Shown here: piece by piece, positions 1 to 64,000 of the stretch
How the letters are laid out: the number at the start of each line of letters is the position of its first letter
Numbering within the stretch: position 1 is the stretch's first letter
Source: Nocardia sp. BSTN01
GTDB lineage: Bacteria > Actinomycetota > Actinomycetes > Mycobacteriales > Mycobacteriaceae
DNA: 64,000 nt
Assembly (NCBI RefSeq): GCF_015354405.1
Contig: NZ_JADKYP010000003.1
Location: forward strand, 1-64,000
Direction of reading: 5' to 3'
Made by a program: the position numbers and the translations under genes
Notes under the pieces: model-generated
The model's input: the letters and a program-made list of their open reading frames with translations, nothing else
Databases searched by the model: none
What the model was told of the DNA's origin: nothing

Positions 1-158
1 TCGACACAGTCGGCGAGGTCGGCCATCGGCGCCAGCCATCGGGGAGCCGCCAGCACCAGGTGGTCGTCGCCGCGCGCGGCCCGCAACGCCCGCAGTGCCG
101 GCACGGCGGTCAGCAGATCACCCAGCCCCAGCGCCCGCAGGACCAGCGTCACGCCCAT
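1..158 (-). CDS. Glycosyltransferase family 9 protein, N-terminal part only
   Basis: Only the first 52 codons are present; the gene runs off the left edge. The visible protein opens with a GT9 (heptosyltransferase-like) signature: a hydrophobic first strand, then LRALGLGDLLTAVPALRAL, matching the R-x-x-x-(L/G)-GD-x-(L/I)-x-x-x-P loop of ADP-heptose:LPS heptosyltransferases. I chose ATG at 158; GTG at 152, overlapping the upstream stop as GTGA, is equally plausible. It is the last visible gene of a chain of overlapping minus-strand genes (kinase, gmhA, GT9-phosphatase fusion, GT4), so it is probably co-translated with them. Expected role is transfer of a heptose or related sugar onto a glycan acceptor in the cytoplasm or at the membrane face; acceptor and donor are not readable from the sequence. 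Confidence 0.75.
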   Translation of the reverse strand, partial: MGVTLVLRALGLGDLLTAVPALRALRAARGDDHLVLAAPRWLAPMADLADCV

Positions 159-1153
159 GACGGTGGAACCGCCGCGCGGCTCGGCGCCGCGGTCACGACG
201 GCGCGATCCGATCGTGTCTCGCCCATCGCCGGCGACGACACCGCACCGTCGCGAACGAACCGCGCCGCGACATCGACGGCCGAGCGGACCGCGTTGGTCA
301 CCGAATCGCCGGACGCCAGCGCCGCGGTGGCCGCCGCGGCGAATCGGTCTCCGGCACCGCACACGTCATACCCCGGACCGCATCGGAGGTCCGGCGATAT
401 CCCCACGGCCACAGTGCCTTTCGTACCGTGCCGATAGAGCACCGCCCCCTCGGCGCCGAGCGTGACCGCCACCGCCCGCGCCGACCATCGCCGGCTCAGC
501 TCACGGGCCCGATCCCCGAAGTCACCGTCTCCGGCCACCAGGCTCGCGGCCTCGTCACGATTCGGTGTCACCAGAGTCGCGCCGGTCACCGGCGCCGGAC
601 CGCGCGGATGCGGATCCCACACCACGGGAATGTCGCGCAGGCGCCGGGCCAGCAGGGCGCGAATTCCGGGATGGGCGGCGACGCCGTGACCGTAGTCGGC
701 GACGAGAATGCCCCGCGCGCACTCGAATACGGCCTCGACATCGGCCGGTAGCGGGCCCGCGCCGATACGGCCGTCGCCCGAGTCGACCCGGACCACGGAA
801 ACCGGGCGATCGGCCGCACCGTCCGCGGCGGCCGGAGCACACGGGCCGACGGCCCGGATCCGCTGTTTGCACACCGTCGTTCCCCGCATCGGCAGCGGCG
901 CCACCCGCACGCGCCCGGCCAGCAGCCGGCGCAGCCGGTGACCGGCCTCGTCGTCGCCGAATCCGCCGACCAGCACCACCTCGCCGGCGTCCGCGGTGGC
1001 CAGCAGAGCTGCCAGTCCCGCCCCGCCCGGACGCCAGATTCCGGCGCGGACGTCGACCACCGGAACACCCGCGTCGGGACTGCGACGGTCGGCGCGGCCC
1101 TCGATATCGCTGTCCAGCAGCACATCTCCGACGACGACCAGCGGTGCGATCAC
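149..1153 (-). CDS. PfkB-family sugar kinase (HldE kinase-domain-like)
   Basis: The 334-residue product is a ribokinase/PfkB-fold kinase. It starts LVVVGDVLLDSDIEG, has a glycine-rich substrate segment (RPGGAG), a TPNRDEA motif typical of the HldE/RfaE kinase domain, and near the C-terminus the PfkB signature DVCGAGD with the catalytic Asp. There is no nucleotidyltransferase domain, unlike the separate HldE at 7756-9249, so the locus holds two kinases of this family. GTG at 1153 overlaps the gmhA stop (GTGA), indicating translational coupling. By family and neighbours it should phosphorylate C1 of a heptose 7-phosphate or a related sugar. Whether it duplicates HldE or acts on another sugar is unknown. 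Confidence 0.8.
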   Translation of the reverse strand: MIAPLVVVGDVLLDSDIEGRADRRSPDAGVPVVDVRAGIWRPGGAGLAALLATADAGEVVLVGGFGDDEAGHRLRRLLAGRVRVAPLPMRGTTVCKQRIRAVGPCAPAAADGAADRPVSVVRVDSGDGRIGAGPLPADVEAVFECARGILVADYGHGVAAHPGIRALLARRLRDIPVVWDPHPRGPAPVTGATLVTPNRDEAASLVAGDGDFGDRARELSRRWSARAVAVTLGAEGAVLYRHGTKGTVAVGISPDLRCGPGYDVCGAGDRFAAAATAALASGDSVTNAVRSAVDVAARFVRDGAVSSPAMGETRSDRAVVTAAPSRAAVPPSWA

Positions 1154-1770
1154 GACAGATCCCGCAGCGCGGAATCCAGTGCCGTGCACAGCGCGTGGAC
1201 CAGCACCAGATGCACTTCCTGCACCGTCGCCGTCGACTCCGCCTCCACCGCCACCGCGTCGTCGCACAGCGACGCCAGCGAATTCGGCGCCGGTCCGGTC
1301 AACGCCCAACTGGTCAGGCCGATGTCGGCGGCCGCCTTCGCCGCGGCGACGACATTGCCGCTGGAACCGCTGGTGGACATCGCGACCAGCACGTCCCCGG
1401 GCCGGCCGTGCGCTCGTAGCTGGCGGGCGAACATCTCGTCGAATCCGTAGTCGTTGGCGATCGCCGTCACGCTCGAGGTGTCGGCGTGCAGCGCGACCGC
1501 CGACAGCGGTCGGCGTTCCTCCCGGAAACGCCCGGTCAGTTCGGCGGTCAGATGCTGTGCCTCCGCCGCGCTGCCGCCGTTGCCGCAGGCGAACAATCTG
1601 CCGCCGTCGCGGTAGACGCACGCCAATCGCTCCCCCCAGGCCCAGATGTGGGCGACGGAGGGGCGCACATTGCGGCGCAGCGCCGTACCGAGGAGTTCGA
1701 AGTGCTCCTCGAGTTCGGTGCCGATACCGGCGAGGTCGTGGCGCCGGTATTCATCTCGGGGGGTGGTCAT
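1150..1770 (-). CDS. gmhA: Phosphoheptose isomerase (SIS domain)
   Basis: The 206-residue protein matches GmhA in length and features. After an N-terminal helical part (residues 1-45) come GRLFACGNGGSAAEAQH, the SIS phosphosugar loop with the Ser/Gly contacts, then TAELTGRF, the ATSV-like HADTSSVTAIANDYGF stretch, and the second phosphate loop AMSTSGSSGN. GmhA converts sedoheptulose 7-phosphate into D-glycero-D-manno-heptose 7-phosphate, the first step of nucleotide-activated heptose synthesis, in the cytoplasm. ATG at 1770 overlaps the stop of the upstream GT9-phosphatase fusion by ATGA, and its own stop overlaps the next kinase. The set gmhA, kinase, phosphatase and heptosyltransferase-like genes in one operon supports the heptose assignment. 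Confidence 0.88.
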   Translation of the reverse strand: MTTPRDEYRRHDLAGIGTELEEHFELLGTALRRNVRPSVAHIWAWGERLACVYRDGGRLFACGNGGSAAEAQHLTAELTGRFREERRPLSAVALHADTSSVTAIANDYGFDEMFARQLRAHGRPGDVLVAMSTSGSSGNVVAAAKAAADIGLTSWALTGPAPNSLASLCDDAVAVEAESTATVQEVHLVLVHALCTALDSALRDLS

Positions 1771-3347
1771 GTCAGTGTGTCCTTCCCGTCGAGTTCGGCC
1801 AGTGCCAGCGACACTGCGGTCCGCAGGTCGGGTGCGACATGGGCGACCACCGCGGCGAAGGCGATCTCCGAGGGCCGCGTCTTCGCCGTGGGCACGAGCA
1901 CCGCCCGCGCTCCGGCCGCGGCGGCGGCCTCGACATCGCTGCCGATATCACCGATCACGACACATCGGTCGGGTGTCGTACCGAGTGCCTCGGCGGCCGA
2001 AACGACAAGTCCCGGTTGGGGTTTGCGGCATTCGCACCCGTCGTCGCGGCGATGCGGGCAGATCTGCCAGGTGTCGACGGGTCCGAGCAGATCCTCCACC
2101 TTCGCGGTCACCGCCGCCAACTGATCCGGGGTGATGGTGCCCGCTCCCACCCCCGACTGATTGCTCACCACTCCGATCCGAACACCGGCCCGGCGCAGCC
2201 GATCCAGCTCCGCGGCCGCGCCGGGTACGGGCTCCACCAGCTGCGGATCGGACAGATACGGCACATCGATGATCAGGGTGTCGTCGCGGTCGAACAGCAC
2301 CGCGGGCGGGCCGCCGTGTCGTTCCGCGGTGGTCGAGCGCCGTGGCTTCTCACCGCGCAGATGTGCCACCGCGTCGACGATCTGTTCGTCGGAGATCCGG
2401 TTCAGACAAGGATGACCCGGTATCGGGCACTGCCGGGCCCGGGTTCCGGCGCAGGCCGCCGACTGGTCGCCGAGCACCACGCACGGAACACCGTGCGGCG
2501 CCCAGCGGATCGCGGGAACGACCGGGGCGAACAACGAGACCACGGGGGTCGCGACGGCCGCCGCCAGATGCGCGGCACCGGTATTGGGCGCGACGACCAC
2601 ATCGGCCCCGCGCAGGACCGCCGCCAACTGCGGCAGATCGGTCGCTCCGCCCAGATCGCGGGCGTGCGTCCCGGCGACGGTGGCGGTCAGCTCACGCTCG
2701 TCGGGGCCGCCGGTCACCACCACGCGGTATCCCGCCTCGGCCAGGGCGCGGGCCACCGCCCGCGACCGCTGCGCCGACATCCGGCGGGCGGGCACGGCCG
2801 CCCCCGGGTGCAGCACGATATAGCCCGGCTCGCCGGTCAGCGCGGACACATCCGGCAGATCGGTGCGCACCCGCAGCCGGTGCCCCACCGACGGATAGCC
2901 CGCCGCCTCGGCCAGTGACAGCGCCCGAATCGCCTCGGGCACATCGTCGTCCAGCTGATGGCGGACATCGAGCAGCGATCCCGGATAGTCGGGACTGATC
3001 GCCGAGATCCGCCCGACTCCCGCCATTCGCAGCACCAGCGCCAGCGGCAGCGGCGACTGATGGAAGGAGGTGAAGATGATCGCCTCGTCCGGCTGCTGGG
3101 TGTCGACGAGTTTCACCAGCTCGGCAATCGATTCGGCATCCACCGGCGGGGCATCGAAATCGACCCAGCCGGCGTGGAATTCGAGCACCTGGCTCACACC
3201 GGGCAGCAGCTGCGCCGCGGCCCGCCCGCGCGGGCCCGCCAGAAAACTCACCCGCTGCGCGCGGGCGGCGACCGCCCGCACGGCCGGGCCCGTCAGCAAG
3301 ACATCGCCCGCACTGTCCAGGCGGGCCACCAGGACGTGGCCGTTCAT
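1767..3347 (-). CDS. Fusion: GT9 glycosyltransferase plus GmhB-like heptose bisphosphate phosphatase
   Basis: This 526-residue protein joins two enzymes. Residues 1 to about 335 are a GT9 glycosyltransferase: LDSAGDVLLTGPAVRAV at the start, a VLHPGAA loop near 178, a GGPDE motif near 213, and the donor-site PNTGAAHLAAA around 254-264. Residues about 348-520 are a HAD phosphatase of the histidinol-phosphatase/GmhB type: DRDDT at 353-357 (nucleophile Asp353 and acid/base Asp355), SNQSG near 395, a Cys/His zinc loop (Cys430, His432, Cys438, Cys440) and GDIGSD near 466. GmhB removes the C7 phosphate of heptose 1,7-bisphosphate. GmhB and heptosyltransferases are normally separate proteins. ATG at 3347 overlaps the upstream GT4 stop by ATGA. 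Confidence 0.87.
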   Translation of the reverse strand: MNGHVLVARLDSAGDVLLTGPAVRAVAARAQRVSFLAGPRGRAAAQLLPGVSQVLEFHAGWVDFDAPPVDAESIAELVKLVDTQQPDEAIIFTSFHQSPLPLALVLRMAGVGRISAISPDYPGSLLDVRHQLDDDVPEAIRALSLAEAAGYPSVGHRLRVRTDLPDVSALTGEPGYIVLHPGAAVPARRMSAQRSRAVARALAEAGYRVVVTGGPDERELTATVAGTHARDLGGATDLPQLAAVLRGADVVVAPNTGAAHLAAAVATPVVSLFAPVVPAIRWAPHGVPCVVLGDQSAACAGTRARQCPIPGHPCLNRISDEQIVDAVAHLRGEKPRRSTTAERHGGPPAVLFDRDDTLIIDVPYLSDPQLVEPVPGAAAELDRLRRAGVRIGVVSNQSGVGAGTITPDQLAAVTAKVEDLLGPVDTWQICPHRRDDGCECRKPQPGLVVSAAEALGTTPDRCVVIGDIGSDVEAAAAAGARAVLVPTAKTRPSEIAFAAVVAHVAPDLRTAVSLALAELDGKDTLT

Positions 3348-4363
3348 CCGCGCCTCCCGCTGTGGAATTCGGCGACCGTATCGGCGAGCAGCCGGTCCCA
3401 GCGCTGCGCGAACTCGGTGATGCCGAAGTTCTTCGCGGCCCAGGCCCGGGCAGCCTGTCCGGTGCGCCGGGCCAGTTCCGGATCGGCGAGGTAGCGGCCG
3501 ATCGCGCGGGCCAGCTCGTCGAGGTCGGTGGAGACGACGCCCGCCTCCGGCGGTACCGCCCAGGGTGCCTCGGTGGCGCCGACCGCCACCACGGGCATGC
3601 CCACGAACATGGCCTCGAGCAGCGACAGACCGAGCGAGGTCCAGCGAGCGGTGTGCACGAACACCCGCCGCCGGCCGATCTCGGTGTGCAGCCGTTCCTG
3701 TCCGACGTCACCCGCACCGTGAATCTGTGTCGCGGGGCAGTGCCCCCACTTGTGCAACTCGGCGGTGTCGATGCCGAAGACGTCGATCGGCGCGGCCCGA
3801 GACAGGTCCCCGAGCAGATCGGTCCCGGTGATCCGCCACCGGCGCACCGGCTCGTTGATGATCGAGGCCGCGCGCTCGAGCTCCCCGGTGTACCGGTACC
3901 CCGGATCGACCACACCGTGCGGGACCGTCTCGGCCCGGCAGCGCCCGTTGTCCCACATCAGCCGGTTGAATCCGGTGACGTGCACCAGCGTCACATCGCT
4001 GCGGTCCGCCATCGGATGCCGGCTGGTGGCCGCGTGTTCGCGAGGAGTGTTGTGCTCGACGTAGATCACCGGCACCTCCTGGCCGGGCACCCGGCCGAGC
4101 CAGTCACGCACCAGGTCGAATTCCTCCGGACGTTGCAGGACCACCACATCGACCGACTCGCCGGCCAGATCGGCCGGCGCGACCTCGACCGCGGATTCGG
4201 GCCAGGGTCGCCCGCACCGGCCCAGTGCCCACTGCCGCCGCCGGGGATCGGACGGCACCAGATAGCGATGACGCCCCTGGACGAAGGAGGTCATCCAGGA
4301 CCCGTGCACATGCCATACGAGCACGCGCAGGGGATCCGAACCCGGTACGGCGGCAACGCTCAT
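3344..4363 (-). CDS. GT4-like glycosyltransferase
   Basis: The 339-residue protein has a GT-B glycosyltransferase layout. An N-terminal Rossmann half contains a short-gap RVLVWHVHGSW start and VIYVEHNTPRE. The C-terminal half carries RRRVFVHTARWTSLGLSLLEAMFVGMPVVAVG, the E-x7-E-like donor phosphate and nucleotide-binding region of GT4 enzymes, followed by a typical terminal helix. ATG at 4363 overlaps the upstream SDR stop (ATGA) and is preferred over the in-frame GTG at 4369. It lies in the coupled gene chain with gmhA and the GT9 genes and probably adds a sugar to the same glycan. Donor and acceptor are not identifiable. Confidence 0.8.
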   Translation of the reverse strand: MSVAAVPGSDPLRVLVWHVHGSWMTSFVQGRHRYLVPSDPRRRQWALGRCGRPWPESAVEVAPADLAGESVDVVVLQRPEEFDLVRDWLGRVPGQEVPVIYVEHNTPREHAATSRHPMADRSDVTLVHVTGFNRLMWDNGRCRAETVPHGVVDPGYRYTGELERAASIINEPVRRWRITGTDLLGDLSRAAPIDVFGIDTAELHKWGHCPATQIHGAGDVGQERLHTEIGRRRVFVHTARWTSLGLSLLEAMFVGMPVVAVGATEAPWAVPPEAGVVSTDLDELARAIGRYLADPELARRTGQAARAWAAKNFGITEFAQRWDRLLADTVAEFHSGRRG

Positions 4364-5061
4364 GGCCACGACGATTCGGTGGAGGAGCAGACCAGCATTT
4401 CCCGCACCTCGGATCCGGCGGGCCGGGTGAGGGCGAAAACGACTGCGTCGGCGACGTTTTCGGGTCGTTCGAGGCGCACGTCGGGCCCGGGGACGTACTG
4501 CTCCGGGCGGTCGTCGAAGAAGTGTGTGTCCATGCCGCCCGGAATCAGCAGCGTCACGCCGATCTCCCCGGCCGTCTCGGCGGCCAGTGCCCGGGTGAAT
4601 CCCACGACCCCGAATTTCGACGCGCAGTATGCCGTGGCATCGGGCAGCGCCCGCATACCCAGAGTCGACGCACAGGTGACGACGTGTCCGTGAGACGCGC
4701 GCAAAGCCGGCAGCGCGGCGCGGATCACCGCGGCCGTGCCGAGCAGATTCACCCGCACCACCTGTTCCCAGGCGGCCGCGTCGACCTTCTCCAGTGGGCC
4801 GCAGGCGTCGATCCCGGCGGCGGTGAACACGCCGTCGATGCGGCCACCGGCCCGGTCGGCCAGGGCTCGCGTGGCCTCCTCGGCCGCCGCCGAATCCGCG
4901 AGATCGGCCTGCTCCCAGTCGACGTCGGTATCGGGCCGGTTCCGATCGATGACGAGCGGAACGCCACCGGCGGCGCGCACCGCGTGCACCGTCGCCGCGC
5001 CCAGGCCGGACGCACCACCGGTGATGACGACAGTACCCAAGGGGCGAGTCGATTGATTCAT
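4360..5061 (-). CDS. Short-chain dehydrogenase/reductase
   Basis: This is a classical SDR of 233 residues with TGGASGLG at 14-21 (NAD(P) loop), AAG at 81-83, Asn105, Ser132 and the catalytic Y-x-x-x-K pair Tyr145/Lys149. I chose ATG at 5061 because AGGAGG lies about 10 bases upstream; the longer open frame upstream has no such site and is rich in Arg and Pro. The gene sits inside the heptose/glycosyltransferase operon, so a role in oxidising, reducing or epimerising a sugar or a glycan precursor is likely. It is too short and of the wrong SDR type to be HldD, the ADP-heptose epimerase. Substrate unknown. Confidence 0.83.
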   Translation of the reverse strand: MNQSTRPLGTVVITGGASGLGAATVHAVRAAGGVPLVIDRNRPDTDVDWEQADLADSAAAEEATRALADRAGGRIDGVFTAAGIDACGPLEKVDAAAWEQVVRVNLLGTAAVIRAALPALRASHGHVVTCASTLGMRALPDATAYCASKFGVVGFTRALAAETAGEIGVTLLIPGGMDTHFFDDRPEQYVPGPDVRLERPENVADAVVFALTRPAGSEVREMLVCSSTESSWP

Positions 5062-5080
5062 CCGCGAGTTCCTCCTGATG

Positions 5081-6292
5081 TCAGCGAGCGGACGACGCGA
5101 TGTCGCCCGCGGCGGCCGTGGCGGCGGTCCGTCGATAGGCCGCCGAGGTATCTCTGGAGATCCGATCCCACGAATAACGTCCGCGGGCACGTTGCAGACC
5201 CGCTTCCCCCATCGCCCGGCGCGCCTGCCGGGTGTCGAGCAGGCCGGACACGACCTCGGCCAGCACCGCGGGGTCGCCCGAGGGGACCAGACGTCCGGTC
5301 ACCCCGTCGAGGACGGTGTCGAGCATTCCGCCGACCGCGGTGGCGACCACTGGCTTCGCGCACGACATCGCCTCGAGCGGAACGATGCCGAACGGCTCGT
5401 ACCACGGCGTGCACACCACGGCGTCGGCCGAGCGCAACAGCATCGGCATCTCCGCCCGCGGGACCGGCCCGCGCAACCGGACCCGTTGCGACACACCGTA
5501 TTCCGCGGCCACGGCACGCAACCGCGCCTGCTCGGCCTCGTCCTCGGCGCTCTGCGAACCGCCCGCGATCACCAGTTCGGTATCGGGCACCTCCGACAGT
5601 GCCGCGATCGCGGAGTCGAACCCCTTGCGCCGCACCATGCGGCCCACCGAGACGATCCGCCGCGGCAGATCCGGTTCCTCGGCGGGACCGTCGGGAGTGA
5701 ACAGCGACAGGTCGACACCACACGGCACCACCGACGTGCGCTCGCGCGGCACACCCATCCGGCCCAGCTCCCGGACCTCGTCGGAACAGGTCGCGACGAT
5801 ATGGGTCGCTCCCGCCGCCACCCGGCGCTCGGACTGGATGCGCGAGCGCGGGCTGGTGTCGGCCAGCCCCTGATAGCGCCGCTTCACGGTGCCCAGGGCG
5901 TGGAAGGTCAGAACGACCGGGACGGCGAGATCGCGCGCGGCGCGTTCGGCGGCGATGCCCGACATCCAGAAATGCGCGTGCACGACATCGGGGGTATCGG
6001 CACTCCACTGCCGGCGCAGAAAGGCGGCGAATTCGGCGAGGAACGGCAGAATGTCATCCTTCGGAATGTGCCGGGGCGGGCCGGCCGGAACGTGGATCAC
6101 GCGATATCCCGCCCCCACCAGCACCTCGGCGGGGATGCCGGGGTCGTCTCGGCGGGTGTAGACCCGCACGTCGTGCCCCAACCGCGCCAGTCCCGCGGCG
6201 AGTTCGGCCACATGCACGTTCTGACCGCCCGCGTCCACGCCACCCAGGGGCGCCAAGGGGCTCGCGTGCTCGGACACCATCGCAATCTTCAC
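5081..6292 (-). CDS. GT4 glycosyltransferase (GlgA/MshA/sucrose-phosphate-synthase type)
   Basis: The 403-residue product is a clear GT4 enzyme: KIAMVSEHASPLAPLGGVDAGGQNVHVAELA at the N-terminus with the acceptor-site glycine loop, VVHAHFWMSG, LTFHALG, then VSVGRMVRRKGFD and the donor motif CTPWYEPFGIVPLEAMSCAKPVVA (E-x7-E). The N-terminus resembles MshA and sucrose-phosphate synthase relatives. GTG at 6292 is preceded by GGAGGAAG, so I used it instead of the longer Arg/Pro-rich frame. It appears to be the first gene of the leftward operon reaching past position 1, and it is divergent from the GT9 gene at 6529. Sugar donor and acceptor are unknown. Confidence 0.86.
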   Translation of the reverse strand: MKIAMVSEHASPLAPLGGVDAGGQNVHVAELAAGLARLGHDVRVYTRRDDPGIPAEVLVGAGYRVIHVPAGPPRHIPKDDILPFLAEFAAFLRRQWSADTPDVVHAHFWMSGIAAERAARDLAVPVVLTFHALGTVKRRYQGLADTSPRSRIQSERRVAAGATHIVATCSDEVRELGRMGVPRERTSVVPCGVDLSLFTPDGPAEEPDLPRRIVSVGRMVRRKGFDSAIAALSEVPDTELVIAGGSQSAEDEAEQARLRAVAAEYGVSQRVRLRGPVPRAEMPMLLRSADAVVCTPWYEPFGIVPLEAMSCAKPVVATAVGGMLDTVLDGVTGRLVPSGDPAVLAEVVSGLLDTRQARRAMGEAGLQRARGRYSWDRISRDTSAAYRRTAATAAAGDIASSAR

Positions 6293-6493
6293 GCTTCCTC
6301 CGATCCGCGTCGCCGCCGGTGGACCTCGCGCTCTCGAACTGCGCCATAGCTGGCGGAAACCGTGCCATGGATGTATGCGACCGACTCGATCGTTCGACTT
6401 CTGAACCGGTTCGTGGTCGACATGCCCGCGCAGACCGGACGCAAACGGACGGGAGCAGAACTGTTCGACGACCGGCGTGCGGCGAATCCGCCA

Positions 6494-6518
6494 GGACTGA
6501 GTCGCGCCCGCACGGGTA
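6494..6518 (+). promoter_or_regulatory. Possible general-stress sigma promoter before the GT9 gene
   Basis: GACT (6494-6497), 15 bases, GGGTAG (6513-6518). It fits the loose GNNT-N14-16-GGGTA(C/T) pattern reported for SigB-type factors of actinomycetes, with the spacing seen at 15144, 18248 and 18718. The start codon of the GT9 gene lies only 10 bases downstream, so the transcript would be nearly leaderless. The -35 is the weakest of the set. The rest of the 236-base divergent gap shows no promoter I can defend. Confidence 0.3.
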
Positions 6519-6528
6519 GGGCTGCGGT

Positions 6529-7692
6529 ATGTCCGAGACGACGACAGCCCCGGCCGTGACGGCCGGGCAGCCCCTGCTCGATCCTGTTCCGGCGACGGAG
6601 CGGCCGAGTATCGGCCCGATCGCCGACATCGTGCCGCAGGTGCGGCGGATCGTGGTCCTGCGGGGTGGAGCACTCGGCGACCTGCTCTACGCGGTGCCTG
6701 CCCTGTACGCATTGGCCGCGGCCTACCCCGCCGCCGAGATCACGCTGCTCGGCTCGGCGCTGCATGCCGACCTGCTGCGGGGACGGCCGGGGCCGGTCGA
6801 CGAGGTGGAGGTACTGCCTGTCACCCGCACCGACTGGAACCAGCCCGCGCAACCGGCGGAGGTCGAATTCGTCGACCGCCTCCGCACCCGGCCGGTGGAT
6901 CTGGCCGTGCAGCTGCACGGCGGCGGCGCGTGGTCCAATCCCTTTCTGCGGCAGCTGAATCCGCGGGTCAGCGTCGGTTCCCGCGCCGCGGGCGCACCGC
7001 CGCTGGACCGCAACCTCGCCTATCGCTTCTATCAGAACGAGGTGTTGCGGGCGCTCGAGGTGGCCGGGCTGGCCGGGGCGCCACCGGTCGTGATGGAGCC
7101 GCGCGTGGAGCTCACGCCCCAGGATGTGGCCGCGGCCGACGCGGTGCTCGGCACGGTGACCGGCCCGCTGGTCGTCGTGCATCCGGGTGCGAACGATTCC
7201 CGGCGGCGCTGGCCCGCAGCCGCGTTCGCCGAGATCGCCACCCACTGTCTGGACCGCGGCGCGACGGTGCTGATCATCGGCGGCCCCTCGGATCACGCAC
7301 TGGTCACCGACCTCCGTTCTCGCATACCGGCCGCCGGCGATGCCCGCGCGGATCGGCTGCGCACCCTGGTCGGTTCGGATATGTCGACGCTGTGTGGCGT
7401 GCTCGCCCGCGCCGCGGTCCTGGTCGGCAACGACAGCGGCCCGCGCCATCTCGCGCGAGCCGTCGGCACACCCACCGTGGGGGTGTTCTGGATCGGCAAC
7501 GTCATCAGCGCCGGGCCCCTGAGCCGCGGCAGCGACCGCGTGCTCATCTCCTGGCAGACCCACTGCCCGGTCTGCGGCAGCGACGCCACCGACGAGCGTC
7601 TGCCCCGCTGCCCGCACGGTGATTCGCTCGTGTCCACGGTGCCCGTGGCGGCGGTGCGCGGGGACGTGGACGAGCTGCTCGGCTGGGACTGA
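6529..7692 (+). CDS. Glycosyltransferase family 9 (ADP-heptose:acceptor heptosyltransferase-like)
   Basis: The 387-residue protein has a 38-residue leader and then the GT9 core: IVVLRGGALGDLLYAVPALYALAAAYP, LAVQLHGGG, VVVHPGANDSRRRWP (acceptor/donor loop), IIGGPSDH, and the donor-binding LVGNDSGPRHLARAVGTPTVGVF. The C-terminal part has CPVCGS and CPHG, four Cys residues that could hold a zinc. Unlike its neighbours it is on the plus strand, convergent with hldE. It is the third GT9 member of the locus, which makes heptose or a similar ADP-sugar the likely donor. A possible stress-type promoter directly precedes it. Confidence 0.85.
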   Translation: MSETTTAPAVTAGQPLLDPVPATERPSIGPIADIVPQVRRIVVLRGGALGDLLYAVPALYALAAAYPAAEITLLGSALHADLLRGRPGPVDEVEVLPVTRTDWNQPAQPAEVEFVDRLRTRPVDLAVQLHGGGAWSNPFLRQLNPRVSVGSRAAGAPPLDRNLAYRFYQNEVLRALEVAGLAGAPPVVMEPRVELTPQDVAAADAVLGTVTGPLVVVHPGANDSRRRWPAAAFAEIATHCLDRGATVLIIGGPSDHALVTDLRSRIPAAGDARADRLRTLVGSDMSTLCGVLARAAVLVGNDSGPRHLARAVGTPTVGVFWIGNVISAGPLSRGSDRVLISWQTHCPVCGSDATDERLPRCPHGDSLVSTVPVAAVRGDVDELLGWD

Positions 7693-7755
7693 ACCCAGCC
7701 GAGTTGCCCGGCGGGCAGTGGTCCCCGGCGGGCCGTGATCCCCGGCCGCGAGGGC

Positions 7756-9249
7756 CTAGGGCGCGGCGCCGGAGCGGATGCGGGCGATCACTTGCGATGT
7801 CGAGTGATCGGCAAGATAACTCAGCACCCGCACCTCACCGCCGTAACCGTTGACGATCGGCGCCTCCGGCAACATGTCCGGGCGGTAGTCGCCACCCTTG
7901 ACGTAGAGGTCGGGCGTGGTCGCGCGCAGCAGCGCGGCGGGGGTGTCCTCATCGAAGATGGTCACGTGATCCACGCAGCTCAGCGCCGCCAGTACCGCCG
8001 CACGCTCGTGGTCCGGATTCACCGGCCGGTCCGGCCCCTTCAACGCGCGCACACTGCGGTCCGAATTGACCGCGACCACCAGCACGTCACCGAGCCGCTT
8101 CGCCTCGTTGAGATAGGCGATGTGCCCGGCGTGCAGAACGTCGAAACACCCGTTGGTGAACACGATCCGTTTACCGGCCGAGCGCTGATGCGCCAGCACC
8201 GTGGCCAGATCCCGCGCCGGCAACACCGCCCCCGCACTGCGCGCGAGCCGATCGCGGAGTTCGGAGGTCGAACACATCGAGGTCCCGGTACGGTGCACCA
8301 CCACGTCCGCGGCCGCTTGCGCCACCTCCACCGCGGCGGTCGAGGGCATCCGGTCGAGCAGCGCCAGGGTCAGCGCGGCGACGAAAGTGTCTCCGGCGCC
8401 GGGCGATTGGCTTTCCGGCACGGGTTCGGCCCAGGTGCGGTGCAGCGGGCGGTCGCCCTGCAACAGCACCGCCCCGTCACGGTCGAGGGTCACCACGACC
8501 GCACCCGCACCGGTGAGTTCGAAGAGCCGGTCGCGGTGCCGGTCGAACCATTCCACCCGGGACCGGCCCGGCATCGCCGCCGGCATCCCCAGCACCCGCG
8601 CGGCCTCGTCGGCGTTCGGGGTGACCAGATCGGGACGCAGGTCCGCCCAGCGGGCGGGATGGTGGGTGTCGACGATCAGCAGCGGCAGCTCGGCCCGGCG
8701 CGCGGCGAGCGCCTCCCGGACCCGCTCACCGAGCACACCGTCGTAGTCACAGACCACGAGGGCGTCCGCCCGGGCGAGCGCCTCGGGCAGCGTGTCGATC
8801 ACGCGGTCGACGTCCTCTGCGGTCGCCGGCGCGGTCGTGCTCCGGTCGAAGCGGACCACGATCTGATCTCCGGCGACCACCCGGCATTTCGCCACGGTCT
8901 CCGCATCGGCCGCGCTCACGTACGTCGTGTCCACTCCGCAGCGTCGCAACGAGTCACGCAACCGGTCGCCGTGCTCGTCGGCTCCCGCCAGCGCCACCAG
9001 ACGCACCTCGGCGCCCAGCGCCGCGATATTGGCGGCGGTATTGGCGGCACCGCCCGGCAGGTAGCTCGTCGTGTGCACGTCGACGACGGGCACCGGCGCT
9101 TCCCGGCACAGCCGCTCCGAACGGCCCCACATCCACACGTCGAGCACCGCGTCGCCGAGGACGACCACCGTGGCGTGCTGGCGAGCGAGGCGGTCGGCGA
9201 TCTCCGGAACCAGACTCCGCGAAACCGGTGAGCCCGTCTCACGATTCAT
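7756..9249 (-). CDS. hldE: Bifunctional heptose 7-phosphate kinase / heptose 1-phosphate adenylyltransferase
   Basis: The 497-residue protein has full HldE architecture. Residues about 1-330 are a PfkB kinase with LPGGAANTAANIAALG near 64-80, TPNADEA near 210 and PGAGD at 283-287. Residues about 358-497 are a cytidylyltransferase-fold domain with TNGCFDVLHAGHIAYL (HxGH at 373-376) and VKGGDY near 450. In Gram-negative bacteria HldE phosphorylates heptose 7-phosphate at C1 and, after GmhB, adds AMP to give ADP-heptose. With gmhA and the GmhB domain in the same locus, the pathway to ADP-D-glycero-manno-heptose is complete; no HldD epimerase is visible. ATG at 9249 is preceded by GAGGAGG. It lies 33 bases after the copper-storage gene on the same strand. 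Confidence 0.92.
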   Translation of the reverse strand: MNRETGSPVSRSLVPEIADRLARQHATVVVLGDAVLDVWMWGRSERLCREAPVPVVDVHTTSYLPGGAANTAANIAALGAEVRLVALAGADEHGDRLRDSLRRCGVDTTYVSAADAETVAKCRVVAGDQIVVRFDRSTTAPATAEDVDRVIDTLPEALARADALVVCDYDGVLGERVREALAARRAELPLLIVDTHHPARWADLRPDLVTPNADEAARVLGMPAAMPGRSRVEWFDRHRDRLFELTGAGAVVVTLDRDGAVLLQGDRPLHRTWAEPVPESQSPGAGDTFVAALTLALLDRMPSTAAVEVAQAAADVVVHRTGTSMCSTSELRDRLARSAGAVLPARDLATVLAHQRSAGKRIVFTNGCFDVLHAGHIAYLNEAKRLGDVLVVAVNSDRSVRALKGPDRPVNPDHERAAVLAALSCVDHVTIFDEDTPAALLRATTPDLYVKGGDYRPDMLPEAPIVNGYGGEVRVLSYLADHSTSQVIARIRSGAAP

Positions 9250-9282
9250 ACGTCCTCCTCGAAGCGGCGTTCTTCGGGTGGG

Positions 9283-9705
9283 TCACTGCGGCGGCAGCAA
9301 TTTCTCCAGCACGTCCTGGCAGGCGCGCTCACAGCGGTGGCACGCCTGCGCACACTGCTCGCAGTGGGTCATTCCGGTGTGCGACGCGCATTCCTCGGCG
9401 CACGAGGCACATGCCGCCGCGCAGGCACGCACCAGCGCGGCGGCCACGAACGGCACGAACGCCGTGCGTCGCGCCAGCACCCGTGCGGTGGCCGCGCAGA
9501 CGTCGGCGCAGTCCAGATCCTCCCGGATGCACTGACGCAGTGCGGCCACATCCGGTTCGGCCAGGCAGGAGTCGGCACAGATCGTGCAGGCCGTCTGACA
9601 GGCCACGCATTCCTCGACGCATCGCGCGATTTCGTCGGCGGTCAGCGCGCCGGATCCTCCGGGCCCGCCGGGATGTGTGCCGAACATGTCGAGCACCGTC
9701 GTCAT
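9283..9705 (-). CDS. Cytosolic copper-storage four-helix protein (Csp3-like)
   Basis: The 140-residue protein contains 18 cysteines arranged along helices, mostly as CxxxC and CxxC (29, 33, 36, 40, 43, 47, 59, 66, 70, 95, 99, 102, 106, 115, 118, 122, 125, 129). There is no signal peptide. This matches the DUF326 / Csp family: tetramers of four-helix bundles whose cores are lined with Cys and hold many Cu(I) ions in the cytoplasm. ATG at 9705 follows GGAGGAG. It sits between the ChaB-like gene and hldE on the same strand. A metal/oxidant-stress gene inside a glycan locus, close to a catalase, suggests a shared stress regulon rather than a role in glycan chemistry. Confidence 0.85.
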   Translation of the reverse strand: MTTVLDMFGTHPGGPGGSGALTADEIARCVEECVACQTACTICADSCLAEPDVAALRQCIREDLDCADVCAATARVLARRTAFVPFVAAALVRACAAACASCAEECASHTGMTHCEQCAQACHRCERACQDVLEKLLPPQ

Positions 9706-9734
9706 GGCTCCTCCTCCGGGTGTGAGCCGGTGAA

Positions 9735-10151
9735 TCAGTTCTTACGGCGGGCGCGCTCGTTCGACCGTTCGATCGATTCGACCAATTCCTTCTTCGTCAT
9801 GCGGGAACGGCCGCTGATGTCGAGGCGCTTCGCGATATCCAGCAGATGCTGTTTGGACGCGTTGGCATCCACACCGCCGGCGGTCTTGCCCGCGGGTTCC
9901 GGTCCGCCGTGCCGGGCGCGCTCGTCGGAGGGACCCTTGCGCTGCTTGGGCTCCCAATGGTCGCCGACCTTCTCGTAACTGTGCTTGAGCGCGGCGTAGG
10001 CGACGCGATGCGCGCGTTGCTCGCTCTGGTACTCCTGCAGCGCGGAATCGTGAACCTCGGCGAACATACGCTGCGCGTGCTCATCGGATTTCCGTATGGT
10101 GCTGGGCAATTCGGAGAGTTTCGGGTCACCGCGCCGAGTGGTCTTGGGCAT
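9735..10151 (-). CDS. ChaB-domain protein with C-terminal Rho-N-like helical domain
   Basis: The 138-residue basic protein has two parts. Residues about 10-70 (LSELPSTIRKS, then a helix ending in AYAALKHSYEKVGDHWEPK) resemble the ChaB fold, named as a cation-transport regulator but of unclear function. After a charged linker, residues about 96-138 (KQHLLDIAKRLDISGRSRMTKKELVESIE) resemble the Rho-N/SAP-type helix-extension-helix found in nucleic-acid-binding proteins. ATG at 10151 is preceded by GGGAGCAG. In actinomycetes such ChaB/Rho-N proteins are often stress-induced; a stress-type promoter candidate lies 64 bases upstream. I cannot name its partner. Confidence 0.75.
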   Translation of the reverse strand: MPKTTRRGDPKLSELPSTIRKSDEHAQRMFAEVHDSALQEYQSEQRAHRVAYAALKHSYEKVGDHWEPKQRKGPSDERARHGGPEPAGKTAGGVDANASKQHLLDIAKRLDISGRSRMTKKELVESIERSNERARRKN

Positions 10152-10214
10152 CGTCTGCTCCCTTCGTCGACGGTCGACTGCCCGGGACGCCGAACGGGCG
10201 CCCCTGTCGACGCA

Positions 10215-10239
10215 CTACCCGGACTGGTCCGGCATATTC
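10215..10239 (-). promoter_or_regulatory. Possible general-stress sigma promoter before the ChaB-like gene
   Basis: Read on the minus strand: GAAT (10239-10236), 15 bases, GGGTAG (10220-10215). The -35 is the loose GNNT form; spacing and -10 equal those at 18718-18742. It lies 64 bases upstream of the ChaB-like start, at the very end of the preceding GT2 gene, and would also serve the copper-storage gene and hldE downstream. Confidence 0.4.
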
Positions 10240-11113
10240 ACCGCAACAGCGCGATCTGTGCTTCGACATGGCCGGGCAGGCGGCGGCGTGCCCGCAGAGC
10301 GTGTGGCATCCGGGTCACCAGGCCCAGCAGCGCCGGCACACTGCTCGGATGCCGCAGCGCCGTGCGGCCCACGGTGGCCAGCTCACGCAGGCATGCGCCG
10401 ACGGGCCGGCGCATCACCGCGGTGAGCGCGGCGTTGCGGGATTCGAGATGGGCGCGAGCCGTATTCGCCATCCGGTGCGGCGAGGGCATGTGCCGGCTCA
10501 CGATCTGCGGCGAATAACACAGCAACCAGCCCGCCGCGGCCAGATCGTAGGCCAGCAGCGTCTCCTCGCCGGCGAAATGCAGTACCGGGGAAAATCCGCC
10601 GGCCGCCAGGAACGGATCGCGGCGCACCACCGCCGCCCCCGCGAGAAAGCCCAGGACCGATGGTCCGGGCGCCTGGCGAGCAGTGCCCAGGGGACTGTGG
10701 TGCATCAGCTGGTTCACCGGATCGTCGCGCCCGTCCGGACCCACCAGGGTCCGGCCGGCGAGGAGCCCGACCTCGGGGTGGCGGTCGAACAACTGCTCGG
10801 CCGTATTCAAGGCGCCCGGCGCCCACCAGGCATCGTCGTCACAGAACGCGACGAACGGTGTGGTCGCGCATCGGGCGCCGTGATTGCGGGCGACCGCGCC
10901 CTCGTTGCGCGGCAGTTCGACCACCTCCAGCGCGCGGATCCGGCCGTGCCGCGCCCGCGCCGCCGGCACCGTGTGATCGTCGGAAGCGTTGTCCACCACC
11001 ACGATCGGCGGCTGCGGCTCGTGCTCGGCGAGGCGATCTAGCGTGGTGACCAGTTCGTCGGCCCGATTGCGGGTCGCGATGACCACGGTGGTTCTGCCGC
11101 GCTCCCCGCTCAT
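10238..11113 (-). CDS. Family 2 glycosyltransferase
   Basis: The 291-residue protein is a GT-A fold GT2: TTVVIATRNRADELVTTL, IVVVDNASDD, NEGAVARNHGA, and the DxD-like motif AFCDDDAWW near residue 93. A later GEETLLAYDLAAAGW segment corresponds to the ED-x catalytic region. The C-terminal 70 residues are helical and Arg-rich, without a clear membrane span. ATG at 11113 overlaps the stop of the UDP-glucose dehydrogenase gene (ATGA). It likely transfers UDP-glucuronate or a UDP-pentose made by the two dehydrogenase/decarboxylase neighbours onto the growing glycan; this is inferred from context only. Confidence 0.85.
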   Translation of the reverse strand: MSGERGRTTVVIATRNRADELVTTLDRLAEHEPQPPIVVVDNASDDHTVPAARARHGRIRALEVVELPRNEGAVARNHGARCATTPFVAFCDDDAWWAPGALNTAEQLFDRHPEVGLLAGRTLVGPDGRDDPVNQLMHHSPLGTARQAPGPSVLGFLAGAAVVRRDPFLAAGGFSPVLHFAGEETLLAYDLAAAGWLLCYSPQIVSRHMPSPHRMANTARAHLESRNAALTAVMRRPVGACLRELATVGRTALRHPSSVPALLGLVTRMPHALRARRRLPGHVEAQIALLR

Positions 11114-12411
11114 CGGCCGTTGCCGATCACGGTGAACCCATCGCGCCGCAGAGCCTCGGCATCCAGCAGATTGCGGGTGTCGACGATCAGCCGGCGCCGT
11201 GTCAGGGTGCCCAGCCGCGGCCAGTCGAGTTTGGCGAATTCGGGCCATTCGGTCGCCACGACCACCGCGTCCGCGTCCCGCGCGGCGTCGTAGGCATCGT
11301 CGGCGATGTGCACGCGGGCGGGCAGGCCCAGGTCCCGGCCGCGCACCGGCGCCACGGTGGGGTCGTAGACGCACAGCTGAGCGCCGTGTTCGGCCAGGGC
11401 GGCGGCCAATCGACGGGCGGGTGAGTCGCGCAGATCGCCGGTGCCGGCCTTGAACGTCAGGCCGAACAGCGCGGCGCGCACCCCCCGCAAGTCGGCGCCG
11501 GTCCGGTCCAGTACCCGCGCGACGGTGGCGACGGTACGGTCGGTCTGCGCGCGATTGGCCGCCACGGCGGCCTCCAGCACGCCCAGGTTCACCTGCTTGT
11601 CGTGGGCGATGTGCAGCAGCGCCTCGGTGTCCTTCGGCAGACAGGATCCGCCCCAGCCCGGCCCCGGCCGCAGGAACGCGGCGCCGATACGCGGATCGGA
11701 TCCCAGGCATTCACCGACGAGTTCGATATCGGCACAGACCTTTTCGCACAGCTCGGCGAGTTCGTTCACGAACGACACCTTCGTCGCGAGGAAGGCATTG
11801 CTGGCATATTTGGCCACTTCGGCACTTTCGAAGTCGACGATCTGCACCGCCGGAGACTCGACACCCTGATACAGCCGCGCGATCCGTTCCCCGACCGCGG
11901 TATCGGCGGTACCGATGACGATGCGATCGGCGTGCAGGAAGTCGTAGACCGCATGACTTTCGCGCAGGAATTCCGGATTGCTCACCACGTGCAGTCCGCA
12001 CCGGCCCGCCGCTTCGTCGGCCGCGCGCGCCGTACCGACCGGGACGGTGGACTTCAGCACGATGATCGCACCGGGCGACAGCAGATCGCACAGCGCGGCC
12101 AGCACGTCTTGGACGGCACTGGCGTCCGCCGCACCCGAGGGGGTGGCCGGCGTCGGCACGCAGACGAAAACCACTTCCGCCGACGCCAGCCGCTCGATAT
12201 CGGTGTCGAACTCCAGCAGACCGGCGCGAATACCTTGGCGCAGAAGCGGTTCCAAGTCCGGTTCATGGAGGTCGCTGCGCCCCTGCCGCAATCGTTCGAC
12301 ACAGCCGGCGTCGACGTCGACCGCGGTCACCGGCAACCCGAGATGCGCGAGGCCGGCCGCGGTGGTGGTGCCGACATACCCGGCTCCCACCACACCGATG
12401 CGTTCACTCAT
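11110..12411 (-). CDS. ugd: UDP-glucose 6-dehydrogenase
   Basis: The 433-residue protein has the UDP-glucose/GDP-mannose dehydrogenase layout: Rossmann GAGYVG at 9-14, VCVPTP near 83, STVPVGT near 121, NPEFLRE at 145-151, KYASNAFLATKVSFVNE, and the catalytic Cys257 in GGSCLPKDT. It oxidises UDP-glucose twice with NAD to UDP-glucuronate in the cytoplasm. I chose ATG at 12411, overlapping the end of the upstream GT2 gene by 8 bases. Together with the UXS-like decarboxylase at 15144-16127 it gives a route UDP-glucose, UDP-glucuronate, UDP-xylose (or a 4-keto pentose). A UDP-N-acetylhexosamine dehydrogenase activity cannot be excluded from the sequence. Confidence 0.88.
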   Translation of the reverse strand: MSERIGVVGAGYVGTTTAAGLAHLGLPVTAVDVDAGCVERLRQGRSDLHEPDLEPLLRQGIRAGLLEFDTDIERLASAEVVFVCVPTPATPSGAADASAVQDVLAALCDLLSPGAIIVLKSTVPVGTARAADEAAGRCGLHVVSNPEFLRESHAVYDFLHADRIVIGTADTAVGERIARLYQGVESPAVQIVDFESAEVAKYASNAFLATKVSFVNELAELCEKVCADIELVGECLGSDPRIGAAFLRPGPGWGGSCLPKDTEALLHIAHDKQVNLGVLEAAVAANRAQTDRTVATVARVLDRTGADLRGVRAALFGLTFKAGTGDLRDSPARRLAAALAEHGAQLCVYDPTVAPVRGRDLGLPARVHIADDAYDAARDADAVVVATEWPEFAKLDWPRLGTLTRRRLIVDTRNLLDAEALRRDGFTVIGNGR

Positions 12412-13471
12412 GGCCGGACTCCGATCCGCCGCTCGCCGGCCGGGGCAGCCGGGTCCCGCGCGCCACCTGCCATTCGCCACGCAACCGATGCCAGCACGCG
12501 GCCGGTGGAATCAGCACACTGGTCAGCGTCATGGCGCCGACCTCGCGGACCGTGGCGGGACCCTGACCGATACGCCGCGCCGCGAATTCGGCCGTACCCG
12601 CCAGCCAGAGGCCCGCACACGCCAGCGCGGGTACGCGGCGACGGCGCAGCGCGAAGAACGCGGCCGCCAGCCCCGCCGCGGAGACCGCCGCGTGCGCGCC
12701 GAGTCTGCCGCCGCTCTCGCCGATGTCCTCGCGCCAGGTGCGGCCGAATTTGCTGCGCATCAACGCGTTGTCGGCATTACCCGCTTGGGCGCGCAGCGAC
12801 GACAGCAGCGAACCTTTCGCCGGCGGATGGGTGGTGACCCGGCTGCCCGAGGTGATGTCTCGGCCGGTCCGCACCACGCGCAGCGCGAAGTCGGAGTCTT
12901 CCCGGTAGGCGCGCCGGAAGCGTTCGTCGAAGCCGCCCAGTTCGGCGAGGACGGCGCGGCGGTAGGCCATATCCGCGGTGATCCAGCGCGCGCCGGCCAG
13001 GCCGGCCGTGCCGCGTTCGGCATCGGTGGGCCGGCGTCCGGACGGCAGCGGCACCCACAACCGTGCCTGCGATCCGGCGACGTGGCCCGGCAGATCACGC
13101 AGATCCTCGGCCAGGCGCGCTCGCCATTCCGGCGACGGCACCACATCGTCGTCGAGAAAGGCGATCCATTCCGACTCGGCCGCTCGCCATCCGGCATTGC
13201 GGGCCGCGGCCGGTCCGCGACCACCCGAACGCACCACGCGCAACGGAATATCGCTGGGCGGCAACGACAACGGCTCGGCCGCATCCGGTCCGCCCGCCGG
13301 CGGCCGATCGTCGACGACGACGATTTCGGCCGGGGCGACACCTCCGGGCCGATTCACCGCCGCCAGCACATGCGCCAAACCGGCTCGCCCGATGGTGGGA
13401 ATCACGATGGTGTAGTCGATGCTCTCCGCGTCGGTGCCGCCCGGAGTCACAGCGTCGCGCACGCCGATCAC
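12404..13471 (-). CDS. Family 2 glycosyltransferase with C-terminal hydrophobic segment
   Basis: The 355-residue product carries a GT2 domain: DYTIVIPTIGRAGLAHVL near the N-terminus, IVVVDDRPP, GPAAARNAGWRAA, and the DxD-type FLDDDVVPSPEW near 120. A downstream YREDSDFALRVVRTG matches the GT2 ED motif. Residues about 270-325 are hydrophobic (AAVSAAGLAAAFFALRRRR, then ALACAGLWLAGTAEFAA), probably one or two membrane segments, so the enzyme may work at the inner membrane face. GTG at 13471 overlaps the carbamoyltransferase stop (GTGA); other in-frame GTGs lie just downstream. It is part of the carbamoyltransferase-GT2-ugd-GT2 set. Confidence 0.83.
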   Translation of the reverse strand: MIGVRDAVTPGGTDAESIDYTIVIPTIGRAGLAHVLAAVNRPGGVAPAEIVVVDDRPPAGGPDAAEPLSLPPSDIPLRVVRSGGRGPAAARNAGWRAAESEWIAFLDDDVVPSPEWRARLAEDLRDLPGHVAGSQARLWVPLPSGRRPTDAERGTAGLAGARWITADMAYRRAVLAELGGFDERFRRAYREDSDFALRVVRTGRDITSGSRVTTHPPAKGSLLSSLRAQAGNADNALMRSKFGRTWREDIGESGGRLGAHAAVSAAGLAAAFFALRRRRVPALACAGLWLAGTAEFAARRIGQGPATVREVGAMTLTSVLIPPAACWHRLRGEWQVARGTRLPRPASGGSESGHE

Positions 13472-15102
13472 CGCCGCACGACGAACGGGCCGATCGCGAG
13501 CAGGTCCACCGGCGCGGAGCCGAAACATTCGAGCGCGTCCCGCGGCGAATCGACCATGGGCCGACCGGCGGTATTGAGGCTCGTGTTCACGACCACCGGC
13601 AACCCGGTCGCCGCGTCGAACCGGGTGATCATCTCGGCCAGCAGCGGATGGTCGGCGCCGTCGACGGTCTGGATGCGCGCGGTGCCGTCCACATGGGTCA
13701 CCGCCGGCAGCCGCTTGCGCCACGGTTCGGCCACATCGTGGACGAAAAGCATGTACGGACTGGGCAGCGGCCCGCGTGTGAAGATCTCCGCCGCCCGCTC
13801 CGCGAGCACCATCGGCGCCACCGGACGGAACTGCTCCCGGCCCTTGACGGCGTTGAGCCGCTCCAGATTTGCGGCGTACCCGGGATGCGCCAGCAGGGAA
13901 CGATATCCGAGAGCGCGGGGCCCGTATTCCGCCCGGCCCTGGAACCAGGCGACGATCTCGTTGCCGGCCAACGCCTGTGCGACGGTGCCGGCCAGATCGG
14001 CCGGTCGCTCGTAGCGGATGTGGGCCTCGCGCAACGTCTGTTCGATGTCGGCGTCGGAGAATCCGCGGCCCAGAGCGGCGGTCGTCATCGGTTCGGGAGG
14101 CGGTCCGGCTTCGGCAGCGATCGCCAGGGCCGCGCCGAGCGCGGTGCCCGAATCACCCGCCGCCGGTTGCACCCAGATGTCGTCGAACGGGCCCTGATCG
14201 AACAGCACGGTATTCGCCACGCAGTTCAGCGCGATGCCCCCCGCCATCGTGAGTTTGTCCGCTCCGGTGGCCGCATGCAACCACCGGCACAGGTCCAGCA
14301 TCACCTCCTGCAGGACCTGCTGCACCGAGGCGGCGAGGTCGGCGTGTTCGGGCCGCATCGGCTCGTTCGGGGCGCGCTTCGGGGCGCGCTTCGGGGCGTA
14401 GGCGTCCCAGTTGATCGGCCGAGTGCGAAATCCACCGTCGCCGGTGCTGAAAACCTTGTCGCGCAACCAGTCCACGAATCGCGGTTGCCCGTAGGAGGCC
14501 AACGCCATCACCTTGTACTCGTCGCTGGAACGCGAAAATCCGAGGTGAGCGGTCAGTTCTTCGTACATCAACCCGAGCGAATGCGGAAGCTGTTGGGTGG
14601 CAAGGACATCGAGCTTGCCATTGCGGTATTCGCCCGCGAGCATCGACGTGGACTCGCCGCGGCCGTCCAGCGTCAGCACGGCGGCGTCTCCGAACGGCGC
14701 GGCGAGTCCGCACGACGCCGCGTGCGCGACGTGATGCCGTACGAAACGCACCTTGTCGGGGTCGAGGCCAGGAAGCTCGGTCGCCAGCAGGTAGGGCGCT
14801 CGCTCGGCGTATCGGGTGCGCAACGGTTCCCAGCTCGGGTCGAGGCCGTCGAGACTGTCGTCCACCTGTGCCGGATCGTAGGAGTAGCCCACGGCGTCGA
14901 GATCCGCCGCCGTGAGACCCGCCTGGGCGAGACACCAGGCCGCGGCCTGTGCGGGCTGTTCCCAGGCGGAGAAGGGCACCGGCCGCTTGCCGTGCTTACG
15001 TCTGCTGAACCGTTCCTCTTCGGCGGCCGCGACTATGGTGCCGTCCACGACCAGTGCCGCCGCCGAATCGTGAAATATCGCATTGATTCCGAGAACGCGC
15101 AT
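13468..15102 (-). CDS. O-carbamoyltransferase (TobZ/NodU/CmcH family)
   Basis: The 544-residue protein has the two-domain carbamoyltransferase layout. The N-terminal Kae1-like domain starts MRVLGINAIFHDSAAALV and has the metal/ATP site His123, His124 and His127 in RHHVAHAAS. The C-terminal domain has WFQGRAEYGPRALGYRSLLA, REQFRPVAPMV and VVNTSLNTAGRPMVDS. These enzymes use carbamoyl phosphate and ATP to make carbamoyl-AMP and transfer the carbamoyl group to a sugar or cyclitol hydroxyl. ATG at 15102 is preceded by GGGAGGTG. A strong stress-type promoter candidate lies 42 bases upstream. Residues near 250 contain a small APKR tandem repeat. In a glycosyltransferase locus it predicts a carbamoylated sugar in the product. 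Confidence 0.88.
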   Translation of the reverse strand: MRVLGINAIFHDSAAALVVDGTIVAAAEEERFSRRKHGKRPVPFSAWEQPAQAAAWCLAQAGLTAADLDAVGYSYDPAQVDDSLDGLDPSWEPLRTRYAERAPYLLATELPGLDPDKVRFVRHHVAHAASCGLAAPFGDAAVLTLDGRGESTSMLAGEYRNGKLDVLATQQLPHSLGLMYEELTAHLGFSRSSDEYKVMALASYGQPRFVDWLRDKVFSTGDGGFRTRPINWDAYAPKRAPKRAPNEPMRPEHADLAASVQQVLQEVMLDLCRWLHAATGADKLTMAGGIALNCVANTVLFDQGPFDDIWVQPAAGDSGTALGAALAIAAEAGPPPEPMTTAALGRGFSDADIEQTLREAHIRYERPADLAGTVAQALAGNEIVAWFQGRAEYGPRALGYRSLLAHPGYAANLERLNAVKGREQFRPVAPMVLAERAAEIFTRGPLPSPYMLFVHDVAEPWRKRLPAVTHVDGTARIQTVDGADHPLLAEMITRFDAATGLPVVVNTSLNTAGRPMVDSPRDALECFGSAPVDLLAIGPFVVRR

Positions 15103-15143
15103 CGAACACCTCCCACAGGTGTCGCAAGGCTTGTGCCGGCGAA

Positions 15144-15168
15144 CTACCCGGCGTGTGAGGGCATAAAC
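15144..15168 (-). promoter_or_regulatory. General-stress sigma (SigB/SigF-type) promoter of the carbamoyltransferase gene
   Basis: On the minus strand: GTTT (15168-15165), exactly 15 bases, GGGTAG (15149-15144). This agrees closely with the GTTT-N15-GGGTA(T/G) consensus of SigF/SigB factors. The -10 overlaps the last codons of the epimerase gene and lies 42 bases before the carbamoyltransferase ATG. The catalase promoter at 18248-18272 has identical spacing and -35 core. Confidence 0.65.
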
Positions 15169-16127
15169 CGCGTCCGCGCCCGCCGCTGCGCGAACCACGC
15201 CAGTGTCCGGCGCAAACCCTCCTCCGGCGAGACGGTGGGTTCCCAGCCGAGCAACGCTCGGGCCGAACCGATATCGGGACACCGCCGTCGCGGATCGTCG
15301 ACGGGCATGTCGATCGACCGGATCGGCGAGTGACCGCCACCGAGCCGCTGAATCAGCGCCGCGATCTCGTTGACCGTCATCTCCTGCGGATTCCCGATGT
15401 TCACCGGACCGCGATGCCCGGACTCCGCCAGCGCGAGCAGCCCGCGCACGGTGTCGTCGACGTAGCAGATCGAGCGCGTCTGCTCACCGTCGCCGGCGAT
15501 GGTGAGCGGTTCCCCGGCCAGCACCTGCTCGATGAAGGCCGGCACCATCCGGCCGTCGTCGGCCCGCATGCCCGGCCCGTAGGTGTTGAAGATGCGGGCG
15601 ATCGCCACATCGGTCCCGCGGTCGCGGTGATAGGCGGTCACCAAAGCCTCGGCGTACCGCTTCGCCTCGTCGTACACACTTCGCGGGCCGACGGGATTGA
15701 CGTTGCCCCAATAGGTTTCGCGCTGCGGATGTTCGGCCGGGTCACCGTAGACCTCGCTGGTCGAGGCCAGCAGCAGCCGCGCTCCGCGGCGATCCGCCAG
15801 GTCGAGCGCCACCGCGGTGCCGTCCGCGCCGGCTCGCAGCGTCTGCACTCCGAGCCTGGCGTAGTGGATCGGCGACGCGGGCGAGGCGAGATGTGCGACC
15901 AGGCCGACAGGCCCGATATCGGGCAATCCCTGCGTGACGTCGTGGGCGAGGAATCGGAAACCCGGATACTTCTCCAATTTCGCGATGTTGTCCGGATCTC
16001 CGGTGGAGAAGTTGTCCACGCCCACGACCGCCGTGCCTCGTTCGAGCAGGGCCGTGCACAGGTGCGCGCCGATGAATCCGGCACACCCGGTCACGGCTGC
16101 GCGGCGAAAACGTGGCGCGCTCGTCAT
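15144..16127 (-). CDS. NAD-dependent epimerase/decarboxylase, UDP-glucuronate decarboxylase-like
   Basis: The 327-residue extended SDR has GCAGFIG at 14-20, VDNFSTG near 38, the HLASPASPIHYA stretch characteristic of UDP-glucuronate decarboxylases (UXS), STSEVYGDP near 122, and the catalytic Tyr152 and Lys156 in VYDEAKRYAE; the C-terminal VDDPRRRCPDIGSARALLGWEP is also UXS-like. UXS converts UDP-glucuronate to UDP-xylose. With ugd in the same gene run this forms a two-step pentose pathway. ATG at 16127 follows a short spacer after the catalase stop (16130). A UDP-sugar epimerase or dehydratase is the alternative, but the ASPASP motif argues for decarboxylase. Confidence 0.83.
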   Translation of the reverse strand: MTSAPRFRRAAVTGCAGFIGAHLCTALLERGTAVVGVDNFSTGDPDNIAKLEKYPGFRFLAHDVTQGLPDIGPVGLVAHLASPASPIHYARLGVQTLRAGADGTAVALDLADRRGARLLLASTSEVYGDPAEHPQRETYWGNVNPVGPRSVYDEAKRYAEALVTAYHRDRGTDVAIARIFNTYGPGMRADDGRMVPAFIEQVLAGEPLTIAGDGEQTRSICYVDDTVRGLLALAESGHRGPVNIGNPQEMTVNEIAALIQRLGGGHSPIRSIDMPVDDPRRRCPDIGSARALLGWEPTVSPEEGLRRTLAWFAQRRARTRFMPSHAG

Positions 16128-16129
16128 CG

Positions 16130-18199
16130 TCAGCTCTCGAACCGGGCCCAGTACCGGACTTCCCGGCACCGGCCGAGGAAGTCGGCTACCGATGCGCCCG
16201 CCGCGAGATCCATGACCCCGGCATCGAGTTCGCCGGTCAGCCCCGCGGCCGCGAACAGCCGGCCCGCGTTGCGGTGGGCGATGAATTTGCCGTGCGCGTA
16301 GGCGTCGCTGACGAAGTCGCGCGCGGGCGGCACGGTGGCCAGTTCCGCGGCCCCCGCTTCGGTCGCGAGGATCACCACCGCGTCGTAGAGCACCGACGGT
16401 CCGCCGTCGATCTTCTGGTCCGCTTCGATGCGTCCGCCGTCGCCGGTCGTGACACCACCGACTTTCGGCGCGACGACCTCGAGAATCGCCTGCTCCGCCT
16501 GTACCGCGTCGCGCACCTCGGCGAATGCCTTCGCGTCGACGCCGTCGGTGACCAGCACACCGATCTTGCGTCCCGCGACGCTGTCGGGACCGTTGCGCAC
16601 GATACTCAGAGCCGGCGAGGGCGGCAGATCGGTGATCGGCTCGCGCGCACAGCGGGCCGGCTCGGGCAGCTCCGCGAGGCCGAGGCCGTCGGCGACCGCC
16701 GTGGCCAGATCCTCGTGGACGTTGCGCAGCGCGGCGACGACCCGAGCGCGGATCTCGACTCGATCGCATTTGCTCAGCTCGAACACGAACGCGTCGACGA
16801 TGTGCTGCTGCTCGATACTCGTCTGGCTCACGAAGAACTGACGGGCCTGGCTGTAATGGTCGGCGAAACTCTCCGCCCGCAGCCGGCGTTCGGGACCCGA
16901 AATCGTCTCGGGATAGGTCGTGAATCCGCGTTCGGGATCCTCGCGCGGGCCCTTGATCTCGTCTGGCCAGGAATTGGGCTCGTAATTGGCCCGGCCCTTC
17001 GGATTGACCAGGGCCATATGGCCGTCCTGCTGGAACGTCGCGAACGGGCACTTCGGCGCGTTCACCGGCAGGTGCGTGAAGTTGGGACTGCCGAGCCGCT
17101 TGAGCTGGGTGTCGAGATACGAGAAGTTCCGGCCCTGCAGCAGTGGGTCGTTCGTGAAATCGATGCCCGGGACGATGTTCTGCGTGCAGAACGCCACCTG
17201 CTCGGTTTCGGCGAAGAAATTGTCGACGACCCGGTTCAACACCAGCTTGCCGACCGGGCGCACCGGCACTTCCTCTTCCGGAATGATCTTCGTCGGATCC
17301 AGGACGTCGAAGGCGAAGCGGTCGGCGAAGTCGTCGTCGAACAGCTGCATGCCCAGTTCCCATTCCGGATAGTCGCCGGACTGAATGGCATCCCAGAGAT
17401 CGCGACGATGGAAATCGGGATCGGCGCCGTTGATCTTCAGGGCCTCGTTCCACACCACCGACTGCAGTCCCTGCTTCGGCTTCCAATGGAATTTCACGAA
17501 CGTCGAACGGCCCTCGGCATTCACCAGCCGGAAGGTGTGGACACCGAATCCCTCCATGAACCGGAACGAGCGCGGGATGGCCCGGTCGGACATGATCCAC
17601 AGCAGCATGTGGGTCGATTCGGGAGTGAGCGAGACGAAGTCCCAGAAATTGTCGTGCGCGGTCTGGGCCTGCGGAAAACCGCGGTCGGGCTCCTGCTTGG
17701 CGGCATGGACCATATCCGGGAACTTGATGGGATCCTGGATGAAGAAGACCGGGATATTGTTTCCGACCAGATCCCAGTTACCCTCTCGCGTATACAGTTT
17801 CACCGCGAATCCGCGGACGTCGCGGGCGAGATCGAACGATCCCTTGTTCCCGGCGACCGTGGAGAACCGGACGAATGCCTCGGTCCGGCGACCGGCCTCC
17901 TGAAAGGGATCGGCCCGGGTCAGATCGGACAGCGAATCGTAGTTCTCGAAATAGCCGTGCACGCCGAAACCGCGGGCATGGACCACGCGCTCCGGAATCC
18001 GCTCGTGGTCGAAGTGGAAGATCTTCTCGCGAAAGTGGAAGTCCTCCAGCAGCGCGGGCCCGCGTTCCCCCGCCCGCAATGTGTTCTGATCGTCTCCGAC
18101 CACCACACCCTGCTGGGTGGTCAGCCGCACGTCGTCTCCGGATGCCTCCTGGTGGGTTTCGCCGCCGTTGCCCGGCCGACCTGCCACATTGTCCGTCAT
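16130..18199 (-). CDS. katE: Large-subunit monofunctional catalase (KatE/HPII type)
   Basis: The 689-residue protein is a clade 2 catalase: catalytic His74 (RVVHARGFG), Asn147 (GNWDLVGNN) and the haem-ligand Tyr361 in RNFSYLDTQ. After the catalase core, residues about 540-689 form a DJ-1/PfpI-like domain ([18 protein letters not shown]), the hallmark of HPII-size enzymes. It dismutates hydrogen peroxide in the cytoplasm. I chose ATG at 18199 with GGTCGGGAG upstream; the longer frame starts inside the promoter. A GTTT-N15-GGGTAT promoter lies 49 bases upstream, so it is probably general-stress controlled. The following epimerase gene is 3 bases away and may be read through from here. Confidence 0.93.
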
Positions 18200-18247
18200 C
18201 TCCCGACCTCCTGCCGCTGTACGCCGAACCGTTCGGTCACCGAGCCG

Positions 18248-18272
18248 ATACCCGGCCGCCACGGCGGCAAAC
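18248..18272 (-). promoter_or_regulatory. General-stress sigma (SigB/SigF-type) promoter of the catalase gene
   Basis: On the minus strand: GTTT (18272-18269), 15 bases, GGGTAT (18253-18248), followed 49 bases later by the catalase ATG. This is an exact fit to the GTTT-N15-GGGTAT form. Large catalases are classic members of this regulon in actinomycetes and Bacillus. Confidence 0.7.
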
Positions 18273-18427
18273 GTTCGTACGGCTACAGAAAGGGCCGCGA
18301 GCCGAACTCCGGCATCGAACGGTTCGACTCGCGAAATCAATCGAAACCCGTTGCGGCCCTGACTGTCCCCGATGATCTTCGTCGGCCGGCCGCCCCCGTC
18401 CCGCTACCGGCACGACGCGGTCGGCGC

Positions 18428-18673
18428 TCAGTGCGCGCCCGCTCCGGCGAGCCGCTGCGCCAGGAGTTCCTTCCCCATATCCGCGCCCTTGCGGCTGTCG
18501 GCCTGCGCCCGCCGGAAGAAGTCGGCGAGTTCGGCGTCGCCGGCTCGTTCGGCATCGCGGCTGTAGACCTCCATCCGCAGCGCGTTGCTCATACACTGTT
18601 CGGTGAACCAGACCAGGTTGTAGTCTTTGTCCAAGGTGCCCGTGAACTGCCCGGTTTCCTGTTCCTTACCCAT
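18428..18673 (-). CDS. Small ferritin-like helical protein, unknown function
   Basis: The product has 81 residues with no signal peptide. It consists of two predicted helices: TEQCMSNALRMEVYSRDAERAGD and ELADFFRRAQADSRKGADMGKELL. The E-x-x-x-x-x-A-x-x-AGD-x-E-L-A-x-F-F spacing resembles half of a ferritin-like or rubrerythrin helical bundle, which suggests a dimerising helical protein, but no metal-binding set is complete. ATG at 18673 follows GAGGAGGATC. A stress-type promoter candidate lies 45 bases upstream. It precedes the catalase gene on the same strand, which fits an oxidative or desiccation-stress role. The name is descriptive only. Confidence 0.7.
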   Translation of the reverse strand: MGKEQETGQFTGTLDKDYNLVWFTEQCMSNALRMEVYSRDAERAGDAELADFFRRAQADSRKGADMGKELLAQRLAGAGAH

Positions 18674-18717
18674 CGTGATCCTCCTCGTCGGACGCATTTC
18701 CCTCCCCATCACGCGCA

Positions 18718-18742
18718 CTACCCGAGTCGATCGCGACTATTC
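18718..18742 (-). promoter_or_regulatory. Possible general-stress sigma promoter before the ferritin-like gene
   Basis: On the minus strand: GAAT (18742-18739), 15 bases, GGGTAG (18723-18718), 45 bases upstream of the ferritin-like gene. The -35 is GAAT rather than GTTT, as at 10215-10239. Confidence 0.45.
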
Positions 18743-18832
18743 CTCGGCAGGTGACCGAAGTCCCTACCGACGGCGGACACCGGCCGATAGACAAGGCAGC
18801 AACATCGCAGGCGGCAGGGAGGCCGAGGCGCC

Positions 18833-19501
18833 ATGCCCGAGCAGACGAAGAGATCGATCATCGCGACCGCACTGTTGGCCGGCGCGGCCCTCCTGGCAAC
18901 GCCGGCGGTGGCTCCCGCCGCTCCCACCGCCCGGATGGTGGGGCCCGGCACCTCCCTCGGTCTCTGCACGATCACCGCGGCCGGGCACGACGCGGCAGGC
19001 AACGCGGTAGCCCTGACCGCCGGTCACTGCATGTTCAGCCCCGGCCAGAGCGTGGTCGCACCCGGCATCGGCAGAATCGGGCACTACGCCAGCTGGACCA
19101 CCAAATGGGCTCTGCTGCAATCGGATTCGACCAGCGACTGGGCCGTCATCGCGCTCCGGCCCGGCCTCGGCATCTCGACGGTGGCCCCGAACGGCGCGGT
19201 GATCGACCACTTCGGCGCGGCCCCCGCCCCCGGCAGCCGCATCGACAAATATGGCAGCACCACCCGGTCCACCAGCGGCCGGGTCGATTCGGTCGTCGAC
19301 AATGTGATCCACACCTCCGTTCCGGGACTGAACGGCGACAGTGGCGCCCCCGCATACCAGGGCACCGGCCTGGTGGGCATCGATTCGCAGATCAATCCCA
19401 CGACACCGGCCGGCCCGTTCTGGTTCTCCGGCATCGAGGGCGTGCTGGCCGAGATCAACTCCCGGCCCGGCATCGCCGGCTACGGCTTCCGACTCGGCTG
19501 A
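18833..19501 (+). CDS. Secreted chymotrypsin-like serine protease (S1 family)
   Basis: The 222-residue precursor starts with a Sec signal peptide: KR near the start, then a hydrophobic stretch IIATALLAGAALLA, with probable cleavage after an A-x-A near residues 27-30. The mature part has the full catalytic triad: His65 in LTAGHC, Asp102 in TSDWAVI, and Ser170 in NGDSGAPAY. Only Cys45 and Cys66 are present, giving one possible disulfide next to the active-site His. Length and motifs match the small trypsin-like proteases of nocardiae and streptomycetes that lack a pro-domain. GGGAGGCC precedes ATG 18833. It stands alone between divergent and convergent neighbours; its substrate is unknown. Confidence 0.87.
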   Translation: MPEQTKRSIIATALLAGAALLATPAVAPAAPTARMVGPGTSLGLCTITAAGHDAAGNAVALTAGHCMFSPGQSVVAPGIGRIGHYASWTTKWALLQSDSTSDWAVIALRPGLGISTVAPNGAVIDHFGAAPAPGSRIDKYGSTTRSTSGRVDSVVDNVIHTSVPGLNGDSGAPAYQGTGLVGIDSQINPTTPAGPFWFSGIEGVLAEINSRPGIAGYGFRLG

Positions 19502-19656
19502 TCCGAGATGCCGCTCAGGCAGATCACCGTCTGCCGGCCGGTCGCGATGAGGGCTCGCCGATCGTCACGGACACCGAATACCTCTAGCCTGCACACGGTC
19601 AGCGTGCGCCCCGATGTGAGGACGACCCCGACCGCCTCCAGGTATCCCGCGAATTC
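19480..19656 (-). pseudogene. 3' remnant of a PaaI-type hotdog thioesterase gene
   Basis: On the minus strand the last 58 codons of an open frame read EFAGYLEAVGVVLTSGRTLT, then VCRLEVFGVRDDRRALIATG, then RQTVICL, ending at 19480. The GRTLTVCRLEVFG...ATGRQT pattern is the final pair of beta strands of PaaI-like hotdog thioesterases. Upstream of about 19656 the frame turns into Arg/Pro-rich shadow sequence over a tRNA gene, and no start, hotdog helix or catalytic Asp is present. I read it as a decayed or truncated gene end; it overlaps the protease 3' end by 22 bases. The call rests on motif memory. Confidence 0.5.
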
Positions 19657-19730
19657 GCCACCCGCACAGCCGGTTGTCGGCCGCGGCCGACCCCCACGGC
19701 GTTCCGCATTTCCCCAGCTCCCGGGCCGAT

Positions 19731-19760
19731 TTGGGGAGCGGACCGGACATAAGCTAAAGT
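19731..19760 (+). promoter_or_regulatory. Possible tRNA-Asn promoter
   Basis: TTGGGG (19731-19736), 18 bases, TAAAGT (19755-19760), 37 bases before the mature tRNA start. TAAGCT at 19750 is an alternative -10. A near-perfect inverted repeat lies between promoter and tRNA. Confidence 0.35.
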
Positions 19761-19768
19761 TTGTGCTC

Positions 19769-19790
19769 GGCCAGCCCGCACGGGCCGGCC
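19769..19790. repeat. GC-rich hairpin just before tRNA-Asn
   Basis: Inverted repeat GGCCAGCCCG / CGGGCCGGCC with a 2-base loop and one mismatch, 7 bases before the tRNA 5' end. It may help 5' processing of the tRNA or be the old terminator of the minus-strand thioesterase remnant's former neighbourhood. Confidence 0.5.
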
Positions 19791-19797
19791 GGAGCAA

Positions 19798-19870
19798 TCC
19801 CCTATAGCTCAATTGGCAGAGCAGCCGACTGTTAATCGGCAGGTTTCTGGTTCGAGTCCAGATGGGGGAG
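19798..19870 (+). tRNA. tRNA-Asn(GTT)
   Basis: 73 nucleotides fold as a standard tRNA: acceptor stem TCCCCTA with TGGGGGA, discriminator G at 19870, D-arm AGCTCAATTGGCAGAGC, anticodon stem GCCGA/TCGGC with loop CTGTTAA, anticodon GTT at 19831-19833, and T-loop GGTTCGAGTCC. The CCA end is not encoded. Confidence 0.97.
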
Positions 19871-19876
19871 CAGAAA

Positions 19877-19917
19877 CAGCCCCTGGCCTGTGAGAATGTA
19901 TCACGGACCAGGGGCTG
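19877..19917 (+). terminator. Hairpin terminator after tRNA-Asn
   Basis: A perfect 10-base inverted repeat CAGCCCCTGG (19877-19886) / CCAGGGGCTG (19908-19917), whose inside can extend with GTGA/TCAC. It begins 7 bases after the tRNA. There is no T-tract, as is common in high-GC actinobacteria. Confidence 0.7.
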
Positions 19918-20097
19918 GATTCGTTCCATGGGCCGGTCCGCACGAACGCCGGCCACCGTGTGCTTCGGGATGTTCACGGCGGGGGCGCTCGACGGAAATT
20001 GTCGGTGGGGTCTGGCAAGGTGGTGCCGGATCGACAGTCCGGCCCGGTGTCGGGCAGGATGTACGGCGCGGACAGCTACTGGGAGGAGCCCGAAAGA

Positions 20098-20343
20098 ATG
20101 CTGCGGTTGATCATCGGCGTCGCAGCCGGTTATGTGCTGGGGGCCAAGGCGGGGCGGGCTCGCTACGAGCAGATCAGCAAGACCACCCGTGCTGTCGCCG
20201 CCAGCCCGGTCACCCGCAAGCTGGTTCAGGCCAGCCGCCAGAAGCTGTCGGATCGACTCAATACCCAGCCGCGGCTCGAACCCATGGAGCCGATCGACGA
20301 GCGCACCACTGTCCTCGTCCCCCAGGATCAGCTCCGGCGCTGA
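20098..20343 (+). CDS. Small YtxH-like membrane-associated protein
   Basis: The 81-residue protein starts LRLIIGVAAGYVLGAKAGRARYEQI, a glycine-rich short membrane or membrane-associated helix followed by a basic helix (TRKLVQASRQKLSDRL) and a hydrophilic tail. This pattern is widespread in actinobacteria and resembles the YtxH family, general-stress proteins of unknown function in Bacillus. I chose ATG at 20098 because GGGAGGAG lies about 11 bases upstream; the longer frame begins inside unrelated sequence. Its end overlaps the convergent alpha/beta hydrolase gene by 16 bases. Confidence 0.75.
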   Translation: MLRLIIGVAAGYVLGAKAGRARYEQISKTTRAVAASPVTRKLVQASRQKLSDRLNTQPRLEPMEPIDERTTVLVPQDQLRR

Positions 20344-21152
20344 GCCGCGAGCCCGGTGGCTCGCGGCCGCGCGCCCACCGCGGCGGCGATGTGCCGGGCG
20401 AGCAGGTGCGGCGCCTGGGCGTGAGCCAGATGTCCCTGCCCCGGCAGCAGGTCGATGCGGGCCTGCGGCAGTGCCTCGGCGATGCGGTCGAAGGCGGTGC
20501 CGTAGGGTTCGGCGTTCGCGTTGAGTTCGCCCAGCAGGAGGGTGACGGGAACGGTCAGGGCGCGATACCGCGGGAGGTCCACCGGGTAGGTGTCGATGGC
20601 CGCGAGTTCCGTCGGCAGTGGCGCGGCCAGCGGCCGCAGCACCGCCCATGCCGGCGATTCCCGCAGCGCGGCAACATATTCCGCGGAGAAGCCCGAGACG
20701 CCGGTGTTGACCAACCGGACGGCGGCATCCAGATCGCCGCGGTCGACGGCGGCGCGCACCGGGAGGATCGCGGCGGGGGCGAAGGGCGCCGATACCGGTT
20801 CGTAGGCGATCAGCGAGCGCAGATCCGACCGCTCACACGCCGCCTCCAGGGCGATCAGCCCGCCGTAGCTCCACCCGAACAGCTCCACCGCACCGCCGAG
20901 AGTGTCGAGGATGTGGTGCAGGTCGTCGATTTCGGTTCGTACGGAGTAGTCCGGCCCCAGCGGACCGCTCGGCACCCGCCCACGGCGATTGATCGTCACC
21001 ACCGGATTGGGCAGTCCGAGCCGCTCCACCACGGGCCGCCAGGTTGCGGCGTCGGACATGACCCCCGGAACGATCACCAGCGGCGGGCCGTCACCGTCGA
21101 CGATCTCAGCGGTCAGTTGCGTTCCGGAACGATGGAAAGACGTCGATCTCAT
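20328..21152 (-). CDS. Alpha/beta-hydrolase fold protein
   Basis: The 274-residue protein has PPLVIVPGVMSDAATWRPV (oxyanion strand-loop), the nucleophile elbow GWSYGG around residue 95, and a late GQGHLAHAQAP with the likely catalytic His. It lacks a signal peptide. Family members are esterases, lipases, haloperoxidase-like or peptide hydrolases; nothing here fixes the substrate. It is followed after 14 bases by the convergently placed dnaG end on the same strand (dnaG lies upstream in transcription), so it may be a distal gene of the dnaG transcript. Confidence 0.8.
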   Translation of the reverse strand: MRSTSFHRSGTQLTAEIVDGDGPPLVIVPGVMSDAATWRPVVERLGLPNPVVTINRRGRVPSGPLGPDYSVRTEIDDLHHILDTLGGAVELFGWSYGGLIALEAACERSDLRSLIAYEPVSAPFAPAAILPVRAAVDRGDLDAAVRLVNTGVSGFSAEYVAALRESPAWAVLRPLAAPLPTELAAIDTYPVDLPRYRALTVPVTLLLGELNANAEPYGTAFDRIAEALPQARIDLLPGQGHLAHAQAPHLLARHIAAAVGARPRATGLAAQRRS

Positions 21153-21166
21153 TCCGTGTGGAACGA

Positions 21167-23077
21167 TCAGGCCACGTTGAAATCATCCGAGTTGCCCATG
21201 GCCTGGGTGAGCAGGCTCTTGCGGTACTGCTCGAGGGCGACCAGATCGCCGAACAGGGCCATGTAGTCGTCCGGCTGTTCGGTCGACGAGACCCGCTGCA
21301 ATTTCGACTTGAGCGCGGCGACCTGACGCCCGACCCATGCCTCCTGCACTCGCGCCAGCACGCCGGAGATGAATCGGGGGATGTCGTCCATCGACTTCAC
21401 CGGGAGCGGCTCGGCGGCCAGTTCGGAGACCAGTGCGCGCAGCATCAGATCGTCGGTGTGGTCGGCGACGCGCGAAACCCATTCCGCGCCACCGAGTCCC
21501 GCCGCGGTGCCACCGGCGGCGGCCAGGGCGGCGCGCACGGCGGTGTAGGCGGGGTGGGTGAACGCTTCGGGCTCGAGGCTGTCGAAGATCGGGCCCGCGG
21601 TCGCCGGATACTGCAGGGCGGCGGCGAGCACCTGCCGCTGCGGCAGCAGGACCGGGTCACCCGGATTCGGCCGGGCGGCGGCCGACTCCGCGACCGCTGT
21701 CTCGGTGGCCGCTTCCCGGCCGGGCACACCCTTCACCGGCTTGCCGCGGCGGGCGTGATCGCCGACCCGGCGCACCACCAGCTGGATGTCGTCCCAGCCG
21801 ACCCATCCGGCGAGCTTCGTGGCATACGCCTTGCGCAGCGCGTTGTCCTTGATCTGCGCCACCACGGGAACCGCACGGCGCAGCGCCTCCACCTGCCCCT
21901 CGGGGGTGTCGAGGTTGTGGTCGGCGAGCAGACCGCGAATCACGAACTCGTACAAGGGTACTCGCCGGGCCACCAGATCGCGGACCGCTCCGTCGCCGGA
22001 ACGCTGACGCAATTCACACGGATCCTGCCCGTCGGGCGCGACCGCGATATACGTCTGCCCGGCCAGTTTCTGGTCACCGGAGAAGGCCTTCAGCGCCGCG
22101 GCCTGACCGGCGGCATCACCGTCGAAGGTGTAGATGATCTCGCCGCGCCAGAAATTGTCGTCCATCAGCAACCGGCGCAACATCGACAGGTGTTCGTCAC
22201 CGAAGGCGGTGCCACACGAGGCGACCGCGGTCGTCACACCCGCCAGGTGCATGGCCATCACATCGGTGTAGCCCTCGACCACCACCGCCTGATGGCTCTT
22301 GGCGATCTCCCGCTTGGCGTGGTCGAGACCGAACAGCACCTGGGACTTCTTGTACAGCACCGTTTCCGGCGTATTGATGTACTTGGCGGTCATCTGGTCG
22401 TCGTCGAACAGGCGCCGCGCGCCGAAACCGATGACGTCGCCGCTCAGATTCCGGATCGGCCACAGCAGCCGCCGGTGGAACCGGTCGATGGGACCGTGCC
22501 GGCCGGGCTTGGACAGCCCCGCCGCCTCCAGCTCCTTGATGTCGAAACCCTTGCGCAGCAGGTATTTCGTCAGCGTGTCCCACCCTGCCGGGGCGTAGCC
22601 GCAGCCGAACTGCCGCGCCGCGTTGGCATCGAAATTGCGGTCGGTGAGGTAGGCGCGCGCCACCTCCGCACCCGGTTCCCGCAGTTGCGCCTGATAGAAC
22701 TCGTGCGCGGCCGCGTTGGCGGCGACCAGCCGGGAGCGGGTGCCGCGGTCGCGCTGCACCGAGGTCCCGCCGCCCTCGTAGTTGATGGTGTAGCCGATCC
22801 GGTCGGCCAGCTGCTCGACCGCCTCGACGAATCCGACGTGGTCGATCTTCTGCAGGAAGGCGAACACATCGCCGCTCTCCCCGCAGCCGAAGCAGTGGAA
22901 GTGGCTGTGGTTCGGCCGCACATGGAACGACGGCGACTTCTCGTCGTGGAACGGGCACAGCCCCTTCAGCGAATCGGGACCGGCACGCTTGAGCGACACA
23001 TATTCACCGACGACATCCTCGATGCGTACGCGTTCACGTATTGCCGCGATATCGCGATCCGGAAGTCGACCTGCCAC
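21167..23077 (-). CDS. dnaG: DNA primase
   Basis: The 636-residue protein has the standard three-part DnaG layout. The N-terminal CHC2 zinc domain has Cys41, His44, Cys62 and Cys65 (CPFH...HCFGC). The Toprim core follows with VVVEGYTDVMAMH and FDGDAAGQAA (metal-binding Glu and Asp residues). The C-terminal helical region (about 450-636) binds DnaB helicase. It synthesises RNA primers at the replication fork. GTG at 23077 is the start; dgt lies 47 bases upstream on the same strand, the same dgt-dnaG pair as in mycobacteria (Rv2344c-Rv2343c). Confidence 0.97.
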   Translation of the reverse strand: MAGRLPDRDIAAIRERVRIEDVVGEYVSLKRAGPDSLKGLCPFHDEKSPSFHVRPNHSHFHCFGCGESGDVFAFLQKIDHVGFVEAVEQLADRIGYTINYEGGGTSVQRDRGTRSRLVAANAAAHEFYQAQLREPGAEVARAYLTDRNFDANAARQFGCGYAPAGWDTLTKYLLRKGFDIKELEAAGLSKPGRHGPIDRFHRRLLWPIRNLSGDVIGFGARRLFDDDQMTAKYINTPETVLYKKSQVLFGLDHAKREIAKSHQAVVVEGYTDVMAMHLAGVTTAVASCGTAFGDEHLSMLRRLLMDDNFWRGEIIYTFDGDAAGQAAALKAFSGDQKLAGQTYIAVAPDGQDPCELRQRSGDGAVRDLVARRVPLYEFVIRGLLADHNLDTPEGQVEALRRAVPVVAQIKDNALRKAYATKLAGWVGWDDIQLVVRRVGDHARRGKPVKGVPGREAATETAVAESAAARPNPGDPVLLPQRQVLAAALQYPATAGPIFDSLEPEAFTHPAYTAVRAALAAAGGTAAGLGGAEWVSRVADHTDDLMLRALVSELAAEPLPVKSMDDIPRFISGVLARVQEAWVGRQVAALKSKLQRVSSTEQPDDYMALFGDLVALEQYRKSLLTQAMGNSDDFNVA

Positions 23078-23124
23078 GGCCCGAGTCTAGCCGCGTGCCG
23101 GTCGGCCCACGCCGACGACCGGGG

Positions 23125-24387
23125 TCATCGGGCCGCGATCCGCTCCAATCTGCTCTCGGTGTAGGAGGCGATCTGGTCGACGATCACGCGTACCCGGGCG
23201 GTGTCGTCGGTGGCCGCCTCCCACCACGGGAGCAGGATCGGGTCGAGGCCCTGGGGGGCGTCGGCCAGCAGGCGGTCTGCCACGTATCGGATGCGCTCGC
23301 GCTGTTCGGCCTGGCGTTCGTGATGCCGGGGGTCGGACATCACGTATCGCAACGCGACCGTTTTCAACAGCGCGACCTCGGCGGCCACCACGGCCGGTAC
23401 CTCGAGGTCGGCGGCGTAGCGGCACAGCGACTGCCCGCTCCACGCCGCGCGGGTCGCCTCCACGGCCGCGGTCGCGAACCGGCCGACCAGATCGCTGGTC
23501 AGCCGTTTGAGGGCGACCGAAGCGCGCAGGGTGCCGTCGTAGCCGGCGGCCTCGGCGATCACCTGCAATTGCGACAGCCGTTGACCGGCCGCGATCAGAT
23601 CGTCGGCGGACAGGTCGCCGTGCCGGCGCTGGCCCAGTTCGGCGAGGGCGGCCTGTTCATCCGGATCGGCGAGCGCTCGCAGATCGATCCGGCCCGCGAT
23701 CACCCCGTCCTCCACGTCGTGCACCGAGTACGCCACGTCGTCGGACCAGTCCATGACCTGCGATTCCAGCGACTGCCGACGTTCGGGCGCCCCCTTGCGG
23801 ACCCAGTCCAGCCGGTCCAGGTCGGCGTCGTAGGCGCCGAACTTCGCACCGGAACCCGTTCTGCCCCAAGGGTATTTGACGGTGGCGTCGAGAGCGGCGC
23901 GGGTCAGGTTGAGGCCGTAACTCTCCCCCGCCGTATCGAAGACCTTCGGCTCCAACCGGGTCAGAATCCGCAGGTTCTGGGCGTTGCCCTCGAACCCGCC
24001 GTAGGCGTCGGCGAATTCGTCGAGGGCGCGTTCGCCGTTGTGACCGTAGGGCGGATGGCCGATGTCGTGGGCCAGCCCGGCCAGATCGACCAGGTCCGCA
24101 TCGCAACCCAGCCCCTCGGCGATGCTGCGCCCGATCTGGGCGACCTCCAGCGAATGGGTGAGCCGGGTGCGCGGCGTGTCACCGTCGCGCGGCCCCATCA
24201 CCTGGGTTTTGTCGGCAAGTCGCCGCAGTGCCGCCGAATGCAGCACCCGGGCCCGGTCCCGCGCGAAGTCACTGCGGCGGGCGGGCGACGGCGACCATCG
24301 CAACCCCGCCGTGGGCGAGGTCTCCGACACCATGCGCTCGTGATCGCTGTCGACATACGGGCATTCGGGCATCGCGTCGAAACTCAT
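23125..24387 (-). CDS. dgt: Deoxyguanosinetriphosphate triphosphohydrolase-like HD protein
   Basis: The 420-residue HD-domain enzyme has [18 protein letters not shown] and [16 protein letters not shown], which supply the HD metal-binding His and Asp residues, plus the C-terminal helical region typical of type-2 dGTPases. It hydrolyses dNTPs to deoxynucleosides and tripolyphosphate and so trims the dNTP pool. ATG at 24387 has only a weak ribosome site. It lies upstream of dnaG and downstream of the DUF218 gene on the same strand. Actinobacterial homologues may be regulated by other dNTPs; this is not readable here. Confidence 0.93.
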
Positions 24388-24411
24388 GAGGGATACCGCC
24401 TGGTACGTTTC

Positions 24412-25104
24412 TCACTGCTCCGCGGTGTATTTGAAATCCGCGGAGAAGTGGGTGAGCTGATACCACAGCAGGGCGCCGGTTTCGCGGGCGATGCCGTGGA
24501 ATTGGGACTCCCGGGTGTAGACCGCCGGGCCGGTGCGGGTGGGCGCGGTCCACGCGTCCAGACCGGCGTCGCGGGCCATGGTGCGGGTGCGCAGCGAATG
24601 CCACGGATCGCTGACCAGCACCGCCGACGACAGATCGCGGGCCCGCATCGCGGAGGCGACCGCCTCGATACTCTGCAGCGTGTCGGATCCGGTCTCCACG
24701 GCCAGCACGCGGTCGGCGGGGACGCCTCGATTCTTCAGATAGTTCTTACCGGAGGCGGCCTCGGTGTAGTTGTCGCCCACCTGTTTGCCGCCGACCGTGA
24801 TCACCAGCGGCGCAACACCTTTGGTGTACAGGTGGTAGGCCTGGCCGAGCCGGGCCTCGAACACCGAGGACGGCGTGCCGTCGTATTGCGCGGCGCCCAG
24901 CACCACGATCGCGTCGGCACGGCTGTAGTCGTCGATCCGCGCCACCTGCCAGACCCGGAAGGCGGTACCACCGACGAGGACGACCCCGATGAGGACGGTG
25001 CCGACGATCACCCGGCGCACCCACCGCACGACCGCCGATCCGCGCGGACGGCGCGGCGCGACGGGCGGGCGGGTCGGTGCGGGATGGGTCAGGGCCGAGG
25101 GCAT
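24412..25104 (-). CDS. DUF218 (YdcF/SanA-like) membrane-anchored protein
   Basis: The 230-residue protein has one N-terminal membrane segment (RVIVGTVLIGVVLVGGTAF, residues about 30-48) and an external DUF218 domain: DAIVVLGAAQYDGTPS, HLYTKGVAPLVITVGG, ETGSDTLQSIEAV and VSDPWHSLRTRTMARDAG. SanA/YdcF relatives affect envelope integrity; some bind S-adenosylmethionine, but the activity is unproven. I used ATG at 25104; an upstream in-frame start at 25173 would add 23 unlike residues, so the start is uncertain. It lies 24 bases upstream of dgt and after the metallo-hydrolase gene. Confidence 0.8.
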   Translation of the reverse strand: MPSALTHPAPTRPPVAPRRPRGSAVVRWVRRVIVGTVLIGVVLVGGTAFRVWQVARIDDYSRADAIVVLGAAQYDGTPSSVFEARLGQAYHLYTKGVAPLVITVGGKQVGDNYTEAASGKNYLKNRGVPADRVLAVETGSDTLQSIEAVASAMRARDLSSAVLVSDPWHSLRTRTMARDAGLDAWTAPTRTGPAVYTRESQFHGIARETGALLWYQLTHFSADFKYTAEQ

Positions 25105-25182
25105 TCCCCGAGTGTGCCAGTGCTCGGTCACGCCACGATTGCGGAGCGCCGGATCGTCACGGTCGCCGGGCACCGGAACCGC

Positions 25183-25890
25183 TCACCAACCGCGTTGCCG
25201 CCACTGCGCGAGCTGCGGCCGCTCGGCACCCAGCGTGGTGTCGTCGCCGTGGCCCGGGTAGACGACCGTATCGTCGCCGAAGCGGTCGAACACCTTGCCG
25301 GTGACGTCGCTGTAGAGGGAATCGAAATCCTCCGGGGAGGTGGTGCGGCCGACACCACCCGGAAACAGGCAGTCGCCGGTGAACAGATGGGTGCGGCCGG
25401 AACCGTCGGTGAGCGCCAGCGCGACGGAGCCCGGGGTGTGTCCGCGCAGGTGGATGACGTCGAACCGCAGGTCGCCGATCGAGACGGTGTCACCGTCGGC
25501 GAGCAGCCGATCCGGCCGCACCGGAAGCGGTTCGGCGTCCAGGGCGTGCGCGGCGGTCGGTACGCCGGTGTCTGCGACCACGGCACTCAGGGCCTGCCAA
25601 TGGTCGAAATGCTGATGGGTGGTGACGATCAGCCGCAGCCGCCCCGGCACCTCCTGGTCCAGCAGGGCCTGGATGCGTTCGGATTCGTTGGCGGCGTCGA
25701 TCAGCACCGCGTCGCCGGTGGCGGCGTCCTGCACCAGATAGACGTTGTTGTCCATACCGCCGACCGACATCTTGACGATCCGGGCGCCCGGCACGTCGCG
25801 CTGCTGCGGATTCGTGCCCGGCGTGACGTGGCCCGTATAGGGGATATCCAGCGTGATCACCCTGCCGATCGTAATCATCGGTTCCGACAC
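25183..25890 (-). CDS. Metallo-beta-lactamase fold hydrolase (glyoxalase II-like)
   Basis: The 235-residue protein carries the MBL metal motifs: TTHQHFDHW (HxHxDH), RGHTPGS, FTGDCLFPGG and YPGHGDDT. The early VGGMDNNVYLVQDAATGDAVLIDAA matches hydroxyacylglutathione-hydrolase-like families, which in actinobacteria act on mycothiol thioesters or related thiol adducts. The start is uncertain: GTG 25890, ATG 25878 and GTG 25860 are all in frame with weak ribosome sites. It is divergent from the TPM-domain gene, with 52 bases between the starts. Confidence 0.82.
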   Translation of the reverse strand: MSEPMITIGRVITLDIPYTGHVTPGTNPQQRDVPGARIVKMSVGGMDNNVYLVQDAATGDAVLIDAANESERIQALLDQEVPGRLRLIVTTHQHFDHWQALSAVVADTGVPTAAHALDAEPLPVRPDRLLADGDTVSIGDLRFDVIHLRGHTPGSVALALTDGSGRTHLFTGDCLFPGGVGRTTSPEDFDSLYSDVTGKVFDRFGDDTVVYPGHGDDTTLGAERPQLAQWRQRGW

Positions 25891-25942
25891 GGGTCGGCCG
25901 GATCAACGCCCCTCGCGCCGTGTCGGCGGATACATTCGTGCT

Positions 25943-27940
25943 ATGCCGCCGCACGCGCGTCCTCGCCGATCACAGCCGCCGACGCTGCTCGCGATGCTGC
26001 TGTCGATCGTCTTCGGGTTCGTGCTCGGCTGCTGCGGCCCGGCCGTCGCCGACGAACCGATGCGGCTCAACGAATACGTCACCGATTCCGCCCAGGTTCT
26101 CGACGGTCCGCAGCGCGACACCGTGCGCGCGTCGGTGGACGCGCTCTACACCGCGCATCGGGAGCGGCTGTGGGTGGTCTACGTCCGCGATTTCGGCGGC
26201 GTGGACCCGCAGACCTGGGGTCAGCGCACCGCGACCGCGTCCGGATTCGGCGACCGCGATGTGCTGCTGTCGATCGCGACCAGCGACCGCTCCTATTCCT
26301 TCACCGGCGCGCTCCCGCCGTCGGTGAGCGACGCGGAACTGAATTCGCTGCTCACCGATCAGGTCGAGCCGCGACTGCACAACGGTCAGTGGGCCGAGGC
26401 CGCGGTGGCCGCGGCCGACGGATTGTCCACGGCCATGGGCGATTCCGGTGGTGTCGGGATCTGGCCGCTGATCGTGATCACCCTGATCGTGCTGGGAGTG
26501 ATCGGTGTGGTGCTGGGTTATTCGCAGTTGCGCCGGCGGGCCCGGGGCCGCGCCGAGGCCGAGGCCGCCCGCGCGGTCGACCCGACCGACACCACCGCGC
26601 TGGCTGGGCTCCGCCCGGATCTGCTCGAGTCCCGCTCGGCGCAGGTGCTGGTCGACACCGACAACGCGATCCGGGCCAGTGCCGAGGAACTGCGGCTGGC
26701 CACCGACGAATTCGGCGCCACCGCGACCGCACCGTTCGCCGCCGCGCTGGAGTCGGCGAAACGGGCGATGGCACATGCCTTTTCGATCCGCCAGCGGCTC
26801 GATGACGATATCCCCGAAACCGCTGATCAGCGCCGCGATCTGCTGGTCGAGCTGATCGCCACCTGCGGGCGGGCCGACGCCGAACTCGACGACAAGGTGG
26901 CCGAATTCGACGCGATGCGCAATCTGCTGATCGATGCGCCGCAACGGCTGGACACGCTGACTCGCGATGTGGTCGATCTCACCGTGCGGCTGCCGCGCTC
27001 GGAGGAGACCCTGCGGCAGTTGCTGTCCGCACAACCGGAATCGGTCACCGCGCCGGTGCGCGACAACGTGGCGATGGCACGGGAGCGAATCGGATTCGCC
27101 GAGAACACGATCGAGCAGGGCCGCCGGGCCGCGGCCGAGCCGGTCGGTCGTCAGGGCGGGGTGGTCGCGGCGATTCGCGGTGCGGAGGCCGCGGTGACCG
27201 CCGCCCGCGCCCTGCTCGACGCCGTGGACACCGCCGAAACCGATATCACCCAGGCGCGGGCCGGCCTGCCCGCGGCAATCGATGAACTGGGCCGCGACCT
27301 CGAGACCGCGGAGGGTTTGACCGAGCACGGCGGCCCGGAACTGGCGGCGGCGATGTCGGGCGCCCGCACCGCGTGGGAGGCGGCCCGGACCACCGGAGAC
27401 CACGATCCGCTCGGCACGTTCCACCGCGCGGTCGCGGCCGATACCGCACTGGATCGCGCGGTAGCGGCGGCCGGTGAGCGCAAACTCGCCGCCGAGCAGT
27501 TGCGGCGCCGCCTGGACCAGGCCGTGATCGCCGCGCAGAGCCAGGTCCGCGCGGCCGCCGATTTCATCGACACCCGCCGCGGCGGTATCGACGCCGCGCC
27601 CCGCACTCGCCTGGCCGAAGCGCAGCGCAATCTCGATCGGGCGCAGGAGCTTTCGGCCATCGACCCGCAGGCCGCACTGAGCAGTGCGGAGCAGGCCGCC
27701 GATCTGGCCACCCGCGCACTGCACGCCGCCGAGGCCGATGTGCGGGAGTGGCAGGCCCGTCGCCCGGCTTCCGGGACGTCACAGGCCGGTGCGGTTCTGG
27801 GCGGAATCCTGATCGACAGCCTGCTGCGCGGCGCGGGGAGCGGTTATCGCGGCCGTTCGATGGGCGGATCCGGATGGGGTCCGGCCTCTTTCGGCGGCTC
27901 CGACAGTTCCCGCCGGATCAGCCGCGGCGGGCGATTCTGA
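25943..27940 (+). CDS. TPM-domain membrane protein with long coiled-coil (Rv2345-like)
   Basis: The 665-residue protein starts with a signal or anchor segment (LLAMLLSIVFGFVLGCCGPAVA), followed by a TPM domain (about 40-160): RLNEYVTDSAQVLDGPQRDTVRASVD through the GALPPSVSD segment. A second membrane span (WPLIVITLIVLGVIGVVLGY) sits near 174-193. Then come about 400 residues of Ala/Arg/Glu-rich helices, probably coiled coil, and a Gly/Ser/Arg-rich tail. TPM proteins occur in photosystem II repair and as membrane proteases/phosphatases of unclear activity. Position beside dgt and dnaG equals Rv2345 of M. tuberculosis. It likely links the membrane to a cytoplasmic helical rod. Confidence 0.82.
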   Translation: MPPHARPRRSQPPTLLAMLLSIVFGFVLGCCGPAVADEPMRLNEYVTDSAQVLDGPQRDTVRASVDALYTAHRERLWVVYVRDFGGVDPQTWGQRTATASGFGDRDVLLSIATSDRSYSFTGALPPSVSDAELNSLLTDQVEPRLHNGQWAEAAVAAADGLSTAMGDSGGVGIWPLIVITLIVLGVIGVVLGYSQLRRRARGRAEAEAARAVDPTDTTALAGLRPDLLESRSAQVLVDTDNAIRASAEELRLATDEFGATATAPFAAALESAKRAMAHAFSIRQRLDDDIPETADQRRDLLVELIATCGRADAELDDKVAEFDAMRNLLIDAPQRLDTLTRDVVDLTVRLPRSEETLRQLLSAQPESVTAPVRDNVAMARERIGFAENTIEQGRRAAAEPVGRQGGVVAAIRGAEAAVTAARALLDAVDTAETDITQARAGLPAAIDELGRDLETAEGLTEHGGPELAAAMSGARTAWEAARTTGDHDPLGTFHRAVAADTALDRAVAAAGERKLAAEQLRRRLDQAVIAAQSQVRAAADFIDTRRGGIDAAPRTRLAEAQRNLDRAQELSAIDPQAALSSAEQAADLATRALHAAEADVREWQARRPASGTSQAGAVLGGILIDSLLRGAGSGYRGRSMGGSGWGPASFGGSDSSRRISRGGRF

Positions 27941-27950
27941 TCTGCTCGTC

Positions 27951-28448
27951 TCACCGCGCCGGTGGTACGGCTTCGCCGGTGCGCGTCGCGAGCCACTGCT
28001 GGAGTTCGATCAGGTTGCCCTCGGGGTCGCGCAGATAGGCGCAGCGCAGGCGTCCGTCGTATTCGACGGGCTCACCCGAGATTTCGGCGCCGCGGGCGGT
28101 GATCGCGGCGAGATAGTCGTCCAGGTCGTCGACCCGCAGCGACACCATCGCGGCGTCGGCGGGCGGGACCGGCGCCACGTCGCCGTCCGACGACGAGCGA
28201 GGGTCGATCCCGGACCGCAAGGTATCCCCCAGCGCCGCCGCCAGATTCGCGCGCTCGTGCAGCGCGAGCGTGCTGCCCAGTGCGGGTTTGAACGCCGCGT
28301 AGGGCGGGCGCGGGTCGTCTGTTTGCGGTGTGAGTCCGAGAACGTCGCGATAGAACGCCACGCAGCGGTCGAATTCGGACACGATCAAGCGGATCTGCGT
28401 CAGATGCACATCGGCGAATCTACGCTCGCGGCGATGCGGGTCGCTCAC
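27951..28448 (-). CDS. VOC (glyoxalase/dioxygenase superfamily) protein
   Basis: The 165-residue protein has the paired beta-alpha-beta-beta-beta VOC layout: HLTQIRLIVSEFDRCVAFYRDVLGL in the first half, and MVSLRVDDLDDYLAAITARGAE followed by LRDPEGNLIELQQW in the second, with His and Glu metal ligands in the expected positions. Substrate is unknown; relatives include lactoylglutathione lyases and antibiotic-binding proteins. GTG at 28448 overlaps the response-regulator stop (GTGA), so it is probably translated with it; a second GTG at 28409 is possible. Confidence 0.8.
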   Translation of the reverse strand: MSDPHRRERRFADVHLTQIRLIVSEFDRCVAFYRDVLGLTPQTDDPRPPYAAFKPALGSTLALHERANLAAALGDTLRSGIDPRSSSDGDVAPVPPADAAMVSLRVDDLDDYLAAITARGAEISGEPVEYDGRLRCAYLRDPEGNLIELQQWLATRTGEAVPPAR

Positions 28449-29050
28449 AACCAGCCGAGACGTTCGGCCGCGCGGACGGCTTCGGCACGAGTGCGGGTGC
28501 CGGTCTTGCCGATCGCGGCCGAGAGATGGTTGCGGACGGTTCCCTCGGACAGATGCAGCCGCTTCGCGATGACCCCCGCCGTCGACCCGTCGGCCGCGGC
28601 GGCGAGCACCTCGCGCTCGCGTGCGGTGAGCGGAGAGGTTCCGGCGGTGAGGGTCTCGGTGGCCAGCGCCGGATCCACCACGCGCAGGCCCATGTGTACG
28701 CGCCGCACCGCATCCGCCAATTCCCGTGCCGGCGTGTCCTTCACGACGAATCCGCCGGCTCCGGCGTCGATGGCGCGGCGCAAGTAGCCGGGGCGGCCGA
28801 AGGTGGTCACCATCAGAATCCGGGTTCGCGGGAATTCCACATGGAGTTGCGCCGCCACCGAAATCCCGTCCATTCCGGGCATTTCCACATCGAGCAGCAC
28901 CACATCCGGGGTGGTGCGCCGCACCGCGTCGAGAACCTCGTCACCCCGCCCCACCTCGGCCACCACCTCGAGGTCGGCCTCCAGCCCGAGCAGCGCCGCC
29001 AGCGCGCCGCGCACCAGCGCCTGATCGTCGGCGAGCAGCAACCGGATCAC
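28445..29050 (-). CDS. NarL/FixJ (DesR-type) response regulator
   Basis: The 201-residue protein has a receiver domain with acidic pocket Asp8/Asp9, phosphoacceptor Asp54 in LLDVEMPG and the Lys in VVKDTPA, then a LuxR helix-turn-helix (LTAREREVLAAAADG...EGTVRNHLSAAIGK). It pairs with the DesK-type histidine kinase at 29262-30455, transcribed just upstream on the same strand. Together with the adjacent two-gene ABC exporter this is the common kinase/regulator/exporter module that controls drug or lipid export. GTG at 29050; the 211-base space between kinase and regulator holds nothing I can name. Confidence 0.9.
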   Translation of the reverse strand: MIRLLLADDQALVRGALAALLGLEADLEVVAEVGRGDEVLDAVRRTTPDVVLLDVEMPGMDGISVAAQLHVEFPRTRILMVTTFGRPGYLRRAIDAGAGGFVVKDTPARELADAVRRVHMGLRVVDPALATETLTAGTSPLTAREREVLAAAADGSTAGVIAKRLHLSEGTVRNHLSAAIGKTGTRTRAEAVRAAERLGWL

Positions 29051-29261
29051 CGCCGTCGCCCCCGCCGTGATTCACCGACCGACATCATCCATCGCACACC
29101 TGCGACCCTAATCCGGACGACGGGCTCGCCGCCGCCCGACCGGTCGAACCTCGGCGCGGCACCCGGCCGTCCGCTGCCTGTGCCTCGCTCGATACCGGGC
29201 CACAGTGGTGACTGTGCCCGGCATTGTGCCCGGGTGAGGAAGATACCGGTGAATGCTTCAC

Positions 29262-30455
29262 TCAGCGTTGCTCGTCCGCCGTGGTGAAGTCCACGGCGAT
29301 CAAGGTTCCCCCGCTGGGGGGTGTGTCGACCGTGAACACACCGCCCTCGGCGCGCACCCGGTCGCGTAAGCCGGTCAGTCCGGAGCCGAAGACGCTGCCG
29401 GACAGCCCTTTTCCGTCGTCGAAGATGTCGATCCGCGATTCGCTCACCCGCACCCGGCAGTGGCGGGCGCCGCTGTGGCGCACCACGTTCGTCACCGCCT
29501 CGCGCAGGACCCACCCGAAGATCACCGCATATCGCTCGGGGAGTTCGGCCGGGTCCGGAAGCTCCGCCTCGATACCGGCCGCGCGCAGCGCCGTGCGCGC
29601 GTTGACGAGTTCACTCGCGAGCGACACCTCGCGCAGGCCGCCGACCGTATCGCGCACCCCGGCCAGCGCCTCGCGGGCAAGTCGCTCCACATCGGCCATC
29701 TCCTGGCGGGCGCGGGTGGGATCGGTGTCGAGTAGCCGTTGTGCCAATTCGGTTTTGACGGTGATGACGGTGAGCGAGTGGCCCAGAATGTCGTGCACGT
29801 CGCGGGCCACCCGGTTGCGTTCCTCCACGATCGCGAGCTCGCCCTGCTGGCGGCGAGTCAGTTCCCGCAACTGGCCGCGCCGCCGGCCGATTTCGCGACC
29901 GGTCCACATCACCACCGGAATGAAGGCGAAATACAGCGGGGCGCTGCCGTAACGCAGCGACAGGCCGATCAGCAGCACGGCCGTACCCGCCACCACCACA
30001 CCGGATTTCGCGGTCGGAAGTACGAAGGCGGCCGCGGCGGCGACGTAGATCGCGGTGCCCAGACCGGTGGTACCCAGCAGTACGGTCATCGCGGCGGCGA
30101 GCGCCGCCAGCGCACCCACCACGAGCCATCGCGGCCACTCGTACGAGACGGGCAGCACCGCCTGTGCGTGTCCCTGGTCCCAGTCCGGTTGCCGGAACGG
30201 ACCGAAGCACGAGGCCGTCAGTACCCAGAAGACCGCGAGGCATACCGCCGCCGCGACGGCTCGCATCCGGTGCCCGTCCTGCCACTGGGAGGCGATCGGC
30301 GCGATCAGATAGAGCAGCCAGATCAAAGCCAGCACCGCGCCGAAGAACAGTCGTCGATGCTGGATGGCGGTCTGCGGGGCGGGATCGCGGTCCATGGTGC
30401 GGGCGATCCGATCCAGCGCTCCGGATATCGGCCGATCGACCGGAGGTATCCGCAT
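29262..30455 (-). CDS. DesK-type sensor histidine kinase
   Basis: The 397-residue protein has about five N-terminal membrane helices (residues 35-185), then a HisKA_3 dimerisation helix with His221 in ARDVHDILGHSLTVI, and an HATPase domain with LREAVTNVVRHSGARHC (N box), DIFDDGKG and GSGLTGLRDRV (G boxes). It senses a membrane or envelope signal and phosphorylates the NarL-type regulator encoded next to it. ATG at 30455 follows GGAGGGTGACG. The longer open frame upstream overlaps the ABC permease end region and is not needed. Confidence 0.9.
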   Translation of the reverse strand: MRIPPVDRPISGALDRIARTMDRDPAPQTAIQHRRLFFGAVLALIWLLYLIAPIASQWQDGHRMRAVAAAVCLAVFWVLTASCFGPFRQPDWDQGHAQAVLPVSYEWPRWLVVGALAALAAAMTVLLGTTGLGTAIYVAAAAAFVLPTAKSGVVVAGTAVLLIGLSLRYGSAPLYFAFIPVVMWTGREIGRRRGQLRELTRRQQGELAIVEERNRVARDVHDILGHSLTVITVKTELAQRLLDTDPTRARQEMADVERLAREALAGVRDTVGGLREVSLASELVNARTALRAAGIEAELPDPAELPERYAVIFGWVLREAVTNVVRHSGARHCRVRVSESRIDIFDDGKGLSGSVFGSGLTGLRDRVRAEGGVFTVDTPPSGGTLIAVDFTTADEQR

Positions 30456-30540
30456 CGTCACCCTCCGTCTGCTGCCCTGGCCGCCGCCGGATTCCGACGC
30501 TACCGCACCGTCCACCTCGGCGGACGGTGCGGTGCGGCGG

Positions 30541-31317
30541 TCAGCGAGCGGTGTCACGCCGGAACAGAAGCGCGGCTCCGAGGGCGAATACCGAGGCCCA
30601 GACCACGATGTTCAGCACCGCCCATGCGGCGGAACCGGCAGTGGTGTCGCCGAGCGGCAACCGGGCCAGGGTCGCGACGCCGTTGGTCGGGAAGACCTTC
30701 GACACCGTCTCGAACCAGCCGTGCAGCGGCATGAACAAGCCACCGGCGAACGACAGCAGTGCCAGCACCGGGCCGAGGATCTGCATCACGTTCTCCGAGG
30801 GCAGCACATATCCCATGAACAGTCCGAATGCCGCGAAGACCACCGAGGTCAGCCACGCGATCAGGAAGCAGCCCACCCACGCGGCGGTGGTCAGATGCGC
30901 GCCGGTCACCGCACCGGCGACGAAAACGACTGCGACCGAACACAATCCGAGCACCATCGCGACGGCCACTTTGGTGGCGACGTAGGCGGCCGGGCTCAGC
31001 GGCGTGAGCCGGAGCTGGCGTACCCAACCGGCGGCGCGTTCCACCGCCACCATGGCGCCGCCGCTGGTGGTGGCCAGCATCGCCCCGTAGACGGCCATCG
31101 ACACCATCACGTAGGCGGTGACGTTCGCCGATCCGTAGGTCTCGGTGCGCGAGGAGTTCTGGGCGCCGAAGATCACGAAGAACACCACCGGCATCACCAG
31201 CGCGAAGATGACGGTGCGCCGGTTGCGCAGCATGCGGCGCAGTTCGAGCAGCAGGAATCCCCAGCTGAATCCGTCGGCGCTCGGACGGATGGCGCGGGGC
31301 ACGGTCGATGTGGTCAT
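30541..31317 (-). CDS. ABC-2 type transporter permease
   Basis: The 258-residue protein has six hydrophobic segments, beginning FLLLELRRMLRNRRTVIFALVMPVVFFVIFG, and the ABC-2 pattern WVRQLRLTPLSPAAYVATKVAVAMVLG. It forms the membrane part of an exporter with the ATPase encoded one base upstream (31319-32254). ABC-2 exporters move antibiotics, lipids or glycolipids. The histidine kinase and regulator downstream suggest induction by the exported compound or by membrane stress. Confidence 0.88.
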   Translation of the reverse strand: MTTSTVPRAIRPSADGFSWGFLLLELRRMLRNRRTVIFALVMPVVFFVIFGAQNSSRTETYGSANVTAYVMVSMAVYGAMLATTSGGAMVAVERAAGWVRQLRLTPLSPAAYVATKVAVAMVLGLCSVAVVFVAGAVTGAHLTTAAWVGCFLIAWLTSVVFAAFGLFMGYVLPSENVMQILGPVLALLSFAGGLFMPLHGWFETVSKVFPTNGVATLARLPLGDTTAGSAAWAVLNIVVWASVFALGAALLFRRDTAR

Positions 31318-31318
31318 C

Positions 31319-32254
31319 TCAGTTGTCTCCGGTCAGTGCGAGGAAGGCGTCTTCGAGATTGCGGCCGGTGATTTCGATGTCGACGGCCGGTGTCCTGGTC
31401 AGCAGATAGCGGGCGACCGCGTCGGAATCGTTGCCGTGCACCAGCACTCGATCACCGCGCTGCTCGACGCGGTCCACGCCGGCGAGGGCGAGCAGGCTCG
31501 CCGGATCGGCGTCGGGCAGCGTCGCCGAGACCGTGCGGCCGGAGGCCAGATTCTTCACCGACGCGGCACTGCCGTCGGCCACGACCCGCCCGCCCCGCAC
31601 CAGCACGATGCGGTCGGCGTAGGCGTCGGCCTCGTCGAGGTAGTGGGTGGCGAAGACGACGGTGCGTCCGAGCCCGGCGTCGGCGCGGATGGCGTTCCAG
31701 AAATCGCGGCGGCCCTCCACGTCCATGCCGGTGGTCGGCTCGTCGAGGATCAGCAGGTCCGGATCGGGCAGCAGCGCGAGGGCGAAGCGCAGGCGCTGCT
31801 GCTGACCACCGGAGCACTTGCCCACCATGCGGTCGGCGATGCCGTCGATTCCGGCGCGGACGAGCACCTCCCGCGCGGGGCGCGGATGGCCGTGCAGGGA
31901 CGCGACGACCCGCACCGTTTCGCCGACGGTGAGATCCGGGAGCAGGCCGCCCGATTGCAGGACCGCCGAGACCCGGCCCGCCGCAACCGCTTCCGCCGGC
32001 CTCCCGCCGAGAATGCGGGCGGTGCCGGCGTCGGGGCGCAGCAGGCCGAGCATCATGTCGATGCTGGTGGACTTCCCGGCACCGTTGGGTCCGAGAAAGG
32101 CCACCACCTCACCCGCGGTGACGGTCAGATCGAGTCCGTCGACCGCGCGGACGGGCCCGGCGGAGCTGCGGAAGGTCTTGGTCAGTCCGCGAAGCTCGAT
32201 CACCGGTGCGGCGGCGACCCGTTCCGCCGAACCGGATGTCATTGCTGATGTCAT
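31319..32254 (-). CDS. ABC exporter ATP-binding protein
   Basis: The 311-residue ATPase has Walker A GPNGAGKST, Q-loop LQSGG, signature SGGQQQR, Walker B LLILDEPTTGMD and the H-loop ATHYLDEA. A C-terminal extension of about 80 residues (HGNDSDAVARYLLTRTPAVDI, NLEDAFLALTG) is typical of drug or lipid exporters of the DrrA/NatA class. M1 (32254) or M5 (32242) may be the start. It is the first gene of the exporter-kinase-regulator-VOC run on the minus strand. Confidence 0.92.
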   Translation of the reverse strand: MTSAMTSGSAERVAAAPVIELRGLTKTFRSSAGPVRAVDGLDLTVTAGEVVAFLGPNGAGKSTSIDMMLGLLRPDAGTARILGGRPAEAVAAGRVSAVLQSGGLLPDLTVGETVRVVASLHGHPRPAREVLVRAGIDGIADRMVGKCSGGQQQRLRFALALLPDPDLLILDEPTTGMDVEGRRDFWNAIRADAGLGRTVVFATHYLDEADAYADRIVLVRGGRVVADGSAASVKNLASGRTVSATLPDADPASLLALAGVDRVEQRGDRVLVHGNDSDAVARYLLTRTPAVDIEITGRNLEDAFLALTGDN

Positions 32255-32322
32255 GGTTCCACTGTCGCGGGAAGCCGAGCATCGTACCTGGCCCGAGCGT
32301 CACGACTGTGCCATGACGAATG

Positions 32323-33243
32323 TCATGGCAGCAGGACGATCTTGCCCCGGGTGTGGCCGCGCTCGAGTTCGGTGAATGCCGCGCGCACCTCGCCGAGCGG
32401 ATAGGTGGCGGCGATCGGAATCCGGACGGCCCCCGCGGCGGCCAATTCGGCCAGCTGGGCGAGCACGTCGATGGTGTCGGCGGCCGCGTTGCCCTCCGCC
32501 TTGACGCCGTACTTCTCCACCGCCGCGAAATCGATGATCGTATCGATGCGTTCGCGCTTCACGCCGAGATCGAGGGCGAGTTCGACGTAGCCGTTGCCGT
32601 GCGTATCGATGAAGGCGTCGATACCGCCGGGCGCCGCCTCCCGCAGGCGCTCGGCGAGACCGTCGCCGTACTCCACCGCGACCGCCCCCAGCTCGCGCAG
32701 ATAGTCCTGATTGTCCGGGCCCGCGATGCCGATCACCGTCACCTCACGAGCCCGAAGCAGTTGCACCACAATGGATCCGACGCCACCGGCCGCGCCGGAC
32801 ACCGCGATGGTGTCACCGGCCTCCGGGCTCACCGCCCGCACGGCGGCGAAGGCGGTGGTGCCCGCGACGTACAGCGATCCGGCGACCTCCCAGGACAGGC
32901 CCACCGGCTTGGGGGTGACCTGCTGGGCCGGCACCACCACGCGGGTGGCGTGGCTGGAGCGCTTATCGCTGAACCCGAGCACCTCGTCGCCGACGGCGAT
33001 CCCGCTCACCCCTTCGCCCAGTGCGACGATACGCCCGGCGAAATCGGTGCCTTCACCCTCGGGGAAGGTGGCGGGCCACCGCTCGTGCAGCGAGCCGTTG
33101 CGGATCTTGGCCTCACCCGGGTTGATCCCCGCCGCGACGACCTCGACCGCGACCTGTCCGGGCCCGGGCTGCGGATCCGGTACTTCGCGAACCTCCAGTA
33201 CATCGATATCGCCGTAACGATCGAACGTGACCGCCTGCGCCAT
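32323..33243 (-). CDS. NADPH:quinone-type MDR oxidoreductase
   Basis: The 306-residue protein is a zinc-free medium-chain reductase: AVTFDRYGDIDVLEVREVPDP at the start, EGTDFAGRIVALGEGV, then the NADPH loop VSGAAGGVGSIVVQLLRA, and GKIVLLP at the end. The structural zinc Cys set of alcohol dehydrogenases is missing, which fits the quinone oxidoreductase or enoyl-reductase branch. ATG at 33243 follows AAAGGTCCTG. It stands alone between the ABC ATPase and glyS; function in quinone or aldehyde detoxification is likely but unproven. The 203-base gap to glyS shows nothing recognisable. Confidence 0.85.
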   Translation of the reverse strand: MAQAVTFDRYGDIDVLEVREVPDPQPGPGQVAVEVVAAGINPGEAKIRNGSLHERWPATFPEGEGTDFAGRIVALGEGVSGIAVGDEVLGFSDKRSSHATRVVVPAQQVTPKPVGLSWEVAGSLYVAGTTAFAAVRAVSPEAGDTIAVSGAAGGVGSIVVQLLRAREVTVIGIAGPDNQDYLRELGAVAVEYGDGLAERLREAAPGGIDAFIDTHGNGYVELALDLGVKRERIDTIIDFAAVEKYGVKAEGNAAADTIDVLAQLAELAAAGAVRIPIAATYPLGEVRAAFTELERGHTRGKIVLLP

Positions 33244-33446
33244 GATCAGGACCTTTCGTCGCACCTGTGGACCGGCCCCGGCGGGCCGGAGCCCGCCGGA
33301 TCCCGGATTCTCAGTGCCCGGAACGACTCGGACCACCGCGATATTTCCGCCGATGCCACATTTCCGCGCGATTCGCCCCGAAGACGCCCGGGTATTCGGT
33401 TATGTCCGATTCCGAATGCGGAATACCCGTCCGCGCCGCGGTGAAC

Positions 33447-34838
33447 TCAGGCGCCGAGCAGGCGCTGCGCCAGGTAGCCCTCCACCTGGTCGAGCGCGAT
33501 CCGCTCCTGCGTCATCGAGTCCCGCTCGCGCACGGTGACGGCCTGGTCCTCGAGGGTGTCGAAGTCGACGGTGATGCAGAACGGGGTGCCGATCTCGTCC
33601 TGGCGGCGGTAGCGGCGGCCGATCGCGCCGGCGTCGTCGAAGTCGACGTTCCAGTTCCTCCGCAGTTGCGCGGCAAGGTCTTTCGCCTTCGGCGACAGGT
33701 CGGCGTTGCGCGACAACGGAAGGACGGCGGCCTTCACCGGCGCGAGGCGGCGGTCCAGGCGCAGTACGGTCCGCTTCTCCATGACGCCCTTGGCGTTCGG
33801 CGCCTCGTCCTCGGTGTAGGCGTCGATCAGGAAGGCCATCAGCGAGCGGGTCAGGCCGGCCGCGGGCTCGATCACGTACGGCGTGTAGCGCTCGTTGGTG
33901 TTCTGGTCGAAGAAGCTCAGATCGGTGCCGGAATGCTTGGAGTGGGTCGACAGGTCGAAATCGGTGCGGTTGGCGACACCTTCGAGCTCACCCCATTCGC
34001 TGCCCTGGAAGTGGAAGCGGTACTCGATATCGACCGTGCGGGTCGAATAGTGCGAGAGCTTCTCCTTCGGGTGCTCGTAGAGCCGCAGATTCTCCGGGTC
34101 GATGCCGAGGTCGGTGTACCAGGCCAGGCGGGTGTCGATCCAGTACTGGTGCCACTGCTCGTCCTCACCCGGCTTGACGAAGAACTCCATCTCCATCTGC
34201 TCGAATTCACGGGTGCGGAAAATGAAGTTGCCGGGGGTGATCTCGTTGCGGAAGCTCTTGCCGATCTGCGCGATACCGAACGGCGGCTTCTTGCGCGCGG
34301 TGGTCATGACGTTCGCGAAGTTCACGAAGATGCCCTGCGCGGTCTCCGGGCGCAGATAGTGCAGGCCCTCCTCGGACTCGATCGGCCCGAGGTAGGTCTT
34401 GAGCATCATGTTGAAATCGCGCGGTTCGGTCCACTTACCGACGGTGCCGCAGTCCGGGCAGCCGATCAGCTCCATGGACACGCTGTCCGGATCGTCGATC
34501 TTGTGCTTCTCGGCGTACGCCTCCTGCAAATGGTCCTGCCGGTGCCGCTTGTGGCAGTTCAGGCATTCGACCAGCGGGTCGTTGAAGACGCTGACGTGCC
34601 CCGAGGCCACCCACACCGGCCGCGGCAGGATGATCGCGGAATCCAGGCCGACCACATCGTCGCGGCTGGTGACCATGGCCCGCCACCACTGCTTCTTGAT
34701 GTTCTCCTTGAGCTCCACACCCAGCGGACCGTAATCCCACGCCGACCGGGTCCCTCCGTAGATCTCGCCGCTGGGGTATACCAGACCCCGGCGCTTGGCG
34801 AGATTCGCGACGGTGTCGATCTTCGACTTGGGTGCCAC
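33447..34838 (-). CDS. glyS: Glycyl-tRNA synthetase (dimeric class II)
   Basis: The 463-residue enzyme is the alpha-2 GlyRS found in Gram-positives: [22 protein letters not shown] (motif preceding the catalytic core), ECLNCHKRH...CPDCG zinc insertion, [12 protein letters not shown] (motif 2 region), [25 protein letters not shown] and the C-terminal anticodon-binding domain. GTG at 34838 follows GAGGGAGAG and fits the usual length; the longer frame adds 37 unlike residues. It is divergent from the arsR-zur operon across a 286-base gap; a TAGGCT -10-like element at 34883-34888 on the minus strand could be its promoter. No T-box-like structure is evident. Confidence 0.95.
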
Positions 34839-35064
34839 GGTACGAGCTCTCCCTCTGGATGATGGGTGGAACGATTCGCCCCAGCCTAGCGACACCAGAT
34901 AGAACACCGCGAGGCAGTATCGGCCCGCAACGACTGATTTCGCGCGCACATGGGTAACTCATCGGGCACGCCCAAAACCCGGCCCGACACATACCGCCGG
35001 CCCGACACGAAAATCTTGGAGCACCCACGACACGCTGAAGACGCGGAGAGGCGGCACAGCTTCC

Positions 35065-35094
35065 TTGACATGCGCACGTGTGCATATCAATAAT
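35065..35094 (+). promoter_or_regulatory. Strong sigma-70-type promoter of the arsR-zur operon with built-in operator
   Basis: Perfect -35 TTGACA (35065-35070), 18 bases, -10 AATAAT (35089-35094). Between them lies an imperfect palindrome ATGCGCAC/GTGTGCAT (35070-35085, one mismatch) placed where a bound ArsR dimer would block RNA polymerase. The start codon is 31 bases after the -10, with AAGGAG at about 10 bases upstream. This fits autorepression by the ArsR/SmtB protein released by zinc. Confidence 0.75.
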
Positions 35095-35124
35095 GGCATC
35101 GGTTTCCAATAAGGAGTTGGTTCG

Positions 35125-35520
35125 ATGACCGCCGACAGCGGTGTCCCCGCGCGTCGAAGCCGCGTCGCCGTCGAGGCGCCCACGCCGATCCCGCACGACC
35201 CGTATCCCTATCGCGCTCCGTCCGCCCCCGCGGTCCCCGCTCGCACCACGCTCGACAACGCGGGCGAACTGCTGCGCGCGCTGGCCGCGCCGGTACGCAT
35301 CGCGATCGTGCTGCAACTGCGCGAATCGCCGCGCTGCGTGCACGAATTGGTCGATACGCTGGGCGTCACGCAGCCCCTGGTCAGCCAGCACCTGCGCATT
35401 CTCAAGTCAGCGGGCGTGGTGCGCGGTGAACGCACCGGCCGTGAGGTGATCTACGAATTGGTCGACGACCATCTGGCACGCATCGTCGTCGACGCCGTCG
35501 CACACGCCGAGGAAGGATGA
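35125..35520 (+). CDS. ArsR/SmtB-family zinc-responsive repressor
   Basis: The 131-residue protein has a Pro-rich N-terminal tail (1-40), a winged helix with LVSQHLRILKSAGVVRGERTGREVIYEL, and a complete alpha-5 zinc site: Asp114-x-His116-x10-His127-x2-Glu130. This is the SmtB/CzrA-type sensing site, so the protein should repress without zinc and release DNA with zinc. The gene overlaps zur by ATGA, as in the Rv2358-furB pair of M. tuberculosis. Its own promoter carries a palindrome between -35 and -10. The two regulators together switch from zinc-sufficient to zinc-starved expression. Confidence 0.92.
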   Translation: MTADSGVPARRSRVAVEAPTPIPHDPYPYRAPSAPAVPARTTLDNAGELLRALAAPVRIAIVLQLRESPRCVHELVDTLGVTQPLVSQHLRILKSAGVVRGERTGREVIYELVDDHLARIVVDAVAHAEEG

Positions 35521-35948
35521 CCGTGCCGGAGAATACGGGCACCGCCGAGAAGACTGTCGGAATTCGCAGCACCCGCCAGCGCAGCGCGATCACCGCGCTG
35601 CTGGGCGATATCGAGGAATTCCGTTCGGCCCAGGAGTTGCACGACGAACTACGCCGCCGCGGTGAGGGCATCGGCCTGACCACCGTCTACCGCACCCTGC
35701 AGTCCCTCGCCGACGCCGGCAAGGTCGACGTCTTGCGCACGGACACAGGCGAATCCGTGTACCGGCAGTGCTCCAAGGGCCACCATCACCACCTGGTCTG
35801 CCGCCAGTGCGGACGCACCGTCGAGGTCGAGGGCCCCACCGTCGAGGCCTGGGCGGCAGCGATCGCCGGCGAGCACGGCTTCACCGACATCAGCCACACC
35901 ATGGAGGTGTTCGGCACCTGCCGCGACTGCGCCCACATCGGCGGCTGA
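35517..35948 (+). CDS. zur: Zinc uptake regulator (Fur family)
   Basis: The 143-residue Fur-family protein has the winged helix with GIGLTTVYRTLQSLADAGKVDVL, the metal-rich HHHHLVCRQCGRTVEVEG and the second Cys pair CRDC near the end, forming the structural Cys4 zinc site (CxxC...CxxC). Zur represses zinc-uptake and alternative ribosomal-protein genes when zinc is ample. Its start overlaps the ArsR stop (ATGA), so both are made from one message. The arrangement matches mycobacterial FurB/Zur, which supports Zur over Fur. Confidence 0.92.
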   Translation: MTVPENTGTAEKTVGIRSTRQRSAITALLGDIEEFRSAQELHDELRRRGEGIGLTTVYRTLQSLADAGKVDVLRTDTGESVYRQCSKGHHHHLVCRQCGRTVEVEGPTVEAWAAAIAGEHGFTDISHTMEVFGTCRDCAHIGG

Positions 35949-35973
35949 TTCGATCAGCCGCACAGCGTTCCGG

Positions 35974-36384
35974 TCAGGGCACCAGTCCCTGGCGGGCGCG
36001 GCCCGCGCCGGACAGGACGAGCAGCAACATCGTCGCCAGGGCGTCGTCGTCGAGGCCCGCCGCCGGGAAGGTGTAGCGCAGCAGGACGTCGGCCAGCTTT
36101 TCGTGGGCGATGATCGTCAACGAGCCGAACTGCAGGGCGTTGTTGCGATCGGCGACCCGCTTGTGCAGTTGCGGCTTCAAGGGACGATCCCAGGCGAGCA
36201 CGCAGGTCAGCGTGAGAACGTCCAGGCCGGGCGCGAGCGTGACGCCGCGCAGCGAGCACAGCGCGCCCTCGTATTCGAAGCCGAGGGCGTCACCGTCCTC
36301 CTCCCGCACGGCGATATCGCATCTACGCAGGCAGGCGGCGGCTTGGGCCTGCAGTTCCCGGGCGACGGTCAGCTCGTTGCTCAC
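35974..36384 (-). CDS. Conserved actinobacterial protein (Rv2360c-like, YbjN-type fold)
   Basis: The 136-residue protein has alternating beta strands and helices: [90 protein letters not shown]. The pattern of a curved sheet plus a long helix resembles the YbjN/type III secretion chaperone-like fold. GTG at 36384 overlaps the uppS stop (GTGA), so both are co-translated. The same gene order is found in mycobacteria (Rv2361c-Rv2360c). Function unknown; a small binding or chaperone role is the best guess. Confidence 0.75.
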
Positions 36385-37169
36385 TTCACGCCACCGAACC
36401 GGCGATCGCGCTTGGCGTACTCCACACAGGCCTCCCACAGGTCGCGACGGTCGAAATCGGGGAACAAGGTGTGCTGGAAGACGAACTCCGCATAGGCGGA
36501 CTGCCAGATCAGGAAGTTCGAACTGCGCAACTCACCGGAGGGGCGCAGGAACAGGTCCACATCCGGCATATCCGGTTCGTCGAGATACTTCGCGAAGGTC
36601 GATTCGGTGACCTTCTCCGGATCCAGCTGTCCGGCCGCCACCCTCCGTGCGATTTCCCGTGCCGCGTCGGCGATTTCGGCGCGGCCTCCGTAGTTGACGC
36701 ACATGGTCAGCGTCATCACGGTGTTGTCCTTGGTGAGCTCCTCGGCGATCTCCAATTCCTTGATCACACTGCGCCACAGGCGCGGTCGCCGGCCCGCCCA
36801 GCGCACCCGCACGCCCATCTCGTGCATCTCGTCGCGGCGGCGCCGGATCACGTCGCGGTTGAAGCCCATGAGGAATTTGACCTCGTCCGGGCTGCGCCGC
36901 CAGTTCTCGGTCGAAAAGGCATAGGCGGAAAGCCATTTCACGCCGATCTCGATGCACCCCTCGACGGTGTCCATCAGCACCGCTTCGCCGCGCTCGTGCC
37001 CGGCGGTGCGCGGCAGCCCCCGATCCTGGGCCCACCGGCCGTTGCCGTCCATCACCAGCGCCACATGCCTGGGCACGAATTCCTGCGGCAGCGCGGGCGG
37101 GGTGGCGCCCGACGGGTGCGGTGACGGCGGACGAATCGTGCGGGTGGTCTGGGAGCGGTTACCGATCAC
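36381..37169 (-). CDS. uppS: Isoprenyl (decaprenyl) diphosphate synthase, Z-type
   Basis: The 262-residue protein is a cis-prenyltransferase: [27 protein letters not shown] with catalytic Asp41 and the phosphate loop, [19 protein letters not shown], and [25 protein letters not shown]. It makes the C50/C55 isoprenyl diphosphate that becomes the lipid carrier for peptidoglycan, arabinogalactan and other glycans. GTG at 37169. It is followed by the Rv2360c-like gene with GTGA overlap. Position corresponds to Rv2361c, the decaprenyl diphosphate synthase of M. tuberculosis. Confidence 0.94.
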
Positions 37170-37220
37170 GCCACCTATCCTGCATCACCGCGCGCCGCCC
37201 GTGACCGGGGCCGTGGGAAT

Positions 37221-38039
37221 TCAGCGCTTGACGCCGACCGCGGCCCAGATGCCGAACGCCTCGTCGGCCCACGCGAGCCGCTCCTCCGGGATGTAGAAGT
37301 CCGGATTCGGGTGCCAGCGGTGCATCGGAACCACGCCGGGCTCGACGATCTCCAGCCCGTCGAAGAAGCGGGTGACCTCGGCCTTGTTGCGCAGCGCGAC
37401 CGTCATTCCGGCCTGGGCGTAGACCGCTGCCACCTTCGCGAGCCGTACCGGATTCACATCGCTGGAGGCATGGGTGATGCTGAGGTACGACCCGGGCGCG
37501 AACGCGTCCATATAGGTGCGCACGATGTCGTAGGCGCCCTCTTCGTCGGTAACGAAATGCATGATCGCGGCCAAATTGAGCGCCACCGGCCGGGACAGAT
37601 CGATCACCGCGCGGAACTGCTCGGAGCCCAGGATCACGTCCGGATCGCGCACATCCGAGGGAATGTATTCGGTACGCCCCTCCTCCGAGCCGATCATCAG
37701 CGCGCGGGCATGCGCCAGCACCAGGGGGTCGTGGTCGACGTACACCACGCGGCAGTGCGGATCGACGGCCTGCACGGCGTTGTGCAGATTCGGTTCGGTC
37801 GGAATTCCGGTGCCGATGTCGAGAAACTGCCGCACTCCGTTGCGCGCCGCGAAGCGTGCCGCCCGATGGACGAATTCGCGATTCGCCCGCGCGGCCTGCG
37901 CCGTCTCGGGAAACGCCTCCATCACCTTCGACGCGGCCTCGCGATCGGCCGGATAGTTGTCCTTGCCGCCGAGGTAGTAGTCGTACATCCGCGCCGAATG
38001 CGCCTTCTCCGTATCGAACTCGACAAGCTCGTGAGACAT
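37221..38039 (-). CDS. SAM-dependent methyltransferase, DUF574 family
   Basis: The 272-residue protein opens with EKAHSARMYDYYLGGKDNYPADR, the marker of the DUF574 (S-adenosyl methyltransferase) family abundant in Nocardia and Streptomyces. The Rossmann motif QFLDIGTGIPTEPNLHNAV near 70-88 and VVYVDHDPLVLAHARAL follow, with LNLAAIMHFVTD later. Substrate is unknown; many copies exist per genome and some sit near natural-product genes. ATG at 38039 follows AGAAAGC. It stands alone, divergent from the LLM oxidoreductase. Confidence 0.88.
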   Translation of the reverse strand: MSHELVEFDTEKAHSARMYDYYLGGKDNYPADREAASKVMEAFPETAQAARANREFVHRAARFAARNGVRQFLDIGTGIPTEPNLHNAVQAVDPHCRVVYVDHDPLVLAHARALMIGSEEGRTEYIPSDVRDPDVILGSEQFRAVIDLSRPVALNLAAIMHFVTDEEGAYDIVRTYMDAFAPGSYLSITHASSDVNPVRLAKVAAVYAQAGMTVALRNKAEVTRFFDGLEIVEPGVVPMHRWHPNPDFYIPEERLAWADEAFGIWAAVGVKR

Positions 38040-38126
38040 CGAAGCTTTCTCCGTAAGGTTGGTGGGACCTTCAAGTGAAAGTACCCCGCCCGAGCCGCAC
38101 GCAGGGCCCGCATTCCCGGAAACCTC

Positions 38127-38157
38127 TTGACCTGGAGTGCGCTCCAGGGCATAGCGT
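38127..38157 (+). promoter_or_regulatory. MerR-type promoter with central palindrome
   Basis: TTGACC (38127-38132), a 19-base spacer, TAGCGT (38152-38157). The spacer holds a perfect 7-base inverted repeat CCTGGAG-TGCG-CTCCAGG (38131-38148). The overlong 19-base spacer plus central palindrome is the hallmark of promoters activated by MerR-family regulators, which untwist the DNA. It drives the LLM oxidoreductase gene at 38195. No MerR gene lies in this window. Confidence 0.75.
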
Positions 38158-38194
38158 TCTCACCGGGAAGTCAGTCACTGACGAGGAGAACTCC

Positions 38195-39070
38195 ATGGAG
38201 CTCGGATTTCACATTCCTATCTTCGATATCGACGGCGGCACCCCCGCGATCGCGGGAGAGCTGGCGCGCGTGGGACAGGCCGCCGAGGCGGCGGGCGCCA
38301 CCTGGTTGTCGTTCATGGATCACTACTTCCAGATCGAGCCGACCGGGCTACCGGCCGAGGCGAATATGCTGGAGGGATACACCACGCTGGGATACCTTGC
38401 GGCACATACCACCTCGATCGATCTCGGGCTGCTGGTCACCGGCGTGACCTATCGGCATCCGGGCCTGCTCGCCAAGATCGTCACCACCCTCGACGTGCTG
38501 TCGGGCGGACGGGCCACGCTGGGGATCGGGGCCGCCTGGTTCGAGCGCGAGCATCGCGGGCTCGGGGTCGAGTTCCCGCCACTGGCCGAGCGGTTCGAGC
38601 GGCTGGAGGAGACGCTGCGGATCTGCGCGCAGATGTGGGATCCGCAGAACAACGGGCCGTTCGAGGGCAAGTACTACCAGCTGGCCGAGACGCTGTGCTC
38701 ACCGCAGCCGATCCATCGGCCGAACGTCCTGATCGGCGGCGGCGGCGAGAAGAAGACGCTGCGGCTGGTCGCACAGTACGGCGACGCCTGCAATCTGTTC
38801 GGCACGTCGCCGGAGGACGTCGCCCACAAACTGGACGTGCTGCGCCGCCACTGCGACGACGTCGGTCGCGATTTCGACACCATCCGCACCACGATCATGG
38901 CCAACAATCCGCGCCCGAATCCGGACGTCCGCGACGAATTCGTCCGCAGCATGGCCGATTACGCGAAATTGGGCATCGACGCGGTGCTGATCACCCCGAC
39001 CACGGGCTCACCCGCCGCGTGGATCGAGGGCATGGCGCCGGCGGTCCCGCAGCTGGCCGACCTCGGGTAG
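38195..39070 (+). CDS. F420-dependent LLM-class oxidoreductase
   Basis: The 291-residue protein is luciferase-like: MELGFHIPIFDIDGGTPAIA, LGLLVTGVTYRHPGLLAKIVTTLDVLSGGRATLGIGAAWFEREHRGLG, and RPNVLIGGGGEKKTLRLVAQYGDACN. The LGIGAAW...H and VLIGGGG motifs are those of F420-dependent oxidoreductases in actinobacteria. Substrate unknown; such enzymes reduce quinones, enones or coumarins. I chose ATG at 38195, preceded by GAGGAGAAC. The MerR-type promoter indicates induction by an electrophile, metal or redox signal. Confidence 0.9.
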   Translation: MELGFHIPIFDIDGGTPAIAGELARVGQAAEAAGATWLSFMDHYFQIEPTGLPAEANMLEGYTTLGYLAAHTTSIDLGLLVTGVTYRHPGLLAKIVTTLDVLSGGRATLGIGAAWFEREHRGLGVEFPPLAERFERLEETLRICAQMWDPQNNGPFEGKYYQLAETLCSPQPIHRPNVLIGGGGEKKTLRLVAQYGDACNLFGTSPEDVAHKLDVLRRHCDDVGRDFDTIRTTIMANNPRPNPDVRDEFVRSMADYAKLGIDAVLITPTTGSPAAWIEGMAPAVPQLADLG

Positions 39071-39079
39071 CCGGCGGGT

Positions 39080-39859
39080 CTATCCCACCCGCGACGCCGG
39101 CGACTCCGCCGCCTCGTGCGGACGAGAGCGCTCGATCAACGGCAACGTCCGCAACTGCCGTTCCAGATGCCATTGCAGATGGGCGGCGGTGAGCCCGCTG
39201 GCCTGGCGGCGGACGGACTCGGCAACCACGTCGAGTCCGGTCCAGTCTCCGCGATTGAGCGCACTCATCAATTCCAGGACCCCCACCGCGGGCGTGGCCG
39301 CGCCGGGCGGGCGGCAGTGCACGCAGACCGCTCCCCCGGCGGCCACGTGGAAGGCGCGGTGCGGGCCGGGGGTGGCACACCGGGCACATTCGTCCAGAGC
39401 GGGCGCCCAGCCCGCGAAACCCATGGCGCGCAACAGGAATGCGTCGAGGATCAGTTCGTGCGGGCGCCGGCCGGCGGCGATCGCGCGCAGGGCGCCGGCG
39501 GTCAGGGTGTGCAGGCGGGGCGCCGGGGCGCGCTCCTCACCGGCGAGACGTTCGGCGGTCTCCAGCACCGCGCAGGCGGTGGTGTAGCGACCGTAGTCGG
39601 CGACGATATCGGCGGCGAACGCCTCCACGGTCGATACCTGTGTCACGGTGTCGAGGTTGCGTCCGGGATACAGCTGCACGTCGATATAGGCGAACGGTTC
39701 CAGCCGCGCGCCGAATTTCGACCGGGTGCGGCGCACCCCTTTCGCCACCGCCCGCACCAGCCCGTGCTGACGGGTGAGCAGCGTGACGATGCGATCGGCC
39801 TCCCCCAGCTTGTGCTGGCGCAGCACAATCGCCTGGTCCCGATACAACAACACGTTCAC
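39080..39859 (-). CDS. recO: DNA repair protein RecO
   Basis: The 259-residue protein has the N-terminal OB fold: VLLYRDQAIVLRQHKLGEADRIVTLLTRQHGLVRAVAKGVRRTRSKFG, followed by the helical domain and a Cys4 zinc site, CARC near 168 and CVHC near 192. RecO loads RecA on SSB-coated DNA with RecR in the RecFOR pathway. GTG at 39859 follows GTGGGAGACT and gives the family start; the ORF upstream part is not conserved. It is convergent with the LLM gene (9 bases between stops). The gene order uppS...recO...era is that of mycobacteria. Confidence 0.93.
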   Translation of the reverse strand: MNVLLYRDQAIVLRQHKLGEADRIVTLLTRQHGLVRAVAKGVRRTRSKFGARLEPFAYIDVQLYPGRNLDTVTQVSTVEAFAADIVADYGRYTTACAVLETAERLAGEERAPAPRLHTLTAGALRAIAAGRRPHELILDAFLLRAMGFAGWAPALDECARCATPGPHRAFHVAAGGAVCVHCRPPGAATPAVGVLELMSALNRGDWTGLDVVAESVRRQASGLTAAHLQWHLERQLRTLPLIERSRPHEAAESPASRVG

Positions 39860-39981
39860 AGTCTCCCACGCCACCCCGACGTGCCCGCGACCCCACGCCA
39901 CTGATCGGGCGTCACGTACTCGACCCGGCCACCGAGTCGCCGGACCTCCGCTCCCTCGGGTGCGCCGGGCCTTCGTGGCCT

Positions 39982-40386
39982 CTACACGCTGCGCGGCAGT
40001 CCCTCGGCATACAGCTGCGCGATGCGGGGTGCGTGAATTGTGCGCAGCAGCAACGTGGTCCAGCCGGTGCGGATCGGGTCGATCGCGCCGCGGTCGGCCT
40101 CGACGAGCATGCGTTCGGGTCCCTGCAGTTCCATGGTGACGGCGGGATGACCCAGCCAGACGTCGACCAACGCCTCCTGATTACCCCAGATGACCAGGCG
40201 TTTTCTGCTCATCCCGATGGTTCCGCCGACGATGTTCTCCCAACTGGAGGAACCGTAGTGCAGTGGCGTCCGATAATTGCGTCTGGCCAGCGATCCACTC
40301 ACCGGGCCGAATACGACGATCCCTTCCGATTCCAGATCCGAACGCACTTGTGGCGGCAGCTCTTTCGAGCCGAACGCCCGGGACAT
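39982..40386 (-). CDS. Conserved hypothetical protein with PH-like strand pattern
   Basis: The 134-residue protein has no signal peptide or membrane segment. Its strand-rich middle, SLARRNYRTPLHYGSSSWENIVGG, then SRKRLVIWGNQEALVDVWLGH and a C-terminal helix region TGWTTLLLRTIHAPRIAQLYAEGL, suggests a PH-like barrel with a capping helix. I recognise no catalytic motif. ATG at 40386 is chosen; GTG at 40395 and an upstream start at 40434 are also in frame. It lies between recO and era on the same strand. The 209-base gap to era is lower in GC than its surroundings and holds no gene that I can support. Confidence 0.6.
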   Translation of the reverse strand: MSRAFGSKELPPQVRSDLESEGIVVFGPVSGSLARRNYRTPLHYGSSSWENIVGGTIGMSRKRLVIWGNQEALVDVWLGHPAVTMELQGPERMLVEADRGAIDPIRTGWTTLLLRTIHAPRIAQLYAEGLPRSV

Positions 40387-40595
40387 CCACTTCACGCCAG
40401 GATCGTAGGCCCGTCTCACAATGTGCGTGCGCACACAGTTCGCGCGCTCCTGCGGAAATGCCGGAATCGCACATCACAATTCGACTACGGCCAACCTGCG
40501 ACTCCGATATGAACGGGTGACCGGATTCGCGCCGCGATTCACTCGCGGCCCGAGACGGAGATCACAGTTGACGACGGCATCGAGACGAGACCCGG

Positions 40596-41516
40596 TCAGA
40601 AGCCCAGCTTGCGCAGCTGCTTGGGATCGCGCTGCCAGTCCTTGGCCACCTTCACGTGCAGATGCAGATAGATGCGGGTGCCCAGGATGTGCTCGATCTG
40701 CTTGCGCGCCGCGGTGCCGACCTCCTTGAGCCGGGCTCCGCGTCTGCCGATGATGATCGCCTTCTGACTCGGCCGCTCCACGTACAGCAGGGCGTGCACG
40801 TCGAGCATGTCCTCGTGTTCCTCGCGCGGCATGATCTCCTCGATCACCACCGCCAGCGAATGCGGCAGTTCGTCGCGCACCCCCTCCAGCGCCGCCTCGC
40901 GGATGAGCTCGGCCATGAGGGTTTCCTCCGGCTCGTCGGTCAGCTCACCATCGGGGTAGAACGCCGGGCCCTCCGGCATCTTGGACGCGATCACATCGAC
41001 GAGCACTTCGACCTGTTCGCCCTTGGCCGCCGAGACCGGAACCACCTCGGCCTCGGGACCCAGCAGTTGCGAGACCGCGAGCAGTTGCTCGGCGACCTGC
41101 GGCTTGTCCACCTTGTCGATCTTGGTGACCACGCCGATCAGGGTCGTCTTCGGCGCCATCTGCTTGACCTGCTGCACGATCCAGCGGTCACCCGGTCCGA
41201 TCTTCTCGTCGGCCGGAATGCACAGCGCGATCACGTCGACCTCGGAGTAGGTGTCGCGCACCAGATCGTTGAGGCGCTGCCCCAGCAGCGTGCGCGGCCG
41301 GTGCAGTCCCGGAGTGTCGACCAGGATCAGTTGAGCGTGGTCGCGATGCACGATGCCGCGGATGGTGTGGCGGGTGGTCTGCGGCCGCGAGGACGTGATC
41401 GCGATCTTCTGGCCGACCATGGCATTGGTCAACGTGGATTTACCCGTATTCGGCCGGCCGACGAAACAGACGAAGCCGGAACGGAATTCGCCCTCACCGG
41501 GCTGCTCGACGCTCAT
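40596..41516 (-). CDS. era: GTPase Era
   Basis: The 306-residue protein has the Era layout: G1 GRPNTGKST near 20-28, G2 region TTRHTIRGI, G3 DTPGLH, G4 TKIDKVD, and a C-terminal KH domain (EKDMLDVHALLYVERPSQK region through RRGARLKEVGTAARKQIEHILG). Era binds 16S rRNA 3' end and helps assemble the 30S subunit. ATG at 41516 overlaps the stop of the cytidine-deaminase-like gene by ATGA, so translation is coupled. Confidence 0.95.
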   Translation of the reverse strand: MSVEQPGEGEFRSGFVCFVGRPNTGKSTLTNAMVGQKIAITSSRPQTTRHTIRGIVHRDHAQLILVDTPGLHRPRTLLGQRLNDLVRDTYSEVDVIALCIPADEKIGPGDRWIVQQVKQMAPKTTLIGVVTKIDKVDKPQVAEQLLAVSQLLGPEAEVVPVSAAKGEQVEVLVDVIASKMPEGPAFYPDGELTDEPEETLMAELIREAALEGVRDELPHSLAVVIEEIMPREEHEDMLDVHALLYVERPSQKAIIIGRRGARLKEVGTAARKQIEHILGTRIYLHLHVKVAKDWQRDPKQLRKLGF

Positions 41517-41878
41517 CGTGCCGTCTCGGTTCCGGCCTCGACGGTGCGGTAGGTCGCACCCTTGCGATCGGTGACGATGACCGCGGCCGACGCGCTCACC
41601 TCGCGCACCGCGGCCACACCCGGGTCGCCATCCTGCCCGCCGACCAGCACCGCCGCCTCGAACCCCTCCGCACCGCTGGAGATCGCCGCCGCGACCGCCG
41701 CCTGCAGCGCCGACAGCGACAACGCGTTCAGGTCCACCGTGCCGGCCGCGTAGGTGCGGCCGTCCGTATCGCGGATCGCCGCGCCCGCCACCCCGCCGGT
41801 GCGTCCCATCGCACCGCGGGCCAGCACCAGCAGTTTGCCGTCCTCGGCGCTCAATTCGGCGGTTTCACCCTCGGTCAT
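41513..41878 (-). CDS. Cytidine-deaminase-fold protein lacking zinc ligands
   Basis: The 121-residue protein matches the small protein found between the CBS/CorC gene and era in mycobacteria (Rv2365c position) and annotated as cytidine-deaminase-like. The fold pattern is visible: [34 protein letters not shown], then [30 protein letters not shown]. But the protein has no Cys and no His at all, so the HAE and PCxxC zinc motifs are absent and catalysis as a deaminase is not possible. I chose ATG at 41878, with GGAG 6 bases upstream, over ATG 41884. It overlaps the CBS gene end and the era start, so it likely works with ribosome assembly genes. Confidence 0.75.
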
Positions 41879-43223
41879 CGCCATCTCCGTTCTCGTATCT
41901 CGACGTCTCTTCCCGCCCCTGACGGTCGGCGCGCACCGCATCCGCGAGCGCGCCCGACAGTTCGCCCGGCTCCCCCGCCCGGCGCGCGACGACGGTGTGC
42001 ACGCGCACCCGCCCCCTGGTATCAGCGCCGCCCTCGCCCTGCAGCAGCAGCCCGTGCGCGACGACCTCCGACCCCGGTAGCGGCACCCGGCCCAGCGTAT
42101 GGGCCAGCATGCCGCCGACCGTGTCGACGTCCTCCTCCTCGATCTCCAGGCCGAACAGCTCGCCCAGATCCCCGACCGGCAACCGGGTGGAGACGCGGTA
42201 GACCCCCTCGCCCAGCTCCTCCACCGGCGCGATCTCGTCGGTGTCGTATTCGTCGGCGATCTCGCCGACGATCTCCTCGAGCACATCCTCGATGGTGACC
42301 AGCCCGGCGATCCCGCCGTATTCGTCCACCAGCAGCGCCATATGGTTGCGGCGACGCTGCATCTCGTCGAGCAGAGCGTCGAGCGGTTTCGAGTCGGGCA
42401 CGAACACGGCCGGCCGCATCACCGCCCGCACCTGCACACTGCGGCCCCGATCCGCATATGGCACAAGATCTTTCAAATAGACCACGCCGAGGATGTCGTC
42501 GACGTTCTCGCCGACCACGGGAATGCGCGAATGCCCGGACCGCACGGCCAGCGACATCGCCTGCGCCACCGCCTTGTCCGCCTCGATCCACACCATCTCG
42601 GTGCGCGGCACCATCACCGCGCGGGCCGCGGTGTCGCCGAGTTCGAACACCGACTGGATCATGCGGCGCTCCTCGGAGTCCACCACACCGCTCTGCTGCG
42701 CCATGTCGACGATCTCGCGCAGTTCCACTTCGGAAGCGAAGGGGCCGTTGCGAAATCCGCGACCCGGGGTGATCGCGTTACCGATCATGATCAGCAACCG
42801 GCTCACCGGTCCGAGCAGCGCTCCGATCGCCTGCACCGGCAGCGCGGCCGCCAGCGAGATCGAATACGCGTGCTGGCGTCCCAGCGTGCGCGGGCCGACA
42901 CCGATGACGACATAATCGATCACGACCATGATCACCGCGGTCACGGCCAGCGCCCACCCCCAGCTGAGTACCTCGCCGAGAGCCGCCACCAGCAGAACCG
43001 TCGCCGCGATCTCGCAGGTCAGGCGCAGCAACACCATGAGGTTCACATAGCGCGGCCGGTCGATCGTGATCCGGGCCAGCCGGCGAGCGCCCGGCCGGTC
43101 GGCGCGGACCAGATCCTCCACCCGCGCCGCCGAGACCGTCATCAGCGCGGAATCGATCGCCGCGAAGATACCGCCGACGGGCACCAGCAGAATCGCCAGC
43201 AGCAGCGGGATCAGCGCATTCAC
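41865..43223 (-). CDS. Hemolysin-C/CorC-type membrane protein with DUF21 and CBS domains
   Basis: The 452-residue protein has an N-terminal DUF21 (CNNM-like) membrane domain with four spans in residues 1-150, two CBS motifs in the middle ([45 protein letters not shown]), and a C-terminal CorC_HlyC domain ([34 protein letters not shown]). Members are magnesium/cobalt efflux or transport proteins; in mycobacteria the equivalent is Rv2366c. GTG at 43223. It lies downstream of ybeY and upstream of the deaminase-like gene and era, all on the minus strand. Confidence 0.9.
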
Positions 43224-43293
43224 GCTCTGCCCTCGGCCGCATGAGCTCGGGCCCGCGTGGTGAGGCTGCGCTGCCGCCTCCGGCCCTGACCGC

Positions 43294-43848
43294 TCATGCC
43301 GGATCCAGGGGGTCGCCCGGGGCGGTGAATCCGGTCTTGCCCAGCAGGCGGCGGTCGCGCTCGGCCAATTCGGCGCGGCGGGCGGCCTCGCGCAGGCTTT
43401 CGTACCATTCGGCGAGCAGACGGTTCTGCAGGCCGAACATCACCTTCTCCTCCTCCGGCTCGGCGTGGTCGTAGCCGAGCAGATGCAGCACTCCATGAAC
43501 GGTGAGCAGCGCGAGTTCGTGGTCGAGGGAATGGCCGGCCTTACCGGCCTGGGCGGCGGCGAATTCCGGGCAGAGCACGATATCGCCGAGCATCGAGGGG
43601 CCCGGTTCGGCGCCGTCGGGGCGGCCACCGGGTTCGAGTTCGTCCATCGGGAACGACATCACATCGGTGGGACCCGGTAGATCCATCCACCGCATGTGCA
43701 GGTCGGCCATGGTATCGAGATCGACGAGCACCATCGACAATTCGGCCGCCGGATGTACGTCCATCCGTTCGATCGCGAACCGCGCGACGCTGACCAGATC
43801 CGGTTCCGATACGTCGATGCCCGACTCGTTGGCGATCTCGATACTCAC
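43294..43848 (-). CDS. ybeY: Endoribonuclease YbeY
   Basis: The 184-residue protein has the zinc-hydrolase motif [11 protein letters not shown] near 118-128 (H-x3-H-x5-H), preceded by [10 protein letters not shown] and [10 protein letters not shown]. YbeY matures 16S rRNA 3' ends and takes part in ribosome quality control. The C-terminal 40 residues are a charged helical tail longer than in E. coli. GTG at 43848. It follows phoH with a 116-base gap that contains a tandem repeat; phoH-ybeY-CorC-era is a widely conserved group. Confidence 0.94.
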
Positions 43849-43892
43849 CCTGCCAGCCTAATGGGGGCCGTGCAGCGGCTCACCACCACATC

Positions 43893-43980
43893 AGCGGCGA
43901 GCCGCTGCGGTAACTCAGCGGCGAGCCGCTCAGGCAGACTCAGCGGCGAGCCGCTCGGGCAGACTCAGCGGCGAGCCGCC
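43893..43980. repeat. Tandem hairpin repeat copied from the phoH 3' end
   Basis: Four copies of a 14-base near-palindrome AGCGGCGAGCCGCT occur at 43893, 43917, 43942 and 43967, with period 24-25 bases and a shared linker beginning ACTC. Each unit can fold into a 6-base-pair hairpin with a GA loop. The fourth copy is the end of phoH itself: read on the minus strand it encodes the last residues (Ala-Arg-Arg-stop). The array therefore looks like slippage duplications of the phoH stop region, lying in the phoH-ybeY transcript. Confidence 0.85.
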
Positions 43981-45089
43981 TTGTCGGCCGCGCGGCGCTG
44001 GGCGCGGTTGCCGCCCGGGTAGTGCCGCGCCACCTGCGGGCGGGCATCGGACTCGTAGCGCTCGTAGGCGTCGACGATCTCCGAAACCAGCCGGTGGCGC
44101 ACCACGTCACTGGAGGTGAGCTCCGCGAAATGGATGTCGTCCACATCGGTGAGGATGTCGCTGACCACCCGCAGCCCGGACCTGGTCCCGCCGGGCAGGT
44201 CGACCTGGGTGACGTCGCCGGTGACGACGATCTTCGAGCCGAAGCCGAGCCGGGTCAAAAACATCTTCATCTGTTCCGGCGTGGTGTTCTGCGCCTCGTC
44301 CAGGATGATGAACGAATCGTTGAGGCTGCGTCCGCGCATGTACGCCAGCGGCGCGACCTCGATCACGCCGGAGGCCATCAGCTTCGGAATCGCCTCGGGG
44401 TCCATCATGTCGTGCAGGGCGTCGTAGAGCGGGCGCAGATACGGGTCGATCTTCTCGTTCAGCGTGCCCGGCAGGAAGCCCAGCCGCTCCCCGGCCTCCA
44501 CCGCCGGACGGGTGAGGATGATGCGGGTGACCTGCTTGCTCTGCAGCGCCTGCACGGCCTTGGCGACCGCCAGATAGGTCTTACCGGTACCGGCCGGGCC
44601 GATGCCGAAGACGATGGTGTGCTCGTCGATGGCGTCGACGTAGCGCTTCTGGTTCAGCGTCTTCGGGCGGATGGTCTTGCCGCGCCGGGCGATGATGTCC
44701 AGACTCAGCACCTCGGCCGGAGAATCGGAGGATCCCTCGGTCAGCATGGAGACCGTATGCCGGACCGCTTCCGGGGTGACGACGCGATTGTGCGCCGTCA
44801 GCGCCACGAGCTGCTCGACCACCCGCTCGGCCAGCGCCACATCGGCGGCCTTACCGGTGAGGGTGACCGAATTCCCGCGCACGTGGATGTCGGCGTCGAG
44901 CAAACCTTCGAGTTCACGCAGGTTCGCGTCGGCGGAACCGAGGAATCCGAACACGGACTCGGGGGCCAGTTCGATGCTGGAACGCACCGTCCGGGCCGCT
45001 GGACCCGAACCGTTACCATTGCCGGGGGCACCGGCTCCGATGCCGGTCGTGGGTGTTGTCGGGTCGCCGATATCGCCTGATGTTCGCAA
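43965..45089 (-). CDS. phoH: PhoH-family ATPase (PhoH1/PhoL)
   Basis: The 374-residue protein has an N-terminal KH-like part (residues 45-100: [34 protein letters not shown]) and the PhoH ATPase: Walker A GPAGTGKT at 164-171, Walker [10 protein letters not shown] and the GDVTQVDLP motif. PhoH1 is a putative RNA helicase linked to ribosome maturation with YbeY. The open frame starts only at TTG 45089, which lacks a ribosome site; the next in-frame candidate is GTG 44984. A strong AAAGGAGAGG lies 37 bases before the TTG without a start codon near it, so the true start is uncertain. The stop region is repeated downstream. Confidence 0.92.
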
Positions 45090-45237
45090 AAGGGGCTATG
45101 GCCTGCTTTCCGGTCTCGAACGGATCCTCTCCTTTCCTCAAAGTCTATCGCGCGGCACCGACACCGCCCACTTATTTGATCTCCAGCCCCAGCTCAGAGG
45201 CCGCTCACCCGGAAGATGAGCGATCGTCACCGTCCGT

Positions 45238-46134
45238 TCACCGACCGCTGCGGTGCGCCCATTCGACGGCGAAGTCACGGAAGGTGCGCACCGCCTCGCC
45301 GGGCACCGCGTCGGCCGACCAGATCAGCCCGACCGCGCGGGCGGCGCCCGGATCCGCCAGCGGAACCAGCACCGGCCCGGGCTGCGGGCCCCGCATCGTC
45401 GGCTCCTCCCACGGCAGCAACGCCACGCCGAGTCCCGCCGCCACCAGACCCGACACGGTCACCAGATCACTGGATTCCAATGCGATCCGCGGGCGGAAAT
45501 CCGCTGCGGCACAAAGCTCGTCGAGAATTCTGCGCATTCCGTATCCGGTCGGCATGGCGATGAATTCGGCCTCGGCGGCCTCCGCCAGCCGGATCTGCCG
45601 CCGTCCCGCCAGCCGGTGGTCGACCGGCACGCCCAGGGCGAGGCGCTGCCGGAACAGCGTGCGCCAGCCCAGTCCCCGCAGCGCGGGTTCGGGCGAGGTC
45701 AGGCCCAGGTCCGCCGTGCCGTCGAGGACCTCGGCGGCCACCACGTTCGCGGGCCCCTGGTCGAGCCGGAATGTGATCCGCCCCGACACCCGCCGGAAGC
45801 CGGCGATCAACTCCGGCACCACCCGGCCGCCGAAGGAATGAACGAATGCCAGCCGCACCGATCCGCGCGCCGGATTCGCCAGATCCGCGAGCGCCCGGCC
45901 CGCCGCGTCCAATTCGGCCTGGGCGCGGCGGGCGTGTTCGTAGAAGATGCGCCCGGATTCGTTGAGCGTCAGCCGCTTACCGTGCCGGTCGAACAATTGC
46001 GTGCCGAGGCGCTGTTCGAGCCGGGCGAGCATGCGCGACAGTGTGGGCTGGGCCAGATGCAGCCGGTCGGCCGCCGCGCCCACGCGCTCGAGTTCGGCGA
46101 GGGTCAGAAACCAGTGCAAATCGTCACTCGCCAT
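45238..46134 (-). CDS. LysR-family transcriptional regulator
   Basis: The 298-residue protein has an N-terminal winged helix (HWFLTLAELERVGAAADRLHLAQPTLSRMLARLEQRLGTQLF) and a periplasmic-binding-like effector domain (VRLAFVHSFGGRVVPELIAGFRR...LGVALLPWEEP). LysR regulators of this branch usually control the divergent neighbour, here the MFS transporter at 46236. ATG at 46134. A T-N11-A palindrome in the shared gap fits a LysR binding site. It and the MFS gene form an accessory pair inserted between phoH and rsmE. Confidence 0.9.
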   Translation of the reverse strand: MASDDLHWFLTLAELERVGAAADRLHLAQPTLSRMLARLEQRLGTQLFDRHGKRLTLNESGRIFYEHARRAQAELDAAGRALADLANPARGSVRLAFVHSFGGRVVPELIAGFRRVSGRITFRLDQGPANVVAAEVLDGTADLGLTSPEPALRGLGWRTLFRQRLALGVPVDHRLAGRRQIRLAEAAEAEFIAMPTGYGMRRILDELCAAADFRPRIALESSDLVTVSGLVAAGLGVALLPWEEPTMRGPQPGPVLVPLADPGAARAVGLIWSADAVPGEAVRTFRDFAVEWAHRSGR

Positions 46135-46163
46135 CGGAAGGCTCCCCGCGCTCAGCTCACCTA

Positions 46164-46178
46164 ATGCGGCAATTGCAT
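46164..46178. promoter_or_regulatory. LysR-type operator (T-N11-A palindrome)
   Basis: ATGC-7 bases-GCAT (46164-46178) places a T and an A 11 bases apart (46165 and 46177), the LysR box form, 30 bases from the LysR start and 58 bases before the MFS start. A second ATGCAT lies at 46195-46200. Confidence 0.5.
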
Positions 46179-46235
46179 CAACTTACCGATCATTATGCAT
46201 TTCCTTTTCCAGCCGCGCGGAGTCACGGTGGAGGA

Positions 46236-47495
46236 ATGACCAGCGCGACCGTGACCACTCCCGCCCGGACGGCCGAGGACGCGCGTCACGAACGACGCAT
46301 CACCCTCGCACTCTTCGCGGCCGGACTCACCACCTTCGGGTCGATGTACAGCGCGCAGGCGCTGCTGCCGAGCCTGTCGACGGCCTTCGGCGCGACGCCC
46401 GCGCACGCCGCACTGGCGGTCTCGCTGACGACGGGCCTGCTCGCGGTGGCGATCGTGCCGGTGAGCGTGCTGTCGGGGCGGTTCGGCCGCACCCGCGTGA
46501 TGATCGCGTCCGCGGTGGCGACCAGCGTCATCGGCCTGCTGCTGCCGTTCAGCCCGAATCTGGACGTGATGCTGGCAGGGCGGGCGGTGCAGGGCATCGC
46601 CGTCGCCGGCGTCCCCGCGGTGGCGATGGCCTATCTCGCGGAGGAGATCGGTTCGGCCGGATTGGGCGCGGCGATGGGCATCTATGTCTCGGGCACCACC
46701 ATCGGCGGTCTGGCCGGCCGGCTGATTCCCGCCTTCACCCTGGAGGTGGCATCTTGGCGTTGGGGCGCAACGATTTTCGCGGTGGGCGCCGCGCTGTGCA
46801 CGGTGTGGTTCGTGCGGATGCTGCCACCCTCGCGCTACTTCGTCGCACGGCCTCTCGGCGTCGGCGCGCTGCTGAGCGACCTCACCGCACATCTGCGCAA
46901 CCGCGCGCTGCTGCCGCTGTTCGGGTTGGCCTTCCTGCTGATGGGCGGATTCGTCTCGGTGTACAACTTCCTCGGCTACCGACTGATCCAGTCGCCGTTC
47001 GGTTTGTCCGCGGCCACCGCGGGTGCGGTCTTCCTGATGTATCTGTCGGGCACGGTCTCGTCCACCGCGGCGGGCCGGCTCGCCGATCGGCTCGGCCGTT
47101 TCCCGGTGGTGGCGATCTCCATCGCGACGATGGGCGTCGGCCTGCTGCTGACCATTCCGGATCATCTGGCGATCCTGTTGCCGGGTCTGCTGTTGTTCAC
47201 CGCGGGCTTCTTCGGCGCACATGCGGTGGCCAGCGCGTGGGTCGGTGCCACCGCGACCGGTAATCGCGCGGCCGCGTCCTCGCTGTATCTGTTCGCCTAC
47301 TACGTGGGCAGTTCGATCGTCGGCGCGTCGGCCGGGCTGGCCTACAGCTGGCACGGCTGGGCCGGATTGGCGCTGTACGTGGGCGTGCTGATCGTCGTGG
47401 CGGCGGGCCTGGTGGCCGCCCTCGGAATCCAGCGGCGATCCGAGAACTCCCGCTCCCTGCCCGGGGCCACCTCGGGCTCACCGACACCGGAGTGA
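46236..47495 (+). CDS. MFS efflux transporter
   Basis: The 419-residue protein has 12 predicted membrane helices and opens ITLALFAAGLTTFGSMYSAQALLPSLSTAFG. The MFS motif A region appears as SVLSGRFGRTRVMIASAV and again as GRLADRLGRFPVVAISIATMG in the second half. Family features match the YnfM/inner-membrane-efflux group that exports drugs or small organic compounds. I chose ATG at 46236, preceded by GGTGGAGGA; the longer frame would run through the LysR gene. Its expression is probably controlled by the divergent LysR protein. Confidence 0.9.
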   Translation: MTSATVTTPARTAEDARHERRITLALFAAGLTTFGSMYSAQALLPSLSTAFGATPAHAALAVSLTTGLLAVAIVPVSVLSGRFGRTRVMIASAVATSVIGLLLPFSPNLDVMLAGRAVQGIAVAGVPAVAMAYLAEEIGSAGLGAAMGIYVSGTTIGGLAGRLIPAFTLEVASWRWGATIFAVGAALCTVWFVRMLPPSRYFVARPLGVGALLSDLTAHLRNRALLPLFGLAFLLMGGFVSVYNFLGYRLIQSPFGLSAATAGAVFLMYLSGTVSSTAAGRLADRLGRFPVVAISIATMGVGLLLTIPDHLAILLPGLLLFTAGFFGAHAVASAWVGATATGNRAAASSLYLFAYYVGSSIVGASAGLAYSWHGWAGLALYVGVLIVVAAGLVAALGIQRRSENSRSLPGATSGSPTPE

Positions 47496-47563
47496 CCGCG
47501 TCGCCACCTTCTCGGCGGCGCCGAAGTGACCGGCGCACGTTGGATGTGGGCCGGCTCCGCGAA

Positions 47564-48304
47564 CTACCAGCGCGGAGTCAATGCTCCCAGCGCACCGAGC
47601 GCGACCGCCGCGGCGGTGGAGGTGCGCAGCACCGTCGGCCCCAGGAGCGCGACGGTGGCCCCCGCCGCGGTGAGCGCATCCAGCTCCGAGTCGTCCAGAC
47701 CGCCCTCGGGGCCCACGATCAACACGATGGGCGCGGTCTGCGGGAACGGCAGCTCGGCGAATCGTGCGGTCGCGGATTCGTGCAGCGCGATCGCTGTCCC
47801 GTTGTCCGCGACCGTTTTCCGGACCAGCTCGGCCACATCCGCGGTGCGGTGCAGATCGGCGACCTCGGGAATGTAGGCGCGCCTCGACTGCCGGGCCGCT
47901 GCCCGGGCCGCCGCGCGCCATTTGTCGACGCCCTTGCGCGCCTTGGCTTCCCAGTTCGCGACACTCCGGGCGGCCTGCCACGGCACGATCACGTCGGCGC
48001 CCGCCTCGGTCATCAATTCGACCGCGAGTTCCGAGCGATCCGATTTGGGCAGCGCCTGCACCACCGTCACCGCGGGCGACACGGGCGGGGCGACCATCCG
48101 GTCGAGCACCTTCAGGTCCAGTCGGTCCCGCCCGGTGGCCACGACCTCGGATTCGGCGAGCAGTCCCGCACCGTCGGAAAGCGTGATCGGCTCGCCGACC
48201 CGGATACGGCGCACGGTCGCGGCGTGCCGTCCCTCGGGGCCGTCGAGCACCGCGACCGCGCCGACCGGCGGTATCTCGTCGAGGTAGAAAACCGTTGCGG
48301 CCAC
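47564..48304 (-). CDS. rsmE: 16S rRNA m3U1498 methyltransferase
   Basis: The 246-residue protein has the RsmE layout: an N-terminal PUA-like part (HAATVRRIRVGEPITLSDG) and a SPOUT knot domain with ALPKSDRSELAVELMTEAGADVIVPW, VLIVGPEGGLDDSELDAL and LGPTVLRTSTAAAVALGAL. It methylates U1498 of 16S rRNA. GTG at 48304 lies 7 bases after the dnaJ stop. The group hrcA-dnaJ2-rsmE is the same as Rv2374c-Rv2372c. It is convergent with the MFS gene. Confidence 0.94.
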   Translation of the reverse strand: MAATVFYLDEIPPVGAVAVLDGPEGRHAATVRRIRVGEPITLSDGAGLLAESEVVATGRDRLDLKVLDRMVAPPVSPAVTVVQALPKSDRSELAVELMTEAGADVIVPWQAARSVANWEAKARKGVDKWRAAARAAARQSRRAYIPEVADLHRTADVAELVRKTVADNGTAIALHESATARFAELPFPQTAPIVLIVGPEGGLDDSELDALTAAGATVALLGPTVLRTSTAAAVALGALGALTPRW

Positions 48305-48311
48305 GGCGTTT

Positions 48312-49460
48312 TCAGCGGCCGCTGAACGAGGCGCGCAACCGCGCGAACAATCCGCTGTTGTGTTCGGACTGGGCCGAGAGCACCTCGGTGTGTTCGCCGT
48401 TGCGCATCGCCTGATACTTGCGCAGCAGATCGAACTGCTTGTTGTCCAGTTTGGTCGGGATCACGATATCCAGGTGCGCGACCAGATCGCCACGCGAGCT
48501 GGAGCGCAGCTTCGGCATGCCGTGGGCGCGCAGCACCGACACCTCACCCGGCTGGGTGCCCGGCGGGATGGTCAGTTCGGTGGGCCCGTCCAGGATGGTG
48601 TCGATGACGACCGTGGTGCCGAGTGCGGCATCGACCATCGGCACCCGGATCGTGCAGTGCAGATCGTCGCCGTCGCGGACGAAGGTGTCGTGCGGCTGCT
48701 CCACGATCTCGACGTAGAGGTCGCCGGCCGGTCCGCCGCCGGGGCCGATCTCGCCCTGCGCGGCCAGTCGCACCCGCATGCCGTTGGCCACACCGGCCGG
48801 AATCGGCGCGGCGATCTCGCGGCGGGCACGCACCCGGCCGTCGCCACCGCACTTGCGGCAGGGATCGGGGATGGTCTCGCCGGTGCCGCGACAGGTCGGA
48901 CACGGCCGCGAGGTCATCACCTGCCCCAGGAAAGAACGCTGGACGGTCTGTACCTCCCCCGCGCCGCCACAGGTCTCACAGCGCACCGGCTTGGAATTGC
49001 CGTTGGTGCCCGAGCCCTGGCACAGATCGCAGAGCACCGCGGTGTCGACGGTGAGGTGCTTGGTGACGCCGACCGCGCATTCGGCCAGCGACAGCCGGGT
49101 CCGCAGCAGCGAATCCGCGCCCGGTTGCACCCGTCCGCGCGGTTTGCGCGAACTGGTCGCGTTCATACCGCCGAAGAAGGCCTCGAACACATCGCCCAGA
49201 CCACCGAAGCCGGCGCCGGAGAAGCCACCGCCCGCACCCGCCGATTCCATCGGGTCGCCGCCCATATCGACGATGCGGCGCTTCTCGGAGTCGGTGAGAA
49301 CCTCGTAAGCGGTGGATACCTCGCGGAACCGCTCCTGCGCGTCCGGATCCGGGTTGACGTCGGGGTGCAGTTCCCGGGCCAGCTTGCGGTAGGCGCGTTT
49401 GATCTCCTGGTCGGACGCATTGCGCCCGACGCCGAGGATTCCGTAGTAGTCCCGTGCCAC
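48312..49460 (-). CDS. dnaJ: Chaperone DnaJ (DnaJ2)
   Basis: The 382-residue protein has the full type I DnaJ layout: J domain with HPD in [13 protein letters not shown] near 30, a Gly/Ala-rich linker ([15 protein letters not shown]), four CxxCxGxG repeats ([32 protein letters not shown]) at about 145-210, and the C-terminal substrate domains. It stimulates DnaK ATPase and delivers unfolded substrates. GTG at 49460 is the family start, although the ribosome site is weak. It follows hrcA with a 131-base gap and precedes rsmE. Confidence 0.95.
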
Positions 49461-49591
49461 TTGAGTCTCTAGTCCTGTTCCGAATGGGTGTCGTCCAGCA
49501 TCCCTGCTCACAGCCGATGCTGCCATGTTCACTGTGGCCGACCGGCGAACGCGGTTGCCGGTCGGCGCGGATCCCGGTTACCGGGGCGGGC

Positions 49592-50623
49592 TCATCGTTC
49601 CGCGAGCACCTCACCGATATAACGGGCGACCGCGGCGACCGAGGCGATCGTGCCGGGATAGTCCATCCGGGTCGGGCCGACCACTCCCATACCTCCCAGC
49701 ACGGTACCCGGCATACCGTACCCGGTGGATACCACGGAGGTGCCACGCATCTGCTCGACCCGGGTCTCCTCGCCGATCTGCACCGTCACCGTGCCGGGCT
49801 GCTGCGCGGCGGCCAGCAGCTTCAACACCACCACCTGCTCCTCGAGCGCCTCGAGTACGGCCCGCAGCGAGCCCGGGAAACCGAAATCGCCGACGTTGCG
49901 GGTGAGGTTGGCCGTGCCGCCCAGCACCAGCCGTTCCTCCGGATGTTCCACCAGGGTTTCGACCAGCACGGTCGACACCCGGACCAGCACATCGCGCAGC
50001 CGGGCGGGTGCGTTCTCCGGCAACGCCGCGACAGCGCTCGAGGCAGCGGACAGACGCTTACCGTCCATCGCCTTACCGAGCATGCCGCGCAAGGCGGCGA
50101 GATCCTCGTCGTCGATCACCGCCCCCAGGTCGACGAGCCGCTGATCGACCCGCCCGGTGTCGGTGATCACGACCAGCAGCAGCCGGGCCGGATTGAGGGC
50201 CACGACCTCCAGGTGGCGCACCGTCGACGCCGAGACCGTCGGGTACTGCACCATCGCGACCTGCCGGGTCAGCTGCGCCAGCAACCGCACCCCGCGGCGC
50301 AGGACGTCGTCGAGGTCCACGCCGCTTTCGAGGAACTCCATGATCGCGCGGCGCTCGGCATTCGACAGCGGCTTGACTTCGGCGATGTTGTCCACGAACT
50401 GGCGATAGCCCTTGTCGGTCGGAATGCGACCGGAACTCGTGTGCGGCTGGGTGATGTAGCCCTCGGCCTCGAGGACCGCCATATCGTTGCGCACGGTCGC
50501 GCTGGAGACACCCAGATTGTGCTTGTCCACCAGCGTTTTCGACCCGATCGGCTCCTTGGTCGCGATGTAGTCCGCGACGATCGCGCGCAGGACCTCCAGC
50601 CGCCGCTTCTCGGTGCTCGACAT
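49592..50623 (-). CDS. hrcA: Heat-inducible transcription repressor HrcA
   Basis: The 343-residue protein starts [56 protein letters not shown], the winged helix of HrcA, and continues with [17 protein letters not shown] and the C-terminal GAF-like dimerisation part. It represses groE-type genes at CIRCE sites with the help of GroEL. ATG at 50623 follows GAGGAGGTG. No CIRCE element (TTAGCACTC-N9-GAGTGCTAA) is seen in the 233 bases upstream, so this operon is probably not autoregulated through CIRCE here. Confidence 0.95.
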
Positions 50624-50856
50624 CGGCCCCACCTCCTCGCTCGCCTTCGGGGTCCACACGGCCGCACACGGGCAGCATCGACCACGCGGATTCCCGGTTG
50701 ATCCGACACCAGTTTAGTTCCTGTGCGGACAAGTTCCCGCGTGTGAGGTCGCACAGTGATACCGGACCGGCGCCGGGCACCCGATCGCGCGGCGGAACGA
50801 GGTGGAATCACAGGAGGCGCGGGCGACGACGTCCGATCTTCGCCCGATGCGCGAAC

Positions 50857-51066
50857 TCAGTCCGATTCGGCGACGAGTTTGCCTGCCGCCGCATCCAATC
50901 CGAGCATCGTCAGCAGCGCCTGGCAGTCGTCGACTCCGGTCGAATGACTGGCCACCGCTCGCGCGGCGAGCGCGCTGCGCCGTGCGGCCTCGGCTTTCTC
51001 CGCGGCACGCGTTTCGGCGAACTCGCTCTGCTCGTGGACAAGTGTGATGTGGCGTGCCTGTGACAT
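50857..51066 (-). CDS. Small hypothetical Ala-rich helical protein
   Basis: The 69-residue protein is mostly helical with a charged first half (EFAETRAAEKAEAARRSALAARAVASHS) and DDCQALLTMLGLDAAAGKLV at the end. It has one Cys and no signal peptide. I recognise no family. ATG at 51066 follows GAGGAG. It is the last gene of the EspG/PPE-like cassette run on the minus strand, 96 bases after EspG, and precedes hrcA; it may belong to either. Confidence 0.6.
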   Translation of the reverse strand: MSQARHITLVHEQSEFAETRAAEKAEAARRSALAARAVASHSTGVDDCQALLTMLGLDAAAGKLVAESD

Positions 51067-51162
51067 GGATCTCCTCAAGTTGTCTCGAACCCTACGCTGT
51101 CCGGGCCCACGTCCGGGCGGCAGCGCCGAATTCGGGGCGAAATCGGCCGATCCACCGGATCG

Positions 51163-51918
51163 CTACCAGGTGGCGGGCTGCTCCTCGCGCAGGCGGCGGA
51201 CGGCTCGGTCGATCCAGGTCTCGAAGTGCGCGGCCAGATCTCGGCTCGCCGCCGGGCGAATGCCGATGTGCTCGCGGGACTGCTCTCGCAGATAGCGCCC
51301 GTCGCCGGTGACGTCGAACCATCCCAGGATGTTCCAGGGCTCGGGGCGGCTGTGCAGATAACCGGCCAGCAGGCCCGCCATACCGGTGCCGTCGAGGGGC
51401 CGGGCGGTGAGGCGGTGGAAACGGTCGCGCGCGGAATTACGGGTATAGCCGTCGTCCGGGGCGCGCAGGTCCTCGATGTGGAAGGTGTCCGGCTTCCCGT
51501 TCCCCGGCGGGAATCCGGGCACGATGGCGGCCAGGCGGCCGGCGAGCTGGTCGGTGGGGAACAGTCGGCAGCGGATGGGACCGTCGACGTCGCCGTCGGC
51601 GGTCTGGGTGAGCATCACGGCGTGGTAGGGGGTGCGCGCGCCGATCACGCGGTACTCGCGCGGCCTGCCCTTGCCGAGAACCGCGGATTCGCCGTGGATT
51701 TCGATGCGGAGTTCGGACGCGGTGAGCGTGTGCAGTGCCAGTTTCATCTGCTCGAACTCGTCGGTGCCGTATCGGGCGCGCACGGCGGCCCGGTGTGCGG
51801 TGACCTCGTCGTTGGTGGCCAGCTTGCTGGTGTAGCGCAGCGGAACCGGTATCCGGTCGTTGGCATCGCTGTACCACAGGACCGCGAAATCGTCCGGGTC
51901 CCAACTCCATTCGGCCAT
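51163..51918 (-). CDS. EspG-family ESX secretion chaperone
   Basis: The 251-residue protein matches EspG-like proteins of Nocardia: AEWSWDPDDFAVLWYSDANDRIPVPLRYTSKL at the start, ELRIEIHGESAVLG, and a long C-terminal region with YLHSRPEPWNILGWFDVTGDGRYLREQS. EspG binds the tip of PPE proteins and keeps the PE/PPE pair soluble until secretion through the type VII (ESX) machine. It lies 111 bases after the PPE-like gene, on the same strand. No ESX ATPase or channel genes are in this window, so secretion would need a system elsewhere. Confidence 0.8.
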   Translation of the reverse strand: MAEWSWDPDDFAVLWYSDANDRIPVPLRYTSKLATNDEVTAHRAAVRARYGTDEFEQMKLALHTLTASELRIEIHGESAVLGKGRPREYRVIGARTPYHAVMLTQTADGDVDGPIRCRLFPTDQLAGRLAAIVPGFPPGNGKPDTFHIEDLRAPDDGYTRNSARDRFHRLTARPLDGTGMAGLLAGYLHSRPEPWNILGWFDVTGDGRYLREQSREHIGIRPAASRDLAAHFETWIDRAVRRLREEQPATW

Positions 51919-52029
51919 GGTGGTGAAACGCTCCGATCATGCGAGTCGACACCGCCGGACTCGATGAGCACGAGAACGGCAGCGAGACGGAAGGATTCGA
52001 TTGACAGGGGCGAGCCGAGCCCGGTGCGA

Positions 52030-53196
52030 TCAGCCGGACCCGGCCGGCGGCTCGGCATAGTCGCCGCCGATCACTCCGCCCGGAATGGTCCGCGGTGCGG
52101 GACCGAGCAACTCCTCGGTGTTCTCCATGTTCCGCAGCCACTCGGGCAGGTCGTGGGTCTTCTCCTCACCCTCGGACTTCCCTTTGCCACCACCCAGACC
52201 ACCCATACCGGGCATACCCGAAGTCCCCGTCTTGCCGCCGAGCGCGCCGCCGGTGGCGGCCGCGTTCGCCGCGGTGCCGGCCGGGCCACCCGGGACGCTG
52301 CGCCCCGGACCGCCCGGTGTCGACCCGCCGGGCAGGCCGCCGAGACCGCCACCGGGATAACCGCCACCGGACAGGCCGCCCGCTCCAGCCGACAAGCCGC
52401 TGGGCATCGTGGACGCACCCAATCCGGACGGGTCCACGGCACTGGGGGTGGTCGGAGAATTCGCCGGCGAACCGAGACCGGAGGGCGTCGTCGACAACGG
52501 AGCGGTGGACGACGGATTCGTCGACGGGGTGTTGTCGGTCGGGCTCCCCGGCTGCCCGGGACCGGGAGTCGCGGGTCCCGGGCCGGGGCCAGGGCCGGGC
52601 CCGGTCGGAGGCGGAGCGACAGACGTCCCCGGCGGCTTGTACAACGGATCGGCCGGATTGTCCGGTACCGGCAGCACCGGGATCTGCCCGTCGGCGGCGA
52701 CGAACTGCTTCACATAGTGATCCCGCATGGCCTCCCGGGCAGCGTTCTCGCAATCGCCCCGGACCGACGGCGAACTGGGACCGTGCATACCGAGCATCTG
52801 CCAACTGGTCGGATTCCACCCCGACGCGTGCGCCGGCGGTTTGTCGACGATGGTCCTCGTCTTGTCCACACCGTCGACCGTCGACGAAACCCGTTGCGCG
52901 AGTTGATTCAACGGAGTTACCAGATCCAACGCCCGTTGCGCATATCTATTGATCGCGTCGCGCGTCGACGTCGCCGCCGGCCCCTCCCAGGCCGCCGAAC
53001 TGGAGTTGTGAATGCGGGCCGCGAACAGCTCCGCCGCCGAATTCCACCGCCGGGCGATCTCCTCGTATTCACCGCACCCGTGATTCGCCTCGGTCGTGTT
53101 CAACCCGACGAAGGAGTCATAGATCTTCTGATGGGTCCAACTGTCGGGGTTCTCACCGCCATTGGTGATCCTGGGGTTTTCGTTACCCGTGGCCAT
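52030..53196 (-). CDS. PPE/WXG-like type VII secretion substrate with Pro/Gly-rich tail
   Basis: The 388-residue protein has a helical N-terminal region (20-125) with the W-x-G turn Trp70-Glu71-Gly72 (SAAWEGPAATSTRDAINRY), as in PPE/WXG100 folds. A middle domain ends around 180, then a low-complexity tail: Pro-Gly tract (GPGPGPGPGP), Ser/Thr/Pro stretch and long Gly-rich region (residues about 190-350). It ends EKTHDLPEWLRNMENTEELLG. There is no signal peptide, as expected for ESX export. Its start overlaps the preceding PE-like stop by one base (TAATG). With PE-like and EspG neighbours it forms a standard substrate-chaperone set. Confidence 0.75.
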   Translation of the reverse strand: MATGNENPRITNGGENPDSWTHQKIYDSFVGLNTTEANHGCGEYEEIARRWNSAAELFAARIHNSSSAAWEGPAATSTRDAINRYAQRALDLVTPLNQLAQRVSSTVDGVDKTRTIVDKPPAHASGWNPTSWQMLGMHGPSSPSVRGDCENAAREAMRDHYVKQFVAADGQIPVLPVPDNPADPLYKPPGTSVAPPPTGPGPGPGPGPATPGPGQPGSPTDNTPSTNPSSTAPLSTTPSGLGSPANSPTTPSAVDPSGLGASTMPSGLSAGAGGLSGGGYPGGGLGGLPGGSTPGGPGRSVPGGPAGTAANAAATGGALGGKTGTSGMPGMGGLGGGKGKSEGEEKTHDLPEWLRNMENTEELLGPAPRTIPGGVIGGDYAEPPAGSG

Positions 53197-53714
53197 TACG
53201 GGGCCCCCACCGCGGGGCTCTGGGGAACGATGCCGGGTTGTATCTGCACCTTCCCGATGGGGCTCGCGGGAGTGTTCGCCATCAGCGCGTTGTATTCGGC
53301 GGCGAATTCTTGATCGGTTTCGACGTACTTCTGGGCGATTGTGCGATGGAGTTGCTGGATTTGGTCAACTATGTCGTAATGCTGTTGCAGAATGTCATAT
53401 ACGTTATTAGAGGTATCGCGGGTAGAGTCGACGATTTTAGCCTTACCGCGGAACCAACCTACCAAGACTTTGGCCGATTCCAGACCCTCGGTTGTTTCAC
53501 CCAGCCCCCAATGCTCGCGTCGAGAGATAGTCTGCGCCATCTGCTGGAGATCTTGAATCTCTTCCTTGAAGGCCTGGCAATCGCGCTCAATATAGACGAA
53601 CTCGTCGGCATTCACCCGAATCTTGTCACTGAAAGCGACAGTGAGCTTGCCATCGTTCGCGTCGGTCAGTGAACTCGCCAGCGGGCCCTGTGGTGCGGTA
53701 GCGCGGTCAGTCAT
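53196..53714 (-). CDS. PE/WXG-like type VII secretion partner protein
   Basis: The 172-residue protein is almost wholly helical: residues 30-65 form a first helix, REHWGLGETTEGLESA supplies a W-x-G-like turn at 69-72, and residues 75-145 a second helix. It carries Tyr130-Val-Glu-Thr-Asp134 (Y-x-x-x-D), the general ESX export motif placed after the helix pair, then a Pro-rich tail. I infer it is the PE-type partner of the PPE-like protein encoded directly downstream. ATG at 53714 follows GGGGAGGA. The gene is clearly lower in GC than the window average, with AT-rich third positions, which suggests transfer. Confidence 0.7.
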   Translation of the reverse strand: MTDRATAPQGPLASSLTDANDGKLTVAFSDKIRVNADEFVYIERDCQAFKEEIQDLQQMAQTISRREHWGLGETTEGLESAKVLVGWFRGKAKIVDSTRDTSNNVYDILQQHYDIVDQIQQLHRTIAQKYVETDQEFAAEYNALMANTPASPIGKVQIQPGIVPQSPAVGAP

Positions 53715-53766
53715 CGCGATTCCTCCCCATTGACATTCGGTGACAACCGATGTCGATCATTCGAAA

Positions 53767-54333
53767 CTACAGGCTTGCCGGAATTGCCGGGGCAATTTCA
53801 CCCGCCAGCCGCTTCGCGATCTCGCATGAGTTTTGGTCGCCCGACTTTCGCCTTGTCGGCGGGTTATCGATGCTGATCTCGATGCTCCCACCCTTTATCT
53901 CGACGTTGATTACGCAGTCGGCGTGGGGGTCTTGCCCAGCCACATGCGAAGTGAGCGCGGGACGACCAGCCACGGTGACCTCTTCATCGACGGAGAAGTC
54001 TTTGTTCGAACGAACCATGGCCAGTGTGATGTTCGTCGTGTCGATCGTCGCGCTGTAGCCATCGGGCTGAATCCACCGACAGCCGCGCCATTTGATGCCC
54101 CCTGCGCCATCCTGGGAATCAACGCCCTTGTTCTTCAGCTGCTCCGACTGAACGACCGACTGCGGAATGTTGCATGCGTCGAATCCAGCCGGTACATCCG
54201 CGGCCACAGTGGCAGTTGCCGATACGCTCTTCGTTACGTTCGGCGATTCCCCGCCCGAGTTGCACCCAGCTGCAAACGCAACGACGCCCAGACCGAGCGC
54301 GATCCCCCGCGTCACCTTCCCCCAGCTGGCCAT
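53767..54333 (-). CDS. DUF3558 lipoprotein
   Basis: The 188-residue precursor has a lipoprotein signal: basic start (KVTRG), hydrophobic IALGLGVVAF and lipobox-like AAGC with Cys24. The mature part begins with DUF3558 features: DVPAGFDACNIPQSVVQSEQLKNKGV, WRGCRWIQPDGYSATIDTTNITL and a Cys near CVINVEIKGG. DUF3558 proteins are cell-surface lipoproteins frequent in Nocardia, often next to ESX substrates. ATG at 54333 follows GAGGGGCGAG. It is the first gene of the cassette on the minus strand, 52 bases before the PE-like gene. Function unknown. Confidence 0.82.
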   Translation of the reverse strand: MASWGKVTRGIALGLGVVAFAAGCNSGGESPNVTKSVSATATVAADVPAGFDACNIPQSVVQSEQLKNKGVDSQDGAGGIKWRGCRWIQPDGYSATIDTTNITLAMVRSNKDFSVDEEVTVAGRPALTSHVAGQDPHADCVINVEIKGGSIEISIDNPPTRRKSGDQNSCEIAKRLAGEIAPAIPASL

Positions 54334-54527
54334 CTCGCCCCTCACGTCTGCCGGTGCCGCATCGCTCGGGGCCGGACCGGCTCACCCGCCCCCGTCAAGC
54401 TCGTTAGACGGTACCGGCCGAACCAGTGGTGTGCAAAGGTAACGACTTGCCGGAACTGCGAAGCATCGCAGGGATATTCGGAAACACTGCGCGCATACCG
54501 TCGCATCGCCCCGGGAGACGGCAACCG

Positions 54528-55730
54528 TCAGCTCAGCAGATCGCGAACCACTCCATCGGCGAGCAGGCGTCCTCGATCGGTCAGGACGAGCCGGTCATCG
54601 GCCACCCGGGCCAATCCTTCGGCGACCACATTCTCGAGCGCCGCACGCCCGCCGGCGTCCAATTCCTCGACCGGAAGTCCGGACCGCAAGCGCACGCGCA
54701 GCATCACCCGTTCGGTGTACTGCTCGGCGTCGGTCAGTGCCTCCCATCCGGCGGCGGGTAGTCCGGCGCCGGAGGCGATGCGCTCGGCGTAGCGGCCCGG
54801 ATGCTTGACATTCCACCAGCGCACCCCGCCGAGGTGGCTGTGCGCGCCGGGGCCGGCGCCGAGCCAATCGCCGCCGTCCCAGTAGCCCAGGTTGTGCCGG
54901 CAGCGGGCGGAAGATGTTGTGGCCCAGTTGGATACCTCGTACCAGCCGAAGCCGGCGGCGGTGAGGCGGGCATCTATGCGTTCGTAGCGGGCGGCGAGGG
55001 TGTCTTCGTCGGGTGCGGGGAGTTCGCCGCGGCGGACCTTGCGGGCCATGGCGGTGCCGTCCTCGACGATCAGGGAATAGGCGGAGACGTGGTCGACCCC
55101 GGCGGAGAGGACCGCGTCGAGGCTGGCGTCGAGGTCGGCATCGGATTCACCGGGCGTGCCGTAGATCAGGTCGAGATTGACGTGGTCGAAACCGGCGGCT
55201 CGCGCCTCGCGAGCGGCGGCCACGGCGCGGCCGGGCGTGTGAGTGCGGTCCAGGATGCGCAGGACGTGGCTCGCGGCCGATTGCATGCCGAGCGAGACGC
55301 GGGTGTACCCGGCGGTTCGGATGTGCTCGAAGAATTGCGGCGAGGTGGACTCCGGGTTGGATTCCGTGGTCACCTCCGCATCGGCGGCGAGGGAGAATTC
55401 GGCGCGGATGGCGGCGAGGACGTCGGCCAGGCCGTCACCGCCCAGCAGCGACGGGGTGCCGCCGCCGACGAACACCGTCGAGACCGGCGGTTGCGGGCTC
55501 GGCAGTTCCGCGAAAGCCGCTGCCGCCGCGGCCACTTCCCCGCGCAGCGCCTCGAGCCACGACTCCGGCGAGGCGCTGGACCCCAGCTCGCCCGCCGTAT
55601 AGGTGTTGAAATCGCAGTAACCGCAGCGCGTCGCACAGAACGGGACGTGCACGTAGATCCCGAACGGCCCGCCGCCGAAATCGCGCAGCGTCGGCGCGTC
55701 GGCGGTCTGTTCGGGAGCGGATGCGGTCAC
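54528..55730 (-). CDS. hemW: Haem chaperone HemW (radical SAM, HemN-like)
   Basis: The 400-residue protein has FGIYVHVPFCATRCGYC with the [4Fe-4S] Cys32, Cys36, Cys39 set and Tyr26, VFVGGGTPSLLG, TTESNPEST, RVSLGMQSA and NLDLIYGTPGE, then the HemN C-terminal domain. It lacks the N-terminal extension and extra Cys of true coproporphyrinogen dehydrogenases, which favours HemW, a haem chaperone, over HemN. GTG at 55730. Equivalent to Rv2388c. The 194 bases between it and the DUF3558 gene contain nothing I can identify. Confidence 0.9.
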   Translation of the reverse strand: MTASAPEQTADAPTLRDFGGGPFGIYVHVPFCATRCGYCDFNTYTAGELGSSASPESWLEALRGEVAAAAAAFAELPSPQPPVSTVFVGGGTPSLLGGDGLADVLAAIRAEFSLAADAEVTTESNPESTSPQFFEHIRTAGYTRVSLGMQSAASHVLRILDRTHTPGRAVAAAREARAAGFDHVNLDLIYGTPGESDADLDASLDAVLSAGVDHVSAYSLIVEDGTAMARKVRRGELPAPDEDTLAARYERIDARLTAAGFGWYEVSNWATTSSARCRHNLGYWDGGDWLGAGPGAHSHLGGVRWWNVKHPGRYAERIASGAGLPAAGWEALTDAEQYTERVMLRVRLRSGLPVEELDAGGRAALENVVAEGLARVADDRLVLTDRGRLLADGVVRDLLS

Positions 55731-55775
55731 CCCACCAGTGTGCCCGGTGCGGCGCAGTGACCGGCGGCACACCGG

Positions 55776-56585
55776 TTAGTCGACCGCTTCCGGCGCCGGT
55801 TGCCCGCGATCGGTCCGATGCGAGCGGGCGTATCTGCCGGGGGTGGTGCCGACGATCTCGGTGAAGGCCGCGATGAAACCGCTCGGGTTCGCCCACCCGC
55901 AGGCGTGCGCGGCATATGTCGCGTCGTGGCCCTCGGCGAGCAGCACGAGGGCGTGCGAGATGCGCAGCTGGGTGCGCCATTCGTAGAAGGTCATGCCGAG
56001 CTCGTCGTGGAAGAGCCGGCTCAGCGTGCGCGCGCCCGCGCCGACCGCCCGCCCGAGTTCGGCCAGCGGGGTGGTGTCGGCGGGGTTGTCGTACAGGATC
56101 CGCGCGACGGCCTGCAACCGGTCGTCGCGGGGTTGCGGCAGTTGCAGCGGCTGCTCGTGCGCTTCGCGGAGTTCGTCGACGAGGACGCGGTGCAGCCGGG
56201 CGCGCGCGCCGCGGTCGTGGTCGCGGGGCCCGGTGAGACTGAGGAAGACCTCGCGGGCCAGATCGGTGGCCCCGAATACCGCGGGGCGATCCGGTAGCCG
56301 CCGGGCCGGCGCCGCGGGGAGAAAGACGATCCGCATGTCGGTGCGTCCGTGCGCGCGATGCTGATGCGTGAATCCGGCTGGGGTCCAGCCGATTCGGTTG
56401 GCCGGCACGATCGACGTCCCGCGATCGGTGTGCACCGAGAGCACACCGCGGGCGGCGTACACCAGATGCCCGCGCGCATGGGCGTGGACCGAACTCGACG
56501 CTCCCGAAGCCCACTGGTGCACGCCCCCGGACGGCCACAGACGCGACGTCGGACCCGTTTCGGCGACGTGGCGGCGAACGGGCAT
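55776..56585 (-). CDS. AraC-family regulator with cupin domain
   Basis: The 269-residue protein has an N-terminal cupin (residues 25-85: SSVHAHARGHLVYAARGVLSVHTDRGTSIVPANRIGWTPAGFTH) and a C-terminal AraC helix-turn-helix pair (LAELGRAVGAGARTLSRLFHDELGMTFYEWRTQLRISHALVLLAEGHDATYAAHACGWANPSGFIAAF). This is the YqhC/EutR-like sensing type without a large effector domain. ATG at 56585. It is divergent from the oxidoreductase at 56640 with only 54 bases between starts, so it probably controls that gene. Confidence 0.9.
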   Translation of the reverse strand: MPVRRHVAETGPTSRLWPSGGVHQWASGASSSVHAHARGHLVYAARGVLSVHTDRGTSIVPANRIGWTPAGFTHQHRAHGRTDMRIVFLPAAPARRLPDRPAVFGATDLAREVFLSLTGPRDHDRGARARLHRVLVDELREAHEQPLQLPQPRDDRLQAVARILYDNPADTTPLAELGRAVGAGARTLSRLFHDELGMTFYEWRTQLRISHALVLLAEGHDATYAAHACGWANPSGFIAAFTEIVGTTPGRYARSHRTDRGQPAPEAVD

Positions 56586-56639
56586 AACGTGGCATTCTAT
56601 CGGTGGTCGGCCGCCCCCCTGGTCCACGACAGTGAACGC

Positions 56640-57635
56640 ATGAGCGAGACGACGATGCGTGCGGTGGTTTGTGTGCGAGCCGGCGGACCTGAGGTGCTGG
56701 AGATCGCAGAGCGCCCGATTCCCCAGGTCAGGCCGGGATGGAGCCTGGTGCGGGTGCGCGGAGCGGGGGTGAACCGCTCGGAACTGCGGACCCGGCAGGG
56801 CCATTCCCCGGCGGTCGGGTTCCCGCGCGTACTCGGTATCGAATGCGTGGGCGACGTGGTGGCCTCGACCGATCCCAACCTGCCGGAGGGGACGACGGTC
56901 GCGGCGGTGATGGGCGGGATGGGACGCGAATTCGACGGCGGATACGCGGAATTCGCGGTGCTGCCGAACGCGCTGCTGATGCCGATCCGCACCACATTGC
57001 CGTGGCACGTGCTCGCCGCACTGCCCGAAACGTATCTGACCGCGCACGGCGCGCTGGCGACCTCGGGTGTTCTGTCCGCGGGGCGGCAGCGCGCGGCGCG
57101 GCTGCTGATTCGCGGCGGAACCTCGTCGGTGGGCATGGCCGCGATCTCCCTCGCGGCCGCCGAGGGTATCGACACCGCGACCACGACCCGGCGGCCCGCG
57201 AAGGTGTCGGCGCTGATCGCGTCCGGCGCCGATCACGTCCTGGCCGACGACGGCGGATCCCTGGCCGAAGCCGTGCACGCGATCTGGCCCGAGGGCCCCG
57301 ACTACGTCCTGGATCTGGTCGGGGCGCGTACGGCAGTGGATTCGCTTCGTGTGGTCCGCCGCGGCGGCACGGTGTGTGTGGCGGGCTCGCTCAGCGGCTG
57401 GCTGATCCCGGACTTCGAGCCGATCGCGATGATCCCGTCCGGAACCGGGCTCACCGCCTTCCACAGCGAGGAGTGCGCCGGCAGCACGGCCGTGTTGCAG
57501 CGCATCGTCGACAGCGTCGAAGCGGGTGTTCTGCATCCGAATATCGACCGGGTCGTCGCGCTGGACGACATCGCCGAGGCTCACCGCCGGATGGAGAACG
57601 ACGAGGCGACCGGAAAGCTCGTCGTACTGCCCTGA
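56640..57635 (+). CDS. Zinc-free MDR oxidoreductase (quinone reductase-like)
   Basis: The 331-residue protein starts TTMRAVVCVRAGGPEVLEIAERPIP and has GAGVNRSELRTRQGH, VLGIECVGDVV, and the cofactor loop LIRGGTSSVGMAAISLAA, ending GKLVVLP. The zinc-ligand Cys set of alcohol dehydrogenases is absent. It likely reduces a quinone, aldehyde or enone with NADPH. ATG at 56640; MRAVV at 56655 is an alternative. The divergent AraC regulator and the single-gene transcript suggest a small inducible detoxification unit. Confidence 0.85.
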   Translation: MSETTMRAVVCVRAGGPEVLEIAERPIPQVRPGWSLVRVRGAGVNRSELRTRQGHSPAVGFPRVLGIECVGDVVASTDPNLPEGTTVAAVMGGMGREFDGGYAEFAVLPNALLMPIRTTLPWHVLAALPETYLTAHGALATSGVLSAGRQRAARLLIRGGTSSVGMAAISLAAAEGIDTATTTRRPAKVSALIASGADHVLADDGGSLAEAVHAIWPEGPDYVLDLVGARTAVDSLRVVRRGGTVCVAGSLSGWLIPDFEPIAMIPSGTGLTAFHSEECAGSTAVLQRIVDSVEAGVLHPNIDRVVALDDIAEAHRRMENDEATGKLVVLP

Positions 57636-57720
57636 CCGACGGGCTCGGCACGCCACCGAACGGACCCGCCGGTACGGCAATCGGCGAATCCGCTTGATCT
57701 ATGACGCATCTCACAAATTA

Positions 57721-57744
57721 GGACGGCCGTCCAGGGAATTTCCC
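57721..57744. promoter_or_regulatory. Two adjacent palindromes before the sulfate-assimilation leader
   Basis: A perfect 12-base palindrome GGACGG-CCGTCC (57721-57732) is followed at once by GGGAA-T-TTCCC (57734-57744) and then CCGC-T6-GCGG (57743-57756). They lie 66-90 bases before the leader peptide ATG, a typical place for a repressor or activator of the sulfur genes. The regulator is unknown. Confidence 0.5.
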
Positions 57745-57809
57745 GCTTTTTTGCGGAGAATATGACCCACCCGTCGGAAAGACCCATCTGACATGGCACA
57801 ATAACTTCC

Positions 57810-57902
57810 ATGACCGGACTTGGAGTACGACTCGTGGCGCGCCGCCATGTCGACTTCAAGCGTGTCTGCAGTGCCAGTTGTCTGCCGGATCGCCTCCGGT
57901 AG
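57810..57902 (+). CDS. Cys-containing leader peptide of the sulfate-assimilation operon
   Basis: A 30-codon frame starts ATG 57810 and ends TAG 57900-57902. Its product is MTGLGVRLVARRHVD, then FKRVCSASCLPDRLR, with Cys at positions 20 and 24. The LV-x-RRHVD-x-x-RVCSxxC pattern is that of the putative leader peptides found upstream of cysteine and sulfur genes in actinobacteria. No ribosome site precedes it, and a CAATAA -10-like element at 57799-57804 would place transcription start at or next to the ATG (leaderless). Slow translation at the Cys codons when cysteine is low would change folding of the following 130 bases and open the sir ribosome site. The longer plus-strand frame at 57820 is its shadow. 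Confidence 0.7.
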   Translation: MTGLGVRLVARRHVDFKRVCSASCLPDRLR

Positions 57903-58005
57903 CTCGGCCTCCCCTCTCCCGGTTCCCGGCATCCGTCGCGATGCCCATCGGTCCGATTCGCTGAACACCGAAGGCGCGAGCCAGCCCCTCCCGCCTGCCG
58001 CAAGG

Positions 58006-58025
58006 CCTGATCCATCTTCTTCAGG
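58006..58025 (+). promoter_or_regulatory. Hairpin covering the sir ribosome-binding site
   Basis: CCTGA (58006-58010) can pair with TCAGG (58021-58025), which includes the first bases of the sir Shine-Dalgarno AGGAGC. A second hairpin GGCATC/GATGCC lies upstream (57928-57945). Both fall between leader stop and sir start, as expected for attenuation or translational masking. Confidence 0.45.
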
Positions 58026-58034
58026 AGCGACCCT

Positions 58035-59813
58035 ATGACGTCGAGTACCGACGCCGGTCCCACCCCCGAGTCCGTTCGCGCCGATCGTGAACGCCTCGCC
58101 CGTGAGCGTCGTGCCCGGCCCCGTCCGGAGGCCTCCGGGCCGCGCGAACGCACCGGCAAGCCGGTCCGCCGCAAGTCCGAGGGCCAGTGGGCCCTCGGTT
58201 ACCGGGAGCCGTTGAACGCGAACGAGCAGAGCAAGAAGGACGACAATCCGCTCAACGTCCGCGCGCGTATCGAGAACATCTACGCCAAGGGCGGATTCGA
58301 CTCGATCGACAAGAGCGATCTGCGCGGCCGCTTCCGCTGGTGGGGCCTCTACACCCAGCGCGAGCAGGGCTACGACGGCACCTGGACCGGTGACGAGAAC
58401 ATCGATCTGCTCGAAGCCAAGTACTTCATGATGCGCATCCGCTGCGACGGCGGCGCGCTGAACGTCGAGCAGGTGCGCACCCTCGGCCAGATCTCCACCG
58501 AGTTCGGCCGCGATACCGCCGATCTGTCCGACCGCGAGAATCTGCAGTACCACTGGATCGAGATCGAGAACGTCCCGGAGATCTGGCGGCGCATCGAGGC
58601 GGTCGGCCTGCAGACCACCGAAGCGTGCGGCGACTGCCCGCGCGTGGTCCTCGGTTCCCCGCTGGCCGGTGAGTCGCTGAACGAGGTGGTCGACGGCAGC
58701 TGGGCGGTCGAGGAGATCACCCGGCGCTATATCGGCAAGAAGGAGTACTCGAACCTTCCCCGCAAGTTCAAGACCGCGATCTCCGGCCAGCAGGATGTGG
58801 TCCACGAGATCAACGACGTCGCGTTCGTCGGCGTCGAACATCCCGAACACGGCCCCGGATTCGACCTGTGGGTCGGCGGCGGCCTGTCCACCAACCCGAT
58901 GCTCGCGCAGCGGGTCGGTGCGTGGGTGCCGCTGGAAGAGGTGCCGGATGTGTGGGAAGCCGTCGTCTCGCTGTTCCGTGACTACGGGTACCGCCGGCTG
59001 CGGACCAAGGCGCGGTTGAAGTTCCTCATCAAGGACTGGGGCATCGAGAAATTCAGAGAAGTTCTCGAAACCAAGTATCTGCAGCGCAAGCTCGTCGACG
59101 GCCCGGCGCCGGAGAAGCCGGCCCGGCCGATCGACCATGTGGGCGTGCAGCGGCTGCGCAACGGTCTCAACGCGATCGGCTTCTCCCCGATCGCCGGCCG
59201 CGTCTCGGGCACGATCCTGACCAAGGTCGCCGACGCCGTCGAACGTGTCGGCGCGGACCGGATCCGGTTCACCCCGTACCAGAAGATCGTCGTGCTCGAC
59301 GTCCCCGACGACAAGGTCGAGGAACTGATCGCCGAACTGGAACCGCTGGGCCTGCAGGCCCGGCCGTCGGCCTGGCGGCGAAACCTGCTGGCCTGCAGTG
59401 GTATCGAGTTCTGCAAGCTCTCGTTCGTGGAGACCCGTAAGCGTTCGCAGGTGCTGGCGCCCGAACTCGACCGGCGCCTGGCCGATATCAACGCTCAGCT
59501 CGACGTGCCGGTCACGATCAACATCAACGGCTGCCCCAACTCGTGCGGCCGTTCGCAGATCGCCGACATCGGCTTCAAGGGCCAGCTCGTGGACGACGGC
59601 GACGGGAATCAGGTGGAGGGCTACCAGGTTCACCTCGGTGGCAGCCTCGGGCTCGACAGCGGCTTCGGCCGCAAGCTGCGCCAGCACAAGGTGACCAGCG
59701 AGGAGCTCGGCGACTACATCGAGCGTGTCGTCCGCAATTTCGTCAAGAACCGCAACGACGGTGAGCGGTTCGCGCAATGGGCTGTCCGCGCCGACGAGGC
59801 CGACCTTCGGTAA
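58035..59813 (+). CDS. sir: Assimilatory sulfite reductase (ferredoxin)
   Basis: The 592-residue protein is a single-chain ferredoxin-dependent sulfite reductase: two half-repeats with FMMRIRCDGG and RIRFTPYQKIVVL, and the sirohaem-[4Fe-4S] ligands Cys454 and Cys460 (CSGIEFC) and Cys500 and Cys504 (CPNSC). Residues 1-45 are a basic extension. It reduces sulfite to sulfide with six electrons. ATG at 58035 follows AGGAGCG. It is first in the sir-cysH-cysD-cysN-chelatase operon and equals SirA/NirA (Rv2391) of mycobacteria. The leader peptide upstream suggests control by cysteine. Confidence 0.94.
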   Translation: MTSSTDAGPTPESVRADRERLARERRARPRPEASGPRERTGKPVRRKSEGQWALGYREPLNANEQSKKDDNPLNVRARIENIYAKGGFDSIDKSDLRGRFRWWGLYTQREQGYDGTWTGDENIDLLEAKYFMMRIRCDGGALNVEQVRTLGQISTEFGRDTADLSDRENLQYHWIEIENVPEIWRRIEAVGLQTTEACGDCPRVVLGSPLAGESLNEVVDGSWAVEEITRRYIGKKEYSNLPRKFKTAISGQQDVVHEINDVAFVGVEHPEHGPGFDLWVGGGLSTNPMLAQRVGAWVPLEEVPDVWEAVVSLFRDYGYRRLRTKARLKFLIKDWGIEKFREVLETKYLQRKLVDGPAPEKPARPIDHVGVQRLRNGLNAIGFSPIAGRVSGTILTKVADAVERVGADRIRFTPYQKIVVLDVPDDKVEELIAELEPLGLQARPSAWRRNLLACSGIEFCKLSFVETRKRSQVLAPELDRRLADINAQLDVPVTININGCPNSCGRSQIADIGFKGQLVDDGDGNQVEGYQVHLGGSLGLDSGFGRKLRQHKVTSEELGDYIERVVRNFVKNRNDGERFAQWAVRADEADLR

Positions 59814-59826
59814 CGGGAGATTCAGT

Positions 59827-60543
59827 ATGGCAACCACTTTGGACAAGCTGAGCGAAGCCGAGCTGCGCAGGATCGCCGAGGACGGCGCGGCGCAGCTGGG
59901 CCCGGACGCTTCGGCGACGGAGCTGCTGCAGTGGACCGAGGACACCTTCGGTTCCGGCTACATCGTCGCCTCGAACATGCAGGACGCGGTGCTGGTGCAG
60001 CTGGCCGCGCAGGTGCGGCCCGGTGTCGACATCCTCTTCCTCGACACCGGCTACCACTTCGCCGAGACCATCGGCACCCGGGACGCGGTCGAGACCGTGT
60101 ACGGCGTGAACATCGTGAACGTGCGGCCCGAACACACTGTCGCCGAACAGGATCGGCTGCTCGGCAAGGATCTGTTCGCCCGCGACGCCGGTGAATGCTG
60201 CCGGCTGCGCAAGGTGGTGCCGCTGAAGAAATCGCTGGCTCCCTACAACGCGTGGGTGACCGGCATCCGGCGTGTGGAGGCCCCGACCCGGGCCAACGCG
60301 CCCCTGATCTCCTTCGACGAGGGCTTCGGCCTGGTGAAGATCAACCCGATCGCCGCCTGGTCCGACGACGAGATTGCCGCGTACATCGACCAGCACGGCA
60401 TTCTCGTCAACCCCCTCGTCGAGGAGGGATATCCGTCCATCGGTTGCGCTCCGTGCACGCGGAAGCCGGAACCGGGATCCGATCCGCGAAGCGGCCGTTG
60501 GGCCGGCCTCGCCAAGACCGAATGCGGGTTGCACGCCTCATGA
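59827..60543 (+). CDS. cysH: APS reductase (adenylyl-sulfate reductase, thioredoxin type)
   Basis: The 238-residue protein has the PAPS/APS reductase core (SNMQDAVLVQLAAQ, FLDTGYHF) and the iron-sulfur Cys set Cys124-Cys125 (CCRLRKVVPL) and Cys207/Cys210 (CAPC), which marks APS rather than PAPS reduction. The catalytic Cys233 lies in the C-terminal ECGLH. It reduces APS to sulfite with thioredoxin. ATG at 59827 is chosen; GGGAG lies 9 bases upstream and the sir stop 13 bases away. Its stop overlaps the cysD start (ATGA). Confidence 0.94.
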   Translation: MATTLDKLSEAELRRIAEDGAAQLGPDASATELLQWTEDTFGSGYIVASNMQDAVLVQLAAQVRPGVDILFLDTGYHFAETIGTRDAVETVYGVNIVNVRPEHTVAEQDRLLGKDLFARDAGECCRLRKVVPLKKSLAPYNAWVTGIRRVEAPTRANAPLISFDEGFGLVKINPIAAWSDDEIAAYIDQHGILVNPLVEEGYPSIGCAPCTRKPEPGSDPRSGRWAGLAKTECGLHAS

Positions 60544-61454
60544 CTTCAACGGTGACCGAGACACAATTCGATACTCTTGCCGCCCTCGAGAGCGAAGCCA
60601 TCCACATTTTCCGTGAGGTGGCGGGCGAATTCGAGCGGCCGGTGATCCTGTTCTCCGGTGGGAAGGACTCCACGGTCCTGCTGCATCTGGCGCTGAAGGC
60701 CTTCTGGCCCGCGCCGCTGCCGTTCTCGCTGCTGCACGTGGACACCGGCCACAACCTCGACGAGGTGCTGGCCTTCCGTGACCACGTGGTCGAGAAGTAC
60801 GGGCTGCGATTGCACGTCGCCAGCGTCGAGGAGTACCTCGCCGACGGCCGGCTCACCGAGCGGCCCGACGGCATCCGTAACCCGCTGCAGACCGTGCCGC
60901 TGCTGGACGCCATCGCCGAGAATCGCTTCGACGCGGTCTTCGGTGGCGGCCGGCGCGACGAGGAGCGTTCGCGGGCCAAGGAGCGGATCTTCTCGCTGCG
61001 CGACGCGTTCGGCCGCTGGGACCCGAAGCGGCAGCGCCCGGAACTGTGGAACCTGTACAACGGCCGGCACGCGCCCGGTGAGCACGTGCGGGTGTTCCCG
61101 CTGAGCAACTGGACCGAACTCGACATCTGGCGCTACATCGCGCGCGAGAACGTCGAACTCGCGACGATCTACTACGCGCACGAGCGGCCCGTGTACCAGC
61201 GCGACGGCATGTGGATGACCCCCGGTTCCTGGGGTGGTCCGCGCGAGGGTGAGGAGCTGGTCGTCAAGTCGGTCCGCTACCGCACCGTCGGAGACGGATC
61301 CACCACCGGCGCAATACTTTCCGATGCCGCGACCAACGACGACATCCTCGCCGAGGTCGCCGCCTCGCGACTCACCGAACGTGGCGCGACCCGCGGCGAC
61401 GACCGCGTCTCCGAGGCCGCCATGGAAGACCGCAAGCGAGAGGGTTATTTCTGA
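60540..61454 (+). CDS. cysD: Sulfate adenylyltransferase subunit 2
   Basis: The 304-residue protein has SGGKDSTVLLHLALKAF (PP-loop), HVDTGHNLDEV, GGGRRDEERSRAKERIFS and the C-terminal DRKREGYF tail shared by CysD proteins. With CysN it makes APS from sulfate and ATP, driven by GTP hydrolysis. ATG at 60540 overlaps the cysH stop, and its TGA overlaps the cysN ATG by one base, so all three are translationally coupled. In M. tuberculosis cysDN lie elsewhere, so this grouping differs. Confidence 0.95.
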   Translation: MTSTVTETQFDTLAALESEAIHIFREVAGEFERPVILFSGGKDSTVLLHLALKAFWPAPLPFSLLHVDTGHNLDEVLAFRDHVVEKYGLRLHVASVEEYLADGRLTERPDGIRNPLQTVPLLDAIAENRFDAVFGGGRRDEERSRAKERIFSLRDAFGRWDPKRQRPELWNLYNGRHAPGEHVRVFPLSNWTELDIWRYIARENVELATIYYAHERPVYQRDGMWMTPGSWGGPREGEELVVKSVRYRTVGDGSTTGAILSDAATNDDILAEVAASRLTERGATRGDDRVSEAAMEDRKREGYF

Positions 61455-62743
61455 TGTCCGACCTACTGAGACTGGCCACCGCCGGCAGTGTCGACGACGG
61501 CAAGTCCACACTGGTCGGACGCCTGCTCTACGACACGAAATCGGTGCTGGCCGACCAGATCGACGCCGTCACCCGGGCCTCGGTCGACAAGGGTCTGGCC
61601 ACCCCCGATCTCTCGCTGCTGGTCGACGGGCTGCGCGCCGAACGCGAACAGGGCATCACGATCGATGTGGCCTACCGCTACTTCGCGACGCCGCAGCGAT
61701 CCTTCGTGCTCGCCGACACCCCGGGCCACGTGCAGTACACCCGCAACACCGTTTCGGGCGCGTCGACGGCGCAGTTGGTGATCCTGCTGGTCGATGCCCG
61801 TAAGGGTGTCATCGAGCAGACCCGGCGCCACGCCGCGGTGATGGCGCTGCTGGGCGTGCCGAAGCTGGTGCTGGCGGTGAACAAGATCGATCTGGTGGAC
61901 GATGCCGCGGCGGTGTTCGAGCAGATCGTGGCCGAGTTCACCGAGCTGACGAGCAAGCTCGGCTGGGCCCCCGAGGATATCGTGGAGATCCCGGTGTCGG
62001 CGCTGCACGGTGACAACATCGCGTCGCGGTCGGAGAACACCCCGTTCTACGACGGTCCCTCCCTGATCGAGCACCTGGAGTCGGTGCCGGTCGATGCCGA
62101 CAGCACCGGCCGTCATCAGGTGGGTCTGCGCTTCCCGGTCCAGTACGTGATCCGTCCGCGGACCGCGGAGTACCCGGACTATCGCGGATATGCGGGACAG
62201 GTCGCCGCGGGCGTGGTCTCCAGGGGTGACGAGGTCGTGGTGCTGCCCTCCGGCATCCGGACCACGGTCGACCGCATCGACACCGCCGACGGCGAACTGC
62301 CCTCCGCTCAGCCGGGTCGCAGTGTGACCCTGCTGCTCACCGACGAGGTCGACATCTCCCGCGGCGACACCATCGTCGCGGCCGCCGACGCGCCCGAACC
62401 GATCGATTCGTTCGACGCCACCGTCTGCTGGCTCGGCGACAAGCCGCTGCGGCCCGGTGCCCGCCTGCTGCTCAAGCACGGCACGCGGACCACACAGGCC
62501 ATCGTGGGCGCGCTGATCGAGCGGTTCGACGAGCAGAACCTGGCCGCCGACCCGAATCCGGAATCGCTGGCGCTCAACGATATCGGCCGCATCTCGGTAC
62601 GCGTCGCGGAGCCGATCGCGGCCGACGACTACCGGGTCAACCGCTACACCGGCAGCTTCCTGCTCATCGACCCGGCGGGCGGTAACACCCTGGCCGCCGG
62701 CCTGGTGGGCGACGTGCTGACCTCGGTCGAGGTCGGTAACTGA
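61454..62743 (+). CDS. cysN: Sulfate adenylyltransferase subunit 1 (GTPase)
   Basis: The 429-residue GTPase has GSVDDGKST at 11-19 (P-loop), ADTPGHVQYTRN, AVNKIDLVD and two beta-barrel domains like EF-Tu. It ends at 429 residues without the APS kinase (CysC) domain that is fused in many actinobacteria, in line with a direct APS reductase route (CysH) that needs no PAPS. It drives APS formation by GTP hydrolysis in complex with CysD. The next gene starts 2 bases after its stop. Confidence 0.95.
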   Translation: MSDLLRLATAGSVDDGKSTLVGRLLYDTKSVLADQIDAVTRASVDKGLATPDLSLLVDGLRAEREQGITIDVAYRYFATPQRSFVLADTPGHVQYTRNTVSGASTAQLVILLVDARKGVIEQTRRHAAVMALLGVPKLVLAVNKIDLVDDAAAVFEQIVAEFTELTSKLGWAPEDIVEIPVSALHGDNIASRSENTPFYDGPSLIEHLESVPVDADSTGRHQVGLRFPVQYVIRPRTAEYPDYRGYAGQVAAGVVSRGDEVVVLPSGIRTTVDRIDTADGELPSAQPGRSVTLLLTDEVDISRGDTIVAAADAPEPIDSFDATVCWLGDKPLRPGARLLLKHGTRTTQAIVGALIERFDEQNLAADPNPESLALNDIGRISVRVAEPIAADDYRVNRYTGSFLLIDPAGGNTLAAGLVGDVLTSVEVGN

Positions 62744-62744
62744 G

Positions 62745-63509
62745 ATGAATTCGGCCGGTGGGGCATTCGGGAACGGGCGCGCCCCGGCATTCATCGCGGT
62801 CGCACACGGGAGCCGTGATCCGCGGTCCGCGGCGACGATGTCGGCCGTGGTCACCGAGATCGCCGAACAGCGTCCTGATGTCGACGTACGACTGGCATTC
62901 CTGGATCTGAACACCCCATCGGTGGAACAGGTCATCGATGCCGTTGCGGCACAGGGACATACCGAAGCCATCGTCGTTCCGTTGCTGCTGGGCAGCGCGT
63001 TTCACGCCCGGGTGGACCTGCCCGGCATGCTGGCGGCTGCCCGCCGGCGGCATCCGCTGCTGCGGATCACACAGGCCGATGTGCTCGGAACCGACGCACG
63101 ACTCGTGGCGGCGTTGCGGGATCGAGCGCTCGACGCGGGCGCCGATCGCGACGACGCCGGCCTCGGTATCGCGGTCGCGGCCGTCGGATCCTCGTCCGCC
63201 GCCGCGAACCGCATCACGGCCGAAGTCGCGGCGGCGCTCACGCACGACACCCGCTGGCGGTCCGCGATCTGCTTCGCGACCACCCAGCCATCGCTGGTCC
63301 GAGCGGTGTCGGATCTGCGCAGCCAGGGCGCCCGCCGGGTGATGGTCGCCCCTTGGTTCCTCGCCCCGGGATTGCTCATCGATCGGCTGGCCGACGCCGA
63401 ACCCGGCCTCGTGCACGCGCCCCCGATCGGGCCGCACCGGTTTCTCACGCAGGTCGCACTCGACCGTTATCACGCCGCCGGGCGACTGCCCCTGGAACTC
63501 TCGGCCTGA
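62745..63509 (+). CDS. Sirohydrochlorin chelatase (CbiX type)
   Basis: The 254-residue protein has two CbiX half-domains: AHGSRDP with His21 and LLLGSAFHARVDLPG with His87 in the first, and a second half beginning near IAVAAVGSSSAAANR and VMVAPWFLAPGLLIDRLAD. The paired His residues bind the metal for insertion into sirohydrochlorin, giving sirohaem for the sulfite reductase encoded at the start of the operon. ATG at 62745 lies 1 base after the cysN stop. Equivalent to Rv2393 of mycobacteria, also next to cysH. Confidence 0.9.
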   Translation: MNSAGGAFGNGRAPAFIAVAHGSRDPRSAATMSAVVTEIAEQRPDVDVRLAFLDLNTPSVEQVIDAVAAQGHTEAIVVPLLLGSAFHARVDLPGMLAAARRRHPLLRITQADVLGTDARLVAALRDRALDAGADRDDAGLGIAVAAVGSSSAAANRITAEVAAALTHDTRWRSAICFATTQPSLVRAVSDLRSQGARRVMVAPWFLAPGLLIDRLADAEPGLVHAPPIGPHRFLTQVALDRYHAAGRLPLELSA

Positions 63510-63554
63510 TTCGGCCCGGCCTCGCGTCCGTCCTGCGGCTGCGGGCGCCGGGGC

Positions 63555-64000
63555 TCACCCCCCGAACCAGCGCTCCAGCACCAGGGCCGCCCCGTCCTCG
63601 CTGATATCGGCGGTCGTTTCGTCGGCGAGCTCGTGGACCGGGGGCACCGCATTCCCCATGGCGACGGAATGCCCTGCCCAGGTGAGCATTTCGATATCGT
63701 TGTACCCGTCGCCGATGGCCAGGGTCTGCTCCAGCGGGATGTCGAGCGCCAGGCGAAGTTGTTCCAGCGCCCAGCCTTTGGACACACCCTGTTTGGAGGC
63801 GACCAGCCACGGCTCGTCCTCGCCGTGCACCCAGCCGGCGCCGGGGAGATCGAGTTCGCCGACCGCGTCGATCATTTCGTCGAGGCTGCCGCCGGGCCAC
63901 CAGCCGTTCAGCCGCGTGGTGGGTTCCAGGCTCAACTCCGCATCGTCGACGAAGCGGAATTCGCCGAGCCGGAAACTGCCGGGGTAGTAGCCGGTGGCCC
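63555..64000 (-). CDS. HAD-superfamily (Cof-type) phosphatase, C-terminal part
   Basis: The last about 148 residues are visible; the gene continues beyond the right edge, where the frame stays open (GYYPGSFRLGEFRFVDDAEL precedes the visible TTG). The C-terminal core has SKQGVSKGWALEQLRLALDI and AIGDGYNDIEMLTWAGHSVAMGNA, the motif III/IV region of Cof-type HAD phosphatases (Lys, then GDGxND). Such enzymes hydrolyse sugar phosphates or FMN-like substrates. It is convergent with the chelatase gene, 45 bases away. Substrate unknown. Confidence 0.82.
   Translation of the reverse strand, partial: ATGYYPGSFRLGEFRFVDDAELSLEPTTRLNGWWPGGSLDEMIDAVGELDLPGAGWVHGEDEPWLVASKQGVSKGWALEQLRLALDIPLEQTLAIGDGYNDIEMLTWAGHSVAMGNAVPPVHELADETTADISEDGAALVLERWFGG

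Follow-up and report, generated by a model that had tools for sequence, protein, structure and literature searches.

A conserved gene cassette for heptose, UDP-xylose and carbamoylation in Nocardia and its relatives, probably under stress-type control

What glycan would Nocardia sp. BSTN01, a host without lipopolysaccharide (LPS), build with enzymes of the ADP-heptose pathway? NDP-heptoses are ligands of the innate sensor ALPK1, and the cassette described here suggests that their synthesis may be widespread among actinobacteria lacking LPS. The initial annotation of this locus invoked the ALPK1 property, which holds for any ADP-heptose maker and is not specific evidence for this locus, and it suggested that heptose users are rare, a view that is not supported: many genomes of the order carry the cassette, and actinobacterial heptose synthesis is already in print (septacidin/hygromycin B). 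No paper on the cassette itself was found in searches of an open-licence library. The role of most heptose-making enzymes outside LPS hosts has been stated to be open, with conserved neighbours suggested as a lead (PMC11573728). The cassette provides a concrete test case, with approximately 13–15 genes common to several phyla, with D-glycero-heptose, xylose and carbamate as predicted constituents and, in actinobacteria, with stress-type promoters. Our analysis confirmed the initial observation and partly supports its interpretation.

The window, that is, the whole stretch of 64,000 nucleotides analysed, carries at positions 1–16127 GmhA, a bifunctional HldE, a GmhB–GT9 fusion, two further GT9 proteins, four other glycosyltransferases, Ugd, UXS and the O-carbamoyltransferase CarbT (Table 1). 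Every gene named initially is an intact open reading frame (ORF) with the stated domains, except the third GT9. Two GT9 genes are intact, and only 52 codons of the third lie in the window because contig C130 ends there; the probable remainder is the GT9 part that opens contig C172, and in N. veterana the two matching parts adjoin. The GmhB-like phosphatase is present, not as a separate gene but fused to a GT9 domain. The set also includes a second PfkB kinase and a classical short-chain dehydrogenase (SDR), both previously missed; the genes at 9283–10151 (a Cys-rich protein and ChaB) are not glycan genes. The Cys-rich protein, which may be copper-storage/DUF326-like, had no Pfam or NCBIfam match. 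The catalase ORF ends 2 bp ahead of the UXS start, and katE also adjoins the cassette in genome G145 and three close relatives.

Table 1. Features of the cassette and its flank in the window
Feature	Position	Strand	Basis or remark
GT9c, third GT9, first 52 codons only	1..158	-	cut by end of contig C130
PfkB2 sugar kinase, 334 aa	149..1153	-	Pfam PfkB; like kinase half of HldE-B without nucleotidyltransferase half
GmhA, sedoheptulose 7-phosphate isomerase, 206 aa	1150..1770	-	PDB phosphoheptose isomerases up to 9.3e-46; residue check
GT9a-GmhB fusion, 526 aa (heptosyltransferase-family and heptose 1,7-bisphosphate 7-phosphatase domains)	1767..3347	-	Pfam; PDB GmhB 1.1e-20
GT1like, signature glycosyltransferase of the cassette, 341 aa	3344..4369	-	Pfam C-terminal half; PDB best 1.5e-5
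SDR, classical short-chain dehydrogenase, 233 aa	4360..5061	-	Pfam, PDB
GT4, sucrose-phosphate-synthase/MshA-like glycosyltransferase, 403 aa	5081..6292	-	PDB 6kih 1.2e-63, 3c48 2e-50
GT9b, heptosyltransferase-family glycosyltransferase, 387 aa	6529..7692	+	Pfam PF01075
HldE-A, heptose 7-phosphate kinase/heptose 1-phosphate nucleotidyltransferase, 497 aa	7756..9249	-	both domains; C-terminal motif YLADHSTS
Cys-rich protein, 140 aa	9283..9705	-	18 Cys
ChaB + Rho_N small protein, stress-associated neighbour	9735..10151	-	Pfam PF06150 9.7e-20; recurs near cassette
GT2a, family 2 glycosyltransferase, 291 aa	10238..11113	-	Pfam
Ugd, UDP-glucose 6-dehydrogenase, 433 aa	11110..12411	-	three-domain Pfam match
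GT2b, family 2 glycosyltransferase, 355 aa	12404..13471	-	Pfam; borderline hydrophobic segment near residue 257 (hydropathy)
CarbT, O-carbamoyltransferase (NodU/TobZ/NovN family), 544 aa	13468..15102	-	Pfam PF02543 and PF16861; full-length PDB matches
UXS, UDP-glucuronate decarboxylase (UDP-xylose synthase), 327 aa	15144..16127	-	best PDB match human UXS1 1.8e-91
SigB/SigF-like promoter sequence GTTT-N15-GGGTA	15145..15168	-	ends 43 bp before CarbT
KatE-type large catalase (ORF)	16130..18340	-	Pfam 7.1e-178; likely true start ATG at 18199
SigB/SigF-like promoter sequence GTTT-N15-GGGTA	18249..18272	-	50 bp before likely katE start

Heptose supply by the cassette is well supported by homology. 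At the level of sequence, GmhA, the kinase PfkB2 or that of HldE-A, GmhB and the nucleotidyltransferase of HldE-A together cover every step of the predicted route from sedoheptulose 7-phosphate (S7P) to NDP-D-glycero-D-manno-heptose, most likely as ADP-heptose. The second domain of HldE-A scores above the NCBIfam TIGR02199 cut-off (202.4 versus 181.5 bits); its kinase domain matches Pfam PfkB and a heptose kinase in the PDB (9.3e-24) and falls under the TIGR02198 equivalog cut-off (210 versus 345 bits). The metal and catalytic residues of GmhA are kept in 26–27 of 27 homologues, with a score below the TIGR00441 equivalog cut-off (164.9 versus 209.5 bits), and the HAD and zinc residues of GmhB are kept in 31/31 (beta-type model 110.5 bits, alpha-type 34.8, both under cut-off). 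PfkB2 is 49–50% identical to residues 1–299 or 18–338 of intact HldE-B proteins (loci L142 and L139, respectively), and no C-terminal, nucleotidyltransferase match was found next to it. As noted initially, no HldD was found: the whole genome holds 14 sub-threshold matches and none over the cut-off (best 105.5 versus 274.6 bits). This epimerase is needed only for the L-glycero product; the ADP-D-glycero-heptose route is complete without it, in agreement with the D-glycero form expected earlier.

The four chemical steps, the enzyme families and the GT9 transferases are shared with the Gram-negative pathway (GmhA, HldE, GmhB, HldD, WaaC/F), whereas the cassette lacks an HldD over cut-off, fuses GmhB to a GT9, has an extra PfkB kinase and resides in a host without LPS. 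Its GT9 proteins also stay under the equivalog cut-offs for LPS heptosyltransferases I/II/III (134.6–185.3 bits), with 45–58 bits for GT9a and 50–66 bits for GT9b. Tang et al. (2022) reportedly described tridomain NDP-heptose synthetases of actinobacteria, and one such protein, with a carbamoyltransferase nearby, is found in another Nocardia locus (L145). The window differs in its separate GmhA, PfkB2 and didomain HldE and in its neighbour genes; no chain uniting SIS, PfkB and nucleotidyltransferase domains occurs in it. S7P-derived heptose in actinobacteria is likewise said to have been described for septacidin and hygromycin B (Tang et al. 2018); compared with those pathways, the cassette shows no antibiotic aglycone genes and is broadly conserved.

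Ugd and UXS are together predicted, on clear homology, to yield UDP-xylose. The next family after human UXS1 in the PDB reaches only 2.2e-34, and T123, E125, Y152 and K156, which we take to be the catalytic positions, are kept in 19/19 homologues. CarbT aligns over its full length with solved carbamoyltransferases, has both Carbam_trans domains and keeps its H/H/H and D residues in 20/20 homologues; it scores below the cut-off of the NodU equivalog NF041651 (191 of 1000 bits). Among the glycosyltransferases, GT9b often partners HldE-A, side by side in other actinobacteria; GT2a resembles MftF/EpsD, under the cut-off; and GT1like matches named families only weakly and has a confident predicted structure (pLDDT 85.4, pTM 0.84). 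The nearest solved relatives of GT4 are MshA and sucrose-phosphate synthase, but GT4 misses the MshA equivalog cut-off (TIGR03449, 242.4 of 462.5 bits), and a separate gene on contig C123 exceeds it. At the MshA acceptor-site columns, whose roles we presume, the cassette GT4 proteins keep K (34/34) and R (33/34), whereas Y is replaced by F and T by A in 34/34. In Pseudomonas, the LPS core heptose is O-carbamoylated, with WapO (PA5005) as the carbamoyltransferase (PMC8005017); by that description, not by sequence, WapO resembles CarbT as a carbamoyltransferase associated with core heptose and differs in its LPS setting.

The initial view that the heptose and carbamoyl/xylose genes belong to one functional unit is well supported by gene linkage. 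A search in other genomes, as proposed earlier, found GT1like in 137 of the 249 genomes sampled in the order, 124 of which have it no more than 15 kb from an HldE-B homologue, and the cassette in 43/68 sampled genera; the genomes counted are related and not independent, and the co-occurrence tests ignore phylogeny. A Streptomyces plasmid has its own version, and cyanobacteria and Nitrosospira carry the core. Of the 25 other Nocardia genomes compared, 23 have CarbT and HldE-B only 3.1–3.4 kb apart and the remaining two have them on separate contigs; G145 presents a single run (katE-GT1like-GT4-UXS-CarbT-GT2b-GmhB-GT9a-GmhA-HldE-B-SDR-GT9c-Ugd-DUF2795-GT2a). CarbT has no GT1like gene within 15 kb in 42/103 cases; it nevertheless shares the genome with GT1like in 100/103, including 39 of these 42. 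An SDR match was present in 15/20 fetched regions (at least 54% identity in 13). Fusions link glycosyltransferases to the heptose enzymes: besides GT9a–GmhB, other Nocardia have GmhB joined to a GT2b homologue, and GT4 is fused to GmhA in two cyanobacteria and Nitrosospira. By these sequence relationships, the seven glycosyltransferases and the O-carbamoyltransferase are bound genetically to the heptose and UDP-xylose enzymes. A CarbT orthologue is missing in 12/23 genomes of the genus with HldE-A, and carbamoylation is therefore not universal. On Burkholderiales megaplasmids, GmhB, CarbT and UXS were found in 7/8 fetched regions and GmhA/HldE in 0/8, as expected if LPS synthesis supplies the ADP-heptose; an rfaE is listed for B. 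thailandensis, and NDP-heptose accumulation has been reported for two Burkholderia (PMC11573728). However, the Gram-negative Nitrosospira retains GmhA and HldE in its cassette, which speaks against this logic.

Stress-type (SigB/SigF-like) control of the actinobacterial cassettes is well supported by promoter-like sequences. When GTTT-N-GGGTA pairs were counted by spacer across 45 cassette loci of actinobacteria (898 kb), 61 had a spacer of 15 and 16 a spacer of 16 (77 in total), whereas spacers outside 14–17 gave a mean of 1.06 and a maximum of 3. No pair with spacer 15/16 occurred in 130 kb of control stretches, and 13 non-actinobacterial loci showed no enrichment. Such a site precedes CarbT in 12/12 Nocardia loci and katE in all three loci looked at (the window, L144 and L139); the 249 bp upstream of GT4 in the window contain none. 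Overall, a queried cassette or stress gene begins within 250 bp after 33 of the 77 sites (CarbT in 13 cases), and the other 44 do not precede one. The mycobacterial SigF consensus is given as GGWWT-N16-17-GGGTAY, with GTTT-N17-GGGTAA as an example (PMC7693655); the two elements and the narrow spacing are alike, but the cassette spacer of 15–16 is one or two shorter than the 16–17 after GGWWT. ChaB was present in 43/51 cassette-bearing Nocardia versus 11/100 other Nocardia, and in 120/137 cassette genomes versus 44/112 others in the order, with 30 of 41 close cases belonging to one family. The Burkholderiales version neighbours Mn-catalase, phasin, hemerythrin, CsbD, BON and DUF2795 genes, and the Streptomyces plasmid version STAS, PP2C, CsbD and CBS genes.

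We therefore consider it probable that the cassette directs synthesis of a carbamoylated heptose/xylose oligosaccharide that is assembled in the cytoplasm and induced by stress; we infer its identity and its acceptor. GT4 may start the chain on a phosphorylated acceptor, as its SPS/MshA-like character suggests; the three GT9 proteins would add heptose, the GT2, GT4 and GT1like enzymes xylose and other sugars, and CarbT a carbamoyl group on one residue. The product would be small and might aid survival under stress. Cytoplasmic assembly is suggested because no lipid-priming enzyme, flippase, polymerase or ligase was seen among the 20 ORFs scanned in or beside the cassette, which bears out the initial remark on the last three, or by eye among gene groups common to at least 4 of 29 loci. 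A more specific version, which we regard as quite doubtful, is that GT4 starts the glycan on S7P or heptose 7-phosphate, as sucrose-phosphate synthase does on fructose 6-phosphate; dephosphorylation of the GT4 product would fall to the dedicated GmhB-like HAD enzyme, and the GT9 and GT2 proteins and CarbT would extend the dephosphorylated product to a soluble carbamoylated heptose/xylose stress solute, of a class common to actinobacteria, cyanobacteria and Burkholderiales. This version is suggested by the GT4–GmhA fusion, by the kept K/R with F/A replacing Y/T, by the retention of GmhB where GmhA/HldE are dropped and by the stress-type promoters.

An envelope glycolipid or surface polysaccharide, whose export and lipid-priming genes would lie outside the cassette, is unlikely but deserves attention, as GT2b has its borderline hydrophobic segment, a pyruvyltransferase-like gene recurs near the cassette (5/29 loci), and the Burkholderiales version has, in 3/3 regions checked, an adjoining ABC exporter with a fused receiver domain, a possible sign of a surface or secreted glycan; the lack of priming, flippase, polymerase and ligase genes in the ORFs and gene groups surveyed argues against it. 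A shift of the heptose enzymes towards another sugar, giving a product without D-glycero-D-manno-heptose, is improbable: HldE-A does carry YLADHSTS where the published motif is (F/L)XXGXSTT, and GmhB and GmhA are under their equivalog cut-offs, but every catalytic or metal residue examined is conserved and TIGR02199 is exceeded.

The oligosaccharide reading also has to be set against a specialised-metabolite cluster that supplies heptose for attachment to an antibiotic, as for septacidin or hygromycin B. Other Nocardia do use these families in that way, since the L145 cluster combines tridomain heptose synthetase, CarbT, GT9, PLP-type enzyme, GDSL and methyltransferase genes; here it is very improbable, because no aglycone or NRPS/PKS genes were seen among the ORFs scanned in or beside the cassette, and its occurrence across most sampled genera is unlike that of a patchy specialised cluster. 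That two unrelated clusters adjoin by chance is hardly credible. In N. veterana, no Ugd, GT2b, CarbT or UXS gene lies near the heptose part, and the 12 HldE-A genomes lacking CarbT point the same way, but the idea is strongly contradicted by the presence of both parts together in other Nocardia, another genus of the family, the Streptomyces plasmid and Burkholderiales.

Gene calls that combine reading frame, GC content by codon position and domain matches place the cassette of the window largely on the minus strand. Read from right to left, katE is followed there by the UDP-xylose synthase gene UXS, the O-carbamoyltransferase gene CarbT, GT2b, Ugd, GT2a, ChaB, a Cys-rich protein and HldE-A, the window type of the bifunctional HldE. 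GT9b, convergent on the plus strand, is next to HldE-A in window order, and beyond it the minus strand carries GT4, a short-chain dehydrogenase (SDR), the signature glycosyltransferase GT1like, a GT9a-GmhB fusion, GmhA, the extra kinase PfkB2 and the start of GT9c. Because adjacent cassette genes, judged by their coordinates, overlap by 4-10 bp or are separated by at most 86 bp, and because UXS starts 2 bp past the end of katE, two operons are likely, one from katE to HldE-A and the other from GT4 to GT9c. GT9c is truncated by the end of contig C130; its remainder, followed by a DUF2795 segment, likely lies at the start of contig C172, and the arrangement of GT9c and DUF2795 is intact in N. 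veterana (locus L016), the best named relative in the HldE search (84% identity).

Coordinates of the window and of individual features (L, fetched loci)
Sequence	Positions	Feature	Remark
Contig C130	1-64000	Window	Genome size 7.79 Mb
Window	9283-9705	Cys-rich protein	140 aa, 18 cysteines, between ChaB and HldE
L015 (window genome G000, contig C24)	7832-8912	Fourth GT9	Intact, paralogue of GT9c, away from the cassette
L026	8481-9986	Aldehyde dehydrogenase	Adjoins cassette
L138	2651-4075	Aldehyde dehydrogenase	Adjoins cassette
L142	2127-3656	Aldehyde dehydrogenase	Adjoins cassette
L140	18225-19601	Aldehyde dehydrogenase	Adjoins cassette
L145 (Nocardia genome G016)	4794-18547	Different heptose cluster	
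L146 (Nocardia genome G111)		Different heptose cluster	
L206	2210-4954	Single-chain ABC exporter with C-terminal response-regulator receiver domain	By Burkholderiales cassette
L207	1655-4345	As in L206	By Burkholderiales cassette
L209	2529-5216	As in L206	By Burkholderiales cassette

The Cys-rich protein, possibly a metal-storage four-helix protein, has no match in Pfam or NCBIfam; a homologue occurs in N. veterana (67%), whilst the three closest relatives (L097-L099) showed none. The 16 kb around the GT9c paralogue revealed no other recognisable cassette gene; the paralogue is preceded by a GTTT-N16-GGGTA site ending 100 bp upstream.

By homology, the encoded enzymes are predicted to lead from sedoheptulose 7-phosphate to NDP-D-glycero-heptose and from UDP-glucose to UDP-xylose, and include a carbamoyl-transfer enzyme beside seven glycosyltransferases. 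The adenylyltransferase domain of HldE-A is over the NCBIfam cut-off, and among solved structures the protein matches chains of heptose kinases and nucleotidyltransferases. GmhA matches phosphoheptose isomerases and GmhB heptose bisphosphate phosphatases; both, like the kinase domain, are under the NCBIfam equivalog cut-offs. In the residue columns, the D, D, T, N, Q, the C/H/C/C zinc set and the K of GmhB are kept in 31/31 homologues, the H, E, Q and E of GmhA in 27/27 (its last H in 26/27, with one gap), the T, E, Y and K of UXS in 19/19, and the H, H, H and D of CarbT in 20/20. UXS is closest to human UXS1 (1.8e-91), the best epimerase match being far weaker (2.2e-34), and a scan of the whole genome returned no HldD epimerase over the cut-off. 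GT1like passed no NCBIfam cut-off, and a good structure model of it was obtained. PfkB2 shares 49-50% identity with the kinase half of HldE-B, the second HldE type found in other Nocardia, and lacks a nucleotidyltransferase half. According to two commentaries, R within the (F/L)XXGXSTT motif marks broad NTP use (PMC11461863, PMC11573728); the C-terminal motif of the window HldE-A is YLADHSTS, with H at that position, whereas its cyanobacterial and Nitrosospira relatives have R.

Within Nocardia, HldE-A was found in 23 of 151 genomes and an orthologue of CarbT, at 66% identity or higher, in 39, both groups being delimited by eye from the identity values; the 23 take in G027 and G148, which have the nucleotidyltransferase half only, and G033, in which the gene is broken (in two pieces, in locus L116). 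The two halves of the window cassette could be two clusters that are neighbours by chance, and in favour of this N. veterana carries the heptose half alone and a CarbT orthologue is missing from 12 of the 23 genomes with HldE-A. We reject this explanation on account of the linkage between CarbT and HldE-B in Nocardia and the joint carriage of the genes in other taxa. Among the 25 genomes for which HldE-B and CarbT were both listed, 23 have the two genes 3.1-3.4 kb from each other and 2 have them on separate contigs, and in genome G145 the full set forms a single run adjoining katE and DUF2795. The best reading of the window is that of two rearranged halves of the full set seen in G145, in which a carbamoyl half (UXS, CarbT, GT2b, Ugd and GT2a), missing heptose genes of its own, adjoins a type A heptose half.

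The joint carriage extends through the actinobacteria. GT1like is present in 137/249 sampled genomes of the order (43/68 genera) and in 30/296 genomes phylum-wide (23/198 genera). In at least 124 of the 137 genomes GT1like has an HldE-B homologue no more than 15 kb away, and CarbT and GT1like occur in the same genome in 100/103 cases (39/42 of those without GT1like inside 15 kb of CarbT); these counts used 128/133 HldE-B and 103/105 CarbT genomes, leaving out some HldE-B rows and two CarbT genomes at only 45-46% identity. In 20 fetched regions, which were chosen from the order and phylum positives for high score and varied kinship and whose ends cut some sets, we found GT4 in 20, GmhA and HldE-B in 18 each, GT9a in 17, GmhB in 16, SDR in 15 (13 at 54% or more, the other two being weak matches of 29% and 36%), CarbT in 12, and UXS and GT2b in 11 each. 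In a tree of HldE segments of at least 380 residues, the window HldE-A falls among actinobacterial HldE-A, sister to the cyanobacterial and Nitrosospira HldE, and HldE-B forms a separate clade with tridomain proteins.

Beyond the actinobacteria, three cyanobacterial loci (L021, L024, L028) and one from Nitrosospira (L037) carry GT4, GmhA, SDR, GmhB, HldE, GT9s and GT1like, with GT4 and GmhA as a single ORF in L024, L028 and L037, the three loci checked. In the plasmid collection, GT1like occurs in 14 records: one each from Streptomyces, Nonomuraea, Arthrobacter and Clavibacter and 10 from Burkholderiales. The Streptomyces plasmid has UXS, CarbT, GT2b, GmhB, GT9a, GT1like, GT4, GmhA, HldE, GT9c and two GT2s in a row. 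GmhA and HldE are present in the Streptomyces, Arthrobacter and Nonomuraea regions (L204, L208, L214), and the Clavibacter region (L205) has only GT1like, a GT9b-like gene and a weak UXS-like match. Eight of the 10 Burkholderiales regions were compared (matches H8 and H13 left out); seven carry GT4, GmhB, GT9a, CarbT, GT2b, GT1like and UXS, and GmhA or HldE was found in none of the eight, each of 25-27 kb. Burkholderia makes heptose for its LPS. Because the Burkholderiales sets are without GmhA and HldE and Burkholderia has heptose from the LPS route, the cassette, judged by gene content, carries its own heptose synthesis mainly in hosts that lack one, Nitrosospira being an exception. One paper lists rfaE in B. 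thailandensis (PMC3966863). A published Burkholderia low-oxygen locus was considered as a home of the cassette, of which the accessible portions of two papers on that locus make no mention.

In actinobacteria the cassette is associated with stress-type promoter sequences. In the window, GTTT-N15-GGGTA ends 43 bp upstream of CarbT and recurs about 50 bp upstream of the likely katE start; the site precedes CarbT in 12/12 Nocardia loci, with flanking letters that vary in the more distant ones, and katE in two further loci inspected. Across 45 actinobacterial cassette loci (898 kb), related genomes among them, spacer 15 accounts for 61 GTTT/GGGTA pairs and spacer 16 for a further 16, whereas the other spacers from 3 to 40, outside 14-17, average 1.06 pairs and never exceed 3. 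Sixteen further named actinobacterial loci, mostly with HldE-A/GT9b only, entered a separate count. No pairs at spacers 15-16 were found in 130 kb of control stretches, which omit 1.1 kb around the isolated GT9 in L015 (one site there) and the first 1.1 kb of locus L014; the scrambled motif gave none, and 13 non-actinobacterial loci showed no peak (2 pairs at spacer 15). Of the 77 sites, 33 are at most 250 bp upstream of a queried gene (CarbT 13, UXS 5, GT1like 4, GT2a 4, GT9b 3, DUF2795 2 and GmhB 2). The other 44, in the flanks of L184-L203 and the Nocardia loci, precede non-queried genes, so that the cassette may lie within a wider stress island; the katE sites are counted among them because the start of the katE ORF was set too far upstream. 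For mycobacteria, the SigF consensus is given as GGWWT-N16-17-GGGTAY, one example being GTTT-N17-GGGTAA (PMC7693655); the cassette spacer is a little shorter, and we call the pattern SigB/SigF-like. The stricter GGWWT-N15-17-GGGTAY had no match inside the cassette and one at window position 30246.

The neighbouring genes are likewise stress-associated. ChaB is found in 43/51 Nocardia genomes with either cassette type versus 11/100 without, and in the order in 120/137 GT1like genomes versus 44/112 without GT1like, in statistics that ignore phylogeny. At least 41 genomes from five families (30 of the genomes from a single one) have ChaB no more than 25 kb from GT1like, a count that used GT1like positions of 67/137 genomes and left out those with ChaB on another contig or distant. 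Further neighbours are katE, DUF2795, Mn-catalase, phasin, hemerythrin, CsbD, BON, STAS and PP2C genes. In three loci from other actinobacterial families (L025, L029, L035), DJ-1/PfpI-like genes (Pfam match in L025) lie near HldE-A/GT9b and Ku- and LigD-like genes, judged by eye, in the flanks, which looks like a stress or repair setting.

Because no priming, flipping or polymerising enzyme was found among the 20 ORFs scanned, or by eye in gene groups common to at least 4 of 29 loci, the product would be a small oligosaccharide built in the cytoplasm. The shared groups in the 29 loci include an aldehyde dehydrogenase (13 loci) and a pyruvyltransferase-like gene (5). The closest relatives of GT4 are sucrose-phosphate synthase and MshA. 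At the MshA-equivalent columns, which we take to be acceptor-site residues, 34 cassette GT4s have K in 34/34 and R in 33/34, and Y is replaced by F and T by A in 34/34; this pattern, together with the GT4-GmhA fusion, suggests, as the more speculative reading, a phosphorylated C7 sugar as acceptor. In Burkholderiales, export of the product is possible, as the set is flanked by an ABC exporter that carries a receiver domain (checked in three proteins); the fusion is unusual and may couple export to a phosphorelay.

That actinobacteria synthesise heptose is already published, reportedly in Tang 2018 and Tang 2022. A possible relation of the cassette to bleomycin sugar genes was considered, and the literature searched yielded no heptose report for that sugar. 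The open-licence literature yielded no paper on the cassette itself, which is weak evidence of absence, since this scope takes in only a minority of subscription papers and no bioRxiv preprints. According to two commentaries, Tang 2024 describes heptose synthesis spread across kingdoms (PMC11461863, PMC11573728), and WapO is described as carbamoylating the core heptose of LPS (PMC8005017).

Two minor observations concern genes near or related to the cassette. Of the four aldehyde dehydrogenases tabulated, three match Pfam Aldedh, and the gene is absent at the window locus. The different heptose cluster of L145 and L146 comprises a tridomain SIS-PfkB-nucleotidyltransferase, a carbamoyltransferase, a GT9, an SHMT-fold PLP enzyme, an epimerase and a GDSL/hexapeptide protein (Pfam matches for L145 only), and looks like a specialised-metabolite cluster based on heptose.
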